Part shown: one piece after another, positions 1 to 35,053 of the stretch | Layout of the letters: each line of letters opens with the position of its first letter | Numbering within the stretch: the stretch's first letter is position 1 | Source of the DNA: Myxococcales bacterium | GTDB lineage: Bacteria > Myxococcota_A > Polyangia > Haliangiales > Haliangiaceae | Direction of reading: 5' to 3' | Assembly (NCBI GenBank): GCA_016720595.1 | Contig: JADKKI010000060.1 | Coordinates: forward strand, 1-35,053 | DNA: 35,053 nucleotides | Notes under the pieces: model-generated | What the model was told of the DNA's origin: nothing | The model's input: only the letters and a program-made list of their open reading frames with translations | The model's database searches: none | Translations under genes and position numbers: made by a program

Positions 1-527
1 TAGAGGAACTGCGGTGCTTGCAGCATCGCGCTGAGGGTCAGCTGCACCGCCGCAGGGAAGTCCACGGCGGTCGCCCACGAGGTGAAGCGCTGCGTGAAGT
101 GCGCCTCCTCCTCGATGGTCAGCGGGCGACGAAACATCCGCGCCCCGGTGGTCCGGATGAAGGCCGTGCTGCACGCCGCGGCCTGGGTCGGCGTGGCCCA
201 GTCCGCGCAGCCGGTGATGGTCGCGACCGCCGCGGTGTCCTGCGTCGCGGCCGCGGCGTAGAGGTTCGCGATCGCCTCGAACCGCGCGATCCGCACGTCC
301 GACGGCGCCTGGGCCTCGACCTCGTTGTCGAACCCAGAGACCGAGTTGTCGGCGGGCAGCGGCGGCAGCGCCGGATGGAGCGCCGGGAACAGGTCGCCCA
401 CGGCGTAGAGGTACTCGGTGTTGCTCAGCCGTCGGAGCGGCGCGGGGCCGATCCCGGCGCTACCCACCGCTCGGTCGTTGCCGCAGCCCAGCGCGAGCAA
501 CAGCGCGAGCACGGCTCCTCGTCGCAT
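1..527 (-). CDS. DUF1592/DUF1587-type lipoprotein, N-terminal part (cut by window edge)
   Basis: The reverse-strand frame opens with ATG at 527 and stays open for 175 codons to the window edge, so the C-terminal part is missing. Residues 1-15 form a short lipoprotein signal with lipobox LALGC (Cys15). Next comes PLRRLSNTEYLYAVGDLF, which resembles the DUF1587 'R-L-[TS]-N-x-E-Y' opening. Near the edge, FRRPLTIEEE and LTLSAMLQAPQFLY match the DUF1595/DUF1592 motifs of large secreted proteins found in Planctomycetes and Myxococcota, often with cytochrome-like or DUF1588/1585 domains further on. The role of this family is not established; an envelope-attached redox or polymer-handling role is often guessed. 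A TACCCT hexamer lies 9 bases before the ATG and there is no Shine-Dalgarno sequence. Family assignment is fairly sure; function is not. Confidence 0.75.
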   Translation of the reverse strand, partial: MRRGAVLALLLALGCGNDRAVGSAGIGPAPLRRLSNTEYLYAVGDLFPALHPALPPLPADNSVSGFDNEVEAQAPSDVRIARFEAIANLYAAAATQDTAAVATITGCADWATPTQAAACSTAFIRTTGARMFRRPLTIEEEAHFTQRFTSWATAVDFPAAVQLTLSAMLQAPQFL

Positions 528-536
528 GGCGGGTAC

Positions 537-542
537 AGGGTA
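537..542 (-). promoter_or_regulatory. -10-like hexamer TACCCT, gene at 527
   Basis: The reverse-strand TAnnnT hexamer is separated from the ATG at 527 by 9 bases, so the transcript would have at most a few untranslated bases. No clear -35 element is visible. Confidence 0.4.
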
Positions 543-629
543 TCAAATCCTCGTCGGTCGGATGGGCGAGAAAACCGGCGTGAGTTGGGGCTGGCGACGG
601 CCGGCCAACGTGATATTCCTGTCCAACTC

Positions 630-1052
630 GTGAGTTACTACGTTCGCTACTTCGCCGACCAGCCGGTCCTCCTCAAGGCGATCGGCACCAATCTGGCCGG
701 TGTCGATCCGCAATTCAAGATCGATGGCGGCGAGCTGATGCGCGGGCCCGAACTGCTCGGCGAGCTCGAGATCAGCGCCTCGGGGAGCGATCTGTTCGCC
801 GAGGATCTCGCATCGAAGATCGGCGAGCTCGAGCGCGTCGGGACGCCGGCGGCCCGCCAGGTGATCGCCCGGCTGCGGGGCACCAAGGCGATCGTCACGT
901 TGCGCGTGCTCGATGGCGAGCGTGACCCGGCCGTGACGTGGGATCTGATCAGCCCGCTGTGGACCGTGCTGCCGGCGTTGTCTGCCGGCCTGACCCAGTC
1001 AGATGGGCAGGGCTTCTACGACGGGTCCCAGCTCGTCGTCGCGCTCGCCTGA
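630..1052 (+). CDS. hypothetical protein (140 aa)
   Basis: I do not recognise the family. GTG at 630 is chosen because the protein-like composition begins there (VSYYVRYFADQPVLLKAIG); the frame stays open far upstream, but only as a shadow of the opposite-strand gene that starts at 527. The product is a soluble acidic 140-residue protein with no signal peptide or membrane segment. It mixes helical stretches (ELLGELEI, DLASKIGELERVG) with beta-like ones (KAIVTLRVL), and ends in YDGSQLVVALA. It could be a small cytoplasmic immunity- or regulator-like protein, but nothing in the sequence decides that. It is transcribed away from the lipoprotein gene at 527, leaving about 100 bp between the two starts for both promoters. 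Confidence 0.6.
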   Translation: MSYYVRYFADQPVLLKAIGTNLAGVDPQFKIDGGELMRGPELLGELEISASGSDLFAEDLASKIGELERVGTPAARQVIARLRGTKAIVTLRVLDGERDPAVTWDLISPLWTVLPALSAGLTQSDGQGFYDGSQLVVALA

Positions 1053-1124
1053 CTCCCGAGCTTCAAATCTGGAGCGCCGCGCTTGACGCGCGCGAGCCCG
1101 CGGCGCTTGCTCGGGCTACCCAAC

Positions 1125-1739
1125 ATGAAGCTCTATCACAACCCGTTGTCGCCGAACGTTCGGCGCGTTCGTCTCACGGCCGCCGTCCTCGGCATCACGC
1201 TCGAGGAGAAGCTGCTCGATTTTTCCAAGGGAGAGCACAAGAGCCCCGAGTTCCTGGCGCTCAATCCCAATGGCGCCGTCCCGACCCTCGTCGATGGCGA
1301 GTTCGCGCTCACGGAGTCGCGCGCGATCATGCAGTACCTCGCGTCGAAGAAGCCCGAGTCCGGGTTGCTCCCGAAAGATGAGATGGCGCGCGCCGACGTC
1401 ACGCGCTGGCAGTTCTGGGATGCGTCGCACTTCTCGCCCCAGTGCGCCACGCTCGCGTTCGAGCGGATCCTCAAGAAGATGATGGGGCTCGGCGAGCCGA
1501 ACGAGGCGAAGATCACCGAGGCGCTCGCGAACTTCCGCCGGTTCGGCGCGGTGCTCGACGCGCGCCTCAAGGGCAAGCAGTACCTCGTCGGCAACGCGCT
1601 GACGCTCGCGGATCTGACCGTCGCGTCGTCGCTGATGTACGCCAAGCAGGCGGATGTTCCGGTTGCGGAGTTCCCGAACGTCGAGGCGTGGCTCGGCCGG
1701 ATCACCGCGCTCGACGGCTGGAAGCAGACCGGCGCCTGA
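1125..1739 (+). CDS. glutathione S-transferase family protein
   Basis: The 204-residue length is typical for a bacterial GST. The N-terminal thioredoxin-like domain begins MKLYHNPLSPNVRRVR, with the beta1-alpha1 catalytic turn around residues 6-12. It continues through the cis-Pro segment (NPNGAVPTLVDGEFALTES, where V-P-T-L is the glutathione-backbone contact and E-S the gamma-glutamyl contact). The C-terminal all-helical domain contains YLVGNALTLADLTVASSL, the N-capping/hydrophobic-staple motif of GSTs. The enzyme would conjugate or reduce small electrophiles with glutathione in the cytoplasm; the substrate cannot be read from sequence. The start is placed at ATG 1125 because an upstream GTG-type extension has no family counterpart. 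The DUF1697 gene follows 59 bp downstream and may be co-transcribed. Confidence 0.9.
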   Translation: MKLYHNPLSPNVRRVRLTAAVLGITLEEKLLDFSKGEHKSPEFLALNPNGAVPTLVDGEFALTESRAIMQYLASKKPESGLLPKDEMARADVTRWQFWDASHFSPQCATLAFERILKKMMGLGEPNEAKITEALANFRRFGAVLDARLKGKQYLVGNALTLADLTVASSLMYAKQADVPVAEFPNVEAWLGRITALDGWKQTGA

Positions 1740-1783
1740 TCCGTCGCTCGAGCGCGGCGAGCTCAGCGCGATCCCTCAGCTCT

Positions 1784-1791
1784 AAGGCAGG
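1784..1791 (+). promoter_or_regulatory. ribosome-binding site AAGGCAGG
   Basis: A purine-rich Shine-Dalgarno-like stretch sits 7 bases before GTG 1799 and decides that start. It is one of the few clear ribosome-binding sites in the window and belongs to a gene lying downstream on a probable shared transcript. Confidence 0.6.
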
Positions 1792-1798
1792 TACCTAC

Positions 1799-2302
1799 GT
1801 GTTCATTGCTCTCCTGCGCGCAGTCAACGTCGGTGGCACCGGCAAGCTTGCGATGACCGATCTGGTCAAGCTGTGCGAGCGCGCCGGGTTCACGGACGTG
1901 AAGACGTATATCCAGAGCGGCAACGTGGTGTTCGGCAGCCGCGCCGGCGAAGCCAAGGTCAAGGCCACGCTCGAGAAGGCACTCGCCGCAAAGCTCGGCA
2001 AGCCCGTGGGGGTGATCCTGCGCGACGCGGCTGCGCTCACGCGCGTGCTCGCGGACAACCCGTTCAAGAGCGCGCCGCCGAACCGGGTGATCGTGATGTT
2101 CTACGACGAGCCGCTACCCGCGGACGCGCTCGCCGGCGTGAACGCGCCGGGTGGTGAGCAGCTCGAGCTCCACGGTCGGGAGCTCTACATCCACTACGCC
2201 GAGGGGCAGGGCGTGTCGAAGCTGAAGGTCCCACTCGCAAGCCGCGGGACGGGGCGTAACCTCAACACCGTTGCGAAGCTCGCGGCGATGGCAGGCTGTT
2301 GA
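1799..2302 (+). CDS. DUF1697 family protein
   Basis: The 167-residue product opens VFIALLRAVNVGGTGKLAM, the DUF1697 signature (Y-x-A-L-L-R-[GA]-[IV]-N-V-G-G). It continues with LCERAGFTDVKTYIQSGNVVF and ends with the family's closing pattern KLKVPLASRGTGRNLNTVAKLAAMA. The family is widespread in bacteria and has a ferredoxin-like two-repeat fold; its biochemical role is unknown, so I assign none. Start at GTG 1799 is supported by the AAGGCAGG site 7 bases upstream and by the family N-terminus. The frame also stays open upstream through the GST gene, which is a shadow. Confidence 0.9.
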   Translation: MFIALLRAVNVGGTGKLAMTDLVKLCERAGFTDVKTYIQSGNVVFGSRAGEAKVKATLEKALAAKLGKPVGVILRDAAALTRVLADNPFKSAPPNRVIVMFYDEPLPADALAGVNAPGGEQLELHGRELYIHYAEGQGVSKLKVPLASRGTGRNLNTVAKLAAMAGC

Positions 2303-2385
2303 CCTGGCGCTACGAGCTCGTCGCGGAGGCGGAGCGAGTGTGATCGCACCTGTTCAAGACCACCCACGTCGCGCACCAAGGCGCT

Positions 2386-3213
2386 GTGGGGCTGGTGCTG
2401 CTGCTCGGTTGGGCTCGTGGTGGATTGCGGCCTCGGGCGGGGGCGCGGGGCAGGGGGTGCGCGGGCGACGCGCTCTCGCCCACACCGGTGCGTGCCGGGA
2501 CCGCCGTGCGCCCCGGCGCCGACGATCCGGTGAGCGCCACGTTCTGGACCTGGGCCCAGGCAACGTTCGCGATCGTCGATGCACCAGCGTCGAAGGCCGC
2601 CGCAGCCAGGATCGCCGCGCAGCTGAGCGCAGAGGATGACGTGGTCGATCTCGGTCCCACCACGATCGCCATCGTCGACACGACCGAATGGACGATGGTC
2701 GACGAGTTCGTCGCGCGTGGGTGCGAGAACATGCACGGTCAACCCTGCGATCCGTTTGCGGTCAAGACGGGCAGGAAGGTCAGGCATCCCGATCGGATGT
2801 CGAGCGCCATGCTGATGGGCTACGCGATGCGGCCACCTTGTCCGTGCTGGAGCTCGGCGGGCGGGGTCGTGTTGCGCTGCTGATCGTTCGAGCCGCATCA
2901 GGACAAGATCCTCGACGTTTACAACAACCCGTCCCACGCCAAGCAGGTCCTCGCATACCTCGAGACAGTTCAGGAGCCCGCACCCGAGCTTCGGGTCGCG
3001 CTCGCGTACGATCGCACGGTGATCGCGGCGTACCTGCACGATGCGGTCGCGTACGCCGGGGCGTACAAGGCGCTCGACGAGGCGCTCGCGAAGGACAAGC
3101 CAGCGGGGGCGGCCAAGGTGGCGATCGACAACGCGCGCGCGAGCCTCGATCTACTCGCGAGCGGCAAGCTCTCGTTCACCGCACCGTTTGGCCTCGCGCC
3201 CTACCTTCAGTGA
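2386..3213 (+). pseudogene. broken hypothetical gene (frame disrupted near 2830-2890)
   Basis: Two protein-like segments share a frame but are split by a TGA at 2881-2883. The first covers about 2520-2830 and includes DVVDLGPTTIAIVDTTEW and MVDEFVARGCENMHGQPC. The second runs from about 2890 to the stop at 3213 and includes HQDKILDVYNNPSHAKQVL and SLDLLASGKLSFTAPFGLAP. Between them the neighbouring frame reads AATLSVLELGGRGRVALL, which suggests two compensating single-base indels rather than a nonsense mutation. The 5' end (GTG 2386, VGLVLLLGW) looks like a lipoprotein signal whose Cys has become Trp, followed by a G-rich low-quality-looking stretch (2430-2465). This is either a decayed lipoprotein gene or sequencing error at G runs. 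No family recognised. Confidence 0.5.
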
Positions 3214-3299
3214 CGGTCGACGTTAAGCTCATCTGACGCGTCCCCACGATAGTTTGAGACGCCGCCGAGAAAGCCTTCGCGGCTCCAGGGCGACTCTCC

Positions 3300-3305
3300 T
3301 ATGGT
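3300..3305 (+). promoter_or_regulatory. -10-like hexamer TATGGT, gene at 3312
   Basis: TATGGT ends 6 bases before ATG 3312. The spacing would place the transcription start on the start codon itself, which fits a leaderless mRNA. Confidence 0.5.
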
Positions 3306-3311
3306 CCGTCC

Positions 3312-3806
3312 ATGAGCGTGACCCTCGGCTACCAGGCCACCGCGACAGCCACGGCGACGGCGGAGTTTCGGTGTGTTCATTGCGGTCACCGCGCGCGGGC
3401 GGAAGTGACGGGCGTCGGGGAAGGGGTCCAGAGCATTCTCAACTCGGGTGGCACGGCGCACGCACGTGCACGCGCGGATGCGCGGCTCGACATCGGCCGC
3501 ACGCTGGCTCGCGCGAAGTGCCCGAAGTGCCAGCTGCGAGATGGGTGTGGGGTGTGGCGGTTCTTCCGCTCATTTGTGATCATCGCGGTTCTTATGATGT
3601 CGATCGGGTTCGTGCTCGGCTTCGCACCGACGTGGTTCGATCTCAACATGCGCCCACGCGACAAGGCCTTGGTCGCGTGGCTCGTCCCCGCGCTCATCGG
3701 CGGCACGCTCGTGCTCATCATGCCGTTCCAGATCTGGTTCAGGTGGGCCGGCCTCGACGCTCGCGTACGCTGGCTTGCCGAGCGCGACCCTGCGGCGTCG
3801 ATGTAG
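3312..3806 (+). CDS. zinc-ribbon membrane protein (164 aa)
   Basis: The N-terminal half holds two Cys pairs, FRCVHCGH (Cys21, Cys24) and AKCPKCQ (Cys70, Cys73), about 46 residues apart, as in a split zinc ribbon. Between them is a small-residue, Ala/Arg-rich segment. Two hydrophobic segments follow at about residues 87-107 (SFVIIAVLMMSIGFVLGF) and 122-142 (LVAWLVPALIGGTLVLIMPF), so the protein should sit in the inner membrane with the zinc ribbon in the cytoplasm. Myxobacterial genomes carry many such orphan zinc-ribbon/membrane proteins without known role. The gene stands alone, with a TATGGT hexamer 6 bases before the ATG. Topology is inferred from hydrophobicity only. Confidence 0.75.
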   Translation: MSVTLGYQATATATATAEFRCVHCGHRARAEVTGVGEGVQSILNSGGTAHARARADARLDIGRTLARAKCPKCQLRDGCGVWRFFRSFVIIAVLMMSIGFVLGFAPTWFDLNMRPRDKALVAWLVPALIGGTLVLIMPFQIWFRWAGLDARVRWLAERDPAASM

Positions 3807-3966
3807 GACCAAGTTGTTCGCCGCCGCTCGACGCATCGGGCTTCGCGAAAGGCGCCTCGCGCGGCGGCCGCGTCCACCATGCGGCCCAGAAGAACCGCCG
3901 TCGCTGGGTGATGGTGATCGAGCAGACTGCGCTCGCGAGCTCCGACATGAGGTAGGAGTGTAGGCG

Positions 3967-4590
3967 TCAGAAGCTCGAGCCGGGCTGCTTCAAGAACTCG
4001 AGCTCCTGGTCGGTCGAGGCTCGCCCCAAGATCTCGTTCCGGTGCGGAAACCGCCCGAAGCGCTCGATAATCAGCGCGTGCTTCTCGGCGTACTCCCTTG
4101 CCATCGAGAGGACGGCGATCTCCCCCGCGGGCTCGTCGGCCCGCGCTGCGTCCCGGGCGAGGACCTCGAACCGCTCGACGCACCGCCGCTGCACGATGGC
4201 GTCCTCCGCGTGCATCAGCGGCATGTAGAACATGTAGCGCTCGGAGATTGCGAGCTCGAGATCCAGGCCGGAGCCGAGGCCGCCGAGACAGACCGCGAGA
4301 GCGCGGCCGTCCTGTTCGAATGACCGGGGCGATCCTCGGTAGACGTTTCGCGACATCTGATCGAGGAGCACGATGAGCGCCAGCGACCCGCGTGCCGCGT
4401 CGCTGCCCTCGGTCCAGGCGACGAGCTCACCGCGCTGAGCGCGCTCCATGAGAGGGAGGAAGCGCTCGCGGATCTCGTCGTCAACGGCGGCGTCCTTCTT
4501 GAACCAACGCTGCGCTGACGTGCCTAACCGTTCTCGCGGCTCGCCGAACCAGTACGAGAGTACGCGCGCGAGGTCTTCGGCCATGTCCAT
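3967..4590 (-). CDS. DUF924 family protein
   Basis: The 207-residue product matches the DUF924 (COG3803) family along its length. It opens with VLSYWFGEP and RWFKKDAAVDDEIRERF, has the central LIVLLDQMSRNVYRGSPRSF signature, then YMFYMPLMHAED, and closes with RFGRFPHRNEILGRAST. Members are soluble all-helical proteins related to TPR-like folds, with no accepted biochemical function. The start is either ATG 4590 or ATG 4584 (M-D-M); both give the same family N-terminus. About 160 bp between this gene's stop and the convergent gene ending at 3806 shows no clear hairpin terminator. A small upstream gap (4591-4678) separates it from the stop of the acyl-CoA synthetase on the same strand, so the two could be read together. 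Confidence 0.9.
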   Translation of the reverse strand: MDMAEDLARVLSYWFGEPRERLGTSAQRWFKKDAAVDDEIRERFLPLMERAQRGELVAWTEGSDAARGSLALIVLLDQMSRNVYRGSPRSFEQDGRALAVCLGGLGSGLDLELAISERYMFYMPLMHAEDAIVQRRCVERFEVLARDAARADEPAGEIAVLSMAREYAEKHALIIERFGRFPHRNEILGRASTDQELEFLKQPGSSF

Positions 4591-4678
4591 CTATGCCAGC
4601 GTCCGGGCCGATGTCCTAGCGGGCAGTCAGTTCGACACTTCCCAGGCCGTAGTTGTTCGTCGCGGGCGGGGGCGAGGG

Positions 4679-6211
4679 TCAGCTCACCTGACGCGTCCGA
4701 CCCACCCAGTAGGGCGCGCGCAGCAGGAACTTCTGGAGCTTGCCGGTGGCGGTTCGTGCGAGCTCCGCGCGGATCTCGATCGACGTGGGGCACTTGTAGT
4801 GGGCGAGGTGCGCGCGACAGTGAGCGATCAACTCGATCTCGGAGGTGGTCGCACCCGGGCGGAGCACGACGAGCGCCTTCACGGTCTCGCCCCACTTCTC
4901 GTCGGGGACGCCGATCACCGCCACCGCATCGACGGTGGCATGGGCGGCCAAGCAGTCCTCGACCTCGATCGAGCTGACGTTCTCACCGCCGGTGATGATC
5001 ACGTCCTTCTTGCGATCGGAGATCGAGACGTAGCCGCCCTCGTCGAGCATGCCGCCGTCACCGGTGTGGAACCAGCCGTCGACGATCGCGGCGTTGGTCG
5101 CCACGGGATCGTTCCAGTACCCCGCCATCACCACGTTCGCGCGAGCGAGGACCTCGCCTTGTGCATCGACGCGCACGCGGGCACCGATCACGGGAGCACC
5201 GGCTCGCCCGAGCTTCGCGGCACGCGCGGCCGGGCTGAGGTCGTCATACTCCGCGCGGAGGCGATTCATCGTGAGCAGCGGCGAGGTCTCGGTGAGGCCA
5301 TAGAGCTGGATGAACTCCCAGCCGAGCTCGGTCTCGACGCGCTCGATGGTGCGCGTGGGCGGCGGTGCTCCGGCGACCAGGATCCGGGTCTTGCCTCGGC
5401 CCGGGACCGCGGCGAGGCCCTGGGCCGCATCGAGCACCCCGTTGACGACAGCGGGTGCGCCACCGAGGAACGTCACACCATGCTTGTCGACGCGCCGCAG
5501 CAGCTCGGCGCCGCTGACCTTGCGCAGGATCACCTGAGGCACGCCCATCGCGGCCAGTGCGAACGGCATCCCCCACCCGTTGCAGTGGAAGATCGGGACC
5601 ACGTGGAGGAAGCAGTCGCGATCGGACACGCCGGCGTGCCAGCCAAACGTCGTGGCGTTGAGCCAGAGGTTGCGATGCGTGAGCTGGACGCCCTTGGGGC
5701 GTGCGGTGGTCCCGCTCGTGTAGTTGAGCGTGGCGACACTGTCCTCGTCGATCTCGATCAGGTTGGGCGCCTGGGTCTGCTCGAACAGCTGGGCGTCGGA
5801 GGCCTCTCCGAGCACGAACCGATGTTCGACGGGGACCGCGGCGAGATCCTCCTCGAGCTCCGGGTCGAGCAACAACACGCGCGCACCGGAGTGCTCGACG
5901 ATGTACGTGATCTCGTGGGCGTGCAGGCGGAAGTTGATCGGGACCAAGATCCGCCCGGAGATGCAGGCTCCGTAGAGCGCCGCGATCCAGCGCGCCGAGT
6001 TAGGCGACACGATCGCGATGCGCTCTCCCTGGCCGATGCCGAGCGCGTCGAGCGCGGCCGCGAACGACCGTGCACGACGCGCGAGCTCGCCGTACGTGAT
6101 CGCCCCCCAGCTCCGCGCCGGCTGGTCCGGTTCGTCGACGACGCCGATCCGGTCGCCGTAGACCTGTTCGGCACGGTCGAGGAAGTCGCGCACGGTCAAA
6201 GGGACTCGCAT
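4679..6211 (-). CDS. AMP-dependent acyl-CoA synthetase/ligase (ANL superfamily)
   Basis: The 510-residue cytoplasmic enzyme activates a carboxylic acid as acyl-AMP and then as acyl-CoA. The ANL core motifs are all present: P-loop TSGTTARPKG (about residues 165-174), LYGLTETSP, NDPVATNAAIVDGWFHTGD, the hinge SDRKKDVIITGGENVSS, and the catalytic-lysine motif RTATGKLQKFLLR near the C terminus. The order and spacing resemble the medium/long-chain fatty-acyl-CoA ligase branch (FadD3/AlkK-like), but the substrate cannot be read directly. Start at ATG 6211 (MRVPLTVRDFLDRA) fits the family; it is preceded by TACCGT with 6 bases between. The promoter region (6212-6366) is shared head to head with the CAP-domain gene. 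DUF924 lies downstream. Confidence 0.93.
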   Translation of the reverse strand: MRVPLTVRDFLDRAEQVYGDRIGVVDEPDQPARSWGAITYGELARRARSFAAALDALGIGQGERIAIVSPNSARWIAALYGACISGRILVPINFRLHAHEITYIVEHSGARVLLLDPELEEDLAAVPVEHRFVLGEASDAQLFEQTQAPNLIEIDEDSVATLNYTSGTTARPKGVQLTHRNLWLNATTFGWHAGVSDRDCFLHVVPIFHCNGWGMPFALAAMGVPQVILRKVSGAELLRRVDKHGVTFLGGAPAVVNGVLDAAQGLAAVPGRGKTRILVAGAPPPTRTIERVETELGWEFIQLYGLTETSPLLTMNRLRAEYDDLSPAARAAKLGRAGAPVIGARVRVDAQGEVLARANVVMAGYWNDPVATNAAIVDGWFHTGDGGMLDEGGYVSISDRKKDVIITGGENVSSIEVEDCLAAHATVDAVAVIGVPDEKWGETVKALVVLRPGATTSEIELIAHCRAHLAHYKCPTSIEIRAELARTATGKLQKFLLRAPYWVGRTRQVS

Positions 6212-6217
6212 GCAGAG

Positions 6218-6223
6218 ACGGTA
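6218..6223 (-). promoter_or_regulatory. -10-like hexamer TACCGT, gene at 6211
   Basis: The reverse-strand TACCGT is spaced 6 bases from the ATG of the acyl-CoA synthetase, with no Shine-Dalgarno sequence between. It supports ATG 6211 over the longer frame. Confidence 0.5.
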
Positions 6224-6354
6224 GCGCAAGTGGCCCGGCTCCGACGAGGGGGCGCCCACCGCAGAAGCTGCGCGGCATCGTCAGCAGCGGCGTGCCGTGG
6301 CTCACGAACGCGATCGCCCGGGCGGTCGTGAATGCGTGGGGGCCGCGCCCGTCC

Positions 6355-6360
6355 TACAGT
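6355..6360 (+). promoter_or_regulatory. -10-like hexamer TACAGT, gene at 6367
   Basis: TACAGT ends 6 bases before ATG 6367 and supports that start over an in-frame GTG-type extension beginning about 75 bases upstream. Confidence 0.5.
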
Positions 6361-6366
6361 GAACGT

Positions 6367-7518
6367 ATGCCTCGCCCCTGGCTCGTCGCGGTCGTCGCGC
6401 TCCTCGTGCTGGTGACCCACACCGCCGTGGCCGCGCCGCCGGAGGCCGGGGCGCTCGAGCGCGTCAACGCCTATCGCGCTGCGGCCGGGCTCGGGGCGGT
6501 TCGCATCGATGCAGCGCTCAGCAAGGGCTGCATGGAGCACGCGCAGTACATGCTGAAGAATGCAGGCACCGACGCGATGGTCGGGCTCGAGGCGCACAAG
6601 CAGCGGCCCGACTTGCCGGGAGCAACACCCGCGGGCGCGAAGTGCGGGAAGGCCGCGGATCTGTTTCCCGGTGTGGCGGATCTCGGCCTCGCGATCGATG
6701 GCTGGATGGCGGGCATCTATCACCGGCGCCCGATGCTCGATCCAGGCCTCAAGACGATCGGCATCGGCTATGCGGCGCTGCCCGATGGCTCGCTGATGGC
6801 GGCGCTGATGTTCGGCGAATCGACGAAGCTCGGCGCCTGGCCGGTCCGCTATCCCGCGGCGGATCAGACCACGGTGCCACTCGAGTACGGCAACGAGATC
6901 CCGAACCCGATCCCGGGGCAGGGGACCGGCGGGTATCCGATCACGCTGCAGTTCCCCGCGTTCGACGAGGTCACGGGCGTGCGCGCGGCACTCGTCGATG
7001 CCGCCGGAGCGAAGGTCCCGTTCCACCTCTCGGACCCCGAGCATCCGGCCACCTCGTTCGGGCAGTACGGCGTGGTGAGTGTGATCCCGAAGCGCGCACT
7101 GGCGCCGGACCAGCGCTACACGATCCGGATCGAGGCGACGTGGAAGGGCACGGCCAAGACCTGGAGTTGGAGCTTCCGGACCATCGCGCTGCGCCGGCTC
7201 GATGCGAATGACGATGCGGCGATGGTCGGTGCGATCGGGGTGCCGAGCCTCGTGCGTGGCACCGTCTCGTACGGCGGGATGATGAACACGGCCACGGTGT
7301 TCCTGCAGATCGGCGCGAGCAAGGACGGTCGCTACCAGATGCTCTCGGTGTTGATCCCGATCGCCGTGTGGAAGCAGCTCGCCGGCAAGGCGGCGCCAGG
7401 ATCGTTCAAGGGCAAGACACTCGAGGTGCAGGCGACCCCGCAGCTCGTGCAGCAGAAGTACCTCAACCTGACGATCGCCGAGCAGGCGCAGCTCCGGGTC
7501 GTCGCGCCCGCGCGCTGA
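6367..7518 (+). CDS. secreted CAP-domain protein with Ig-like C-terminal domain
   Basis: The 383-residue product starts with a Sec signal peptide (MPRPWLVAVVALLVLVTHTAVAAP, cleavage near Ala22/Ala23). A CAP/SCP-like domain follows (about residues 28-165): ALERVNAYRAAAGLGAVRID, then KGCMEHAQYMLKN with the conserved His, and GIGYAALPDGSLMAALMFGE as the closing strand. A region near residues 185-300 (PITLQFPAFDEVTGVRAALV, then RALAPDQRYTIRIEATWKG and WSWSFRT) looks like a bacterial Ig-like (SbsA/Big_5 type) domain. A C-terminal beta-rich domain of unknown type completes it. CAP proteins bind lipids or wall ligands, or act as proteases in some lineages; none of that can be decided here. The protein should be periplasmic or secreted. 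Confidence 0.8.
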   Translation: MPRPWLVAVVALLVLVTHTAVAAPPEAGALERVNAYRAAAGLGAVRIDAALSKGCMEHAQYMLKNAGTDAMVGLEAHKQRPDLPGATPAGAKCGKAADLFPGVADLGLAIDGWMAGIYHRRPMLDPGLKTIGIGYAALPDGSLMAALMFGESTKLGAWPVRYPAADQTTVPLEYGNEIPNPIPGQGTGGYPITLQFPAFDEVTGVRAALVDAAGAKVPFHLSDPEHPATSFGQYGVVSVIPKRALAPDQRYTIRIEATWKGTAKTWSWSFRTIALRRLDANDDAAMVGAIGVPSLVRGTVSYGGMMNTATVFLQIGASKDGRYQMLSVLIPIAVWKQLAGKAAPGSFKGKTLEVQATPQLVQQKYLNLTIAEQAQLRVVAPAR

Positions 7519-7572
7519 GGCCAGAGAACATCCGCGCACGCAGCGGCTCCGGCGTGCGACCATCGAAGCCGG

Positions 7573-8310
7573 GTGAGCCGGTTCTGGCTGTTCTGGAGCT
7601 TGTACGTGGGGATCGGCCTCGCGTGCACCGTCGTGGAGCTCGTCCGCCCGGCGCGGAAGCTGCGCTACTGGCGCCTCGATGCGCTGCCGCTGGACCTGGT
7701 GGCCTGCGCGCTGTTCCAGCTGTTCTTCTATGGAGCGGCGTACCGGCTGATCAGCTACCTCCCGCACCTCCGCGGCACGCAGCTCCTGCTCGACATTCCA
7801 CTGCCGCTGCGGCTCGTCGCGTACTACCTGCTCGGCGATCTCGGTGCGTACTGGATGCACCGCTTGATGCACACCCGACACATCTGGCGCGTGCACCGCT
7901 TCCATCACTCGGTGACGCAGCTGTGGTGGCTCTCCGGCGTGCGCGCCACGATCCCGCAGCAGATGCTGTTCAACGTTCCGTACATCTTCGTCGCGCCCTT
8001 GCTCGTCGGCGCGCAGCTGCCGGTGTTTCACGGGCTCATGGTCGCCGGGATCTTGACCAACCACTGGATGCACATGAACGTGGCGTGGCGCTCGAACTGG
8101 CTCGAGAAGCTGTTCGTCACGCCGCGCTATCACCAGATCCACCACAGCGCCGACGCCGAGCAGCACGACGGCAACTACGGCACCGTGTTCACGCTGTGGG
8201 ATCGGCTGTTCGGGACGTACATCGATCCCGACAAGACGACCGTCACGGCGTTCGGATCCCGCGAGCCACTGCGGCCGCTGCAGGTCGCGCGCTACGTCGT
8301 CGGCGTCTGA
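7573..8310 (+). CDS. sterol desaturase / fatty acid hydroxylase family membrane enzyme
   Basis: The 245-residue integral membrane di-iron oxygenase carries the histidine clusters that hold the iron pair: HRLMH (96-100), HRFHH (108-112), HWMHMN (164-167) and HQIHH (187-191). It also has the family's closing NYGTVFTLWDRLFGTY. Hydrophobic segments flank the clusters at about 5-23, 45-60, 78-95 and 128-160. Enzymes of this group hydroxylate or desaturate lipid chains, sterols or carotenoids at the cytoplasmic membrane. The substrate is not evident; myxobacterial sterol or unusual fatty-acid metabolism would be a reasonable guess. GTG 7573 is used as start because the first hydrophobic segment begins at once. 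It lies 55 bp after the CAP gene and may share its transcript. Confidence 0.88.
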   Translation: MSRFWLFWSLYVGIGLACTVVELVRPARKLRYWRLDALPLDLVACALFQLFFYGAAYRLISYLPHLRGTQLLLDIPLPLRLVAYYLLGDLGAYWMHRLMHTRHIWRVHRFHHSVTQLWWLSGVRATIPQQMLFNVPYIFVAPLLVGAQLPVFHGLMVAGILTNHWMHMNVAWRSNWLEKLFVTPRYHQIHHSADAEQHDGNYGTVFTLWDRLFGTYIDPDKTTVTAFGSREPLRPLQVARYVVGV

Positions 8311-8330
8311 CCCGTCCGCAGCGCACGGTG

Positions 8331-8336
8331 TACCCT
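8331..8336 (+). promoter_or_regulatory. -10-like hexamer TACCCT, damaged gene at 8343
   Basis: TACCCT ends 6 bases before GTG 8343. The promoter-like arrangement is intact although the reading frame behind it is not. Confidence 0.4.
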
Positions 8337-8342
8337 CGGCGG

Positions 8343-8811
8343 GTGATCCTCACGAGATGTCGTCCCCTGCTGATCGTGGTCGCGCTGGTCCCGGGGTGCA
8401 GTGGATCGAACCATCGCCCCATCGCGACGGGGGGGGAGACCGCCGAGGTCGAGCTTCCGGGCCGGGGGCTACGAGGACAACGGCAGCAGAAGGAGATCCC
8501 CGAGGTCGCCGTCGCGCTCTCGGCCAAGCCAGAAGCGGGGCGTGCCGTCGGGACGGTCATCGTGTTGCAGAAGGCGCCACTCCCCACCGGGGATGAAGGG
8601 AGGCGCCAAGACGGTCGTGTTCGGTGCGCCAGGGGCAGCGGGCGAAGGTCGTGACCTGGTTCGGGGGGTGCGGATCGAGTTCTCAGCCAGGGGGGAGCTC
8701 TAGTCGGACACCACCGGTGAGCCGCACGGGACAGCTGGCCCTGATCTGCCAGTACGAGACGGCGAGATGGGGGGCGGTGTGCCGCTCGACGGCCGCTGGC
8801 TGGGCCACTGA
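8343..8811 (+). pseudogene. lipoprotein gene with several frame disruptions
   Basis: From GTG 8343 the frame gives a clear lipoprotein start (RCRPLLIVVALVPGCSGS, lipobox Cys19). It runs on in plausible sequence to about 8595 (EIPEVAVALSAKPEAG, GTVIVLQKAPLPTG) and would stop at 8654. Beyond that, protein-like pieces appear in other frames: KGGAKTVVFGAPGA near 8595-8640, RAKVVTWFGG near 8640-8670, then TTGEPHGTAGPDLPVRDGEM ending at TGA 8809-8811 after an in-frame TAG at 8701. At least two or three indels would be needed to restore one reading frame. Runs of G (for example around 8429-8436, 8659-8665 and 8691-8696) sit near the breaks. It is a decayed gene or a sequencing-error cluster; no family recognised. 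Confidence 0.55.
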
Positions 8812-8820
8812 CCGCGTCAG

Positions 8821-9675
8821 CTACGCACCGAGCTCGACGACGAGGATGTCCGGATCGGCGTTGAGGCGGAGCGCCACCTCGGTGCCACCGATCCCGCGGC
8901 TCACGATCAGCGTACGGCCGTCGGCGAAATCGAACCGGCCGTGCGCGTGGCGGCGCGAGAGCGGGCCGGGCACGAGGATCGGGATGCCGCCGGGTAGCGC
9001 GATGTGGCCGCCGTGGGTGTGCCCACACACCGCGAGCTCGAACGGCTGCTCTCCGAGGTGCATCATCATCTCGGGCGCGTGGGTGAGGATGACGCGGACC
9101 TGCTGGTCATCCTCGAACACCGGCGAGGTCGGGCGGATCCCGGTCCATGGATCGTCGAGGCCAGCGAGCGTCACGTGCGCGAACGGGGCCGGCAGCGTCA
9201 CGCGCTCGTTGACGAGCATGCGCGCGCCTCCGCGCTCGAGGGCGTTCACGATGGCCGCGTCATCGGCCCACAGATCATGATTGCCGAGCACGCCGAACAT
9301 CCCGAACGGCGGCGCGATCCGGTGGAGCCGCTGCTCGATCGCGGAGATGTACGTGGCGGAGAGGAAGATGTAATCGCCGCCGAGCAGGACCACGTCCGCC
9401 GCGGTGGCCGCGAGCACGTCGAACGCCTCATCCAGCAAGGTCGGGTGCGTGGTGGGGCCCGCGTGGAGGTCCGAGATGAAGGCCACGCGCAGCGGTCGCA
9501 CGTCGCGTGGCCAGCGTGGCGTGGCGATCCGGTGATGCCGGACCTGAACGCGCCGCTGCATGCCGAGGGCGCGCACCACCCGCGAGGGCCAGTTGCCGCG
9601 GTACGCGAGGCCGAGCGCCCACTCCACGGCGTGGCGCGCCGAGCTGTAGTGCGTTCCTCGTCCGTGGAGCGGCAT
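8821..9675 (-). CDS. metallophosphoesterase (calcineurin-like)
   Basis: The 284-residue product carries the full metal-binding set of the calcineurin-like phosphoesterases: FISDLHAG (Asp69, His71), LGGDYI (Asp101), LGNHD (Asn132, His133), LTHAPE (His199) and CGHTHGGH (His219, His221). The layout matches the YkuE/YaeI-type subgroup, which in other bacteria acts on phospholipid or UDP-sugar phosphoesters, but the substrate here is unknown. No transmembrane segment is evident at the N terminus, so it is probably cytoplasmic or peripheral. The start is ATG 9675 (MPLHGRGTHYSS); the 36 extra codons upstream have a shadow-like composition and overlap the gsk promoter. It is divergent from gsk with 79 bp between the starts. 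Confidence 0.9.
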   Translation of the reverse strand: MPLHGRGTHYSSARHAVEWALGLAYRGNWPSRVVRALGMQRRVQVRHHRIATPRWPRDVRPLRVAFISDLHAGPTTHPTLLDEAFDVLAATAADVVLLGGDYIFLSATYISAIEQRLHRIAPPFGMFGVLGNHDLWADDAAIVNALERGGARMLVNERVTLPAPFAHVTLAGLDDPWTGIRPTSPVFEDDQQVRVILTHAPEMMMHLGEQPFELAVCGHTHGGHIALPGGIPILVPGPLSRRHAHGRFDFADGRTLIVSRGIGGTEVALRLNADPDILVVELGA

Positions 9676-9682
9676 GGGGCAC

Positions 9683-9688
9683 AACCTA
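9683..9688 (-). promoter_or_regulatory. -10-like hexamer TAGGTT, gene at 9675
   Basis: The reverse-strand hexamer is 7 bases from the ATG of the metallophosphoesterase gene, in the short divergent region shared with gsk. Confidence 0.4.
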
Positions 9689-9740
9689 CACGACGCGCGA
9701 CAACACGCGAGACCTTCGGGTGGCGAACGAAGGCGGGTGC

Positions 9741-9746
9741 TACGCT
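9741..9746 (+). promoter_or_regulatory. -10-like hexamer TACGCT, gsk promoter
   Basis: TACGCT ends 8 bases before GTG 9755. The same hexamer occurs before the HemF-like gene at 20296, with a 6-base gap. Confidence 0.45.
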
Positions 9747-9754
9747 GCGGTCCC

Positions 9755-11062
9755 GTGCGCTTCCCCGGCCGTCGCAAGCACAAGCACTACTTCCCGGTCC
9801 ACGCGCGCGATCCGCTGTTCCAGGCGGTGGGGCTCGAAGGGCCCGCCCCGGGGACCCACGTCGTCGGCGTCGATCAGACGCTCGTCGACATCGATGCACG
9901 CGTTCCGGACCAGCTGCTCGCGCGCTATGCGCTGCCTCGCGGCGCGTCCACCGTGATCCCGAACGAGCTCGCCGCCCAGCTGTACGACGAGCTCCTCGCC
10001 GAGAAGCTGATCTCGTTCGAGTTCGCCGGCGGCACCGTGGGCAACACGCTCCACAACTACTCCGTGCTCGCGGACGATGCCTCGATCCTGCTCGGCGTGA
10101 TGAGCGAGGAGATCCGGCTCGGGACCTCGGGCTATCGCTACCTCTCCAACACCTCGAGCCGCGTCAACCTCGATCACCTGCAGCCGGTGGACGGGCCGAT
10201 CGGACGGTGCTTCGCGCTGGTCACGCCCGATGGCGAGCGCACCTTCGCGATCAGCGAGGGCAAGATGAACGCGCTCCGGCCGGAGAGCATCCCGCCCCAG
10301 GTCTTCGAGCACGCCTCGGCTCTCGTGATCTCGGCGTACCTGATGCGCTGCAAGCCCGGCGATCCGATGCCCGAGGCCACGCTGCGGGCGGTGAGCCTGG
10401 CCCGTGCGCAGGACGTGCCGGTCGTGCTGACGCTCGGGACCCGGTTCGTGATCGCTGAGCGCCCGGAGTTCTGGCGGGCGTTCATCAGCGAGCACGTCGA
10501 TCTCGTCGCGATGAACGAGGAGGAGGGCGAGGCGCTGACCGGGGAGGCCGATCCTCTGCTCGCGTGCGAACGTGCGCTGGAGCTGACCGATCTCGTGCTG
10601 TGCACCGCCGGCGCCACGGGGCTGTACCTCGCCGGTTACACCGACGACGCGGTGAAGCGCGAGACCCGCTATCCCCTGCTGCCCGGCGCGATCCCCGAGT
10701 TCAACCGCTACGAGTTCAGCCGGCCGATGGCGCGCGCGAGGTGCACCACGCCGGTCAAGGTCTTCGCCCAGATCGCGCCGTACCACGGTGGGCCCCAGCG
10801 GATCACGAGCACGAACGGTGCGGGCGATGCCGCCCTGTCTGCGCTGCTGCACGACATGGCGGCGAACCGGTACCACCATGCGCGGGTGCCGAACTCGGCG
10901 AAGCACGTGCGCGAGTTCTTCACGTACTCGTCGATGAGCCAGGTGTGTCGCTACGCGAACCGCGTCAGCTACGAGGTGCTCGCGCAGGCCGCACCGCGGC
11001 TCACCCGTGGCCTACCGGAGCGCGAGGAAGGGCTCGACGACGAGGCGTACTGGGCACGCTGA
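9755..11062 (+). CDS. gsk: inosine/guanosine kinase
   Basis: The 435-residue length matches E. coli Gsk (434). Landmarks agree along the whole protein: FPGRRKHKHYFPVHARDPL at the start, VVGVDQTLVDIDARV, FAGGTVGNTLHNYSVLADD (substrate-side Gly-Gly and Asn), VDGPIGRCF, MNEEEGEALTGE, and the PfkB-family anion hole/catalytic base motif TSTNGAGDAALSALL (Asp as base). It ends LTRGLPEREEGLDDEAYW. The enzyme phosphorylates guanosine and inosine with ATP to GMP and IMP in purine salvage, in the cytoplasm. GTG 9755 is chosen because the Gsk N-terminal motif begins right there and TACGCT precedes it. Gsk is best known from gammaproteobacteria, so its presence in a myxobacterium-like genome may reflect transfer or an ancient wider distribution. 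Confidence 0.95.
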   Translation: MRFPGRRKHKHYFPVHARDPLFQAVGLEGPAPGTHVVGVDQTLVDIDARVPDQLLARYALPRGASTVIPNELAAQLYDELLAEKLISFEFAGGTVGNTLHNYSVLADDASILLGVMSEEIRLGTSGYRYLSNTSSRVNLDHLQPVDGPIGRCFALVTPDGERTFAISEGKMNALRPESIPPQVFEHASALVISAYLMRCKPGDPMPEATLRAVSLARAQDVPVVLTLGTRFVIAERPEFWRAFISEHVDLVAMNEEEGEALTGEADPLLACERALELTDLVLCTAGATGLYLAGYTDDAVKRETRYPLLPGAIPEFNRYEFSRPMARARCTTPVKVFAQIAPYHGGPQRITSTNGAGDAALSALLHDMAANRYHHARVPNSAKHVREFFTYSSMSQVCRYANRVSYEVLAQAAPRLTRGLPEREEGLDDEAYWAR

Positions 11063-11068
11063 CCGCGC

Positions 11069-11074
11069 TACGAT
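11069..11074 (+). promoter_or_regulatory. -10-like hexamer TACGAT, gene at 11080
   Basis: TACGAT ends 5 bases before GTG 11080. It lies within the 17-base gap after gsk, so the barrel gene appears to have its own promoter despite the tight spacing. Confidence 0.45.
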
Positions 11075-11079
11075 GTGTC

Positions 11080-11709
11080 GTGCGCGTAACCGCCCTGGCC
11101 TTGCTCATGTTGACGACCACGGCCGCACAGGCCGACGACCGGCGGTTCGAGGTCGGCGGTGGCACGTCGTTCGACCTGCTCGCCTCGTACGATGTCGCCG
11201 AGGGGCTCGGGCGCCCCGCAACGGGCAACGACCTCGGCCCAGGGACACTTGGCTTCTTCGGGTATGGGGGCTTCTGGATCACGGATGCTCTCGTCGTGGG
11301 GATCGAAGGGGAGCTCGCGATCGGTGGGCTGGTGCGTACCGACGAGCACTACTTCGGATCTCGCAGCAACGTGGGCTCGACGTTGACGGTATCGAGCAAG
11401 CTGCTCGCGGGGGCGCGCGTGCTCGAGCGTGGCTGGGTCTCCGGGCGCGTGGGCGGGGAACTCGGCGCCGCGCGGATGTCGGAGGCCACCGGCGAGGGCT
11501 CGGTGCACCTCGATGCGATCGTGGCGGGGCCATGGATCGGGGTCGATCTCGGCCGGCACGTCATGGTCCAGCTGAGCGGCGATCTCCACGTTCCGGTGCG
11601 CGCGGAGATCAGTAACCAGGTCCACGGCGATCCGAGTGGCGTGTTCCTGAGCGGCGGCGTGCGCGTCGTGTATGTCGTCGGGCTCGGGCACCGACGCCCG
11701 GCGCGCTGA
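11080..11709 (+). CDS. outer-membrane beta-barrel protein (209 aa)
   Basis: A signal peptide (VRVTALALLMLTTTAAQA) is followed by alternating beta-type strands rich in Gly and aromatic residues. Examples are FEVGGGTSFDLLASYDV, GTLGFFGYGGFWITDALVVG, GRVGGELGAARM, and a final strand GVFLSGGVRVVYVVGLGHR with some C-terminal extension. This is the usual look of an eight-stranded porin-like or OmpA/OmpW-like barrel, placed in the outer membrane. No ligand or family name can be assigned. The Arg at position 2 gives the positively charged signal n-region. It is followed 19 bases later by a lipoprotein gene with its own promoter-like hexamer. Confidence 0.65.
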   Translation: MRVTALALLMLTTTAAQADDRRFEVGGGTSFDLLASYDVAEGLGRPATGNDLGPGTLGFFGYGGFWITDALVVGIEGELAIGGLVRTDEHYFGSRSNVGSTLTVSSKLLAGARVLERGWVSGRVGGELGAARMSEATGEGSVHLDAIVAGPWIGVDLGRHVMVQLSGDLHVPVRAEISNQVHGDPSGVFLSGGVRVVYVVGLGHRRPAR

Positions 11710-11717
11710 ATCGCGGA

Positions 11718-11723
11718 TAGACT
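11718..11723 (+). promoter_or_regulatory. -10-like hexamer TAGACT, gene at 11729
   Basis: TAGACT ends 5 bases before ATG 11729. It supports that start over an in-frame start-codon candidate 57 bases upstream inside the barrel gene. Confidence 0.45.
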
Positions 11724-11728
11724 GCCGC

Positions 11729-12988
11729 ATGGGCAAGGTCTGGATCGTCCTGGCATGTCTCGCCGGCTGCGGAAGCTCGGGCTCGTCATCGGGGACGCCA
11801 CCACCCACCACCGAGCCACCGGATCCTCCGCGCGTCGCGCAGGAGACTCCGATCGACGCTGCGATCGATGCGGCCACGGCCACCGCCGAGCCCGATCACG
11901 CGGTGGCGCCCGTCGCACCTCCGCCTGCGTGCCTCGCCGCGGGGGCCACGATGACCGCCGTCAACCTGCGCGCGCCTCGCAACGAGCTCCGCGCATGTTT
12001 CGACACCAACTTCGACAGCAAGGCGGACACCTGCGCGCGCTGGCGCCGTGACACCGGGGCGCTGATCTCCGTCGAGCCGGTGTTCGATGTCGAGGCGACC
12101 GATGCGACAGGAGATGCCCTGGTGGCACCGCCCGTCGAGTTTCACTCCCAGGACGTCAACGACGATGACCATCGCCTGGAGCTCGTCGACAACACGGCCG
12201 AGGTCTGCTCGCCGGATCGCGCGTGCATGCGGATCAAGCCCTTGCTCGCCGAGGGCGAGGAGATCGCGGAGGTGTTCGTCGACGGGCCGTATCGCGCCGG
12301 GGCGATCTCGATCAAGAGCAGCGACAGCGCGAGCTGGCGCATCGAGTTCTGGGATGTGCAGGGCGGCCGGCTACGTGCGCGGCAGAAACTCGAGAGCAAG
12401 CCGGACGCGACGACCGAGGTCAAGCTCCGCATGGGGAGCCAGGTCGTGATCGCGCTGATCACGCGCGATGGCAAGACGCGCGGCGTGACCTACGGCCTCG
12501 ACGGCGCACCGCATGGCGCGTTCGCTCAGGGCGCACGCGATCTGGATCTCGATCGCACCGTCGAGCTCGGTGATGCCTACGTGATGGTCGATGCGCCCGA
12601 GGGCAAGCCCTACGGGATCCTGATCACCAGCGTGACCACCGGCGCCACGCTCGCGAGGATCTCGATCCCGCGGACCGAGGAGCTGACCCTCGAGGCGCTC
12701 GGCACGTACGTGATCGCGGCGCAGGGAGGCGAGCAGCTCCGGTTCGACGTGATCGATCCCCGGGCCCGGACCTCGCGGACCCTGATCGCGCCCGGCTGGA
12801 CTTCGTCCCGAGTGTCAGCCGCTCGATCGGACCACTGGGCGGGGATGTCGCGGAAGCCGCCGACGCACTCGCGCGTCCAGTCATCGCAGATGTCCTGGAA
12901 GCTGCCGCACTGGGCCTCGGTCAGGGCGACCGGACGACGAAGGACCACGTTGTCGGGGAACTCCGTATGGGTCAGGAAGGCCGTGTAG
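11729..12988 (+). CDS. lipoprotein, 3' end doubtful
   Basis: ATG 11729 gives a short lipoprotein signal (MGKVWIVLACLAGCGSS, lipobox Cys14). A Pro/Ala/Thr linker follows (to about residue 65), then a beta-rich domain (FDTNFDSKADTCARW, FHSQDVNDDDHRLELVDN, GAISIKSSDSASWRIEF, ELGDAYVMVDAPEGKPYG, ALGTYVIAAQGGEQLRFDV). It should be an outer-membrane or periplasmic lipoprotein; no family recognised. Coding quality is high to about base 12795. After that the frame runs on to TAG 12988 in sequence with poor third-position GC, while a better coding signal appears on the opposite strand. A one-base shift near 12795 extends plausible coding (LDFVPSVSRSIG) to about 12830, so the true stop codon seems to be missing. 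Confidence 0.7.
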   Translation: MGKVWIVLACLAGCGSSGSSSGTPPPTTEPPDPPRVAQETPIDAAIDAATATAEPDHAVAPVAPPPACLAAGATMTAVNLRAPRNELRACFDTNFDSKADTCARWRRDTGALISVEPVFDVEATDATGDALVAPPVEFHSQDVNDDDHRLELVDNTAEVCSPDRACMRIKPLLAEGEEIAEVFVDGPYRAGAISIKSSDSASWRIEFWDVQGGRLRARQKLESKPDATTEVKLRMGSQVVIALITRDGKTRGVTYGLDGAPHGAFAQGARDLDLDRTVELGDAYVMVDAPEGKPYGILITSVTTGATLARISIPRTEELTLEALGTYVIAAQGGEQLRFDVIDPRARTSRTLIAPGWTSSRVSAARSDHWAGMSRKPPTHSRVQSSQMSWKLPHWASVRATGRRRTTLSGNSVWVRKAV

Positions 12989-13281
12989 CGCGCGTAGGTC
13001 GAGGGAGAAGGGGGAAGCGTCGGGGCGCACGGGCGGGGCGGACCCGGCGGGCCCGGAGGATTCACCGCGCACGAAGTCGCGAGCGGTCGTGCGGGTCGTA
13101 CCGCCGTGGCGTGGGGCCGGCGGCCGTCGAGGTGATGCAGCACAGGCGCCGCCGAGCCGGCCCGGAGCCGGGCGGCTCCAGAGCCGGCCGTGGAGCGACC
13201 GGCGCCGTCCTCGCCCGGCGCCGCGCGGGGCGCACAGACAAGCACGAGGAGAGGCCCCCAGGAAGAACGGAACGAGCGCAC
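12832..13281 (-). pseudogene. fragment of a secreted/lipoprotein gene, 3' end missing
   Basis: On the reverse strand, bases 13060-12835 code for convincing protein: YTAFLTHTEFPDNVVLRRPV, EAQCGSFQDICDDWTRECV, then GGFRDIPAQWSDRA. Third positions are almost all G or C. Further 5' the same frame leads to GTG 13281 and VRSFRSSWGPLLVLVCAPRA, which resembles a lipoprotein signal (lipobox-like LVLVC). The stretch between (13060-13250) shifts between frames. No stop codon terminates the good part; it runs straight into the antisense of the gene from 11729. It looks like the inside of a gene joined tail to tail with another, by deletion or misassembly. Confidence 0.4.
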
Positions 13282-14003
13282 GCGAAGGTATGTGAGGTGG
13301 GCCTGGGGAGACACGACGGAGGAGGCACCCCGCAACGGCTTGGGGGCCCGCGGGGGGCACGAGAGGGAAAAGCAAACGACGCGTGAGCGAGATGGTGGGG
13401 GCGGGACCGCGAGACCCGCAGGACGCGCCTCGTGGTCGCCGCGTCGCGGTCCGCCTTCGGCGTATCGGAAGGCAGCGCCGCGAGAACCGTGTCGAGCCCG
13501 GTCCCGGCGCTCCTCGCGCACGCGAGGTCCTTGCAGGCGCACGCCGCATCACGCTGCCCGGCGAGCTTCGCCACCGCGGCGTCCGAGGTCGCGTTGCCGG
13601 TGGAGGGAGCGGCCGTGCGCTCGCCGTACCAGGCGGAGAGGAAGCCGGCGAGCTCCTTCCGCTCGGTGTCGGTGACATCGAGCGGACAGTTCTTGGGCTG
13701 CTCCGCGCGCATCATGCCGTCGAGCATCACGGCGCACTTGGCGGCGACGTGGCGGCGCGCATCCGGATCCGCCGGTGCACCGGTCTCCAGCTCCGAGATC
13801 TCGTCGAGCCCCATCTTGATCGACGTGTCCTCCGGGAAGCACTTCCGCCTCCCGAGCATCACGGCGCGTGCGCGCTCGCAGTACCCGAGAGGATCGGTGA
13901 CGCTCGGGCGCGGGACGGGGGCCGCGCTACCCGCGGCGGGGGACGCTTCCTTCGAGGAGCCGCAGCCCGAGACCAGGACGACGGCGAGCAGGCAGACCTT
14001 CAT
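13062..14003 (-). CDS. lipoprotein, C-terminal third doubtful
   Basis: ATG 14003 starts a typical short lipoprotein signal (MKVCLLAVVLVSGCGSSKE, lipobox Cys14). It is followed by a Cys-containing helical domain: GYCERARAVMLGRRKCFPED, HVAAKCAVMLDGMM, KNCPLDVTDTERKELAGF, and DAACACKDLACARSAG. Paired Cys suggest disulfides in the periplasm. Coding quality is good down to about base 13440 (residue ~188, SDTPKADRDAATTR). The remaining 125 codons to the stop at 13062 are Pro/Arg/Ser-rich with poor codon statistics, so the real protein probably ends or shifts frame near 13430. A TAGAGA hexamer lies 6 bases before the ATG. No family recognised. Confidence 0.65.
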   Translation of the reverse strand: MKVCLLAVVLVSGCGSSKEASPAAGSAAPVPRPSVTDPLGYCERARAVMLGRRKCFPEDTSIKMGLDEISELETGAPADPDARRHVAAKCAVMLDGMMRAEQPKNCPLDVTDTERKELAGFLSAWYGERTAAPSTGNATSDAAVAKLAGQRDAACACKDLACARSAGTGLDTVLAALPSDTPKADRDAATTRRVLRVSRSRPHHLAHASFAFPSRAPRGPPSRCGVPPPSCLPRPTSHTFACARSVLPGGLSSCLSVRPARRRARTAPVAPRPALEPPGSGPARRRLCCITSTAAGPTPRRYDPHDRSRLRAR

Positions 14004-14037
14004 CTCTGATCTCTACCACCTGCGAGGCGACCGCCGA

Positions 14038-14281
<244 letters not shown>

Positions 14282-14296
14282 TCGCGCCGGATGGCG

Positions 14297-15082
14297 TCAG
14301 CGATGCGTGCTGCCGAGGATGGCGTCGATCGCCTCGGCGAAGCCGCGGCCGTAGGGAGAGGGCGTGACATAGCGAGGCGGTGGGTTCAGGTCAGCGGCGT
14401 ATCGCGTGACGTTCGCCACTCCGATCGAGGCGGTGAAGAAGGCGAAGGCCGCCTGGTCGTTGGGCGAATCTCCGATGAACGCATAGTGCGCGGCGACCTC
14501 GGCCGGCGGCTCCTCCCACAGGATCTCGGCGACGCGTGCGGACATCTTCGCCTTGTCGGCCAGGTGGAAGCAGGCATGCGCGTGTACGCTGGACACGAGG
14601 GTGCGCGCGCCGAGCTCCCTGCAGCGCGCGGTGATCTGTTCGATCTGTGCGGTCTCGAGCTGCTGCGTCTCGCCGATGTCGAAGGCCGCGTCGGTGATCC
14701 GCAGGTTGCTATCGTCGCTGCGTCGCGCGAACGAGAACCTGCCGAGGATGTCATCGGCGAGCACACCGAGACGACGGGCATCGTCAGCGGGCTCGCCTTC
14801 GGCGAAGTAGATCCTCTCGAGTCGGCGCCCTCGCTTGAGATAGGCGATGCCGCCGTTCTCGGCGATCGCGCCGTGGACCGGCCACAACGACGCGAGGACC
14901 TCCGCCCAGCCTGCGGGACGGCCGGTCACCAGGACCACGCGCAAGCCCGCAGCGTGCGCTCGCTCGAGGGCTGCGTAGGCCTCGGGGACCACGACGCCGT
15001 CATGGGTGAGCGTGTCATCGATGTCAGAGAACACGCCGCGAAGGCTGGTGGGGGTGTGGGCGAGCTCGGCGACGGGACGCAT
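14297..15082 (-). CDS. HAD-superfamily (IIB) phosphatase
   Basis: The 261-residue cytoplasmic hydrolase opens with the HAD nucleophile motif VFSDIDDTLTHDG (Asp20 and Asp22). It has motif II in VVLVTGRP, and motif IV FIGDSPNDQAAFAFF with the acidic pair binding Mg. The inserted alpha/beta cap between them and the closing VANV put it in the Cof-type/sucrose-, trehalose- or mannosylglycerate-phosphatase branch (HAD-IIB). The substrate is unknown; a sugar phosphate is likely. Start ATG 15082 (MRPVAELAHTPTSLRG) is preceded by TACGGT, 9 bases away. The gene is intact although its stop codon lies only 16 bases from the G/C-only tract and damaged sequence surrounds it on both sides. Confidence 0.88.
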   Translation of the reverse strand: MRPVAELAHTPTSLRGVFSDIDDTLTHDGVVVPEAYAALERAHAAGLRVVLVTGRPAGWAEVLASLWPVHGAIAENGGIAYLKRGRRLERIYFAEGEPADDARRLGVLADDILGRFSFARRSDDSNLRITDAAFDIGETQQLETAQIEQITARCRELGARTLVSSVHAHACFHLADKAKMSARVAEILWEEPPAEVAAHYAFIGDSPNDQAAFAFFTASIGVANVTRYAADLNPPPRYVTPSPYGRGFAEAIDAILGSTHR

Positions 15083-15091
15083 CGAACTACC

Positions 15092-15097
15092 ACCGTA
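15092..15097 (-). promoter_or_regulatory. -10-like hexamer TACGGT, gene at 15082
   Basis: The reverse-strand TACGGT is 9 bases before the ATG of the HAD phosphatase gene, with no Shine-Dalgarno sequence between. Confidence 0.4.
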
Positions 15098-15160
15098 CTC
15101 GATAACCGTGCAGGTTGTCTCGAGGCCGCGGGGGGGGGGAGGCGCCGGGGCGGGCCTTCT

Positions 15161-15334
15161 ACGTTCTCGATCGCTGGCGATTTCGGCAACACTGGCTTTG
15201 CCGGGCTGTGGCCGAGCGGGCAGGTGATCGAGATGTGGGCCGATGGCGACTGCGGTTGGGTGGCGCCCGATCGCGCGCCGTCGAGCCCGATGAACAGCAT
15301 GGGCGGTTTCGTGATCAGCCTCAGCTATCAGTGA
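15161..15334 (+). pseudogene. 3' fragment of an unidentified gene
   Basis: Fifty-seven codons ending at TGA 15332-15334 read as good protein: TFSIAGDFGNTGFAGLWPSG, then EMWADGDCGWVAPDRAP and GGFVISLSYQ. No start codon, signal or family N-terminus precedes them. Immediately upstream lies a G-run (15129-15139, then GC-rich to 15155) and then the promoter region of the HAD gene. The piece looks like the last beta strands of a secreted or surface protein whose 5' part has been lost by deletion or collapsed in assembly. It is followed by 31 bp of promoter sequence for the Gly-rich lipoprotein. Confidence 0.45.
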
Positions 15335-15365
15335 AACGCGTCCGCTCTCGACGCAGCGAGAGGTG

Positions 15366-15371
15366 TATCGT
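15366..15371 (+). promoter_or_regulatory. -10-like hexamer TATCGT, gene at 15378
   Basis: TATCGT ends 6 bases before GTG 15378. It would place an alternative in-frame GTG at 15363 upstream of the promoter element, so 15378 is preferred. Confidence 0.5.
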
Positions 15372-15377
15372 GGTCGG

Positions 15378-16709
15378 GTGGGGACCGGCCTCGTCGCTGC
15401 CTGTGCGCTGAGCGCGCTCGCGCTGGTCGGTTGTCGTCAGCTGCTCGGGATCGAAGAGCCCGCGACGACGATCGGTGCCGACGCCTCCACCGACGCGTAC
15501 ATCCCCGATGCGGGCGCGTGCCAGAGCCTCTCGGCCGACTGTGTCGCTGGTGAGCTGCTGCGAACCTGCACCACGGTGGGCCAGCCGCCGATCGATGTGC
15601 CATGTGGGTGGGGGTGCAGCACGATGGGCGTCGCGCACTGCAGCCAGATCACGCCCGCGGCCAACGTCCTGGTCGCGACCGACCTCGCCTCCATGCCCGG
15701 CCTCGTCGACGTCACGATCTCGGCCAGCACCGCGTGCGTGTGGTCGACCACCACGGGGCAGATCTGCTCGATCCGCCCCGCGGGTACCGGGGTGATCAAC
15801 GGGATCGACTTCCAGGTGCGCGGCACCACCGGGGTGTTCCGGTTCAAGAGCCTCACGATCCTGAGCGCGGTCCAGGTGGTGGGGACCAACGGGCTCGCCA
15901 TCACCTCCGACGACGCGATCAACGTGAGCGCGCTGCTCGACCTGGAGGGCTCGTGCACCGGTTCGGCGGCCGGGCCGGGCGGCTTCGCTGGTGGGGCGAA
16001 CAGCGTCCCCGCGAGCGGGAGCGGCGGGGGCGATGGCGGCGGAAACGCCATCGAGGCCGGCGGCGGGGGCGGCGGGAATGGCGGTCGGGGTGGCAACGGA
16101 GGAAAGGTCAGCACGACCGAGCCGGCCGGTGGTCCGAGCTTCAGCGCACCGCACGTCGCGATGCTGGTCGGCGGTGGTGGTGGTGGCGGGGGCGGCGGTG
16201 GTGGTGGACCGGGTGGAGGTGGCGGCGGCGCGCTCCAGCTCGTGTCGAACAAGGGGATCTCGATCGCATCCGGAATCAACGCGGGCGGCTGCGGCGGCAA
16301 GGCCGGCAGCGGTGGCGGCGGTGGCGGTGGTGCCGGTGGCACGATCCTCCTCGAGGCGCCGGGCGTGACCCTCGGCGCGAGCTCGGTGCTCGCGGCCAAC
16401 GGCGGCGGTGGCGGCGGTGCCGGGAACTCGGGGGGAACTGGCTTGCCGGGCATGCTCGGCTCGTCCTCGGCGCTCGGCGGGACGCCAGGCGGAGGTGGGA
16501 GTGGCGACGGTGGAAGTGGCGCGTCCGCGGCAATGATCGACGGCAGCAACGGCGGCGGCGCGACGCGCGGCGGTGGTGGGGGCGGTGGTGCGGGGCGGAT
16601 CCGCATCAACACGCGCACCGGCGTCGCGACGATGCAAAGCGGTGCGGTGATGAGCCCCGCCCTCCAGGTAGGATCGCCGACCACGTTCGGCATCGCGACC
16701 GCGAACTGA
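15378..16709 (+). CDS. Gly-rich surface lipoprotein, predicted beta-helical repeats
   Basis: The 443-residue product has a lipoprotein signal (GTGLVAACALSALALVGCRQ, lipobox Cys19), then an acidic Asp/Ala linker and a Cys-containing head with CQSLSADC and CGWGCSTMGVAHC. The second half alternates poly-Gly stretches with short beta strands: GGGNAIEAGGGGGGNGG, GGALQLVSNKGISIASG, GGTILLEAPGVTLGASSVLA and GGGGGAGRIRINTRTGV. This pattern recurs in large secreted proteins of Myxococcota and is commonly predicted to form a right-handed beta-helix with Gly-rich turns. It probably sits in the outer membrane facing outward. Its stop is only 2 bases from the next ATG, so it forms an operon with the 16712 gene; both share C-x-Q-x-x-G after the lipobox. 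An alternative start is GTG 15363. Confidence 0.78.
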   Translation: MGTGLVAACALSALALVGCRQLLGIEEPATTIGADASTDAYIPDAGACQSLSADCVAGELLRTCTTVGQPPIDVPCGWGCSTMGVAHCSQITPAANVLVATDLASMPGLVDVTISASTACVWSTTTGQICSIRPAGTGVINGIDFQVRGTTGVFRFKSLTILSAVQVVGTNGLAITSDDAINVSALLDLEGSCTGSAAGPGGFAGGANSVPASGSGGGDGGGNAIEAGGGGGGNGGRGGNGGKVSTTEPAGGPSFSAPHVAMLVGGGGGGGGGGGGGPGGGGGGALQLVSNKGISIASGINAGGCGGKAGSGGGGGGGAGGTILLEAPGVTLGASSVLAANGGGGGGAGNSGGTGLPGMLGSSSALGGTPGGGGSGDGGSGASAAMIDGSNGGGATRGGGGGGGAGRIRINTRTGVATMQSGAVMSPALQVGSPTTFGIATAN

Positions 16710-16711
16710 CC

Positions 16712-17563
16712 ATGAAGTTGAAGTGGGCCGTCCTCGTCCTCGCGTGCGGTTGTAATCAGGTATTCGGCCTGAACGAGACGACTTCGATCGATGGATCGTC
16801 GCCAGAATCGCTACCGCCGCCGCCGCCGCCCGAGTGCCCCGCGATCGGTGTGGTCCCCGCGTTCCGATCACGGACGACCCAGCTCCCGGTGCCGGGCTGC
16901 ATCTCGTACACCGTGGGTGCGACCCATGCGATGGGGGTATGCGCGGGCGAGGTCTCGCGGGGCAACATCGATCAGGCCTTGTCGGCGGTGACGATCACCC
17001 CGCGGCCGGCGTACATCATCGATACACGGGTCGATCCCAGCCTCGACCGGTTCCTGTTGACCACGACCGTGTTCGAATCGGGCCGGACCAACCTCGTGTT
17101 CTTCGAGTACCAGCTCCAGCCCAACGGTGACTGGGTCGGTACACGTGGGTACACGCTCGGGCAGACCGCCTCCAGCATCAGCACGCCGAGCGGCGGCTCC
17201 GATCGGCTCGCGGTGTATGGCGGCTCAGCGGGTGCGCTCGTGGAGATCCACGACGACGGCACGGGGGCTGGCTGGGTGGGACGGATGGACCACGTGATCC
17301 CGGAGGTGATGGCGATGGGTCGCGTGATCATCCAGCCGAGCCTCAGCCCGGATGGCCGGCGTCTGATGTTCGTCGTGGCAGACGACTTCTCGATGGAGAC
17401 GGGGGTCGTCTACTACGCCGACCGCGCCTCGATCGCAGATCCGTTCGTCACCGCGCACGCGGTCGATTCGCTACCGAGCGGCATCGGCTGGCCACAGATG
17501 ACCGCGGACTGCGGGCGCCTGTACTACGCGGCGCTTGGCACCGTGTTCTACGCCGAGCAGTGA
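16712..17563 (+). CDS. lipoprotein with beta-propeller-like (PD40-type) segment
   Basis: ATG 16712 follows the previous stop by 2 bases, so translation is probably coupled. The 283-residue product has lipoprotein signal MKLKWAVLVLACGCNQVFGL (Cys14 modified), then a Pro tract (PPPPPPECP) and a beta-rich domain. PSLSPDGRRLMFVVAD and MTADCGRLYYAALGTVFYAEQ resemble WD40-like/TolB-type PD40 repeats, and QALSAVTITPRPAYIIDTRV with FLLTTTVFESGRTNLVF are further blades. It should be anchored in the periplasm or on the surface with its operon partner. No more exact family is evident. The start of the mature protein (CNQVFGL) echoes that of the partner (CRQLLGI), which suggests paralogy or a shared sorting signal. 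Confidence 0.8.
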   Translation: MKLKWAVLVLACGCNQVFGLNETTSIDGSSPESLPPPPPPECPAIGVVPAFRSRTTQLPVPGCISYTVGATHAMGVCAGEVSRGNIDQALSAVTITPRPAYIIDTRVDPSLDRFLLTTTVFESGRTNLVFFEYQLQPNGDWVGTRGYTLGQTASSISTPSGGSDRLAVYGGSAGALVEIHDDGTGAGWVGRMDHVIPEVMAMGRVIIQPSLSPDGRRLMFVVADDFSMETGVVYYADRASIADPFVTAHAVDSLPSGIGWPQMTADCGRLYYAALGTVFYAEQ

Positions 17564-17691
17564 AGGTGCCCGTGTGGCCGCGCACGGAACACCTCGAGTG
17601 CCTTCCTGGCACACCCCGGCGGTGCTGGCGCGGGAAGTCCGGCACTTGGGGAATGTTTGGGGGTGGTCTTGAAGTTGCTGTTCATGAACCC

Positions 17692-17925
17692 ATGACCCGC
17701 TCGTACTCGTTTCGCACCGTGGCCCGCCGCGTCGCTCTGGTGATCCGCCCCGTGCGAGACCCGAGCATCACGCCGCTCTCGTTCACCTGCTTCCGGTTGG
17801 TCCGGATCGACGATCGCGAGCCCCACGAGCCGGGCTTCGTCGCGATCGAGCTGTGTCAGCCCCCGAACCAGATGAGTGCGCTCGCCCTGGCGATTCCGAC
17901 GCTCAGGGCCGTGATGGCCGCGTAG
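17692..17925 (+). CDS. small hypothetical protein (77 aa)
   Basis: ATG 17692 opens a 77-residue basic protein (MTRSYSFRTVARRVALVIRP, then SFTCFRLVRIDDREPHEPGF, ELCQPPNQMSALALAIPTL). It has no signal peptide or membrane segment, and codon use is moderately good. No family recognised. The frame is also open upstream to 17560 through poor sequence, which I reject. An antisense frame over the same bases is longer but has shadow-like composition. The 128 bp before it hold nothing I can identify. Confidence 0.45.
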   Translation: MTRSYSFRTVARRVALVIRPVRDPSITPLSFTCFRLVRIDDREPHEPGFVAIELCQPPNQMSALALAIPTLRAVMAA

Positions 17926-17961
17926 TTTGGACCGCGCCCGTGGCTGGGGCATGATCGGTCG

Positions 17962-19167
17962 GTGGGACCAGAGAACGATGATGTGCCGTCGATCAAGCCG
18001 CGCTATTCGCTCCTCACGGTGGGGGTGGTCGCCGGCGTAGCGCCGTTCGTGATCCACGTCAGCTCGAGCAGCACGTCATATGTCAACGGCCAGCTGGTCG
18101 CCGCGACGTACCGTGACTGGGTCGCTGTCGGCGGTGGTGCGGTGGCAGCGATCTGCGGGATCGCACAGGCGATCCTCGCCGCGCGCAGCGAGGGTTCTCG
18201 CAGCAAGAACGTCGGACTCGGGCTGCTCCTCGTCGCGCTGGGCGGCTACCAGCTCGCCAGCGGGTTCGGCATGTTCCAGCCCAAGCCCGCGGCGCCGTCT
18301 TCGATGATCGTGGATCGCACGCCGCCGGTCGACATCGCGCCTGCGACGAAGCCGCCGGGGCCGCCCACCCAGCCGCCACCGGTGTGCGAAGACGCGAAGA
18401 TGTGCAACACGCTCGGGTCGAAGCTCCGCGACGCCAAGGACCTCGCGGGCGCCTATCGCGCCTTCCTCGCCGGGTGCACCGCGGACGGCCGCGGCAACTG
18501 CTACATGGCGGCGATCGTCCTCCAGGATATCGAGCCCGGCGATCCGCCCAAGGTGCGGGCGTTGCTCGGCCAGGCCTGCGACCTCGGGATGGGCAAGGCG
18601 TGCGGCGAGCTCGGGGTCCACATGTTCACCGGCTTTGGCGGCGCGAAAGATGTCGCGAAGGCGTTCGCGCTGGTCACCCAGGCATGTGAAGGCAAGGATG
18701 GTCAGAGTTGCTACAACGCGGGCGTGTTCCATCGTGATGGCACCGGCGTCGTCGCGAGTGAAGCGAAGGCCTTCGAGATGTTCAGCCGCGGCTGCGAGCT
18801 CGACGACGCGAAGGGCTGCAACGAGGCTGGCGTCTGGCTGATCACCGGGCGCCTGCACGCCAAGGATCCCAAGGCGGGCGTCGCGCTGTTCGAGAAGGCA
18901 TGTGGCCTCGACGACGAGCAGTGCTTCAACCTCGCGAAGGTGACGGACCGCGGTGAAGGCGGCCTGAAGAAGGATCCGGTGAAGGCACGCGAGCTCTACG
19001 CCAAGGCGTGCGAGGCGGACTCCATGGCGGCGTGCAACGATCTCGCCGACGATCTCATGAAGGGCGTGGGCGGTCCCAAGGATGTCGCCCGGGCCAAGCA
19101 GCTGTTCCAGCGCGCCTGCGACGGTGGCAACGAGCTCGGCTGCAAGAACGCCAAGATCGTCAAGTAG
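17962..19167 (+). CDS. membrane-anchored Sel1-repeat protein
   Basis: The 401-residue product has two N-terminal hydrophobic segments (about 17-36, LLTVGVVAGVAPFVIHV, and 50-68, WVAVGGGAVAAICGIAQAIL) plus a third at 77-95. A Pro-rich linker (about 105-140) follows. The C-terminal 260 residues hold about six Cys-rich Sel1-like repeats of roughly 36 residues, each with an A-C-[DE]-x-G-[DN]-x-x-[AS]-C core: ACEGKDGQSCYNAGVFHRDG, GCELDDAKGCNEAGVWL and ACDGGNELGCKNAKI. Sel1 repeats are protein-interaction solenoids, often exported; the paired Cys suggest disulfides in the periplasm. GTG 17962 has CATGAT 6 bases upstream, a near-match to the window's -10 pattern. Function beyond scaffolding is unknown. 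Confidence 0.82.
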   Translation: MGPENDDVPSIKPRYSLLTVGVVAGVAPFVIHVSSSSTSYVNGQLVAATYRDWVAVGGGAVAAICGIAQAILAARSEGSRSKNVGLGLLLVALGGYQLASGFGMFQPKPAAPSSMIVDRTPPVDIAPATKPPGPPTQPPPVCEDAKMCNTLGSKLRDAKDLAGAYRAFLAGCTADGRGNCYMAAIVLQDIEPGDPPKVRALLGQACDLGMGKACGELGVHMFTGFGGAKDVAKAFALVTQACEGKDGQSCYNAGVFHRDGTGVVASEAKAFEMFSRGCELDDAKGCNEAGVWLITGRLHAKDPKAGVALFEKACGLDDEQCFNLAKVTDRGEGGLKKDPVKARELYAKACEADSMAACNDLADDLMKGVGGPKDVARAKQLFQRACDGGNELGCKNAKIVK

Positions 19168-19329
19168 CCGCTGCAAGGGCTGTACGTGCCGCTACAACGG
19201 GCAGAGAGGGCGACCACGCGAGTCCGCGCTGGGCGGGGCGGCCACTCTCACCGTGGACGGCTCGGGGCGTGAGCTATCACGAGGTTGGGGCCGGCGCGCA
19301 CTGGTACGGGCCGTGCTCTACCGATCGGG

Positions 19330-19599
19330 ATGGTCCTCCGCCGGCTGATCCCGTCACTCGTCCTGATCCTCGGTTTCGGGCTCGGCCGAGAGGCCAGCGC
19401 GGGCGGCAAGGTGGACTGGAGCGACTACCTCGAGCCCCCGGGCGCGCGCCCGGTACCGATCAAGCACGACGAGGTAGCAGCGCAACCCCAGAAGGAGACC
19501 CGAGCGACGGCCTCGCGAGGCAAGGCGGTCAAGGCGAAGACCGCCGAGCGGTCCAAGGTCAAGAAGAAGCGCCTCGCGAAGCGGGGGAAGCGCCGCTGA
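19330..19599 (+). CDS. small secreted basic protein (89 aa)
   Basis: ATG 19330 gives a signal peptide (MVLRRLIPSLVLILGFGLGREASAG). A short stretch follows (VDWSDYLEPPGARPVPIKHD), then a strongly basic Lys/Arg/Ala tail (GKAVKAKTAERSKVKKKRLA). The tail has histone H1-like composition and may bind DNA, RNA, lipopolysaccharide or wall polymers electrostatically. I recognise no family. A TACCGA hexamer lies 5 bases before the ATG. The 162-bp gap upstream (19168-19329) shows no gene or clear terminator. It is followed 45 bp later by the DTW-domain gene, which has its own promoter-like hexamer. Confidence 0.6.
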   Translation: MVLRRLIPSLVLILGFGLGREASAGGKVDWSDYLEPPGARPVPIKHDEVAAQPQKETRATASRGKAVKAKTAERSKVKKKRLAKRGKRR

Positions 19600-19644
19600 A
19601 CGCAGACGGAACGTAGCGCAGCGTCTATCGTCATCGCGGCTCCC

Positions 19645-20262
19645 ATGAGTCGGCGTGACAACGCGGAGGCGCGATGCGCGGTGTGCCACATGCACGCCGC
19701 GCTGTGCATCTGCGCGCTCGTGCCGACCTTGCACACGCGCACGCGGCTCTCGCTCCTCATCCACTACCGCGAGGAGCGCAAGCCGACGAACACCGGCACC
19801 CTCGCTGCGCGATGCATCCCCGGGAGCAGCGTCGGGATCGTGGGAGATCGTGCGCGCCCGCTGGCCCTGCCGCTGGTGCGCCCCGGTGAGCTCGGCGTCC
19901 TGATGTTCCCCGCCGAGGATGCCGTGCCGATCGAGCGCTACGCGGCGAGCGAACAGCCGCTCGTGCTGATCGTCCCCGACGGCAACTGGCGCCAGGCCGG
20001 AAAGATGCGCCGCCGCGTGCCGGGCCTCGCCGAGCTCCCATGCGTCACGCTGCCCGACACGGGACCCACGGCGTATCGGCTGCGCACGGAGACCCGCGAG
20101 GGCGGGCTCGCCACGCTCGAGGCGATCGCTCGTGCGCTGCGGGTGCTCGAAGGTGATCGTGGCCCGGAGATCGAGGCGGCGATGCTCGCGGTGTTCGAGG
20201 TCATGGTCGAGCGCACCCTCGGCTCGCGCGGGATCCCGAGCGAGAGCGGCGATCGACCGTAG
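19645..20262 (+). CDS. DTW-domain protein, tRNA-uridine aminocarboxypropyltransferase-like
   Basis: The 205-residue product matches the DTW family (E. coli TapT/YfiP), which transfers the aminocarboxypropyl group of SAM to a uridine in tRNA (acp3U). An N-terminal zinc-binding cluster CAVCHMHAALCIC (C-x2-C-x6-C-x-C) is followed by LLIHYREERKPTNTG, a strong family motif. Next come LIVPDGNWRQAGKM, which stands where DxTW normally is (Asp112, Trp115), and GPTAYRLRTETREGGLATLEA, the closing family signature. The Thr of DxTW is Asn here. The enzyme should be cytoplasmic. TATCGT (19626-19631) lies 13 bases before the ATG, so a short leader is expected. Confidence 0.85.
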   Translation: MSRRDNAEARCAVCHMHAALCICALVPTLHTRTRLSLLIHYREERKPTNTGTLAARCIPGSSVGIVGDRARPLALPLVRPGELGVLMFPAEDAVPIERYAASEQPLVLIVPDGNWRQAGKMRRRVPGLAELPCVTLPDTGPTAYRLRTETREGGLATLEAIARALRVLEGDRGPEIEAAMLAVFEVMVERTLGSRGIPSESGDRP

Positions 20263-20283
20263 GGCGGGCGGCCGCGCGCGGTG

Positions 20284-20289
20284 TACGCT
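20284..20289 (+). promoter_or_regulatory. -10-like hexamer TACGCT, gene at 20296
   Basis: TACGCT ends 6 bases before GTG 20296. An alternative in-frame GTG at 20281 would lie upstream of the element, so 20296 is preferred. Confidence 0.5.
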
Positions 20290-20295
20290 CCGCCC

Positions 20296-21339
20296 GTGAT
20301 CCCCGCGCGGTCTCCTGCGGCGCACGCCGCCCTCCAGCTGGTCTCGGCGCTGCAACGCCGGATGGTCGATGCACAGGAAGGCATCGCGCGTGCGATCGGC
20401 GAGCCCGATCAGTTCACCGAGGTCAGCTGGGTTCGTGACGACGGGCGCCACGGCGGCGGCAGCCGTCGCTCGATCGCGGACACCCGCGTGTTCGATCGCG
20501 CCTCGGTCAACGTATCCCAGGTGCACTACGACGATGAACCCGAGAAGCGCCTGAGCTCGGCGACCGCGCTCTCGACGATCATCCATCCGCGTCATCCGCA
20601 CGCTCCATCGGTGCACGTGCATGTCAGCTGGACCGAGATGCGGGATGGCACCGGGTACTGGCGGATCATGGCGGATCTGAACCCCGCGATCCGTGAGACC
20701 GAGCCGGCGCTGGCGGGCAAGACCCGGTTCCTCACCGCGTTGCGCACGGCGGCACCCCACGTGTTCGAAGAGGCCGCGCGCCAGGGCGACGCGTACTTCT
20801 TCATCCCCGCGCTCGACCGCCATCGCGGCGTGGCCCACTTCTACCTCGAGCAATACGCGACCGCGGATCTGCAGGCCGACATGGCGCTCGCGCGCGGCGT
20901 GGCCGAGGCGGCGATCGATACGCATGCCGCGATCGTTGGCGATGCGCTCCGCGACGCCGGTCCAGCCGATGCGGCCGCGCGGCAAGGCCAGCTCGCGTAC
21001 CACACGCTTTACCTGTTCCAGGTGCTCACGCTCGATCGTGGGACCACCTCGGGGTTATTGGTCCACGATCAGAACGACGTCGGGATCCTGGGCTCGCTCC
21101 CCTCGCACGTCGATCGCAACCTCCTCGCGAGCTGGCGGGGGCGCGTGCCCGCGCCGGTCGATCAGCTGGTGGATCGTCTGCTCGAGGCGCTGCCCGCAGG
21201 CGAGGTCGTCGAGGTCGATGACGCCAGCAAGCGCGCGCTCGCGGTGGCGGTGCGTGCGTTCTACCAGGCGAATCCGCGCGCGCTCGAGCTCCAGGCGCGC
21301 GGCGATGTCATCCCGCCAACCGTCGCGAACCACCGCTGA
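20296..21339 (+). CDS. divergent HemF-like coproporphyrinogen III oxidase
   Basis: The 347-residue product aligns with oxygen-dependent coproporphyrinogen III oxidase (HemF) along its length. GGGSRRSIADTRVFDRASVN corresponds to the GGGRSRV..FEQAGVNFSHV region, and STIIHPRHPHAPSVHVHVSW to VVHPHNPYVPTSHANVRFF. YFFIPALDRHRGVAHFYLEQ corresponds to [21 protein letters not shown], and TLDRGTTSGLL..ILGSLPS to VWDRGTLFGL..ILMSMPP. HemF decarboxylates two propionates of coproporphyrinogen III during haem synthesis. Several near-invariant stretches differ: WWFGGGFDLTP reads YWRIMADLNPA and [10 protein letters not shown] reads GVAHFYLEQY, although the Asp and His positions largely persist. It may be a true but divergent HemF or a paralog with another job. 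Cytoplasmic. Confidence 0.75.
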   Translation: MIPARSPAAHAALQLVSALQRRMVDAQEGIARAIGEPDQFTEVSWVRDDGRHGGGSRRSIADTRVFDRASVNVSQVHYDDEPEKRLSSATALSTIIHPRHPHAPSVHVHVSWTEMRDGTGYWRIMADLNPAIRETEPALAGKTRFLTALRTAAPHVFEEAARQGDAYFFIPALDRHRGVAHFYLEQYATADLQADMALARGVAEAAIDTHAAIVGDALRDAGPADAAARQGQLAYHTLYLFQVLTLDRGTTSGLLVHDQNDVGILGSLPSHVDRNLLASWRGRVPAPVDQLVDRLLEALPAGEVVEVDDASKRALAVAVRAFYQANPRALELQARGDVIPPTVANHR

Positions 21340-21360
21340 CGGTTCAGGCGTCGAGCGAGC

Positions 21361-22275
21361 TCAGAAGCTCGCCTTGATCTTCGTGATCGCGATCGCCTTC
21401 ACGTCCTTGTACGCGGGCTGGGTCTTCCACGCCTTGTCGCCGAAGGTGGTGTGCTTGTCGCCGATGTCCATCCCGAGGATGAACGGCACGCCCTGCTCGC
21501 GGATCACCGCGCTGGTCTCGAGGTTGACGCTGCCGATCGGGTGGTCCTTCTCGGTGACCTGGAACTGGTAGACGTACGCGAGGTCTCCGCCGGTGTCGAA
21601 GGCTTCGTAGACGAAGATGTGGAACTTGCCGACGTCGAACTGATCGAACACGTAGGACTTCATCTTCACGAGGCCCGGGTCCTTCGCCGCCTTCTTGAGC
21701 GCGAAGACTCTCTCTCGCGCCTTCATCGCCTCCGCGTTCTTCCCGAGTGCCATGTACGCCTGCACGAGCTTCTTCGCACTGTTGAAGTCGTCCGGGGCGA
21801 GCTTCCCCGCGGTGGTCCATCGCTCGGCGGCCTTCGCGAACTGCTTGAGGTCGTAGTAGCCCTGGCCGGCGTTGTAAGCGGCGTCGATGTGCTTGGGATC
21901 GGCGGCGAGCGCGCGATCGAAGCGCACCACGGCGTCCTTGCCCTTCCCCGCACCGGCGAGGACCACGCCGGCGTTGTACGCGGCGTCGGCGAGGCGCTTG
22001 TCGAGAGCGAACGCCTTGTCGTACGCCGCGACGGCGAGGTCCGGCTTCTGGAGGCGGCTGAGCACCCAGCCGCGGGCGTAGTGCGCATCGGCCTGCTTGG
22101 GATCCTTCTTGACCACCGCGTCGAGCTCGGTGAGCGCCTGTTCGAGGGCCGCCGGATCCTTCTCCTTGGCCATCGCGACCTTGAGGATGGCGATCCCTTC
22201 GGAGTCTTGTTCTGCGCGGGCAGGCACGGGGGCGACGAGGAGGACCAGGGCGAGGAGGAACAGGCTGGGCCGCAT
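21361..22275 (-). CDS. secreted TPR protein with C-terminal beta domain
   Basis: The 304-residue product has a signal peptide (MRPSLFLLALVLLVAPVPARAE, cleaved near residue 21). Four or five TPR units follow at about residues 42-190, with TPR-type A/Y/G positions such as ADAHYARGWVLSRLQKPDLA, DAAYNAGVVLAGAGKGKDAV and DAAYNAGQGYYDLKQFAKAA. The last 100 residues form a separate beta-rich domain: MKSYVFDQFDVGKFHIFVYE, DLAYVYQFQVTEKDHPIGSV, then PFILGMDIGDKHTTFG. I know no name for that domain. TPRs bind partner proteins; the periplasm is the expected site. TAGGCT lies 6 bases before the ATG. It converges on the HemF gene with 21 bp between stops and diverges from the repeat protein at 22377. Confidence 0.8.
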   Translation of the reverse strand: MRPSLFLLALVLLVAPVPARAEQDSEGIAILKVAMAKEKDPAALEQALTELDAVVKKDPKQADAHYARGWVLSRLQKPDLAVAAYDKAFALDKRLADAAYNAGVVLAGAGKGKDAVVRFDRALAADPKHIDAAYNAGQGYYDLKQFAKAAERWTTAGKLAPDDFNSAKKLVQAYMALGKNAEAMKARERVFALKKAAKDPGLVKMKSYVFDQFDVGKFHIFVYEAFDTGGDLAYVYQFQVTEKDHPIGSVNLETSAVIREQGVPFILGMDIGDKHTTFGDKAWKTQPAYKDVKAIAITKIKASF

Positions 22276-22281
22276 CCAGCT

Positions 22282-22287
22282 AGCCTA
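22282..22287 (-). promoter_or_regulatory. -10-like hexamer TAGGCT, gene at 22275
   Basis: The reverse-strand TAGGCT ends 6 bases before the ATG of the TPR gene. The rest of this divergent region (22288-22376) is locally A/T-richer. Confidence 0.5.
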
Positions 22288-22376
22288 AGTCAGGTTCGTG
22301 ATCCCGCGAGGATAGCGGTTCACGAAACTTCATCTGAACGAGTGAACCAATCCGCGGAGTCCCACGTCGGAGCCTC

Positions 22377-22946
22377 ATGACTCGCTTCCTCGCGCTCGCT
22401 TCGCTCCTGGTGCTCGCTGGCTCCGCCTCGGCCGATCGCGGCCGCTGGCGCCGTCCCCACCGGCCGCCTCCGCCGGTCAGCCTCGATGCGCTGCGCGAGG
22501 TGACCAGCGCGTGCCAGGACGCCTTCGAGGGGCCGACCAACGAGCAGGCGTGCATGGCCACGATCTCGCAGAGCCGTACGCAGTTCGCCGTGCGGCCGAT
22601 GGTCGCCGCGTGCGAGAACGCGTTCGACGGCGATGCGAACGAGCTCGCCTGCCTCGCGATCGCGGTCACCTCGTGGCAGGACCCGGCGCCCGCGATCGCC
22701 GCCTGCGAGAACGCATTCGATGGCGATGTGAACGAGCTGGGGTGCCTGCGCACGCTCGCGAGCTCGTGGCTTCCGTCGAGCGCGGTGACCGCGTGCGAGA
22801 ACGCGTTCGATGGCGATGCCAACGAGCAAGCGTGCCTCGACACCCTGGTCGGGACCCGGTACGAGCCGACGGAGCTCGTGCGGTACTGCGAGGACTCGTA
22901 CGACGGCGACGCGAACGAGCTGGCCTGCCTCGCGCAGTTTCGCTGA
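22377..22946 (+). CDS. secreted protein of five di-cysteine 'DGDANE' repeats
   Basis: The 189-residue product has a signal peptide (MTRFLALASLLVLAGSASA) and a short Arg/Pro segment (RGRWRRPHRPPPP). Residues 44-189 are five tandem repeats of 30-33 residues. Each has a Cys, an aromatic-acidic core and a second Cys exactly 13 residues later: Cys46/59, 79/92, 110/123, 140/153 and 171/184. The core reads A-C-E-N-A-F-D-G-D-A-N-E-x-A-C-L in the best copies; repeat 1 has FEGPTNE and repeat 5 has SYDGDANE. All ten Cys fall in this scheme and none elsewhere. D-G-D-x-N-E resembles a calcium loop, but no EF-hand follows. It is periplasmic or secreted, probably disulfide-knotted. I recognise no family. 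Confidence 0.82.
   Translation: MTRFLALASLLVLAGSASADRGRWRRPHRPPPPVSLDALREVTSACQDAFEGPTNEQACMATISQSRTQFAVRPMVAACENAFDGDANELACLAIAVTSWQDPAPAIAACENAFDGDVNELGCLRTLASSWLPSSAVTACENAFDGDANEQACLDTLVGTRYEPTELVRYCEDSYDGDANELACLAQFR
22512..22928 (+). repeat. five diverged tandem coding repeats of about 93 bp
   Basis: The coding repeats of the protein from 22377 are visible at DNA level as recurrences of the stretch encoding ENAFDGD (about 22614, 22707, 22797). The last and first copies are more diverged. Copy spacing is 99, 93, 90 and 93 bp. Confidence 0.8.
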
Positions 22947-22948
22947 GG

Positions 22949-23536
22949 TCAGGGTGCGACGGGAGAGCCGGTCTTGTCGATCGTCAGGTCCTGACCTGCC
23001 AGCTTGACGGCCGCCTTGCCGTTACAGAACGGCATCGCCTCGTCGAACCGTGGCGCGATCACGATCGTGCCGGTGCTGTCGATGTAGCCGACCTTGCCGC
23101 CGGGGCCGATGATCCGTGCGAGCTTGTCCTGGAAGTAGTCGGGCCCGTTGTCCATCGCATGCGCGCGCGCGATCAGCGTGCCGTGCGGATCGATGAAGCC
23201 GAACCCGGGGCCGGGCTGGTTGACCGCCGCGATGCCGCCGGGGCCGAACGGATAGGCCTCGCGGTACTGCGCGGGGATCACGATCGCGCCGGCCTTGTTC
23301 TTGTAGCCACTGAGCCCGGTCGCGTCGTCGTGGAACAGATAGCGATCGTGCAGGCCCTCGGCCCAGGTCTCCATCCGCGGCTCGCAGGGCAGGTCCTTCG
23401 GCTCCTCGCGCGGTGGCGCGTCCGGATCGGGAGCCGGGGCCGTGGTCGCGACGGGTGTGGGAGCCGCCGTGTTCGAGGGCGCGGGCCGGGAGGTCGAGCC
23501 GCAGCCCACCAGCGCGACGAGGAGCAAGTGGCGCAT
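22949..23536 (-). CDS. WG-repeat lipoprotein
   Basis: The 195-residue product has a very short lipoprotein signal (MRHLLLVALVGCGST, lipobox Cys12). A Pro/Ala/Thr linker follows to about residue 45, and then WG-type repeats: GYKNKAGAIVIPAQYREAYP, GFGFIDPHGTLIARA and GYIDSTGTIVIAPRFDEAMP. WG repeats (KWG-Leptospira family) build beta-rich surfaces; no enzymatic role is known. Start ATG 23536 is chosen because the lipoprotein signal begins there and TACCGT lies 7 bases upstream; the longer frame to 23824 overlaps the neighbouring gene. Convergent with the repeat protein gene (2 bp between stops) and divergent from the thioredoxin-like lipoprotein. Confidence 0.85.
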   Translation of the reverse strand: MRHLLLVALVGCGSTSRPAPSNTAAPTPVATTAPAPDPDAPPREEPKDLPCEPRMETWAEGLHDRYLFHDDATGLSGYKNKAGAIVIPAQYREAYPFGPGGIAAVNQPGPGFGFIDPHGTLIARAHAMDNGPDYFQDKLARIIGPGGKVGYIDSTGTIVIAPRFDEAMPFCNGKAAVKLAGQDLTIDKTGSPVAP

Positions 23537-23543
23537 CGTCGTC

Positions 23544-23549
23544 ACGGTA
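23544..23549 (-). promoter_or_regulatory. -10-like hexamer TACCGT, gene at 23536
   Basis: The reverse-strand TACCGT is 7 bases before the ATG of the WG-repeat lipoprotein gene and decides that start. The same hexamer precedes the genes starting at 6211 and 32102. Confidence 0.5.
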
Positions 23550-23605
23550 GCACCGGCGGACGTGTCGGCGGACGAGGCGCGCGGTAGGATGGGAGCGAAG
23601 CACAC

Positions 23606-24070
23606 GTGCGCGTCGCAGCTCCCGCCATCGTGATCACCTGCCTCGCACTCAGTGCGTGCTCGCAGAGCGCGCCGGCGCCCTCGCGCGTCGAGCTGATCGA
23701 GGCTCCCGCCGCCGGTGGCGTCGCCGCGTACGTCTCGCGCGAGGTCGCGCGAGGCGTGACCGATCACGTGCCCGTGCTGGTGTACGTGGGGGCCACGTGG
23801 TGCGAGCCGTGTCAGGACTTTCATCGCGAGGCCGCGGCGGGGAGCCTCGATGCCGCGCTCGGGCCGCTGCGGGTGCTCGTGTTCGATCTCGATCGGGATG
23901 GCGAGCGGCTCGCGGCCGCGGGCTACCGGTCCGACCTGGTGCCGCTGTTCGCGCGCCCCAGGCCCGATGGGCGTGCGTCCGGATCGCAGACCGATGGCGT
24001 GCAGAAGGGCGGCGGTTATGTCGACCAGCTCACCCCGCGGATTCGCGCCCTGATCGCCACGAGCCCCTGA
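23606..24070 (+). CDS. thioredoxin-like lipoprotein
   Basis: GTG 23606 gives a 154-residue lipoprotein (VRVAAPAIVITCLALSACSQ, lipobox Cys18) with a thioredoxin fold. VLVYVGATWCEPCQDFHREA carries the redox pair Cys66-x-x-Cys69, and RVLVFDLDRDGERLAAAGY is the next strand and helix. SDLVPLFARPRPDG holds the cis-Pro loop. It would be a membrane-tethered periplasmic thiol oxidoreductase or cytochrome-maturation-like thioredoxin (TlpA-like in position, but shorter). Its disulfide partners could include the Cys-rich secreted proteins nearby, which is inference. TAGGAT (23585-23590) is 15 bases upstream and GGGAG (23591-23595) may serve as ribosome-binding site, so a short leader is likely. Confidence 0.85.
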   Translation: MRVAAPAIVITCLALSACSQSAPAPSRVELIEAPAAGGVAAYVSREVARGVTDHVPVLVYVGATWCEPCQDFHREAAAGSLDAALGPLRVLVFDLDRDGERLAAAGYRSDLVPLFARPRPDGRASGSQTDGVQKGGGYVDQLTPRIRALIATSP

Positions 24071-24162
24071 TGACCGTGAAGCTCACGAGCCGGCTTTGCC
24101 GGGTGCTGCCGGTGATCCTCGCTCGCGCGGGCGACGGAACCCGCTATCATCTTCGACACGCC

Positions 24163-24621
24163 ATGAGGCACGCACTCGCGCTCGCGCTCGTCCTCGTTGC
24201 CGGTTGCCTCGTACCGGCCGGGCCGTCACCAGGGCCCGAACCGGATCCGGGGAACGGCGGCTGGACCAACCCGCAGGGCTTTGGCTGCAAGACCGATGTG
24301 GAGTGCGGCGCACAGCTCTGCGCCCGCGATGGTGCGTGCTACCCGGCCACCAGCATCCGCGAGGCCCACGTGCTGTGGACGGTGCGCGGTGCCGTGGCGA
24401 GCACCACGAGCTGCGCGCAGAGCCCAGATCTCCTGATCGAGTTCTATGGCTCCAACGGCGAGACCTTCGGCTTCGCCCCGGTGCCGTGTCGGGCGGGAGA
24501 GTTCATCGTCGACAAGCTGCCGACCGCATACCTGCGGGTCGAGCTCGGGATCGAGGGCGCCACCGGGACGAGCGCGACGATCGACCGGTCCTCGGGCGAA
24601 GCCCGGATCGACCTGCGCTGA
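24163..24621 (+). CDS. Cys-containing lipoprotein (152 aa)
   Basis: ATG 24163 starts a lipoprotein (MRHALALALVLVAGCLVPAG, lipobox Cys15). A Pro/Gly linker follows, then a small Cys cluster GCKTDVECGAQLCARDGACY, the C-x-x-D-x-[DE]-C...C...G-x-C pattern typical of myxobacterial secreted proteins. A beta-rich domain completes it (AHVLWTVRGAVASTTSCAQ, LLIEFYGSNGETFGFAPVPC, YLRVELGIEG). It probably lies in the outer membrane or periplasm. TATCAT (24145-24150) lies 12 bases before the ATG. The frame upstream of 24163 overlaps the thioredoxin-like gene and is a shadow. No function can be assigned. Confidence 0.8.
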   Translation: MRHALALALVLVAGCLVPAGPSPGPEPDPGNGGWTNPQGFGCKTDVECGAQLCARDGACYPATSIREAHVLWTVRGAVASTTSCAQSPDLLIEFYGSNGETFGFAPVPCRAGEFIVDKLPTAYLRVELGIEGATGTSATIDRSSGEARIDLR

Positions 24622-24686
24622 GCGCGGGCCGCTGGCGGACGATTTCCGAAGAGCGCGCCCGCGATTCGTCGTACAAATCGGAGCTG

Positions 24687-25184
24687 ATGCCTCCTTCCGC
24701 TCGGCGGCCGTTCTCGTGGCAGCGACACGGTGATCACCTGGTGCTCACGGGTGCGATCGACGAGACCGCACGCCTGGCCGAGCTCGTCGCCGAGGCGGTG
24801 GACGGCAAGCTCGCGCTCGATCTCGGCGGGATCACCTTCATCAACTCGATCGGCGTCCGCGAGTGGGTTCGCCTGCAGGCAGGAGCGGCCGAGGCGAAGA
24901 TCCAGCTCGAGCTCCGGCGCGTCGCCGAGGTCTTGATCCATCAGCTCAACATCGTGCCCGCCGCACGCGGAGCCTCGACGGTCACCTCGTTCTTCGCGTC
25001 GTACCTGTGCGAGTACTGCGACGATCAGCACCCGAGCCTGATCGACATCGAGAGCCATCGCGCGGAGCTGGCACGGATGCAACCTCCGCCGATGCGGTGC
25101 CCCTCGTGCACCAAGGCGATGGCGTTCTGCGACCCTGCGGAGCTCTACTTCTCGTTCCTGTCCGGAACGTCTCCGCTGAGCTAA
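24687..25184 (+). CDS. STAS-domain protein with C-terminal zinc-ribbon
   Basis: The 165-residue cytoplasmic product begins with a STAS domain (about residues 8-105). LALDLGGITFINSIGVREWV corresponds to the anti-sigma-factor-antagonist core D-L-S-G-V-x-F-I-D-S-[TS]-G, with Ser54 at the usual phosphorylation site and Asn53 in place of the common Asp. The remainder holds two Cys pairs, LCEYCDD (Cys108, Cys111) and RCPSCTKAMAFC (Cys138, Cys141, with Cys148), which look like a zinc ribbon. STAS proteins bind or release partner regulators depending on phosphorylation. The zinc module could add a partner- or nucleic-acid-binding surface. The stop TAA overlaps the stop of the convergent small membrane protein gene. 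Confidence 0.82.
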   Translation: MPPSARRPFSWQRHGDHLVLTGAIDETARLAELVAEAVDGKLALDLGGITFINSIGVREWVRLQAGAAEAKIQLELRRVAEVLIHQLNIVPAARGASTVTSFFASYLCEYCDDQHPSLIDIESHRAELARMQPPPMRCPSCTKAMAFCDPAELYFSFLSGTSPLS

Positions 25185-25390
25185 CCGCCAGCGCGGGCGA
25201 GCCCGCGGAACAGGCGGATCACACCGACCACGATCGGGCCGAACGCGACCACATAGGTTCCGCCCTTCTGGGACGCATGGTCATGGGTGATCGCGGTGAT
25301 GGCGATACCGACCACGATCAGGATGATGCCGAGGATGATGTCGCCGTTGATGCCGCCGCTGCGACGGTCCTGATACTGGTCAAACGCCAT
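25181..25390 (-). CDS. small two-helix membrane protein (69 aa)
   Basis: ATG 25390 opens MAFDQYQDRRSGGINGDIIL. Two hydrophobic segments follow, at about residues 19-35 (ILGIILIVVGIAITAIT) and 47-60 (YVVAFGPIVVGVIRLF), with a polar loop carrying HDHASQKGG. A longer frame could start at TTG 25429 but adds 13 residues with no support. It should sit in the inner membrane; similar small proteins are common but unnamed. The stop TAG (reverse strand, 25183-25181) overlaps the stop TAA of the STAS gene on the + strand, both within the four bases CTAA. The gap to the kinase gene (25391-25557) holds both promoters. Confidence 0.65.
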   Translation of the reverse strand: MAFDQYQDRRSGGINGDIILGIILIVVGIAITAITHDHASQKGGTYVVAFGPIVVGVIRLFRGLARAGG

Positions 25391-25557
25391 ATGGAGGTCC
25401 GGACGGAGGTACGACAGAGATAGTCGCAAGCCCTCGTAACTGAGCCAGATCGCTCGTCCTCCGCGGAGGAACTGGTCAGCGCCATCACGGTTTCCATCGC
25501 GCCTGATCCCGAGCGTGTCCTTCGGTCGCGGGCGCTCTATGCTGTGCGTCGGGATCC

Positions 25558-27402
25558 ATGGAGCACGCGCGCCTGGGACGCTACGAGCTCGTCAGCCACC
25601 TCGCCACCGGCGGGATGGGGCGGGTCTCGCTCGCGCGCACACGGGGCGAGGGCGGCTTCGAGCGGCACGTGGTGATCAAGGCCCTCGATCTGGTGGAGAT
25701 CGATGATGCCGAGGCCACCGAGATGTTTCTCGACGAGGCCCGGCTCCTCGGCATGCTGCACCACCAGCACATCGCCGCGATCCACGAGGTCTGTCGCGAC
25801 GAGGACGGACGGCTGTTCCTCGTGCTCGAGTACGTTCACGGTCACAGCGCGCACGATGTCTGGGAGCGCGCGCTCGATCTCGGGAGCCAGCTGCCGCTGG
25901 ACTTCGTCCTGACCTTGATCGCCGCGGCTGCCGCGGGCCTGCACTACGCGCATACCAAGCGCTCGCCCGACGGAGAGCGGCTGCAGCTCGTCCACCGCGA
26001 CGTCACGCTGTCGAACCTGATGATCGGGTTCGACGGTGGCATCAAGGTCATCGACTTCGGGATCGCCAAGGCCGCCGTCCGTACCACGCGCACCCAGGCT
26101 GGCTTCATCAAGGGGAAGCTCGGCTACATGGCGCCCGAGCAGCTACGAGGCAAGGCGCTCGACGCGCGCACCGACGTGTTCGCGCTCGGTATCGTGCTCT
26201 ACGAGCTGACGACGATGCGGCGGGCGTTCCGCGACGTGTCCGATCGCGTGACGGTCGAGCGGATCAAGGCCGGGACGTATGCGCGACCTTCTCAGATCGT
26301 GCCCGACTATCCGGCCGAGCTCGAGGCGATCGTCATGCGTGCGCTGCGGGTGAATCCCGAGGAGCGATTCGAGAGCGCCGACGAGCTGCGGCGCGCGATC
26401 GAGGTGCTCGGCCATCAGCTCCACCTCGTGCTCGGCGACGGAGCGGTGGTGGATGCGATGTCGAAGCTGTTCCCGGATCGCGCGGAGCCGTGGCAGCGAC
26501 GCGCTACCACCCGTGCCGAGACCGAGTCCTCGATCGAGGTGGAGTGGGAAGATCCTCATGCGGCGACGACCCGGGTCGCGCCTCACGCGGCGCTCGCCAC
26601 CTTGCTCGCACCGGCGGCGGAGAGCGCAGCGCCGCGGCCGACCACCGAGGGCGCGGATCTGCTCGTGATCGAGAGCGAGGATGTCCGCGCACCCACGGAG
26701 CGCGCGAGCGGGCTCGATCTCGATGCGCTGATCTCGGAGATCGCGGTCCCGGCGGTGGCTCCAGCCATCGCGACTCCCACCGTCACGCCTCCCGCAGCGA
26801 AGCCTCCGGCGGCGAAGCCTCCGGCGGCGAAGTCTCTCGCGGTCGAGAGCAGCGAGCACCTCAAGTCCACGGCGTTCATCAGGGTCTCCGGCCGGAAGCG
26901 CGCGCGATGGCCGATGATCGGTGCAGTGGTCGCGGCGGTGGTGGCGGTGACCGTACCGATCGTCGTGATCGCGACCCGCGAGGATGCGGTGGCCGCCCAG
27001 ACCCCGAGCTCCAAGCCCGCGCCCACGGCGCCAGCGGTACCAACGACACCGCCCCGGTCACCTGCTGCGCCTGCTGTTGCTGCACCTGCTGCTGCTGCAC
27101 CTGCCGCACCTGCCGCACCTGTCGCGGCGCCCAGTCCGCCCGCGAGCGCGGTGGCCTCGCCCTCGAAGGTCCACGTCACGATCACCTCCACGCCGCCGAA
27201 CGCCACGGTGTTGCTCGATCAGCGTCGCCTCGGCCGCACGCCGTTCGACGGGGATCTCGACCTCGCGCCGGGCGCTCACATCATCAAGGTTCGGCTTCGC
27301 GGACGGGCCGCGCAGAAGCGCACGATCGAGCTCGTCGCCGGGGCCAAGATCGACGAGGCGTTCTCACTGGTGCGGGCCCGGGCGGACGTCGCGGGCAACT
27401 GA
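25558..27402 (+). CDS. transmembrane Ser/Thr protein kinase with PEGA domain
   Basis: The 614-residue kinase has a cytoplasmic Hanks-type catalytic domain (about 8-285) with Gly-rich loop LATGGMGRVSLAR, Lys41 (VVIKALD), catalytic loop HRDVTLSNLMI (Asp148), DFGIAK (Asp166) and APE (about 192). Asp occurs in the HRD, so it is of the RD type and autophosphorylation is likely. A Pro/Ala-rich juxtamembrane linker (about 300-440) follows, then a TM at about 450-473 (MIGAVVAAVVAVTVPIVVIA), an Ala/Pro stalk (about 485-535) and a C-terminal PEGA domain (about 539-607; VHVTITSTPPNATVLLDQRR, RTPFDGDLDLAPGAH) outside. PEGA may sense the envelope. The layout is the standard myxobacterial one. TATGCT (25538-25543) lies 14 bases before the ATG. 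Confidence 0.93.
   Translation: MEHARLGRYELVSHLATGGMGRVSLARTRGEGGFERHVVIKALDLVEIDDAEATEMFLDEARLLGMLHHQHIAAIHEVCRDEDGRLFLVLEYVHGHSAHDVWERALDLGSQLPLDFVLTLIAAAAAGLHYAHTKRSPDGERLQLVHRDVTLSNLMIGFDGGIKVIDFGIAKAAVRTTRTQAGFIKGKLGYMAPEQLRGKALDARTDVFALGIVLYELTTMRRAFRDVSDRVTVERIKAGTYARPSQIVPDYPAELEAIVMRALRVNPEERFESADELRRAIEVLGHQLHLVLGDGAVVDAMSKLFPDRAEPWQRRATTRAETESSIEVEWEDPHAATTRVAPHAALATLLAPAAESAAPRPTTEGADLLVIESEDVRAPTERASGLDLDALISEIAVPAVAPAIATPTVTPPAAKPPAAKPPAAKSLAVESSEHLKSTAFIRVSGRKRARWPMIGAVVAAVVAVTVPIVVIATREDAVAAQTPSSKPAPTAPAVPTTPPRSPAAPAVAAPAAAAPAAPAAPVAAPSPPASAVASPSKVHVTITSTPPNATVLLDQRRLGRTPFDGDLDLAPGAHIIKVRLRGRAAQKRTIELVAGAKIDEAFSLVRARADVAGN
26788..26832 (+). repeat. three 15-bp tandem repeats (Pro-Pro-Ala-Ala-Lys)
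   Basis: Three consecutive 15-bp units (26788-26802, 26803-26817, 26818-26832) each encode PPAAK in the kinase linker. Units 2 and 3 are identical and unit 1 differs at two positions. A repeat-number change would keep the frame and alter linker length. Confidence 0.85.
27061..27120 (+). repeat. Ala/Pro codon tract rich in GCT/CCT
   Basis: About twenty codons of Pro and Ala (residues 502-521 of the kinase) use GCT, CCT and GCA, which are rare elsewhere in the window. The pattern of short units such as gct-gct-gca-cct suggests growth by slippage. Confidence 0.7.
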
Positions 27403-27492
27403 GCCGCGGTCGCCCGCGTGGTGGCGGCATCAGCGGCGAGGAGGTGTGAGGATCCGTGGGCTCGCGAAGCGCGCGGAATGGCGGCTCGCGGC

Positions 27493-27498
27493 TATGGT
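27493..27498 (+). promoter_or_regulatory. -10-like hexamer TATGGT, gene at 27505
   Basis: TATGGT ends 6 bases before ATG 27505, identical in sequence and spacing to the element before the gene at 3312. Confidence 0.5.
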
Positions 27499-27504
27499 CC
27501 GGGC

Positions 27505-30198
27505 ATGCGCCTCCGCGTCGCGATCGCTCTCGCCCTGGTCTCGTGCTCGTCCCCAGGAGCGCCTCGCCCGGCGCCCGTCGTCGTCGCTCCTCCTCCGCCA
27601 CCCGCGACGCCGGTCGCACCGCCTGCGGCGCCCACGCCGCCCGCGCTACGGCTCCCCACCGGTGTGCGCCCGACGGCGAACACCGTCGAGCTGACCATCG
27701 ATCCGGCGAGCGAGGACTTCACGGGATCGATCTCGACGAGCATCGCGGTCGACGAGCCGACCTCGGTGATCTGGCTCAACGGTGACGAGCTCGAGCTCGC
27801 CACGGCCACCGCCACGGTCGGGGGTGTGGCGCAGAAGGCGACCATCACGGCGCCGAAGAAGGGCTACCTCGCGCTGTCGTTTGCAGCACCGCTCGCGCGC
27901 GGCACCGGGACGCTGGCGATCACCTATCGCGGGAAGATGCACCGGAGTGACGGCGATGGCATCTACACGGCGCAAGAGGGTGGCGACTGGTACGCGTACA
28001 CCCAGTTCGAGGCCACGGATGCGCGCCAGGCCTTCCCCACGTTCGACGAGCCTTCGTTCAAGGTGCCCTGGAAGCTGACGCTTCACACCAAGCAGGCCCT
28101 GGTCGCACTCTCGAACACGCCCGTCGTCGCCGAGAGGCCCGAGCCCAACGGGATGAAGGCGGTGGAGTTCGCCGAGACCAAGCCGCTGCCGGCATACCTC
28201 GTGGCGTTCACGGTGGGGCCCTACGATCTCGTCGACGCGGGCAAGACCAAGTCCGGCGTGCCCGTGCGGATCGTGGTGCCGCGTGGACGCAGCGCCGATG
28301 CGGGCTATGCCGCGAAGGTCACCGTCGAGCTGCTCGAGCGGGTCGAGCAGTACTTCGGCACGCCGTATCCGTATCCCAAGCTCGATCTCGTGGCGTTCGC
28401 CGTGTTCAACGCCGGTGCGATGGAGAACCCGGGGCTCATCACGTACCGCCAGAACATCCTCCTGACCAAGCCCGAAGAGCGCACGCTCGGCCGCGAGCAG
28501 CGGTTCGCCACGGTCACCGCGCACGAGATCGCACACCAGTGGTTCGGCGACTACGTCACGCTCGCCTGGTGGGATGACACCTGGCTCAACGAATCGTTCG
28601 CGAGCTGGATGGAGACCAAGATCATCGAGGCCTGGCAGCCCACGTGGGATCTCGACATCGATGCGGTCAGCTCCAAGTCGGGCGTGATGGGCCGCGACAG
28701 CCTCGACAGTGCTCGCGCGATCCGTCAACCGATCACCACGGCGGAGGACATCGACAGCTCGTTCGATGGCATCACCTACGGCAAGGGCGAGGCGGTGCTC
28801 GCGATGATCGAGCGCTCGGTCGGCCCGGATGTGTTCCAGCGCGGCGTGCGTGCGTACCTGGCGAAGCACGCGTGGGGCAACGCCACGTACGACGACTTCG
28901 TCGGGGCGATGACCGAGGCCGCCGGCAAGGATCTGCGGCCGCTGTTCGAAGCGTTCGTCAAGCAATCGGGTGTGCCCGTGGTGGAGGTTCGGTTGCAGTG
29001 TGCGAAGGGCGAGCCTGCCAAGCTCGCACTGAGCCAGCGCCGCTATGCACCCACCGGCTCGAAGATCGATCCGAACCGGACCTGGACGATCCCCGTGTGC
29101 GTTCGCTGGGGCGCCGGCGCCAAGACGGGGCGCGATTGCTTCGAGCTGTCCACACCCGCTGCAGAGCTCGCGCTGTCGGCGCCGTCGTGCCCGGACTGGG
29201 TGGTCCCGAACGAGGGCAGCCACGGCTACTACCGCGCCCAGCTCGAGCCGGCGCTGTTGACCAAGCTGCTCGGCCGCGCGCGCAAGGTGCTCGGGATCGG
29301 CGAGCGGATCGGCTTGATCGGTGATGTCGATGCGCTCGTCGAGAGCGGCGTGGTGGGGAAGGGCGTGGCGCTCGCGCTGGTCGCCGATCTCGCGAAGGAT
29401 CCGAGCCGCCACATCGTCGATGCGTCGATGGGCATCGTCGCGGGCATCGACGAGATGGTCGGCGAGCAACTCCGCCCGAACTACGAGCGCTTCATCCGCA
29501 AGCTCTACCTCGCGCGCGCCAAGCAGCTCGGCTGGCAGAGCAAGCCGGGGGAGGGCCCCGATGCGAAGGAGCTGCGCCCCGAGCTGCTCTCGCTGGTGGC
29601 CGGAGATGGCAAGGATCCCGCGCTGGTCGCCGAGGCGACGAAGCTGGCGTGGAAGTGGCTCGATGATCGGAAGGCCGTGGATCCCACGGTCGTCGGCGCG
29701 GTGCTCGGCGTGGCCGCGCGGTACGGAGATCAGGCGCTGTACGATCGGCTGCACGCCGAGGCGAAGAAGGTCACCGATCGTACGGAGCGCGGGCGCATCC
29801 TCTCGGCGCTCGGCGGATTCTCCGATCCGAAGATCGTCGTGCAGGCCCTCGCGCTGATCCTCACCGACGAGTTCGATCTCCGCGAGGCCGGCGGTCTGTC
29901 GCGTGGGGCGATGCAGGATCCGCGGACCCGGATGATCGCGTACGCGTTCGTGAAGGAGCACTTCGACGAGATCTCGGCGAAGTTGCCGCCCGCGTACCGC
30001 ACGTACATGGCGTACTTCGCGATGCCGCTGTGCGACGACAAGTACAAGCCGGAGCTCGAGGCGTTCCTGAAGCCGCGGATCGAGAAGCTCGACGGCGGTC
30101 CGCGCACGCTCGCGCAGGCGATGGAAGGGCTGTCGCTGTGTGCGGCGGGCCGCAAGGCGCAGGCGCCGGCCGTCGAGGCGTTCCTCAAGAAGCAGTAG
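27505..30198 (+). CDS. M1-family metallo-aminopeptidase, lipoprotein
   Basis: The 897-residue protein has an M1 (gluzincin) catalytic core and a lipoprotein signal (MRLRVAIALALVSCSSPG, lipobox Cys14), then a Pro/Ala linker. The N-terminal saddle domain includes YTQFEATDARQAFPTFDEPS, the exopeptidase motif is AGAMENPG (starting about residue 303), and zinc site HEIAHQWFG (His340, Glu341, His344) is followed by NESFA, whose Glu is 18 residues after the second His. The C-terminal half is an ERAP1-like helical domain. The family removes N-terminal residues from peptides. Most bacterial PepN enzymes are cytoplasmic, so lipidation suggests a periplasmic or outer-membrane role in digesting peptides from prey or debris. 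The start at ATG 27505 agrees with TATGGT and the signal peptide. Confidence 0.93.
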   Translation: MRLRVAIALALVSCSSPGAPRPAPVVVAPPPPPATPVAPPAAPTPPALRLPTGVRPTANTVELTIDPASEDFTGSISTSIAVDEPTSVIWLNGDELELATATATVGGVAQKATITAPKKGYLALSFAAPLARGTGTLAITYRGKMHRSDGDGIYTAQEGGDWYAYTQFEATDARQAFPTFDEPSFKVPWKLTLHTKQALVALSNTPVVAERPEPNGMKAVEFAETKPLPAYLVAFTVGPYDLVDAGKTKSGVPVRIVVPRGRSADAGYAAKVTVELLERVEQYFGTPYPYPKLDLVAFAVFNAGAMENPGLITYRQNILLTKPEERTLGREQRFATVTAHEIAHQWFGDYVTLAWWDDTWLNESFASWMETKIIEAWQPTWDLDIDAVSSKSGVMGRDSLDSARAIRQPITTAEDIDSSFDGITYGKGEAVLAMIERSVGPDVFQRGVRAYLAKHAWGNATYDDFVGAMTEAAGKDLRPLFEAFVKQSGVPVVEVRLQCAKGEPAKLALSQRRYAPTGSKIDPNRTWTIPVCVRWGAGAKTGRDCFELSTPAAELALSAPSCPDWVVPNEGSHGYYRAQLEPALLTKLLGRARKVLGIGERIGLIGDVDALVESGVVGKGVALALVADLAKDPSRHIVDASMGIVAGIDEMVGEQLRPNYERFIRKLYLARAKQLGWQSKPGEGPDAKELRPELLSLVAGDGKDPALVAEATKLAWKWLDDRKAVDPTVVGAVLGVAARYGDQALYDRLHAEAKKVTDRTERGRILSALGGFSDPKIVVQALALILTDEFDLREAGGLSRGAMQDPRTRMIAYAFVKEHFDEISAKLPPAYRTYMAYFAMPLCDDKYKPELEAFLKPRIEKLDGGPRTLAQAMEGLSLCAAGRKAQAPAVEAFLKKQ

Positions 30199-30210
30199 GC
30201 CGCGGCACGG

Positions 30211-30978
30211 TCACAGGCAGGCGCCGTACTCGGTGCCGCCCACCGAGAACGCGGTGCCGAAGCTCATGCACGTGGTGCCACCGGGGCAGCCGGTGTTCGC
30301 CGGCGGCTTGCAGATCTTCGCGCACTTCATGACGGCGCCCTGCGTGATGCATGACAGGCCGGCCGCGCACGCCACGGTGGCCGAGCACGTGGCGCCCTGG
30401 GCGGCGGCGCCCGCGAGCCGGCAATCGGCGATCTGGTGTGGCGTGCTCATGTACGTCGCGGTGAACAGATCGCAGGTCCACGAGGCCGGGCACAGCGGGT
30501 TGGTCGCGGTGGAGGGATCGCAGTTCGACGAGCAGGTCACGGCATCGGGAACAGGCTGCCCGTTGGCGGTGACCTGGATGACGCACTGCCCACGCGGGGA
30601 CATGCACTCCGCGTTGCTGGCGCAGTAGCGCTTGCACGAGCGATCGGTGGTGCCGCCAAGGCAGATGTACTTCTTCGCGCACTTCTGTGGGCTGCCGAAC
30701 GTGCCGCCGCACGAGGTGGCTTCGGTGCCGGTGTCCACCTGCGGGCGGCACGCGGTTCCCATCAGATCGCTGAAGTCGAGGTCGCACGCCTGCGTGGTGG
30801 GGCAGCCGCACTGGCTCTGCAGGTCACATGGCTGCGTCGCGCACACCGTGGCATCGATCGAGAGGGCGTCGATCGCGGCGTCGGCGCTCTGCGGCGCATC
30901 CTCCTGCACCGTTGGTGGCGTGGCCGTGGCGCAGCCAGCCAGCCACACGGTCACGATCGCGGTCCAGACCCTCGGCAT
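30211..30978 (-). CDS. Cys-rich lipoprotein (255 aa)
   Basis: ATG 30978 gives a lipoprotein (MPRVWTAIVTVWLAGCATAT, lipobox Cys16), an acidic linker with Asp/Ala repeats, and then about 190 residues with more than 20 Cys in the pattern C-x(3-7)-C typical of disulfide-rich surface modules. Examples are CATQPCDLQSQCGCPTTQAC, CGGTFGSPQKCAKKYICLGG and CKRYCASNAECMSPRGQC, with later CAKICKPP and CPGGTTC. The segment resembles the Cys-rich 'DxxC' domains common in myxobacterial lipoproteins, which lack known function. TATGGC lies about 30 bases upstream of the ATG, so it may have a real leader. Its stop is 12 bp from the stop of the M1 gene (convergent). Confidence 0.85.
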   Translation of the reverse strand: MPRVWTAIVTVWLAGCATATPPTVQEDAPQSADAAIDALSIDATVCATQPCDLQSQCGCPTTQACDLDFSDLMGTACRPQVDTGTEATSCGGTFGSPQKCAKKYICLGGTTDRSCKRYCASNAECMSPRGQCVIQVTANGQPVPDAVTCSSNCDPSTATNPLCPASWTCDLFTATYMSTPHQIADCRLAGAAAQGATCSATVACAAGLSCITQGAVMKCAKICKPPANTGCPGGTTCMSFGTAFSVGGTEYGACL

Positions 30979-31067
30979 CCTGTGACTGTCTTGCGCCTGC
31001 GGCCATAGCGCAAGCTCGCTGCAAGGCATTCGAAATCGCTGAGGAATCCGTGCACGCAGAGAGGCGG

Positions 31068-32102
31068 TCACGGGGCGATCCGGAACCCGAGCGTGATCGC
31101 GGTCTCGCCTGGGGCCATCGCACCTTGCAACGCGACGCGGACGTGGCGGGTGTGGAGCTGGATCCCCAGCAGTCCGTGCACCGTGACCGGGCTGGGCGAA
31201 TCGCTGTCGGAGCCCGTGATCACCGCGTTCCCCACCGGCAGGTCGTCCGAGTTGATCGTGAGGAGGCTGTCGAGCTGCGCGACGATCGTACTCGACCCGG
31301 CGGTCAGGTCGAGTCCGGCACCGCCGTAGACCACGAACGTGTCGAGCAGGCGTACGCCGGTGGTCACCTCGACAGGGACGGTGACGGTGGAGGTGTTGAC
31401 GTCGAGGGTCCCCGTCGAGCTCATGTGGATCGTCTTGACCGAGCTCGCGCCCTGCGCCGTGAAGTGGCTCTCGATCGATCCGCCAGTGGCCGTGCCGATC
31501 GTCCACGAGGCGTGCTCGAGCCCGGTGGTCGCCGAGACCCCGATCCACTGCACGCGTGCCGGCCGGGTCGCGGGCACCAGCTTGTACTGGACGTGCGCGC
31601 CGAGCGTGAGCAGCGTGCCATCGAGATCGTGGATCGTCGTGGATTCGTAGAACCCGCTCGCGAACACGGTCCAGCGAGGGTGGCGCCAGCGCCCGAGGTT
31701 CACACCGCTCATCACGGCGAAGTTCGCGATCGAGCCGCCGAGGAGATCGTTGGTCGTCCCGATCGCGACATCACCATGGAAGCCGCCCGCGCTCGCACCG
31801 ATCAAGATGTCGCCGGAGTCCGGATCGTAGTCGACGCCGAGGCCGCGCTGTGCGACGGATGCCGTGTTCGCGAACGAGCGCAGGAGCTGGGGCAGGCGCG
31901 ACAGTTTGTAGAGCTCGTCGATCCGGACCTTCGCGTTCGCGATCAGCTCGGGGATGCTGAGCCCGAGGTCGGTCGCGAGCTGCTCTCCCTGCGCGTTGAG
32001 CGTGACCACGACGGACGAGTCCGCGTGGGCCACCGACCCGAGCGACGTGAGCCAGGTGTGCCCGACGTACACGACGACGGCGAGCAGCAGGGTTCGGCGC
32101 AC
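31068..32102 (-). CDS. outer-membrane beta-barrel-like protein (344 aa)
   Basis: GTG 32102 starts a signal peptide (VRRTLLLAVVVYVGHTWLTS, cleaved near AHA/DS). After an N-terminal helical part (LNAQGEQLATDLGLSIPELI, VRIDELYKLSRLPQLLRSFA) come beta strands: SGDILIGASAGGFHGDVAIG, WTVFASGFYESTTIHDLDG, AHVQYKLVPATRPARVQWIG and FVVYGGAGLDLTAGSSTIV. It ends on a C-terminal strand that closes near GETAITLGFRIAP. The layout suggests an outer-membrane barrel with an N-terminal periplasmic region. No family recognised. TACCGT, 5 bases before the GTG, supports this start. It is followed on the same strand by the Cys-rich lipoprotein and preceded by the metal permease, 16 bp away. Confidence 0.72.
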   Translation of the reverse strand: MRRTLLLAVVVYVGHTWLTSLGSVAHADSSVVVTLNAQGEQLATDLGLSIPELIANAKVRIDELYKLSRLPQLLRSFANTASVAQRGLGVDYDPDSGDILIGASAGGFHGDVAIGTTNDLLGGSIANFAVMSGVNLGRWRHPRWTVFASGFYESTTIHDLDGTLLTLGAHVQYKLVPATRPARVQWIGVSATTGLEHASWTIGTATGGSIESHFTAQGASSVKTIHMSSTGTLDVNTSTVTVPVEVTTGVRLLDTFVVYGGAGLDLTAGSSTIVAQLDSLLTINSDDLPVGNAVITGSDSDSPSPVTVHGLLGIQLHTRHVRVALQGAMAPGETAITLGFRIAP

Positions 32103-32107
32103 CCCCG

Positions 32108-32113
32108 ACGGTA
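32108..32113 (-). promoter_or_regulatory. -10-like hexamer TACCGT, gene at 32102
   Basis: The reverse-strand TACCGT is 5 bases before GTG 32102 and lies inside the 16-bp gap between this gene and the permease gene, so the two genes seem not to depend on one promoter. Confidence 0.45.
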
Positions 32114-32118
32114 CCCCA

Positions 32119-32745
32119 CTACGCCAGGAGCAAGATCGCCCAGATCACTCCGACGGTGATCGAGACCACGCCGCTGGTCATGTTGAGCACGCGACGCACC
32201 CGCCCCGAGCGAACCAGCTGCAGCGCCGTGCCCGCCACACCAGAGGCGAGCGTCATCCCCGCGATCGATCCGATCCCGAACAGCGAGATGTAGAACATGC
32301 GGGCGGCCGTCCCCGGCAGCTGGGCGAACACGAGCGCGGTCAGCGCGCCACTGCCCGCGAGGCCGTGAACGAGACCGATCGCGAGGGGACGCAGCCGCGC
32401 GCGGCCGACCGAGGCACGCTCGTGAGTGTGGACATGGTGGGCACCACCGCGGGTAGCCCGCACGATCGCGCGCGCGCCGAGCAGCAGCAACATGGCCGAG
32501 ACGACGAGCTCGAACCCCACCGCGGCCCGTGGCGGCAGCGTGGCCCCCAGCAGCGTGAGCACGACGCCCACCACGAGCAGCGAGATCGTATGCCCGAGGC
32601 CCCACCACGCACCGAGCCAGGCGCCGTGACGCGGTCGATCGGTCTCCCCGATCAGCGTGGAGACGGCGCTCAGGTGATCGGGCTCGAACGCGTGCCGCAG
32701 CCCCATGAGCAGGCCGAGCACGATCCCGAGCGCCGTGAACGACAT
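32119..32745 (-). CDS. nickel/cobalt-type permease (HX4DH, NicO/UreH-like)
   Basis: The 208-residue product has about six hydrophobic segments. Its first one carries RHAFEPDHLSAVST, the HX4DH metal motif (His18, Asp23, His24) of nickel/cobalt transporters of the HoxN/NicO group. A cytoplasmic His-rich loop HHVHTHERAS follows helix 3, and HGLAGSGALTALV (helix 4) matches the second conserved stretch. It is shorter than HoxN and closer in length to the UreH/NicO branch. The role would be uptake or efflux of Ni or Co ions at the inner membrane. No urease or hydrogenase gene lies in the window, so the metal's use is unknown. TAGCGT lies 9 bases before the ATG. Confidence 0.85.
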   Translation of the reverse strand: MSFTALGIVLGLLMGLRHAFEPDHLSAVSTLIGETDRPRHGAWLGAWWGLGHTISLLVVGVVLTLLGATLPPRAAVGFELVVSAMLLLLGARAIVRATRGGAHHVHTHERASVGRARLRPLAIGLVHGLAGSGALTALVFAQLPGTAARMFYISLFGIGSIAGMTLASGVAGTALQLVRSGRVRRVLNMTSGVVSITVGVIWAILLLA

Positions 32746-32754
32746 GGGCGGGCG

Positions 32755-32764
32755 ACGCTATCAT
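32755..32764. promoter_or_regulatory. overlapping divergent -10-like elements
   Basis: The ten bases acgctatcat read TAGCGT on the reverse strand (9 bases before the permease ATG) and TATCAT on the forward strand (32759-32764, 33 bases before ATG 32798). If both are used, RNA polymerase could serve only one gene at a time. Confidence 0.35.
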
Positions 32765-32797
32765 GGCTTCGACCTTCCGCCGCGCGCGCGAGGTAGC

Positions 32798-33049
32798 ATG
32801 ACCGCTGTGAAGCCGCGGCCCGCTCCCGCCAGCACCGCCCCGTTCCTGATCGCCGGGCTGTGCGCGGCGATTCCGCTACTGTTCCTGTCGGCGGCGGCGC
32901 CGGGCGGGGAGGCGTGGAAGTGGCTCGAATATCCGCGCCCGATCACGGTGATCGCGTGTGCACTCGCGTTGATCGCATGCCGCGCAATGCGGTGTGGGTG
33001 CCGCCGGGACGGTGGCGATCGAGTCTGGGAGCGTGACCTCGCGCGGTGA
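32798..33049 (+). CDS. small membrane protein (83 aa)
   Basis: ATG 32798 opens MTAVKPRPAPASTAPFLIAG. Two hydrophobic stretches follow at about residues 16-32 (FLIAGLCAAIPLLFLSA) and 48-62 (PITVIACALALIACRAM), then a basic Cys-containing tail (RCGCRRDGGDRVWE). The stop TGA overlaps the next gene's ATG by one base. Together with the next gene it may form one four-helix unit; a former single gene split by a frameshift is possible but cannot be shown. No family recognised. Confidence 0.6.
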   Translation: MTAVKPRPAPASTAPFLIAGLCAAIPLLFLSAAAPGGEAWKWLEYPRPITVIACALALIACRAMRCGCRRDGGDRVWERDLAR

Positions 33050-33408
33050 TGATCGAGCTGGTGCTCGGGAGGCGCGCGCCGCGCCGTAGCTCGGGAGGCG
33101 TCTATGCCGTGCTCGCCGTCCTCTCGATCAGGCGCGCTCGCGAAGATCGCGTGAACCGCGTGCGTGCGGGGCTGTGGCTCGCAGGGATCGGCGTGCTCGC
33201 GATCGTGCTCACCCTGGCCAACGAGAGCTGGCTGACGCTCGAGAACCTCGATCACCGGGGTACGTTCCGCAGCAGCGTGCCGTGGCCCGACACCAAGAAG
33301 CTGTCGATCGCGTTCGCGATCGGGGCCACGCTCGTCGGCGGCGTGTTCGCCCTGGTGTCGCGGCGCAAGCCGCCGGATCCGCTTCCCCGCGCGATCGTTC
33401 GCGAATAG
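33049..33408 (+). CDS. small membrane protein (119 aa), coupled to the previous gene
   Basis: ATG 33049 overlaps the previous stop (TGATG), so translation is likely coupled; GTG 33046, one codon earlier, is an alternative. Hydrophobic segments lie at about residues 18-26 (weak), 43-57 (LWLAGIGVLAIVLTL) and 86-104 (SIAFAIGATLVGGVFALVS). The tail is basic with Pro (RRKPPDPLPRA). An extra-membrane loop between helices carries NESWLTLENLDHRGTF. It would form inner-membrane helices with the preceding product. No family recognised. Confidence 0.65.
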   Translation: MIELVLGRRAPRRSSGGVYAVLAVLSIRRAREDRVNRVRAGLWLAGIGVLAIVLTLANESWLTLENLDHRGTFRSSVPWPDTKKLSIAFAIGATLVGGVFALVSRRKPPDPLPRAIVRE

Positions 33409-33436
33409 CCAGCGGCCGCGGATCGTTGTGTCGACC

Positions 33437-34033
33437 ATGAAGCTCGTCGGGCTCCTCGCGCTCGTGGTCGGCTGCGGCTCCGCGGCCCAGGTCCCAGCGC
33501 CGCGCACGTCGCCGTCTCCAGCTCCTGCTCCGGCGACGCCCGCGACGCCCGCGACGCCCTGCATCCCAGGCCCGCCCCTCGTGGCGAACGAGCTCTACAA
33601 GCAGCTCGAGGCGTACTCGTGGTCGGTCTACCTCGGCCCGGACGAGGCACCACCACCGCCGACCACGTTCGGCACGTGCACCGTGAACAGGAACATCGTC
33701 CGCGCCGCCGACGGGACGATCGTGGCCGAGCTCGGGTGCGGCGTGCGCGTGCTCGCGCCCGGCATCGTCGACGATCTCGGGCTCCAGCTCGGCGCGCGGG
33801 GTCAGGACGTGCTCGATCGCAAGCCCAAGCCGGTGCAGCCGCTGGTGTGTACGGCGAACGGGCCTGATCAGGTGCGGTGCCGCTTCGAGCGCGAGCCCGA
33901 TCGCGACACCGACTCGAGCTGGTATGTCCTCGCGGGGCATCTCGGCGAGGACGTGCTCACCGGCGAGGCGGCGGCGCGGTGGTTCGGACCCGCGCGGATC
34001 GTCGAGATCGAGGTCAGCGTCTGGTGTCACTGA
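33437..34033 (+). CDS. lipoprotein (198 aa)
   Basis: ATG 33437 gives a very short lipoprotein signal (MKLVGLLALVVGCGSAAQ, lipobox Cys13). An Ala/Pro/Thr linker with the tandem unit ATP (PATPATPATP) follows, then a domain with four or more Cys: TFGTCTVNRNIVRAADGTIV, LGCGVRVLAP, LVCTANGPDQVRCRFE, and a final VSVWC. The Cys spacing suggests two disulfides. No family recognised. An earlier start GTG 33428 adds only three residues. It is 29 bp after the small membrane protein gene; I see no hexamer of the usual form before it. Confidence 0.78.
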   Translation: MKLVGLLALVVGCGSAAQVPAPRTSPSPAPAPATPATPATPCIPGPPLVANELYKQLEAYSWSVYLGPDEAPPPPTTFGTCTVNRNIVRAADGTIVAELGCGVRVLAPGIVDDLGLQLGARGQDVLDRKPKPVQPLVCTANGPDQVRCRFEREPDRDTDSSWYVLAGHLGEDVLTGEAAARWFGPARIVEIEVSVWCH

Positions 34034-34046
34034 CGTCGCCTTCGAC

Positions 34047-34052
34047 TATCGT
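34047..34052 (+). promoter_or_regulatory. -10-like hexamer TATCGT, gene at 34059
   Basis: TATCGT ends 6 bases before ATG 34059, the same element and spacing as before GTG 15378. Confidence 0.5.
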
Positions 34053-34058
34053 GCTCCG

Positions 34059-35053
34059 ATGTTCTCGAAGTTCCTGGTCGTGACCCTCGGGTCGTTTGCA
34101 CTCCTCGGCGGTGGCGCCTGCAAGAAGAAGTCGGCTGACAAGGCCGGTGCCGGCTCGGGCGAGCCCGTCGCTGCAGTCTCGACAGGCAAGGGCGTCAAGG
34201 CCGCGCTCGGGGATGGTGGGAAGCCTGGTGGCGCTCCGTTCGCGCCGAGTACGCAGGGGTTCAAGTTCCAGAACTACGGGAACGAGGGCGGCGTGGAGAA
34301 CCTGACGCCGGTCGAGGTCCAGCGGATGTTCGGCCCGGAGGTCTGCGCGGAGCAGGAGGGCGGGACCTGCGTGCTCACGCCGGCTGCGGAGCAGTGGATG
34401 GACGAGATCAACAAGGGGATGGACGGCGGCCACTGCGAAGGCTTCGCGGCGCTCTCGCTGCTGTTCGAGCTCAAGAAGCTGTCGCCCGCGGACTTCGGCG
34501 CGCCCACGGCGTTCCAGCTCGCGCTCCCGAACAACCTCAAGCTCCAGCACGAGATCGCGTACTGGTTCGCCACGCAGTACATCGCACCGATGTCGACCAG
34601 CGAGATCAAGACGCTGACGCCCACCGAGGTCGCGGACAAGCTCGTCGAAGCGTTCACCACGGGCAGCGAGAGCTACACGCTCGGCATCTACATGGCCGAC
34701 GGTTCGGGCGGGCACGCGACCACGCCCTACGCGGTCGTCGAGAAGAGCCCGACCGAGACCTGGATCATGCACTACGACAACAACTTCCCCGGTGAAGAGC
34801 GCCACATCGACATCGATCGGAAGGCCAACACCTGGAAGTACTTCACGGCCGCCGATCCGAAGGAGCCGGGCTCGGCATACCTCGGTGATGCCACCACGCG
34901 AACGCTCACGCTCGCCCCGACCAGCGCCCGGCTCCAGAAGATGACGTGTCCGTTCTGTGGTGAGGTCGACGACCCTGCCGATGACGAGGCCCGCGCGAAG
35001 GGCTCGCGGCAGATCATCCTCGATGGCGACGCCGACCTCCTGATCACCGACGA
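34059..35053 (+). CDS. lipoprotein with cysteine-peptidase-like triad (cut by window edge)
   Basis: The frame is open for 331 codons to the window edge, so the C-terminus is missing. ATG 34059 starts a lipoprotein (MFSKFLVVTLGSFALLGGGA then Cys21-Lys-Lys-Lys). After a Gly/Ala/Lys linker (about 25-65) is a domain with GGHCEGFAALSLLF (Cys126), GSGGHATTPYAVVEK (His219) and IMHYDNNFPGE (Asp240, Asn241). The order Cys, then H-A-x-x-P-Y-x-V, then Y-D-N-N is that of papain-fold cysteine peptidases and transglutaminase-like enzymes; similar C-H-D/N sets occur in many uncharacterised bacterial proteins. A CPFC motif follows near residue 303. It may be a peptidase, amidase or acyltransferase on the envelope. 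The fold assignment is inference. Confidence 0.7.
   Translation, partial: MFSKFLVVTLGSFALLGGGACKKKSADKAGAGSGEPVAAVSTGKGVKAALGDGGKPGGAPFAPSTQGFKFQNYGNEGGVENLTPVEVQRMFGPEVCAEQEGGTCVLTPAAEQWMDEINKGMDGGHCEGFAALSLLFELKKLSPADFGAPTAFQLALPNNLKLQHEIAYWFATQYIAPMSTSEIKTLTPTEVADKLVEAFTTGSESYTLGIYMADGSGGHATTPYAVVEKSPTETWIMHYDNNFPGEERHIDIDRKANTWKYFTAADPKEPGSAYLGDATTRTLTLAPTSARLQKMTCPFCGEVDDPADDEARAKGSRQIILDGDADLLITD

Follow-up and report, generated by a model that had tools for sequence, protein, structure and literature searches.

TAnnnT Hexamers in Front of Start Codons

The window, i.e., the whole analyzed stretch of 35,053 nucleotides, carries a strict TAnnnT hexamer at all 18 start codons for which the sequence-only reading had listed one, with spacers between hexamer and start of 9, 6, 6, 6, 6, 7, 8, 5, 5, 9, 6, 6, 6, 7, 6, 5, 9, and 6 bases in the listed order. 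Exactly 6 bases occur at nine of them, as had been reported. The putative -10 elements with this spacer are TATGGT (3300–3305, +) before 3312, TACCGT (6218–6223, −) before the AMP-binding enzyme gene at 6211(−), TACAGT (6355–6360, +) before the CAP domain protein gene at 6367, TATCGT (15366–15371, +) before 15378, TACGCT (20284–20289, +) before the coproporphyrinogen III oxidase family gene at 20296, TAGGCT (22282–22287, −) before the TPR protein gene at 22275(−), TATGGT (27493–27498, +) before the M1 aminopeptidase gene at 27505, whose product has a lipoprotein-like N-terminus, and TATCGT (34047–34052, +) before 34059, together with the -10-like TACCCT (8331–8336, +) before a GTG at 8343, which opens a doubtful ORF. 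Spacers of 5 bases were found for TACGAT (11069–11074, +; start 11080, signal-peptide-like N-terminus), TAGACT (11718–11723, +; start 11729, lipoprotein-like N-terminus), and TACCGT (32108–32113, −; start 32102(−)), spacers of 7 bases for TAGGTT (9683–9688, −; metallophosphoesterase, 9675(−)) and TACCGT (23544–23549, −; 23536(−)), and a spacer of 8 bases for TACGCT (9741–9746, +; inosine-guanosine kinase, 9755). TACCCT (537–542, −), TACGGT (15092–15097, −), and TAGCGT (32755–32760, −) lie 9 bases before 527(−), with a lipoprotein-like protein beginning, before 15082(−), a HAD hydrolase gene, and before 32745(−), which shows a weak NicO match. A TGC stands in front of the hexamers of 9755, giving an extended -10, and of 23536(−), and a TGA in front of that of 32745(−). 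The sole homologue found for 23536(−) has TAnnnT at spacer 8, and the sole one found for 15082(−) (L005) is without the hexamer. Outside the 18 listed starts, a further -10-like TACGAT (3007–3012, +) lies 6 bases before a GTG at 3019 that begins a small ORF.

The TAnnnT observation is confirmed. With 15.3% A and 15.4% T, 0.36% is expected per offset, so that the earlier figure of about 0.4% is correct, and the large excess claimed in front of starts is real. TAnnnT-N6-ATG occurs six times on both strands, each time at a listed gene start, versus a mean of 1.24 in shuffled windows, and none of 100 shuffles reached six; the control spacers 16 and 18 before ATG yielded zero and one TAnnnT. The corresponding GTG pattern was found four times versus 2.3 expected, which by itself is not significant, as 20 of 100 shuffles reached four; three of these are listed starts and the fourth is 3019. 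The first count at spacers 6 and 9 included stop codons and was then split by the third hexamer base. Fourteen of the 18 hexamers are TAC or TAT and four are TAG; two of the latter, those of 22275 and 32745, share the reading frame of the start, so that the TAG doubles as a stop codon. TAC and TAT hexamers alone give a count of seven in the window compared to 0.4 expected. Shine-Dalgarno (SD) words are overall not enriched before window genes (2 of 37 versus 4.0 at control positions), which bears out the reported lack of such sequences at these starts, with the exception of a rival start at 512.

Share of Genes and Choice of Starts

The statement that the hexamer precedes about half of the genes holds insofar as the share is sizeable, but is somewhat overstated because some starts had been picked with the motif in view; a range nearer 25–45% is appropriate. 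When starts were selected by coding score alone, 10 of 40 had TAnnnT at spacers 5–9 (1, 1, 0, 3, 1, and 0 in six control windows), and when any candidate start was allowed, it was 18 of 40 (3, 1, 2, 6, 5, and 2). A model with relative-trained parameters assigned strict TAnnnT to 13 of 37 window genes, compared to 1.1 in shuffled sequence. It retains 12 of the 18 listed starts (6211(−), 6367, 9675(−), 9755, 15082(−), 15378, 20296, 22275(−), 23536(−), 32102(−), 32745(−), and 34059), its thirteenth strict site being 3019. At 8343 it calls no gene, at 11080 it is undecided (SD 0.57 versus TA 0.42), and it relocates four starts, namely 3312 to 3594, 11729 to 11951, 27505 to 27664, a move contradicted by homologues, and the disputed 527(−) to 512(−), where it sees an SD-like word (posterior 0.98) and which is a good SD-led alternative. 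Since the model makes loose TA-class calls in shuffled upstream regions as well (62 of 330 in the relative G006), only strict counts are used.

A higher share in the window than in the family was also considered. The model does not support it (Fisher p 0.07–0.24 against four genomes), the window share being at the upper end of the family and not significantly different from that of the closest genome (Fisher p 0.14). The raw TAYnnT-N6-ATG count is high (5 versus 1.1 expected from G303, the genome nearest to the window; p 0.006) in a window that was picked for the motif.

Enrichment in Related Genomes

The positional enrichment that the sequence-only reading had proposed to look for was analyzed genome-wide in relatives and turned out to be strong, spacing-specific, and family-wide in the Kofleriaceae. 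TAYnnT-N6-ATG exceeded the frame-matched N18 pattern at least twofold in 25 of 30 family genomes, the ratio staying below 2 in five, and p was below 0.001 in 29 of 30 by binomial tests that assume an equal chance at both spacings. G303 contains 249 versus 46 matches, and the same count in two Ferrimonas genomes, taken for comparison, gave 256/236 and 115/137. Match counts in these genome searches are full totals. The spacer 16, which served as control in the phylum-wide count, differs in codon frame from spacer 6 and yields ratios below 1 in AT-rich genomes; therefore, the family and 20 chosen genomes were counted against the in-frame spacer 18, and the figures for the phylum retain the weaker control.

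On the level of genes, TAnnnT ranked first among 1280 three-position patterns in G001 (spacers 5–9, coding-only starts), where 52 of 328 genes carried it versus 5.3. TAG hexamers are inflated at spacers 6 and 9 by in-frame stop codons, and with TAC and TAT hexamers only, 20 sites were counted in G001 compared to 2.6 expected. By the model, strict TAnnnT at spacers 5–9 was found in 83 of 330 genes of G006, 73 of 340 of G002, and 70 of 328 of G001 (shuffled 5.3, 4.7, and 14.3, respectively), as well as in 38 of 172 genes of G303 (shuffled 5–8). In G004, a metagenome-assembled genome labelled Archangium, the top-ranking patterns are GGA words, with TAnnnT in fourth place.

Promoter Elements and Gene Context

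The window sites are too few for an analysis of further promoter elements, which was therefore carried out on 241 sites of three relatives, of which 104 have a spacer of 6. TGn directly before the hexamer was present at 59 of the 241 sites, compared to 6–28 at 11 other offsets, and a TTGACA-like -35 with at least four of six matches lay 16–18 bp away at 45 of 241, compared to 9, 12, and 16 at three control spacings. Neither element took part in finding the sites, and their independent enrichment thus shows that TAnnnT is a -10, as had been assumed from the window, and one of the sigma-70 type.

The hexamer is commonest in divergently transcribed genes (in G006, 45 of 118 versus 11 of 94 in tight pairs), and the frequency of SD words peaks in tight gene pairs. 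If the comparison is confined to promoter-proximal genes, more of them have TAnnnT than SD words in the window and in three of the four family samples (G303, G001, and G006), but not in G002. The idea that leaderless starts dominate is too strong for genes as a whole. A functional bias toward lipoproteins was rejected, as 28 of 147 TA-led and 40 of 202 SD-led promoter-proximal genes of G001, G002, and G006 have lipoprotein-like starts; secreted-like starts, by a crude rule of our own, amount to 54 of 147 and 54 of 202 in these genomes.

Homologues of the Inosine Kinase and the M1 Aminopeptidase

The conservation of the inosine kinase from residue 1 onward, which extends across the alignment into gammaproteobacteria, settles the start of its gene at 9755, and a start codon is located there in 59 of 61 homologues. 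TAnnnT at spacers 5–11 is present in only 18 of these 61; the spacing of 8 is identical in L001, L002, and L019, and the hexamer is absent even in the near relatives L003, L005, and L006. Of 17 TA-led rows, one has an SD-like word within 20 nt, compared to 13 of 20 rows without TAnnnT. The kinase tree comprises 56 of 60 rows (59 loci plus the window), omitting the gammaproteobacterial L049, L050, L051, and L057, and the pooled myxobacterial profile omits L030, L054, and eight gammaproteobacterial loci. For the M1 aminopeptidase, 20 of 30 loci were examined, L206 and matches beginning late in the protein being omitted, and L187, L192, and L200 were unreadable. TAnnnT at spacers 6–8 was detected in 13 of the 17 readable family homologues, and in 12 of 14 homologues it lies at spacers 5–11 before a start at most eight codons away from the first aligned residue.

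Interpretation and Alternative Explanations

The best explanation for the excess in sequence, its spacing, its presence throughout the family, and the TGn and -35 elements observed in relatives is that the hexamers are -10 elements giving rise to leaderless or near-leaderless mRNAs, and that this is a major promoter-adjacent arrangement in Kofleriaceae (probability about 0.86). The TAnnnT would be the -10 of housekeeping sigma-70-type promoters that abut the start codons. With a -10 at this distance, RNA polymerase should begin transcription right at the start codon's first base or a few bases off, and the predicted mRNAs would be leaderless or nearly so; as far as sequence allows, this supports the earlier reading of transcripts starting at or near the start codon. 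The ribosome would presumably initiate directly on a 5'-terminal AUG or GUG without SD pairing. In Kofleriaceae (Myxococcota), this would be the commonest recognizable arrangement beside promoters in three of four sampled genomes, with SD words peaking in genes inside tight pairs.

It might be that the start codons are mis-assigned and translation begins elsewhere, mostly downstream, so that the promoters give ordinary short leaders. GC-rich DNA indeed offers many alternative in-frame starts, and the model moved four of the 18 starts (527, 3312, 11729, and 27505) downstream, with an SD-like word at 512. However, the inosine kinase is conserved from its first residue into gammaproteobacteria, signal-peptide- or lipoprotein-like N-termini begin exactly at several TA-led starts, including those of M1 homologues, and a sharp spacing peak at 6–9 is not expected from wrong starts, which makes this explanation improbable.

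Very improbable is also a translational role of TAnnnT, as an AT-rich pre-start element, e.g., for S1, instead of a promoter part. AT-rich upstream biases in other phyla are discussed as S1 sites (PMC5397173), but here the hexamer is accompanied by TGn and by a -35 at the distance given above, and its prevalence in divergent genes of G006 over those in tight pairs fits a promoter. That the chosen starts merely happen to follow TAnnnT, with TAG stops swelling the count, is scarcely credible. Spacers 6 and 9 do show an inflated number of in-frame TAGs, and the share drops from 18 of 41 to 10 of 40 with blind start choice; the TAC and TAT hexamers alone, however, remain in excess in the window and in G001, and whole-genome counts without gene calling give the same spacing-specific excess. 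As a full explanation, such an artefact is refuted by these counts, which are independent of gene calls.

Comparison With Known Leaderless Systems

The window is a further case of the known TA-led leaderless arrangement. The view that such starts would be non-standard for myxobacteria needs tempering, since leaderless genes were predicted for delta-proteobacteria in 2011, namely TA-led genes in 8 of 33 genomes with a mean of 15.8% (5.7–20.6; Zheng et al., 2011, PMC3160421, Table 2), although the main text names no myxobacterium. As in the window, the TA-led genes described there have a TANNNT whose first T lies about 12 bp ahead of the start and whose middle bases are weak at high GC, and it is read as a leaderless -10. 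This position together with a sharp spacing peak was found in the window and genome-wide in relatives. With methods that differ from theirs, strict counts give 21–25% of genes in the four Kofleriaceae samples and 33–38% of divergent genes in G001, G002, and G006. For Deinococcus radiodurans, 46.1% leaderless genes are reported (PMC3160421). With our pipeline, its plasmid MP1 showed 12 strict sites in 124 genes (shuffled 3–4), and the likeness lies in a TAnnnT peak at spacers 6–7 and in the lack of the hexamer in all 39 tight genes. By the same pipeline the Kofleriaceae share is higher, Deinococcus being represented by one transposon-rich plasmid, on which the TA motif of the model did not converge to a clean TAnnnT, and thus by a weak yardstick. 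GeneMarkS-2 predicts leaderless transcription in 21.6% of bacterial species (cited in PMC9581028), likewise with leaderless and SD starts mixed within one genome; where PMC9581028 cites it, no Myxococcota are named.

New here are the strength of the arrangement in Kofleriaceae, its spread through the phylum, and the repeated change between leaderless and leadered states at one gene. We give even chances to the wider reading that in most Kofleriaceae, foremost in the lineage of the window, leaderless starts have replaced SD starts as the promoter-adjacent default, SD being left mainly to operon-internal genes, and that single genes have switched repeatedly through shifts of start codon and promoter relative to one another. 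In practical terms, gene finders tuned to SD sequences may place starts wrongly in these genomes, and some antibiotics stop the initiation of leadered messages but spare that of leaderless ones (PMC9581028). A large, mostly uncultured diderm lineage joins the bacteria with a seemingly heavy reliance on leaderless mRNAs, and it shows within one phylum how a gene passes between leaderless and leadered states.

TAnnnT Hexamers at Gene Starts of the Window

The sequence-only reading had placed a strict TAnnnT hexamer 5–9 bases before the start codon in 18 of about 41 window genes, and all 18 sites were recovered with the spacers (bases between hexamer and start codon) reported for them. TAnnnT-N6-ATG matches six times on both strands of the whole window, in each case at one of these starts, compared to a mean of 1.24 in dinucleotide shuffles, none of which reached six in 100 rounds; control spacings of 16 and 18 gave 0 and 1 matches, respectively. 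The four matches to TAnnnT-N6-GTG are not significant taken alone. In order to take away the freedom in start choice, we used our own gene finder with starts chosen on coding score only, which yielded TAnnnT at spacers 5–9 in 10 of 40 window genes, compared to 0–3 in six control windows. When any nearby candidate start was permitted, these values were 18 of 40 and 1–6, respectively. A two-signal start model, comprising a TA class and a Shine-Dalgarno (SD) class, selected starts with a strict site in 13 of 37 window genes when trained on the relative G006 (1.1 with shuffled upstream regions) and in 12 of 37 when trained on the nearest relative, G303 (mean 1.0, maximum 5 in 200 shuffles). The G006-trained model matched 12 of the 18 listed starts; the model prefers 512, which has an SD-like word, over 527, places the starts of 3312, 11729, and 27505 farther downstream, makes no clear choice at 11080, and calls no gene at 8343. 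Since a TAG hexamer with spacer 6 or 9 may double as an in-frame stop, TAC/TAT hexamers were counted separately, whereby 7 were obtained for the window (0.4 expected) and 20 for the relative G001 (2.6 expected).

The C-terminal parts of the translations of 13062–14003 (-) and 11729–12988 (+) both resemble out-of-frame protein, perhaps because of frameshifts or assembly errors.

Distribution in Relatives and in the Phylum

The closest protein relatives of the window carry the names Kofleriaceae, Myxococcales, and Deltaproteobacteria, and its inosine-guanosine kinase (9755) is 97% identical to that of locus L001 from G303. NCBI taxonomy places the Kofleriaceae in the Haliangiales, Myxococcota. 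At modelled starts, strict sites were found in 83 of 330 genes of the G006 stretches (5.3 after shuffling), 73 of 340 in G002 (4.7), 70 of 328 in G001 (14.3), 38 of 172 in G303 (5–8), and 26 of 364 in G004 (9.7), a MAG labelled Archangium that contains locus L013. Among divergently oriented genes, the shares were 45/118 (G006), 28/86 (G002), 37/106 (G001), 19/64 (G303), and 8/102 (G004). In G001, TAnnnT comes out first among 1280 three-position patterns for spacers 5–9, and in G004 it is fourth, with GGA words at the top. The model mixture shares for the TA class (37–46%) count loose matches too and are upper bounds. Deinococcus radiodurans is known for leaderless genes; with the same pipeline its plasmid MP1 gave 12 of 124 strict sites (3–4 after shuffling), although the TA motif is not clean there, and Cupriavidus pMOL30 gave none in 58.

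The G001 stretches L099–L118 show a second small spacing peak at 11 (10 of 328 genes) after a dip at 10 (2 of 328). In two genes, in L101 and L109, the site at 11 belongs to a tandem pair of hexamers with spacers 6 and 11, and L116 has one more.

The positional enrichment expected genome-wide was found in the relatives by counting TAYnnT-N6-ATG, an approach independent of gene calling; the control was this pattern with its gap widened to 18 bases, so that the codon frame is kept. The counts were 249 versus 46 in G303, 332 versus 41 in G006, 282 versus 52 in G002, and 143 versus 34 in G001; two Ferrimonas genomes gave 256 versus 236 and 115 versus 137. Of 30 genomes from the family of G006, 25 show a ratio of at least 2 and 19 one of at least 3, with p<0.001 in 29. 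A survey of 282 genomes from the Myxococcota, with a 16-base gap as control, yielded a median ratio of only 1.1, with at least 2 in 67 and at least 4 in 16 genomes; 75 pass Bonferroni correction at 0.01, and G002 and G006 rank third and sixth. Most of the signal comes from genomes in which the background count is low, which serves as a proxy for high GC; the median ratio is 2.45 for the lowest background class and 0.74 for the highest. The top ratio belongs to G057, with 67 matches versus 5 (spacer 16) and 7 (spacer 18).

Orthologous Starts

The start of the inosine kinase is fixed because the protein is conserved from residue 1, and 59 of 61 homologues have a start codon at this position. TAnnnT stands at spacer 8–9, like in the window, in L001, L002, L004, L018, and L019, and at 6–11 in ten more myxobacterial loci; overall, 18 of 61 homologues have it at 5–11. 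Other loci, including the near relatives L003, L005, L006, and L007, have TAnnnT 18–30 bases upstream or an SD word instead. Mapping the leaderless label onto a 56-row tree requires seven changes, at least five of them forced by well-supported branches. An SD-like word lies within 20 bases in one of the 17 leaderless rows, in 7 of the 19 rows that have TAnnnT farther upstream, and in 13 of the 20 that lack TAnnnT. One leaderless row, L047, is an AT-rich gammaproteobacterium, where TAnnnT is probably due to chance. For the M1 aminopeptidase (27505), TAnnnT precedes a start at 5–11 in 12 of the 14 homologues whose alignment reaches close to the N-terminus and at 6–8 in 13 of 17 readable homologues (20 examined), mostly with lipoprotein-like N-termini.

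The Hexamer as a -10 Element

The hexamers had been read as -10 elements of leaderless genes, and in the relatives they are indeed accompanied by TGn and a TTGACA-like -35. This was analyzed at 241 strict sites (spacers 5–11) pooled from G001, G002, and G006, using positions not involved in site finding. TGn directly 5' of the hexamer occurs at 59 sites, compared to 6–28 at 11 other offsets. At 45 sites at least 4 bases match TTGACA at 16–18 bp, compared to 9, 12, and 16 for the three spacings taken as controls, and TTG alone occurs 6, 10, and 8 times at 16, 17, and 18 bp, compared to 0–3 at other spacings from 8 to 29. The most common spacer is 6 (104 of 241). As a -10 element ends about 6–7 bases before the transcript start, transcripts of TA-led genes should start on the start codon or no more than a few bases from it.

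Both genes are TA-led in 23 divergent pairs from the stretches of these three genomes, with gaps of 23–147 bp. In the window, the divergent metallophosphoesterase/inosine kinase pair (9675–9755) has 79 bp between the start codons, with both -10s inside. At L103:2522–2544 (G001) the modelled start codons of a divergent pair are just 23 bp apart and share one palindromic block, ATGCTAGCAT, which could possibly act as an overlapping -10 both ways, as a symmetric bidirectional leaderless promoter.

Shine-Dalgarno Use

SD words, counted from -7 to -15, show no enrichment over the window genes (2 of 37 versus 4.0), in agreement with the claimed absence of SD sequences at its TA-led starts, and only weak enrichment in G303 (24 of 172 versus 11.2). 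They stand out in tight same-strand pairs of G001 (35/112 versus 7.2), G002 (43/112 versus 9.0), and G006 (28/94 versus 6.5) and rarer in promoter-proximal genes (16/182 versus 11.2, 44/177 versus 9.0, and 35/196 versus 14.2, respectively). Among promoter-proximal genes, TAnnnT at 5–9 is commoner than SD words in the window (8 to 2), G303 (18 to 12), G001 (36 to 16), and G006 (53 to 35); in G002 SD words prevail (44 to 32). For the G303 stretches L213–L232 the SD class of the model converged on a weak ACGA-like word, not AGGAG, consistent with SD sequences being little used in this lineage.

Relation to Known Leaderless Genes

The same signal and reading were described by Zheng et al. (2011; PMC3160421), who scored 8 of 33 delta-proteobacterial genomes as positive, at a mean of 15.8%; no myxobacterium is mentioned in their main text. 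A search of titles and abstract openings, with few subscription papers, yielded no paper on leaderless genes in Myxococcota, nor was there one among the matches listed (titles, abstract openings) for Myxococcus xanthus start sites. A Cappable-seq data set exists for M. xanthus (PMC8844925); the word leaderless is absent from the main text of that paper. TAnnnT-led starts, as observed in motif, spacing, promoter parts, and distribution, are a real and correctly interpreted feature of a known kind, which is strong in the Kofleriaceae. Judging from sequence, transcript 5' ends would lie at or close to the TA-led starts, and translation would be initiated there independently of an SD sequence.
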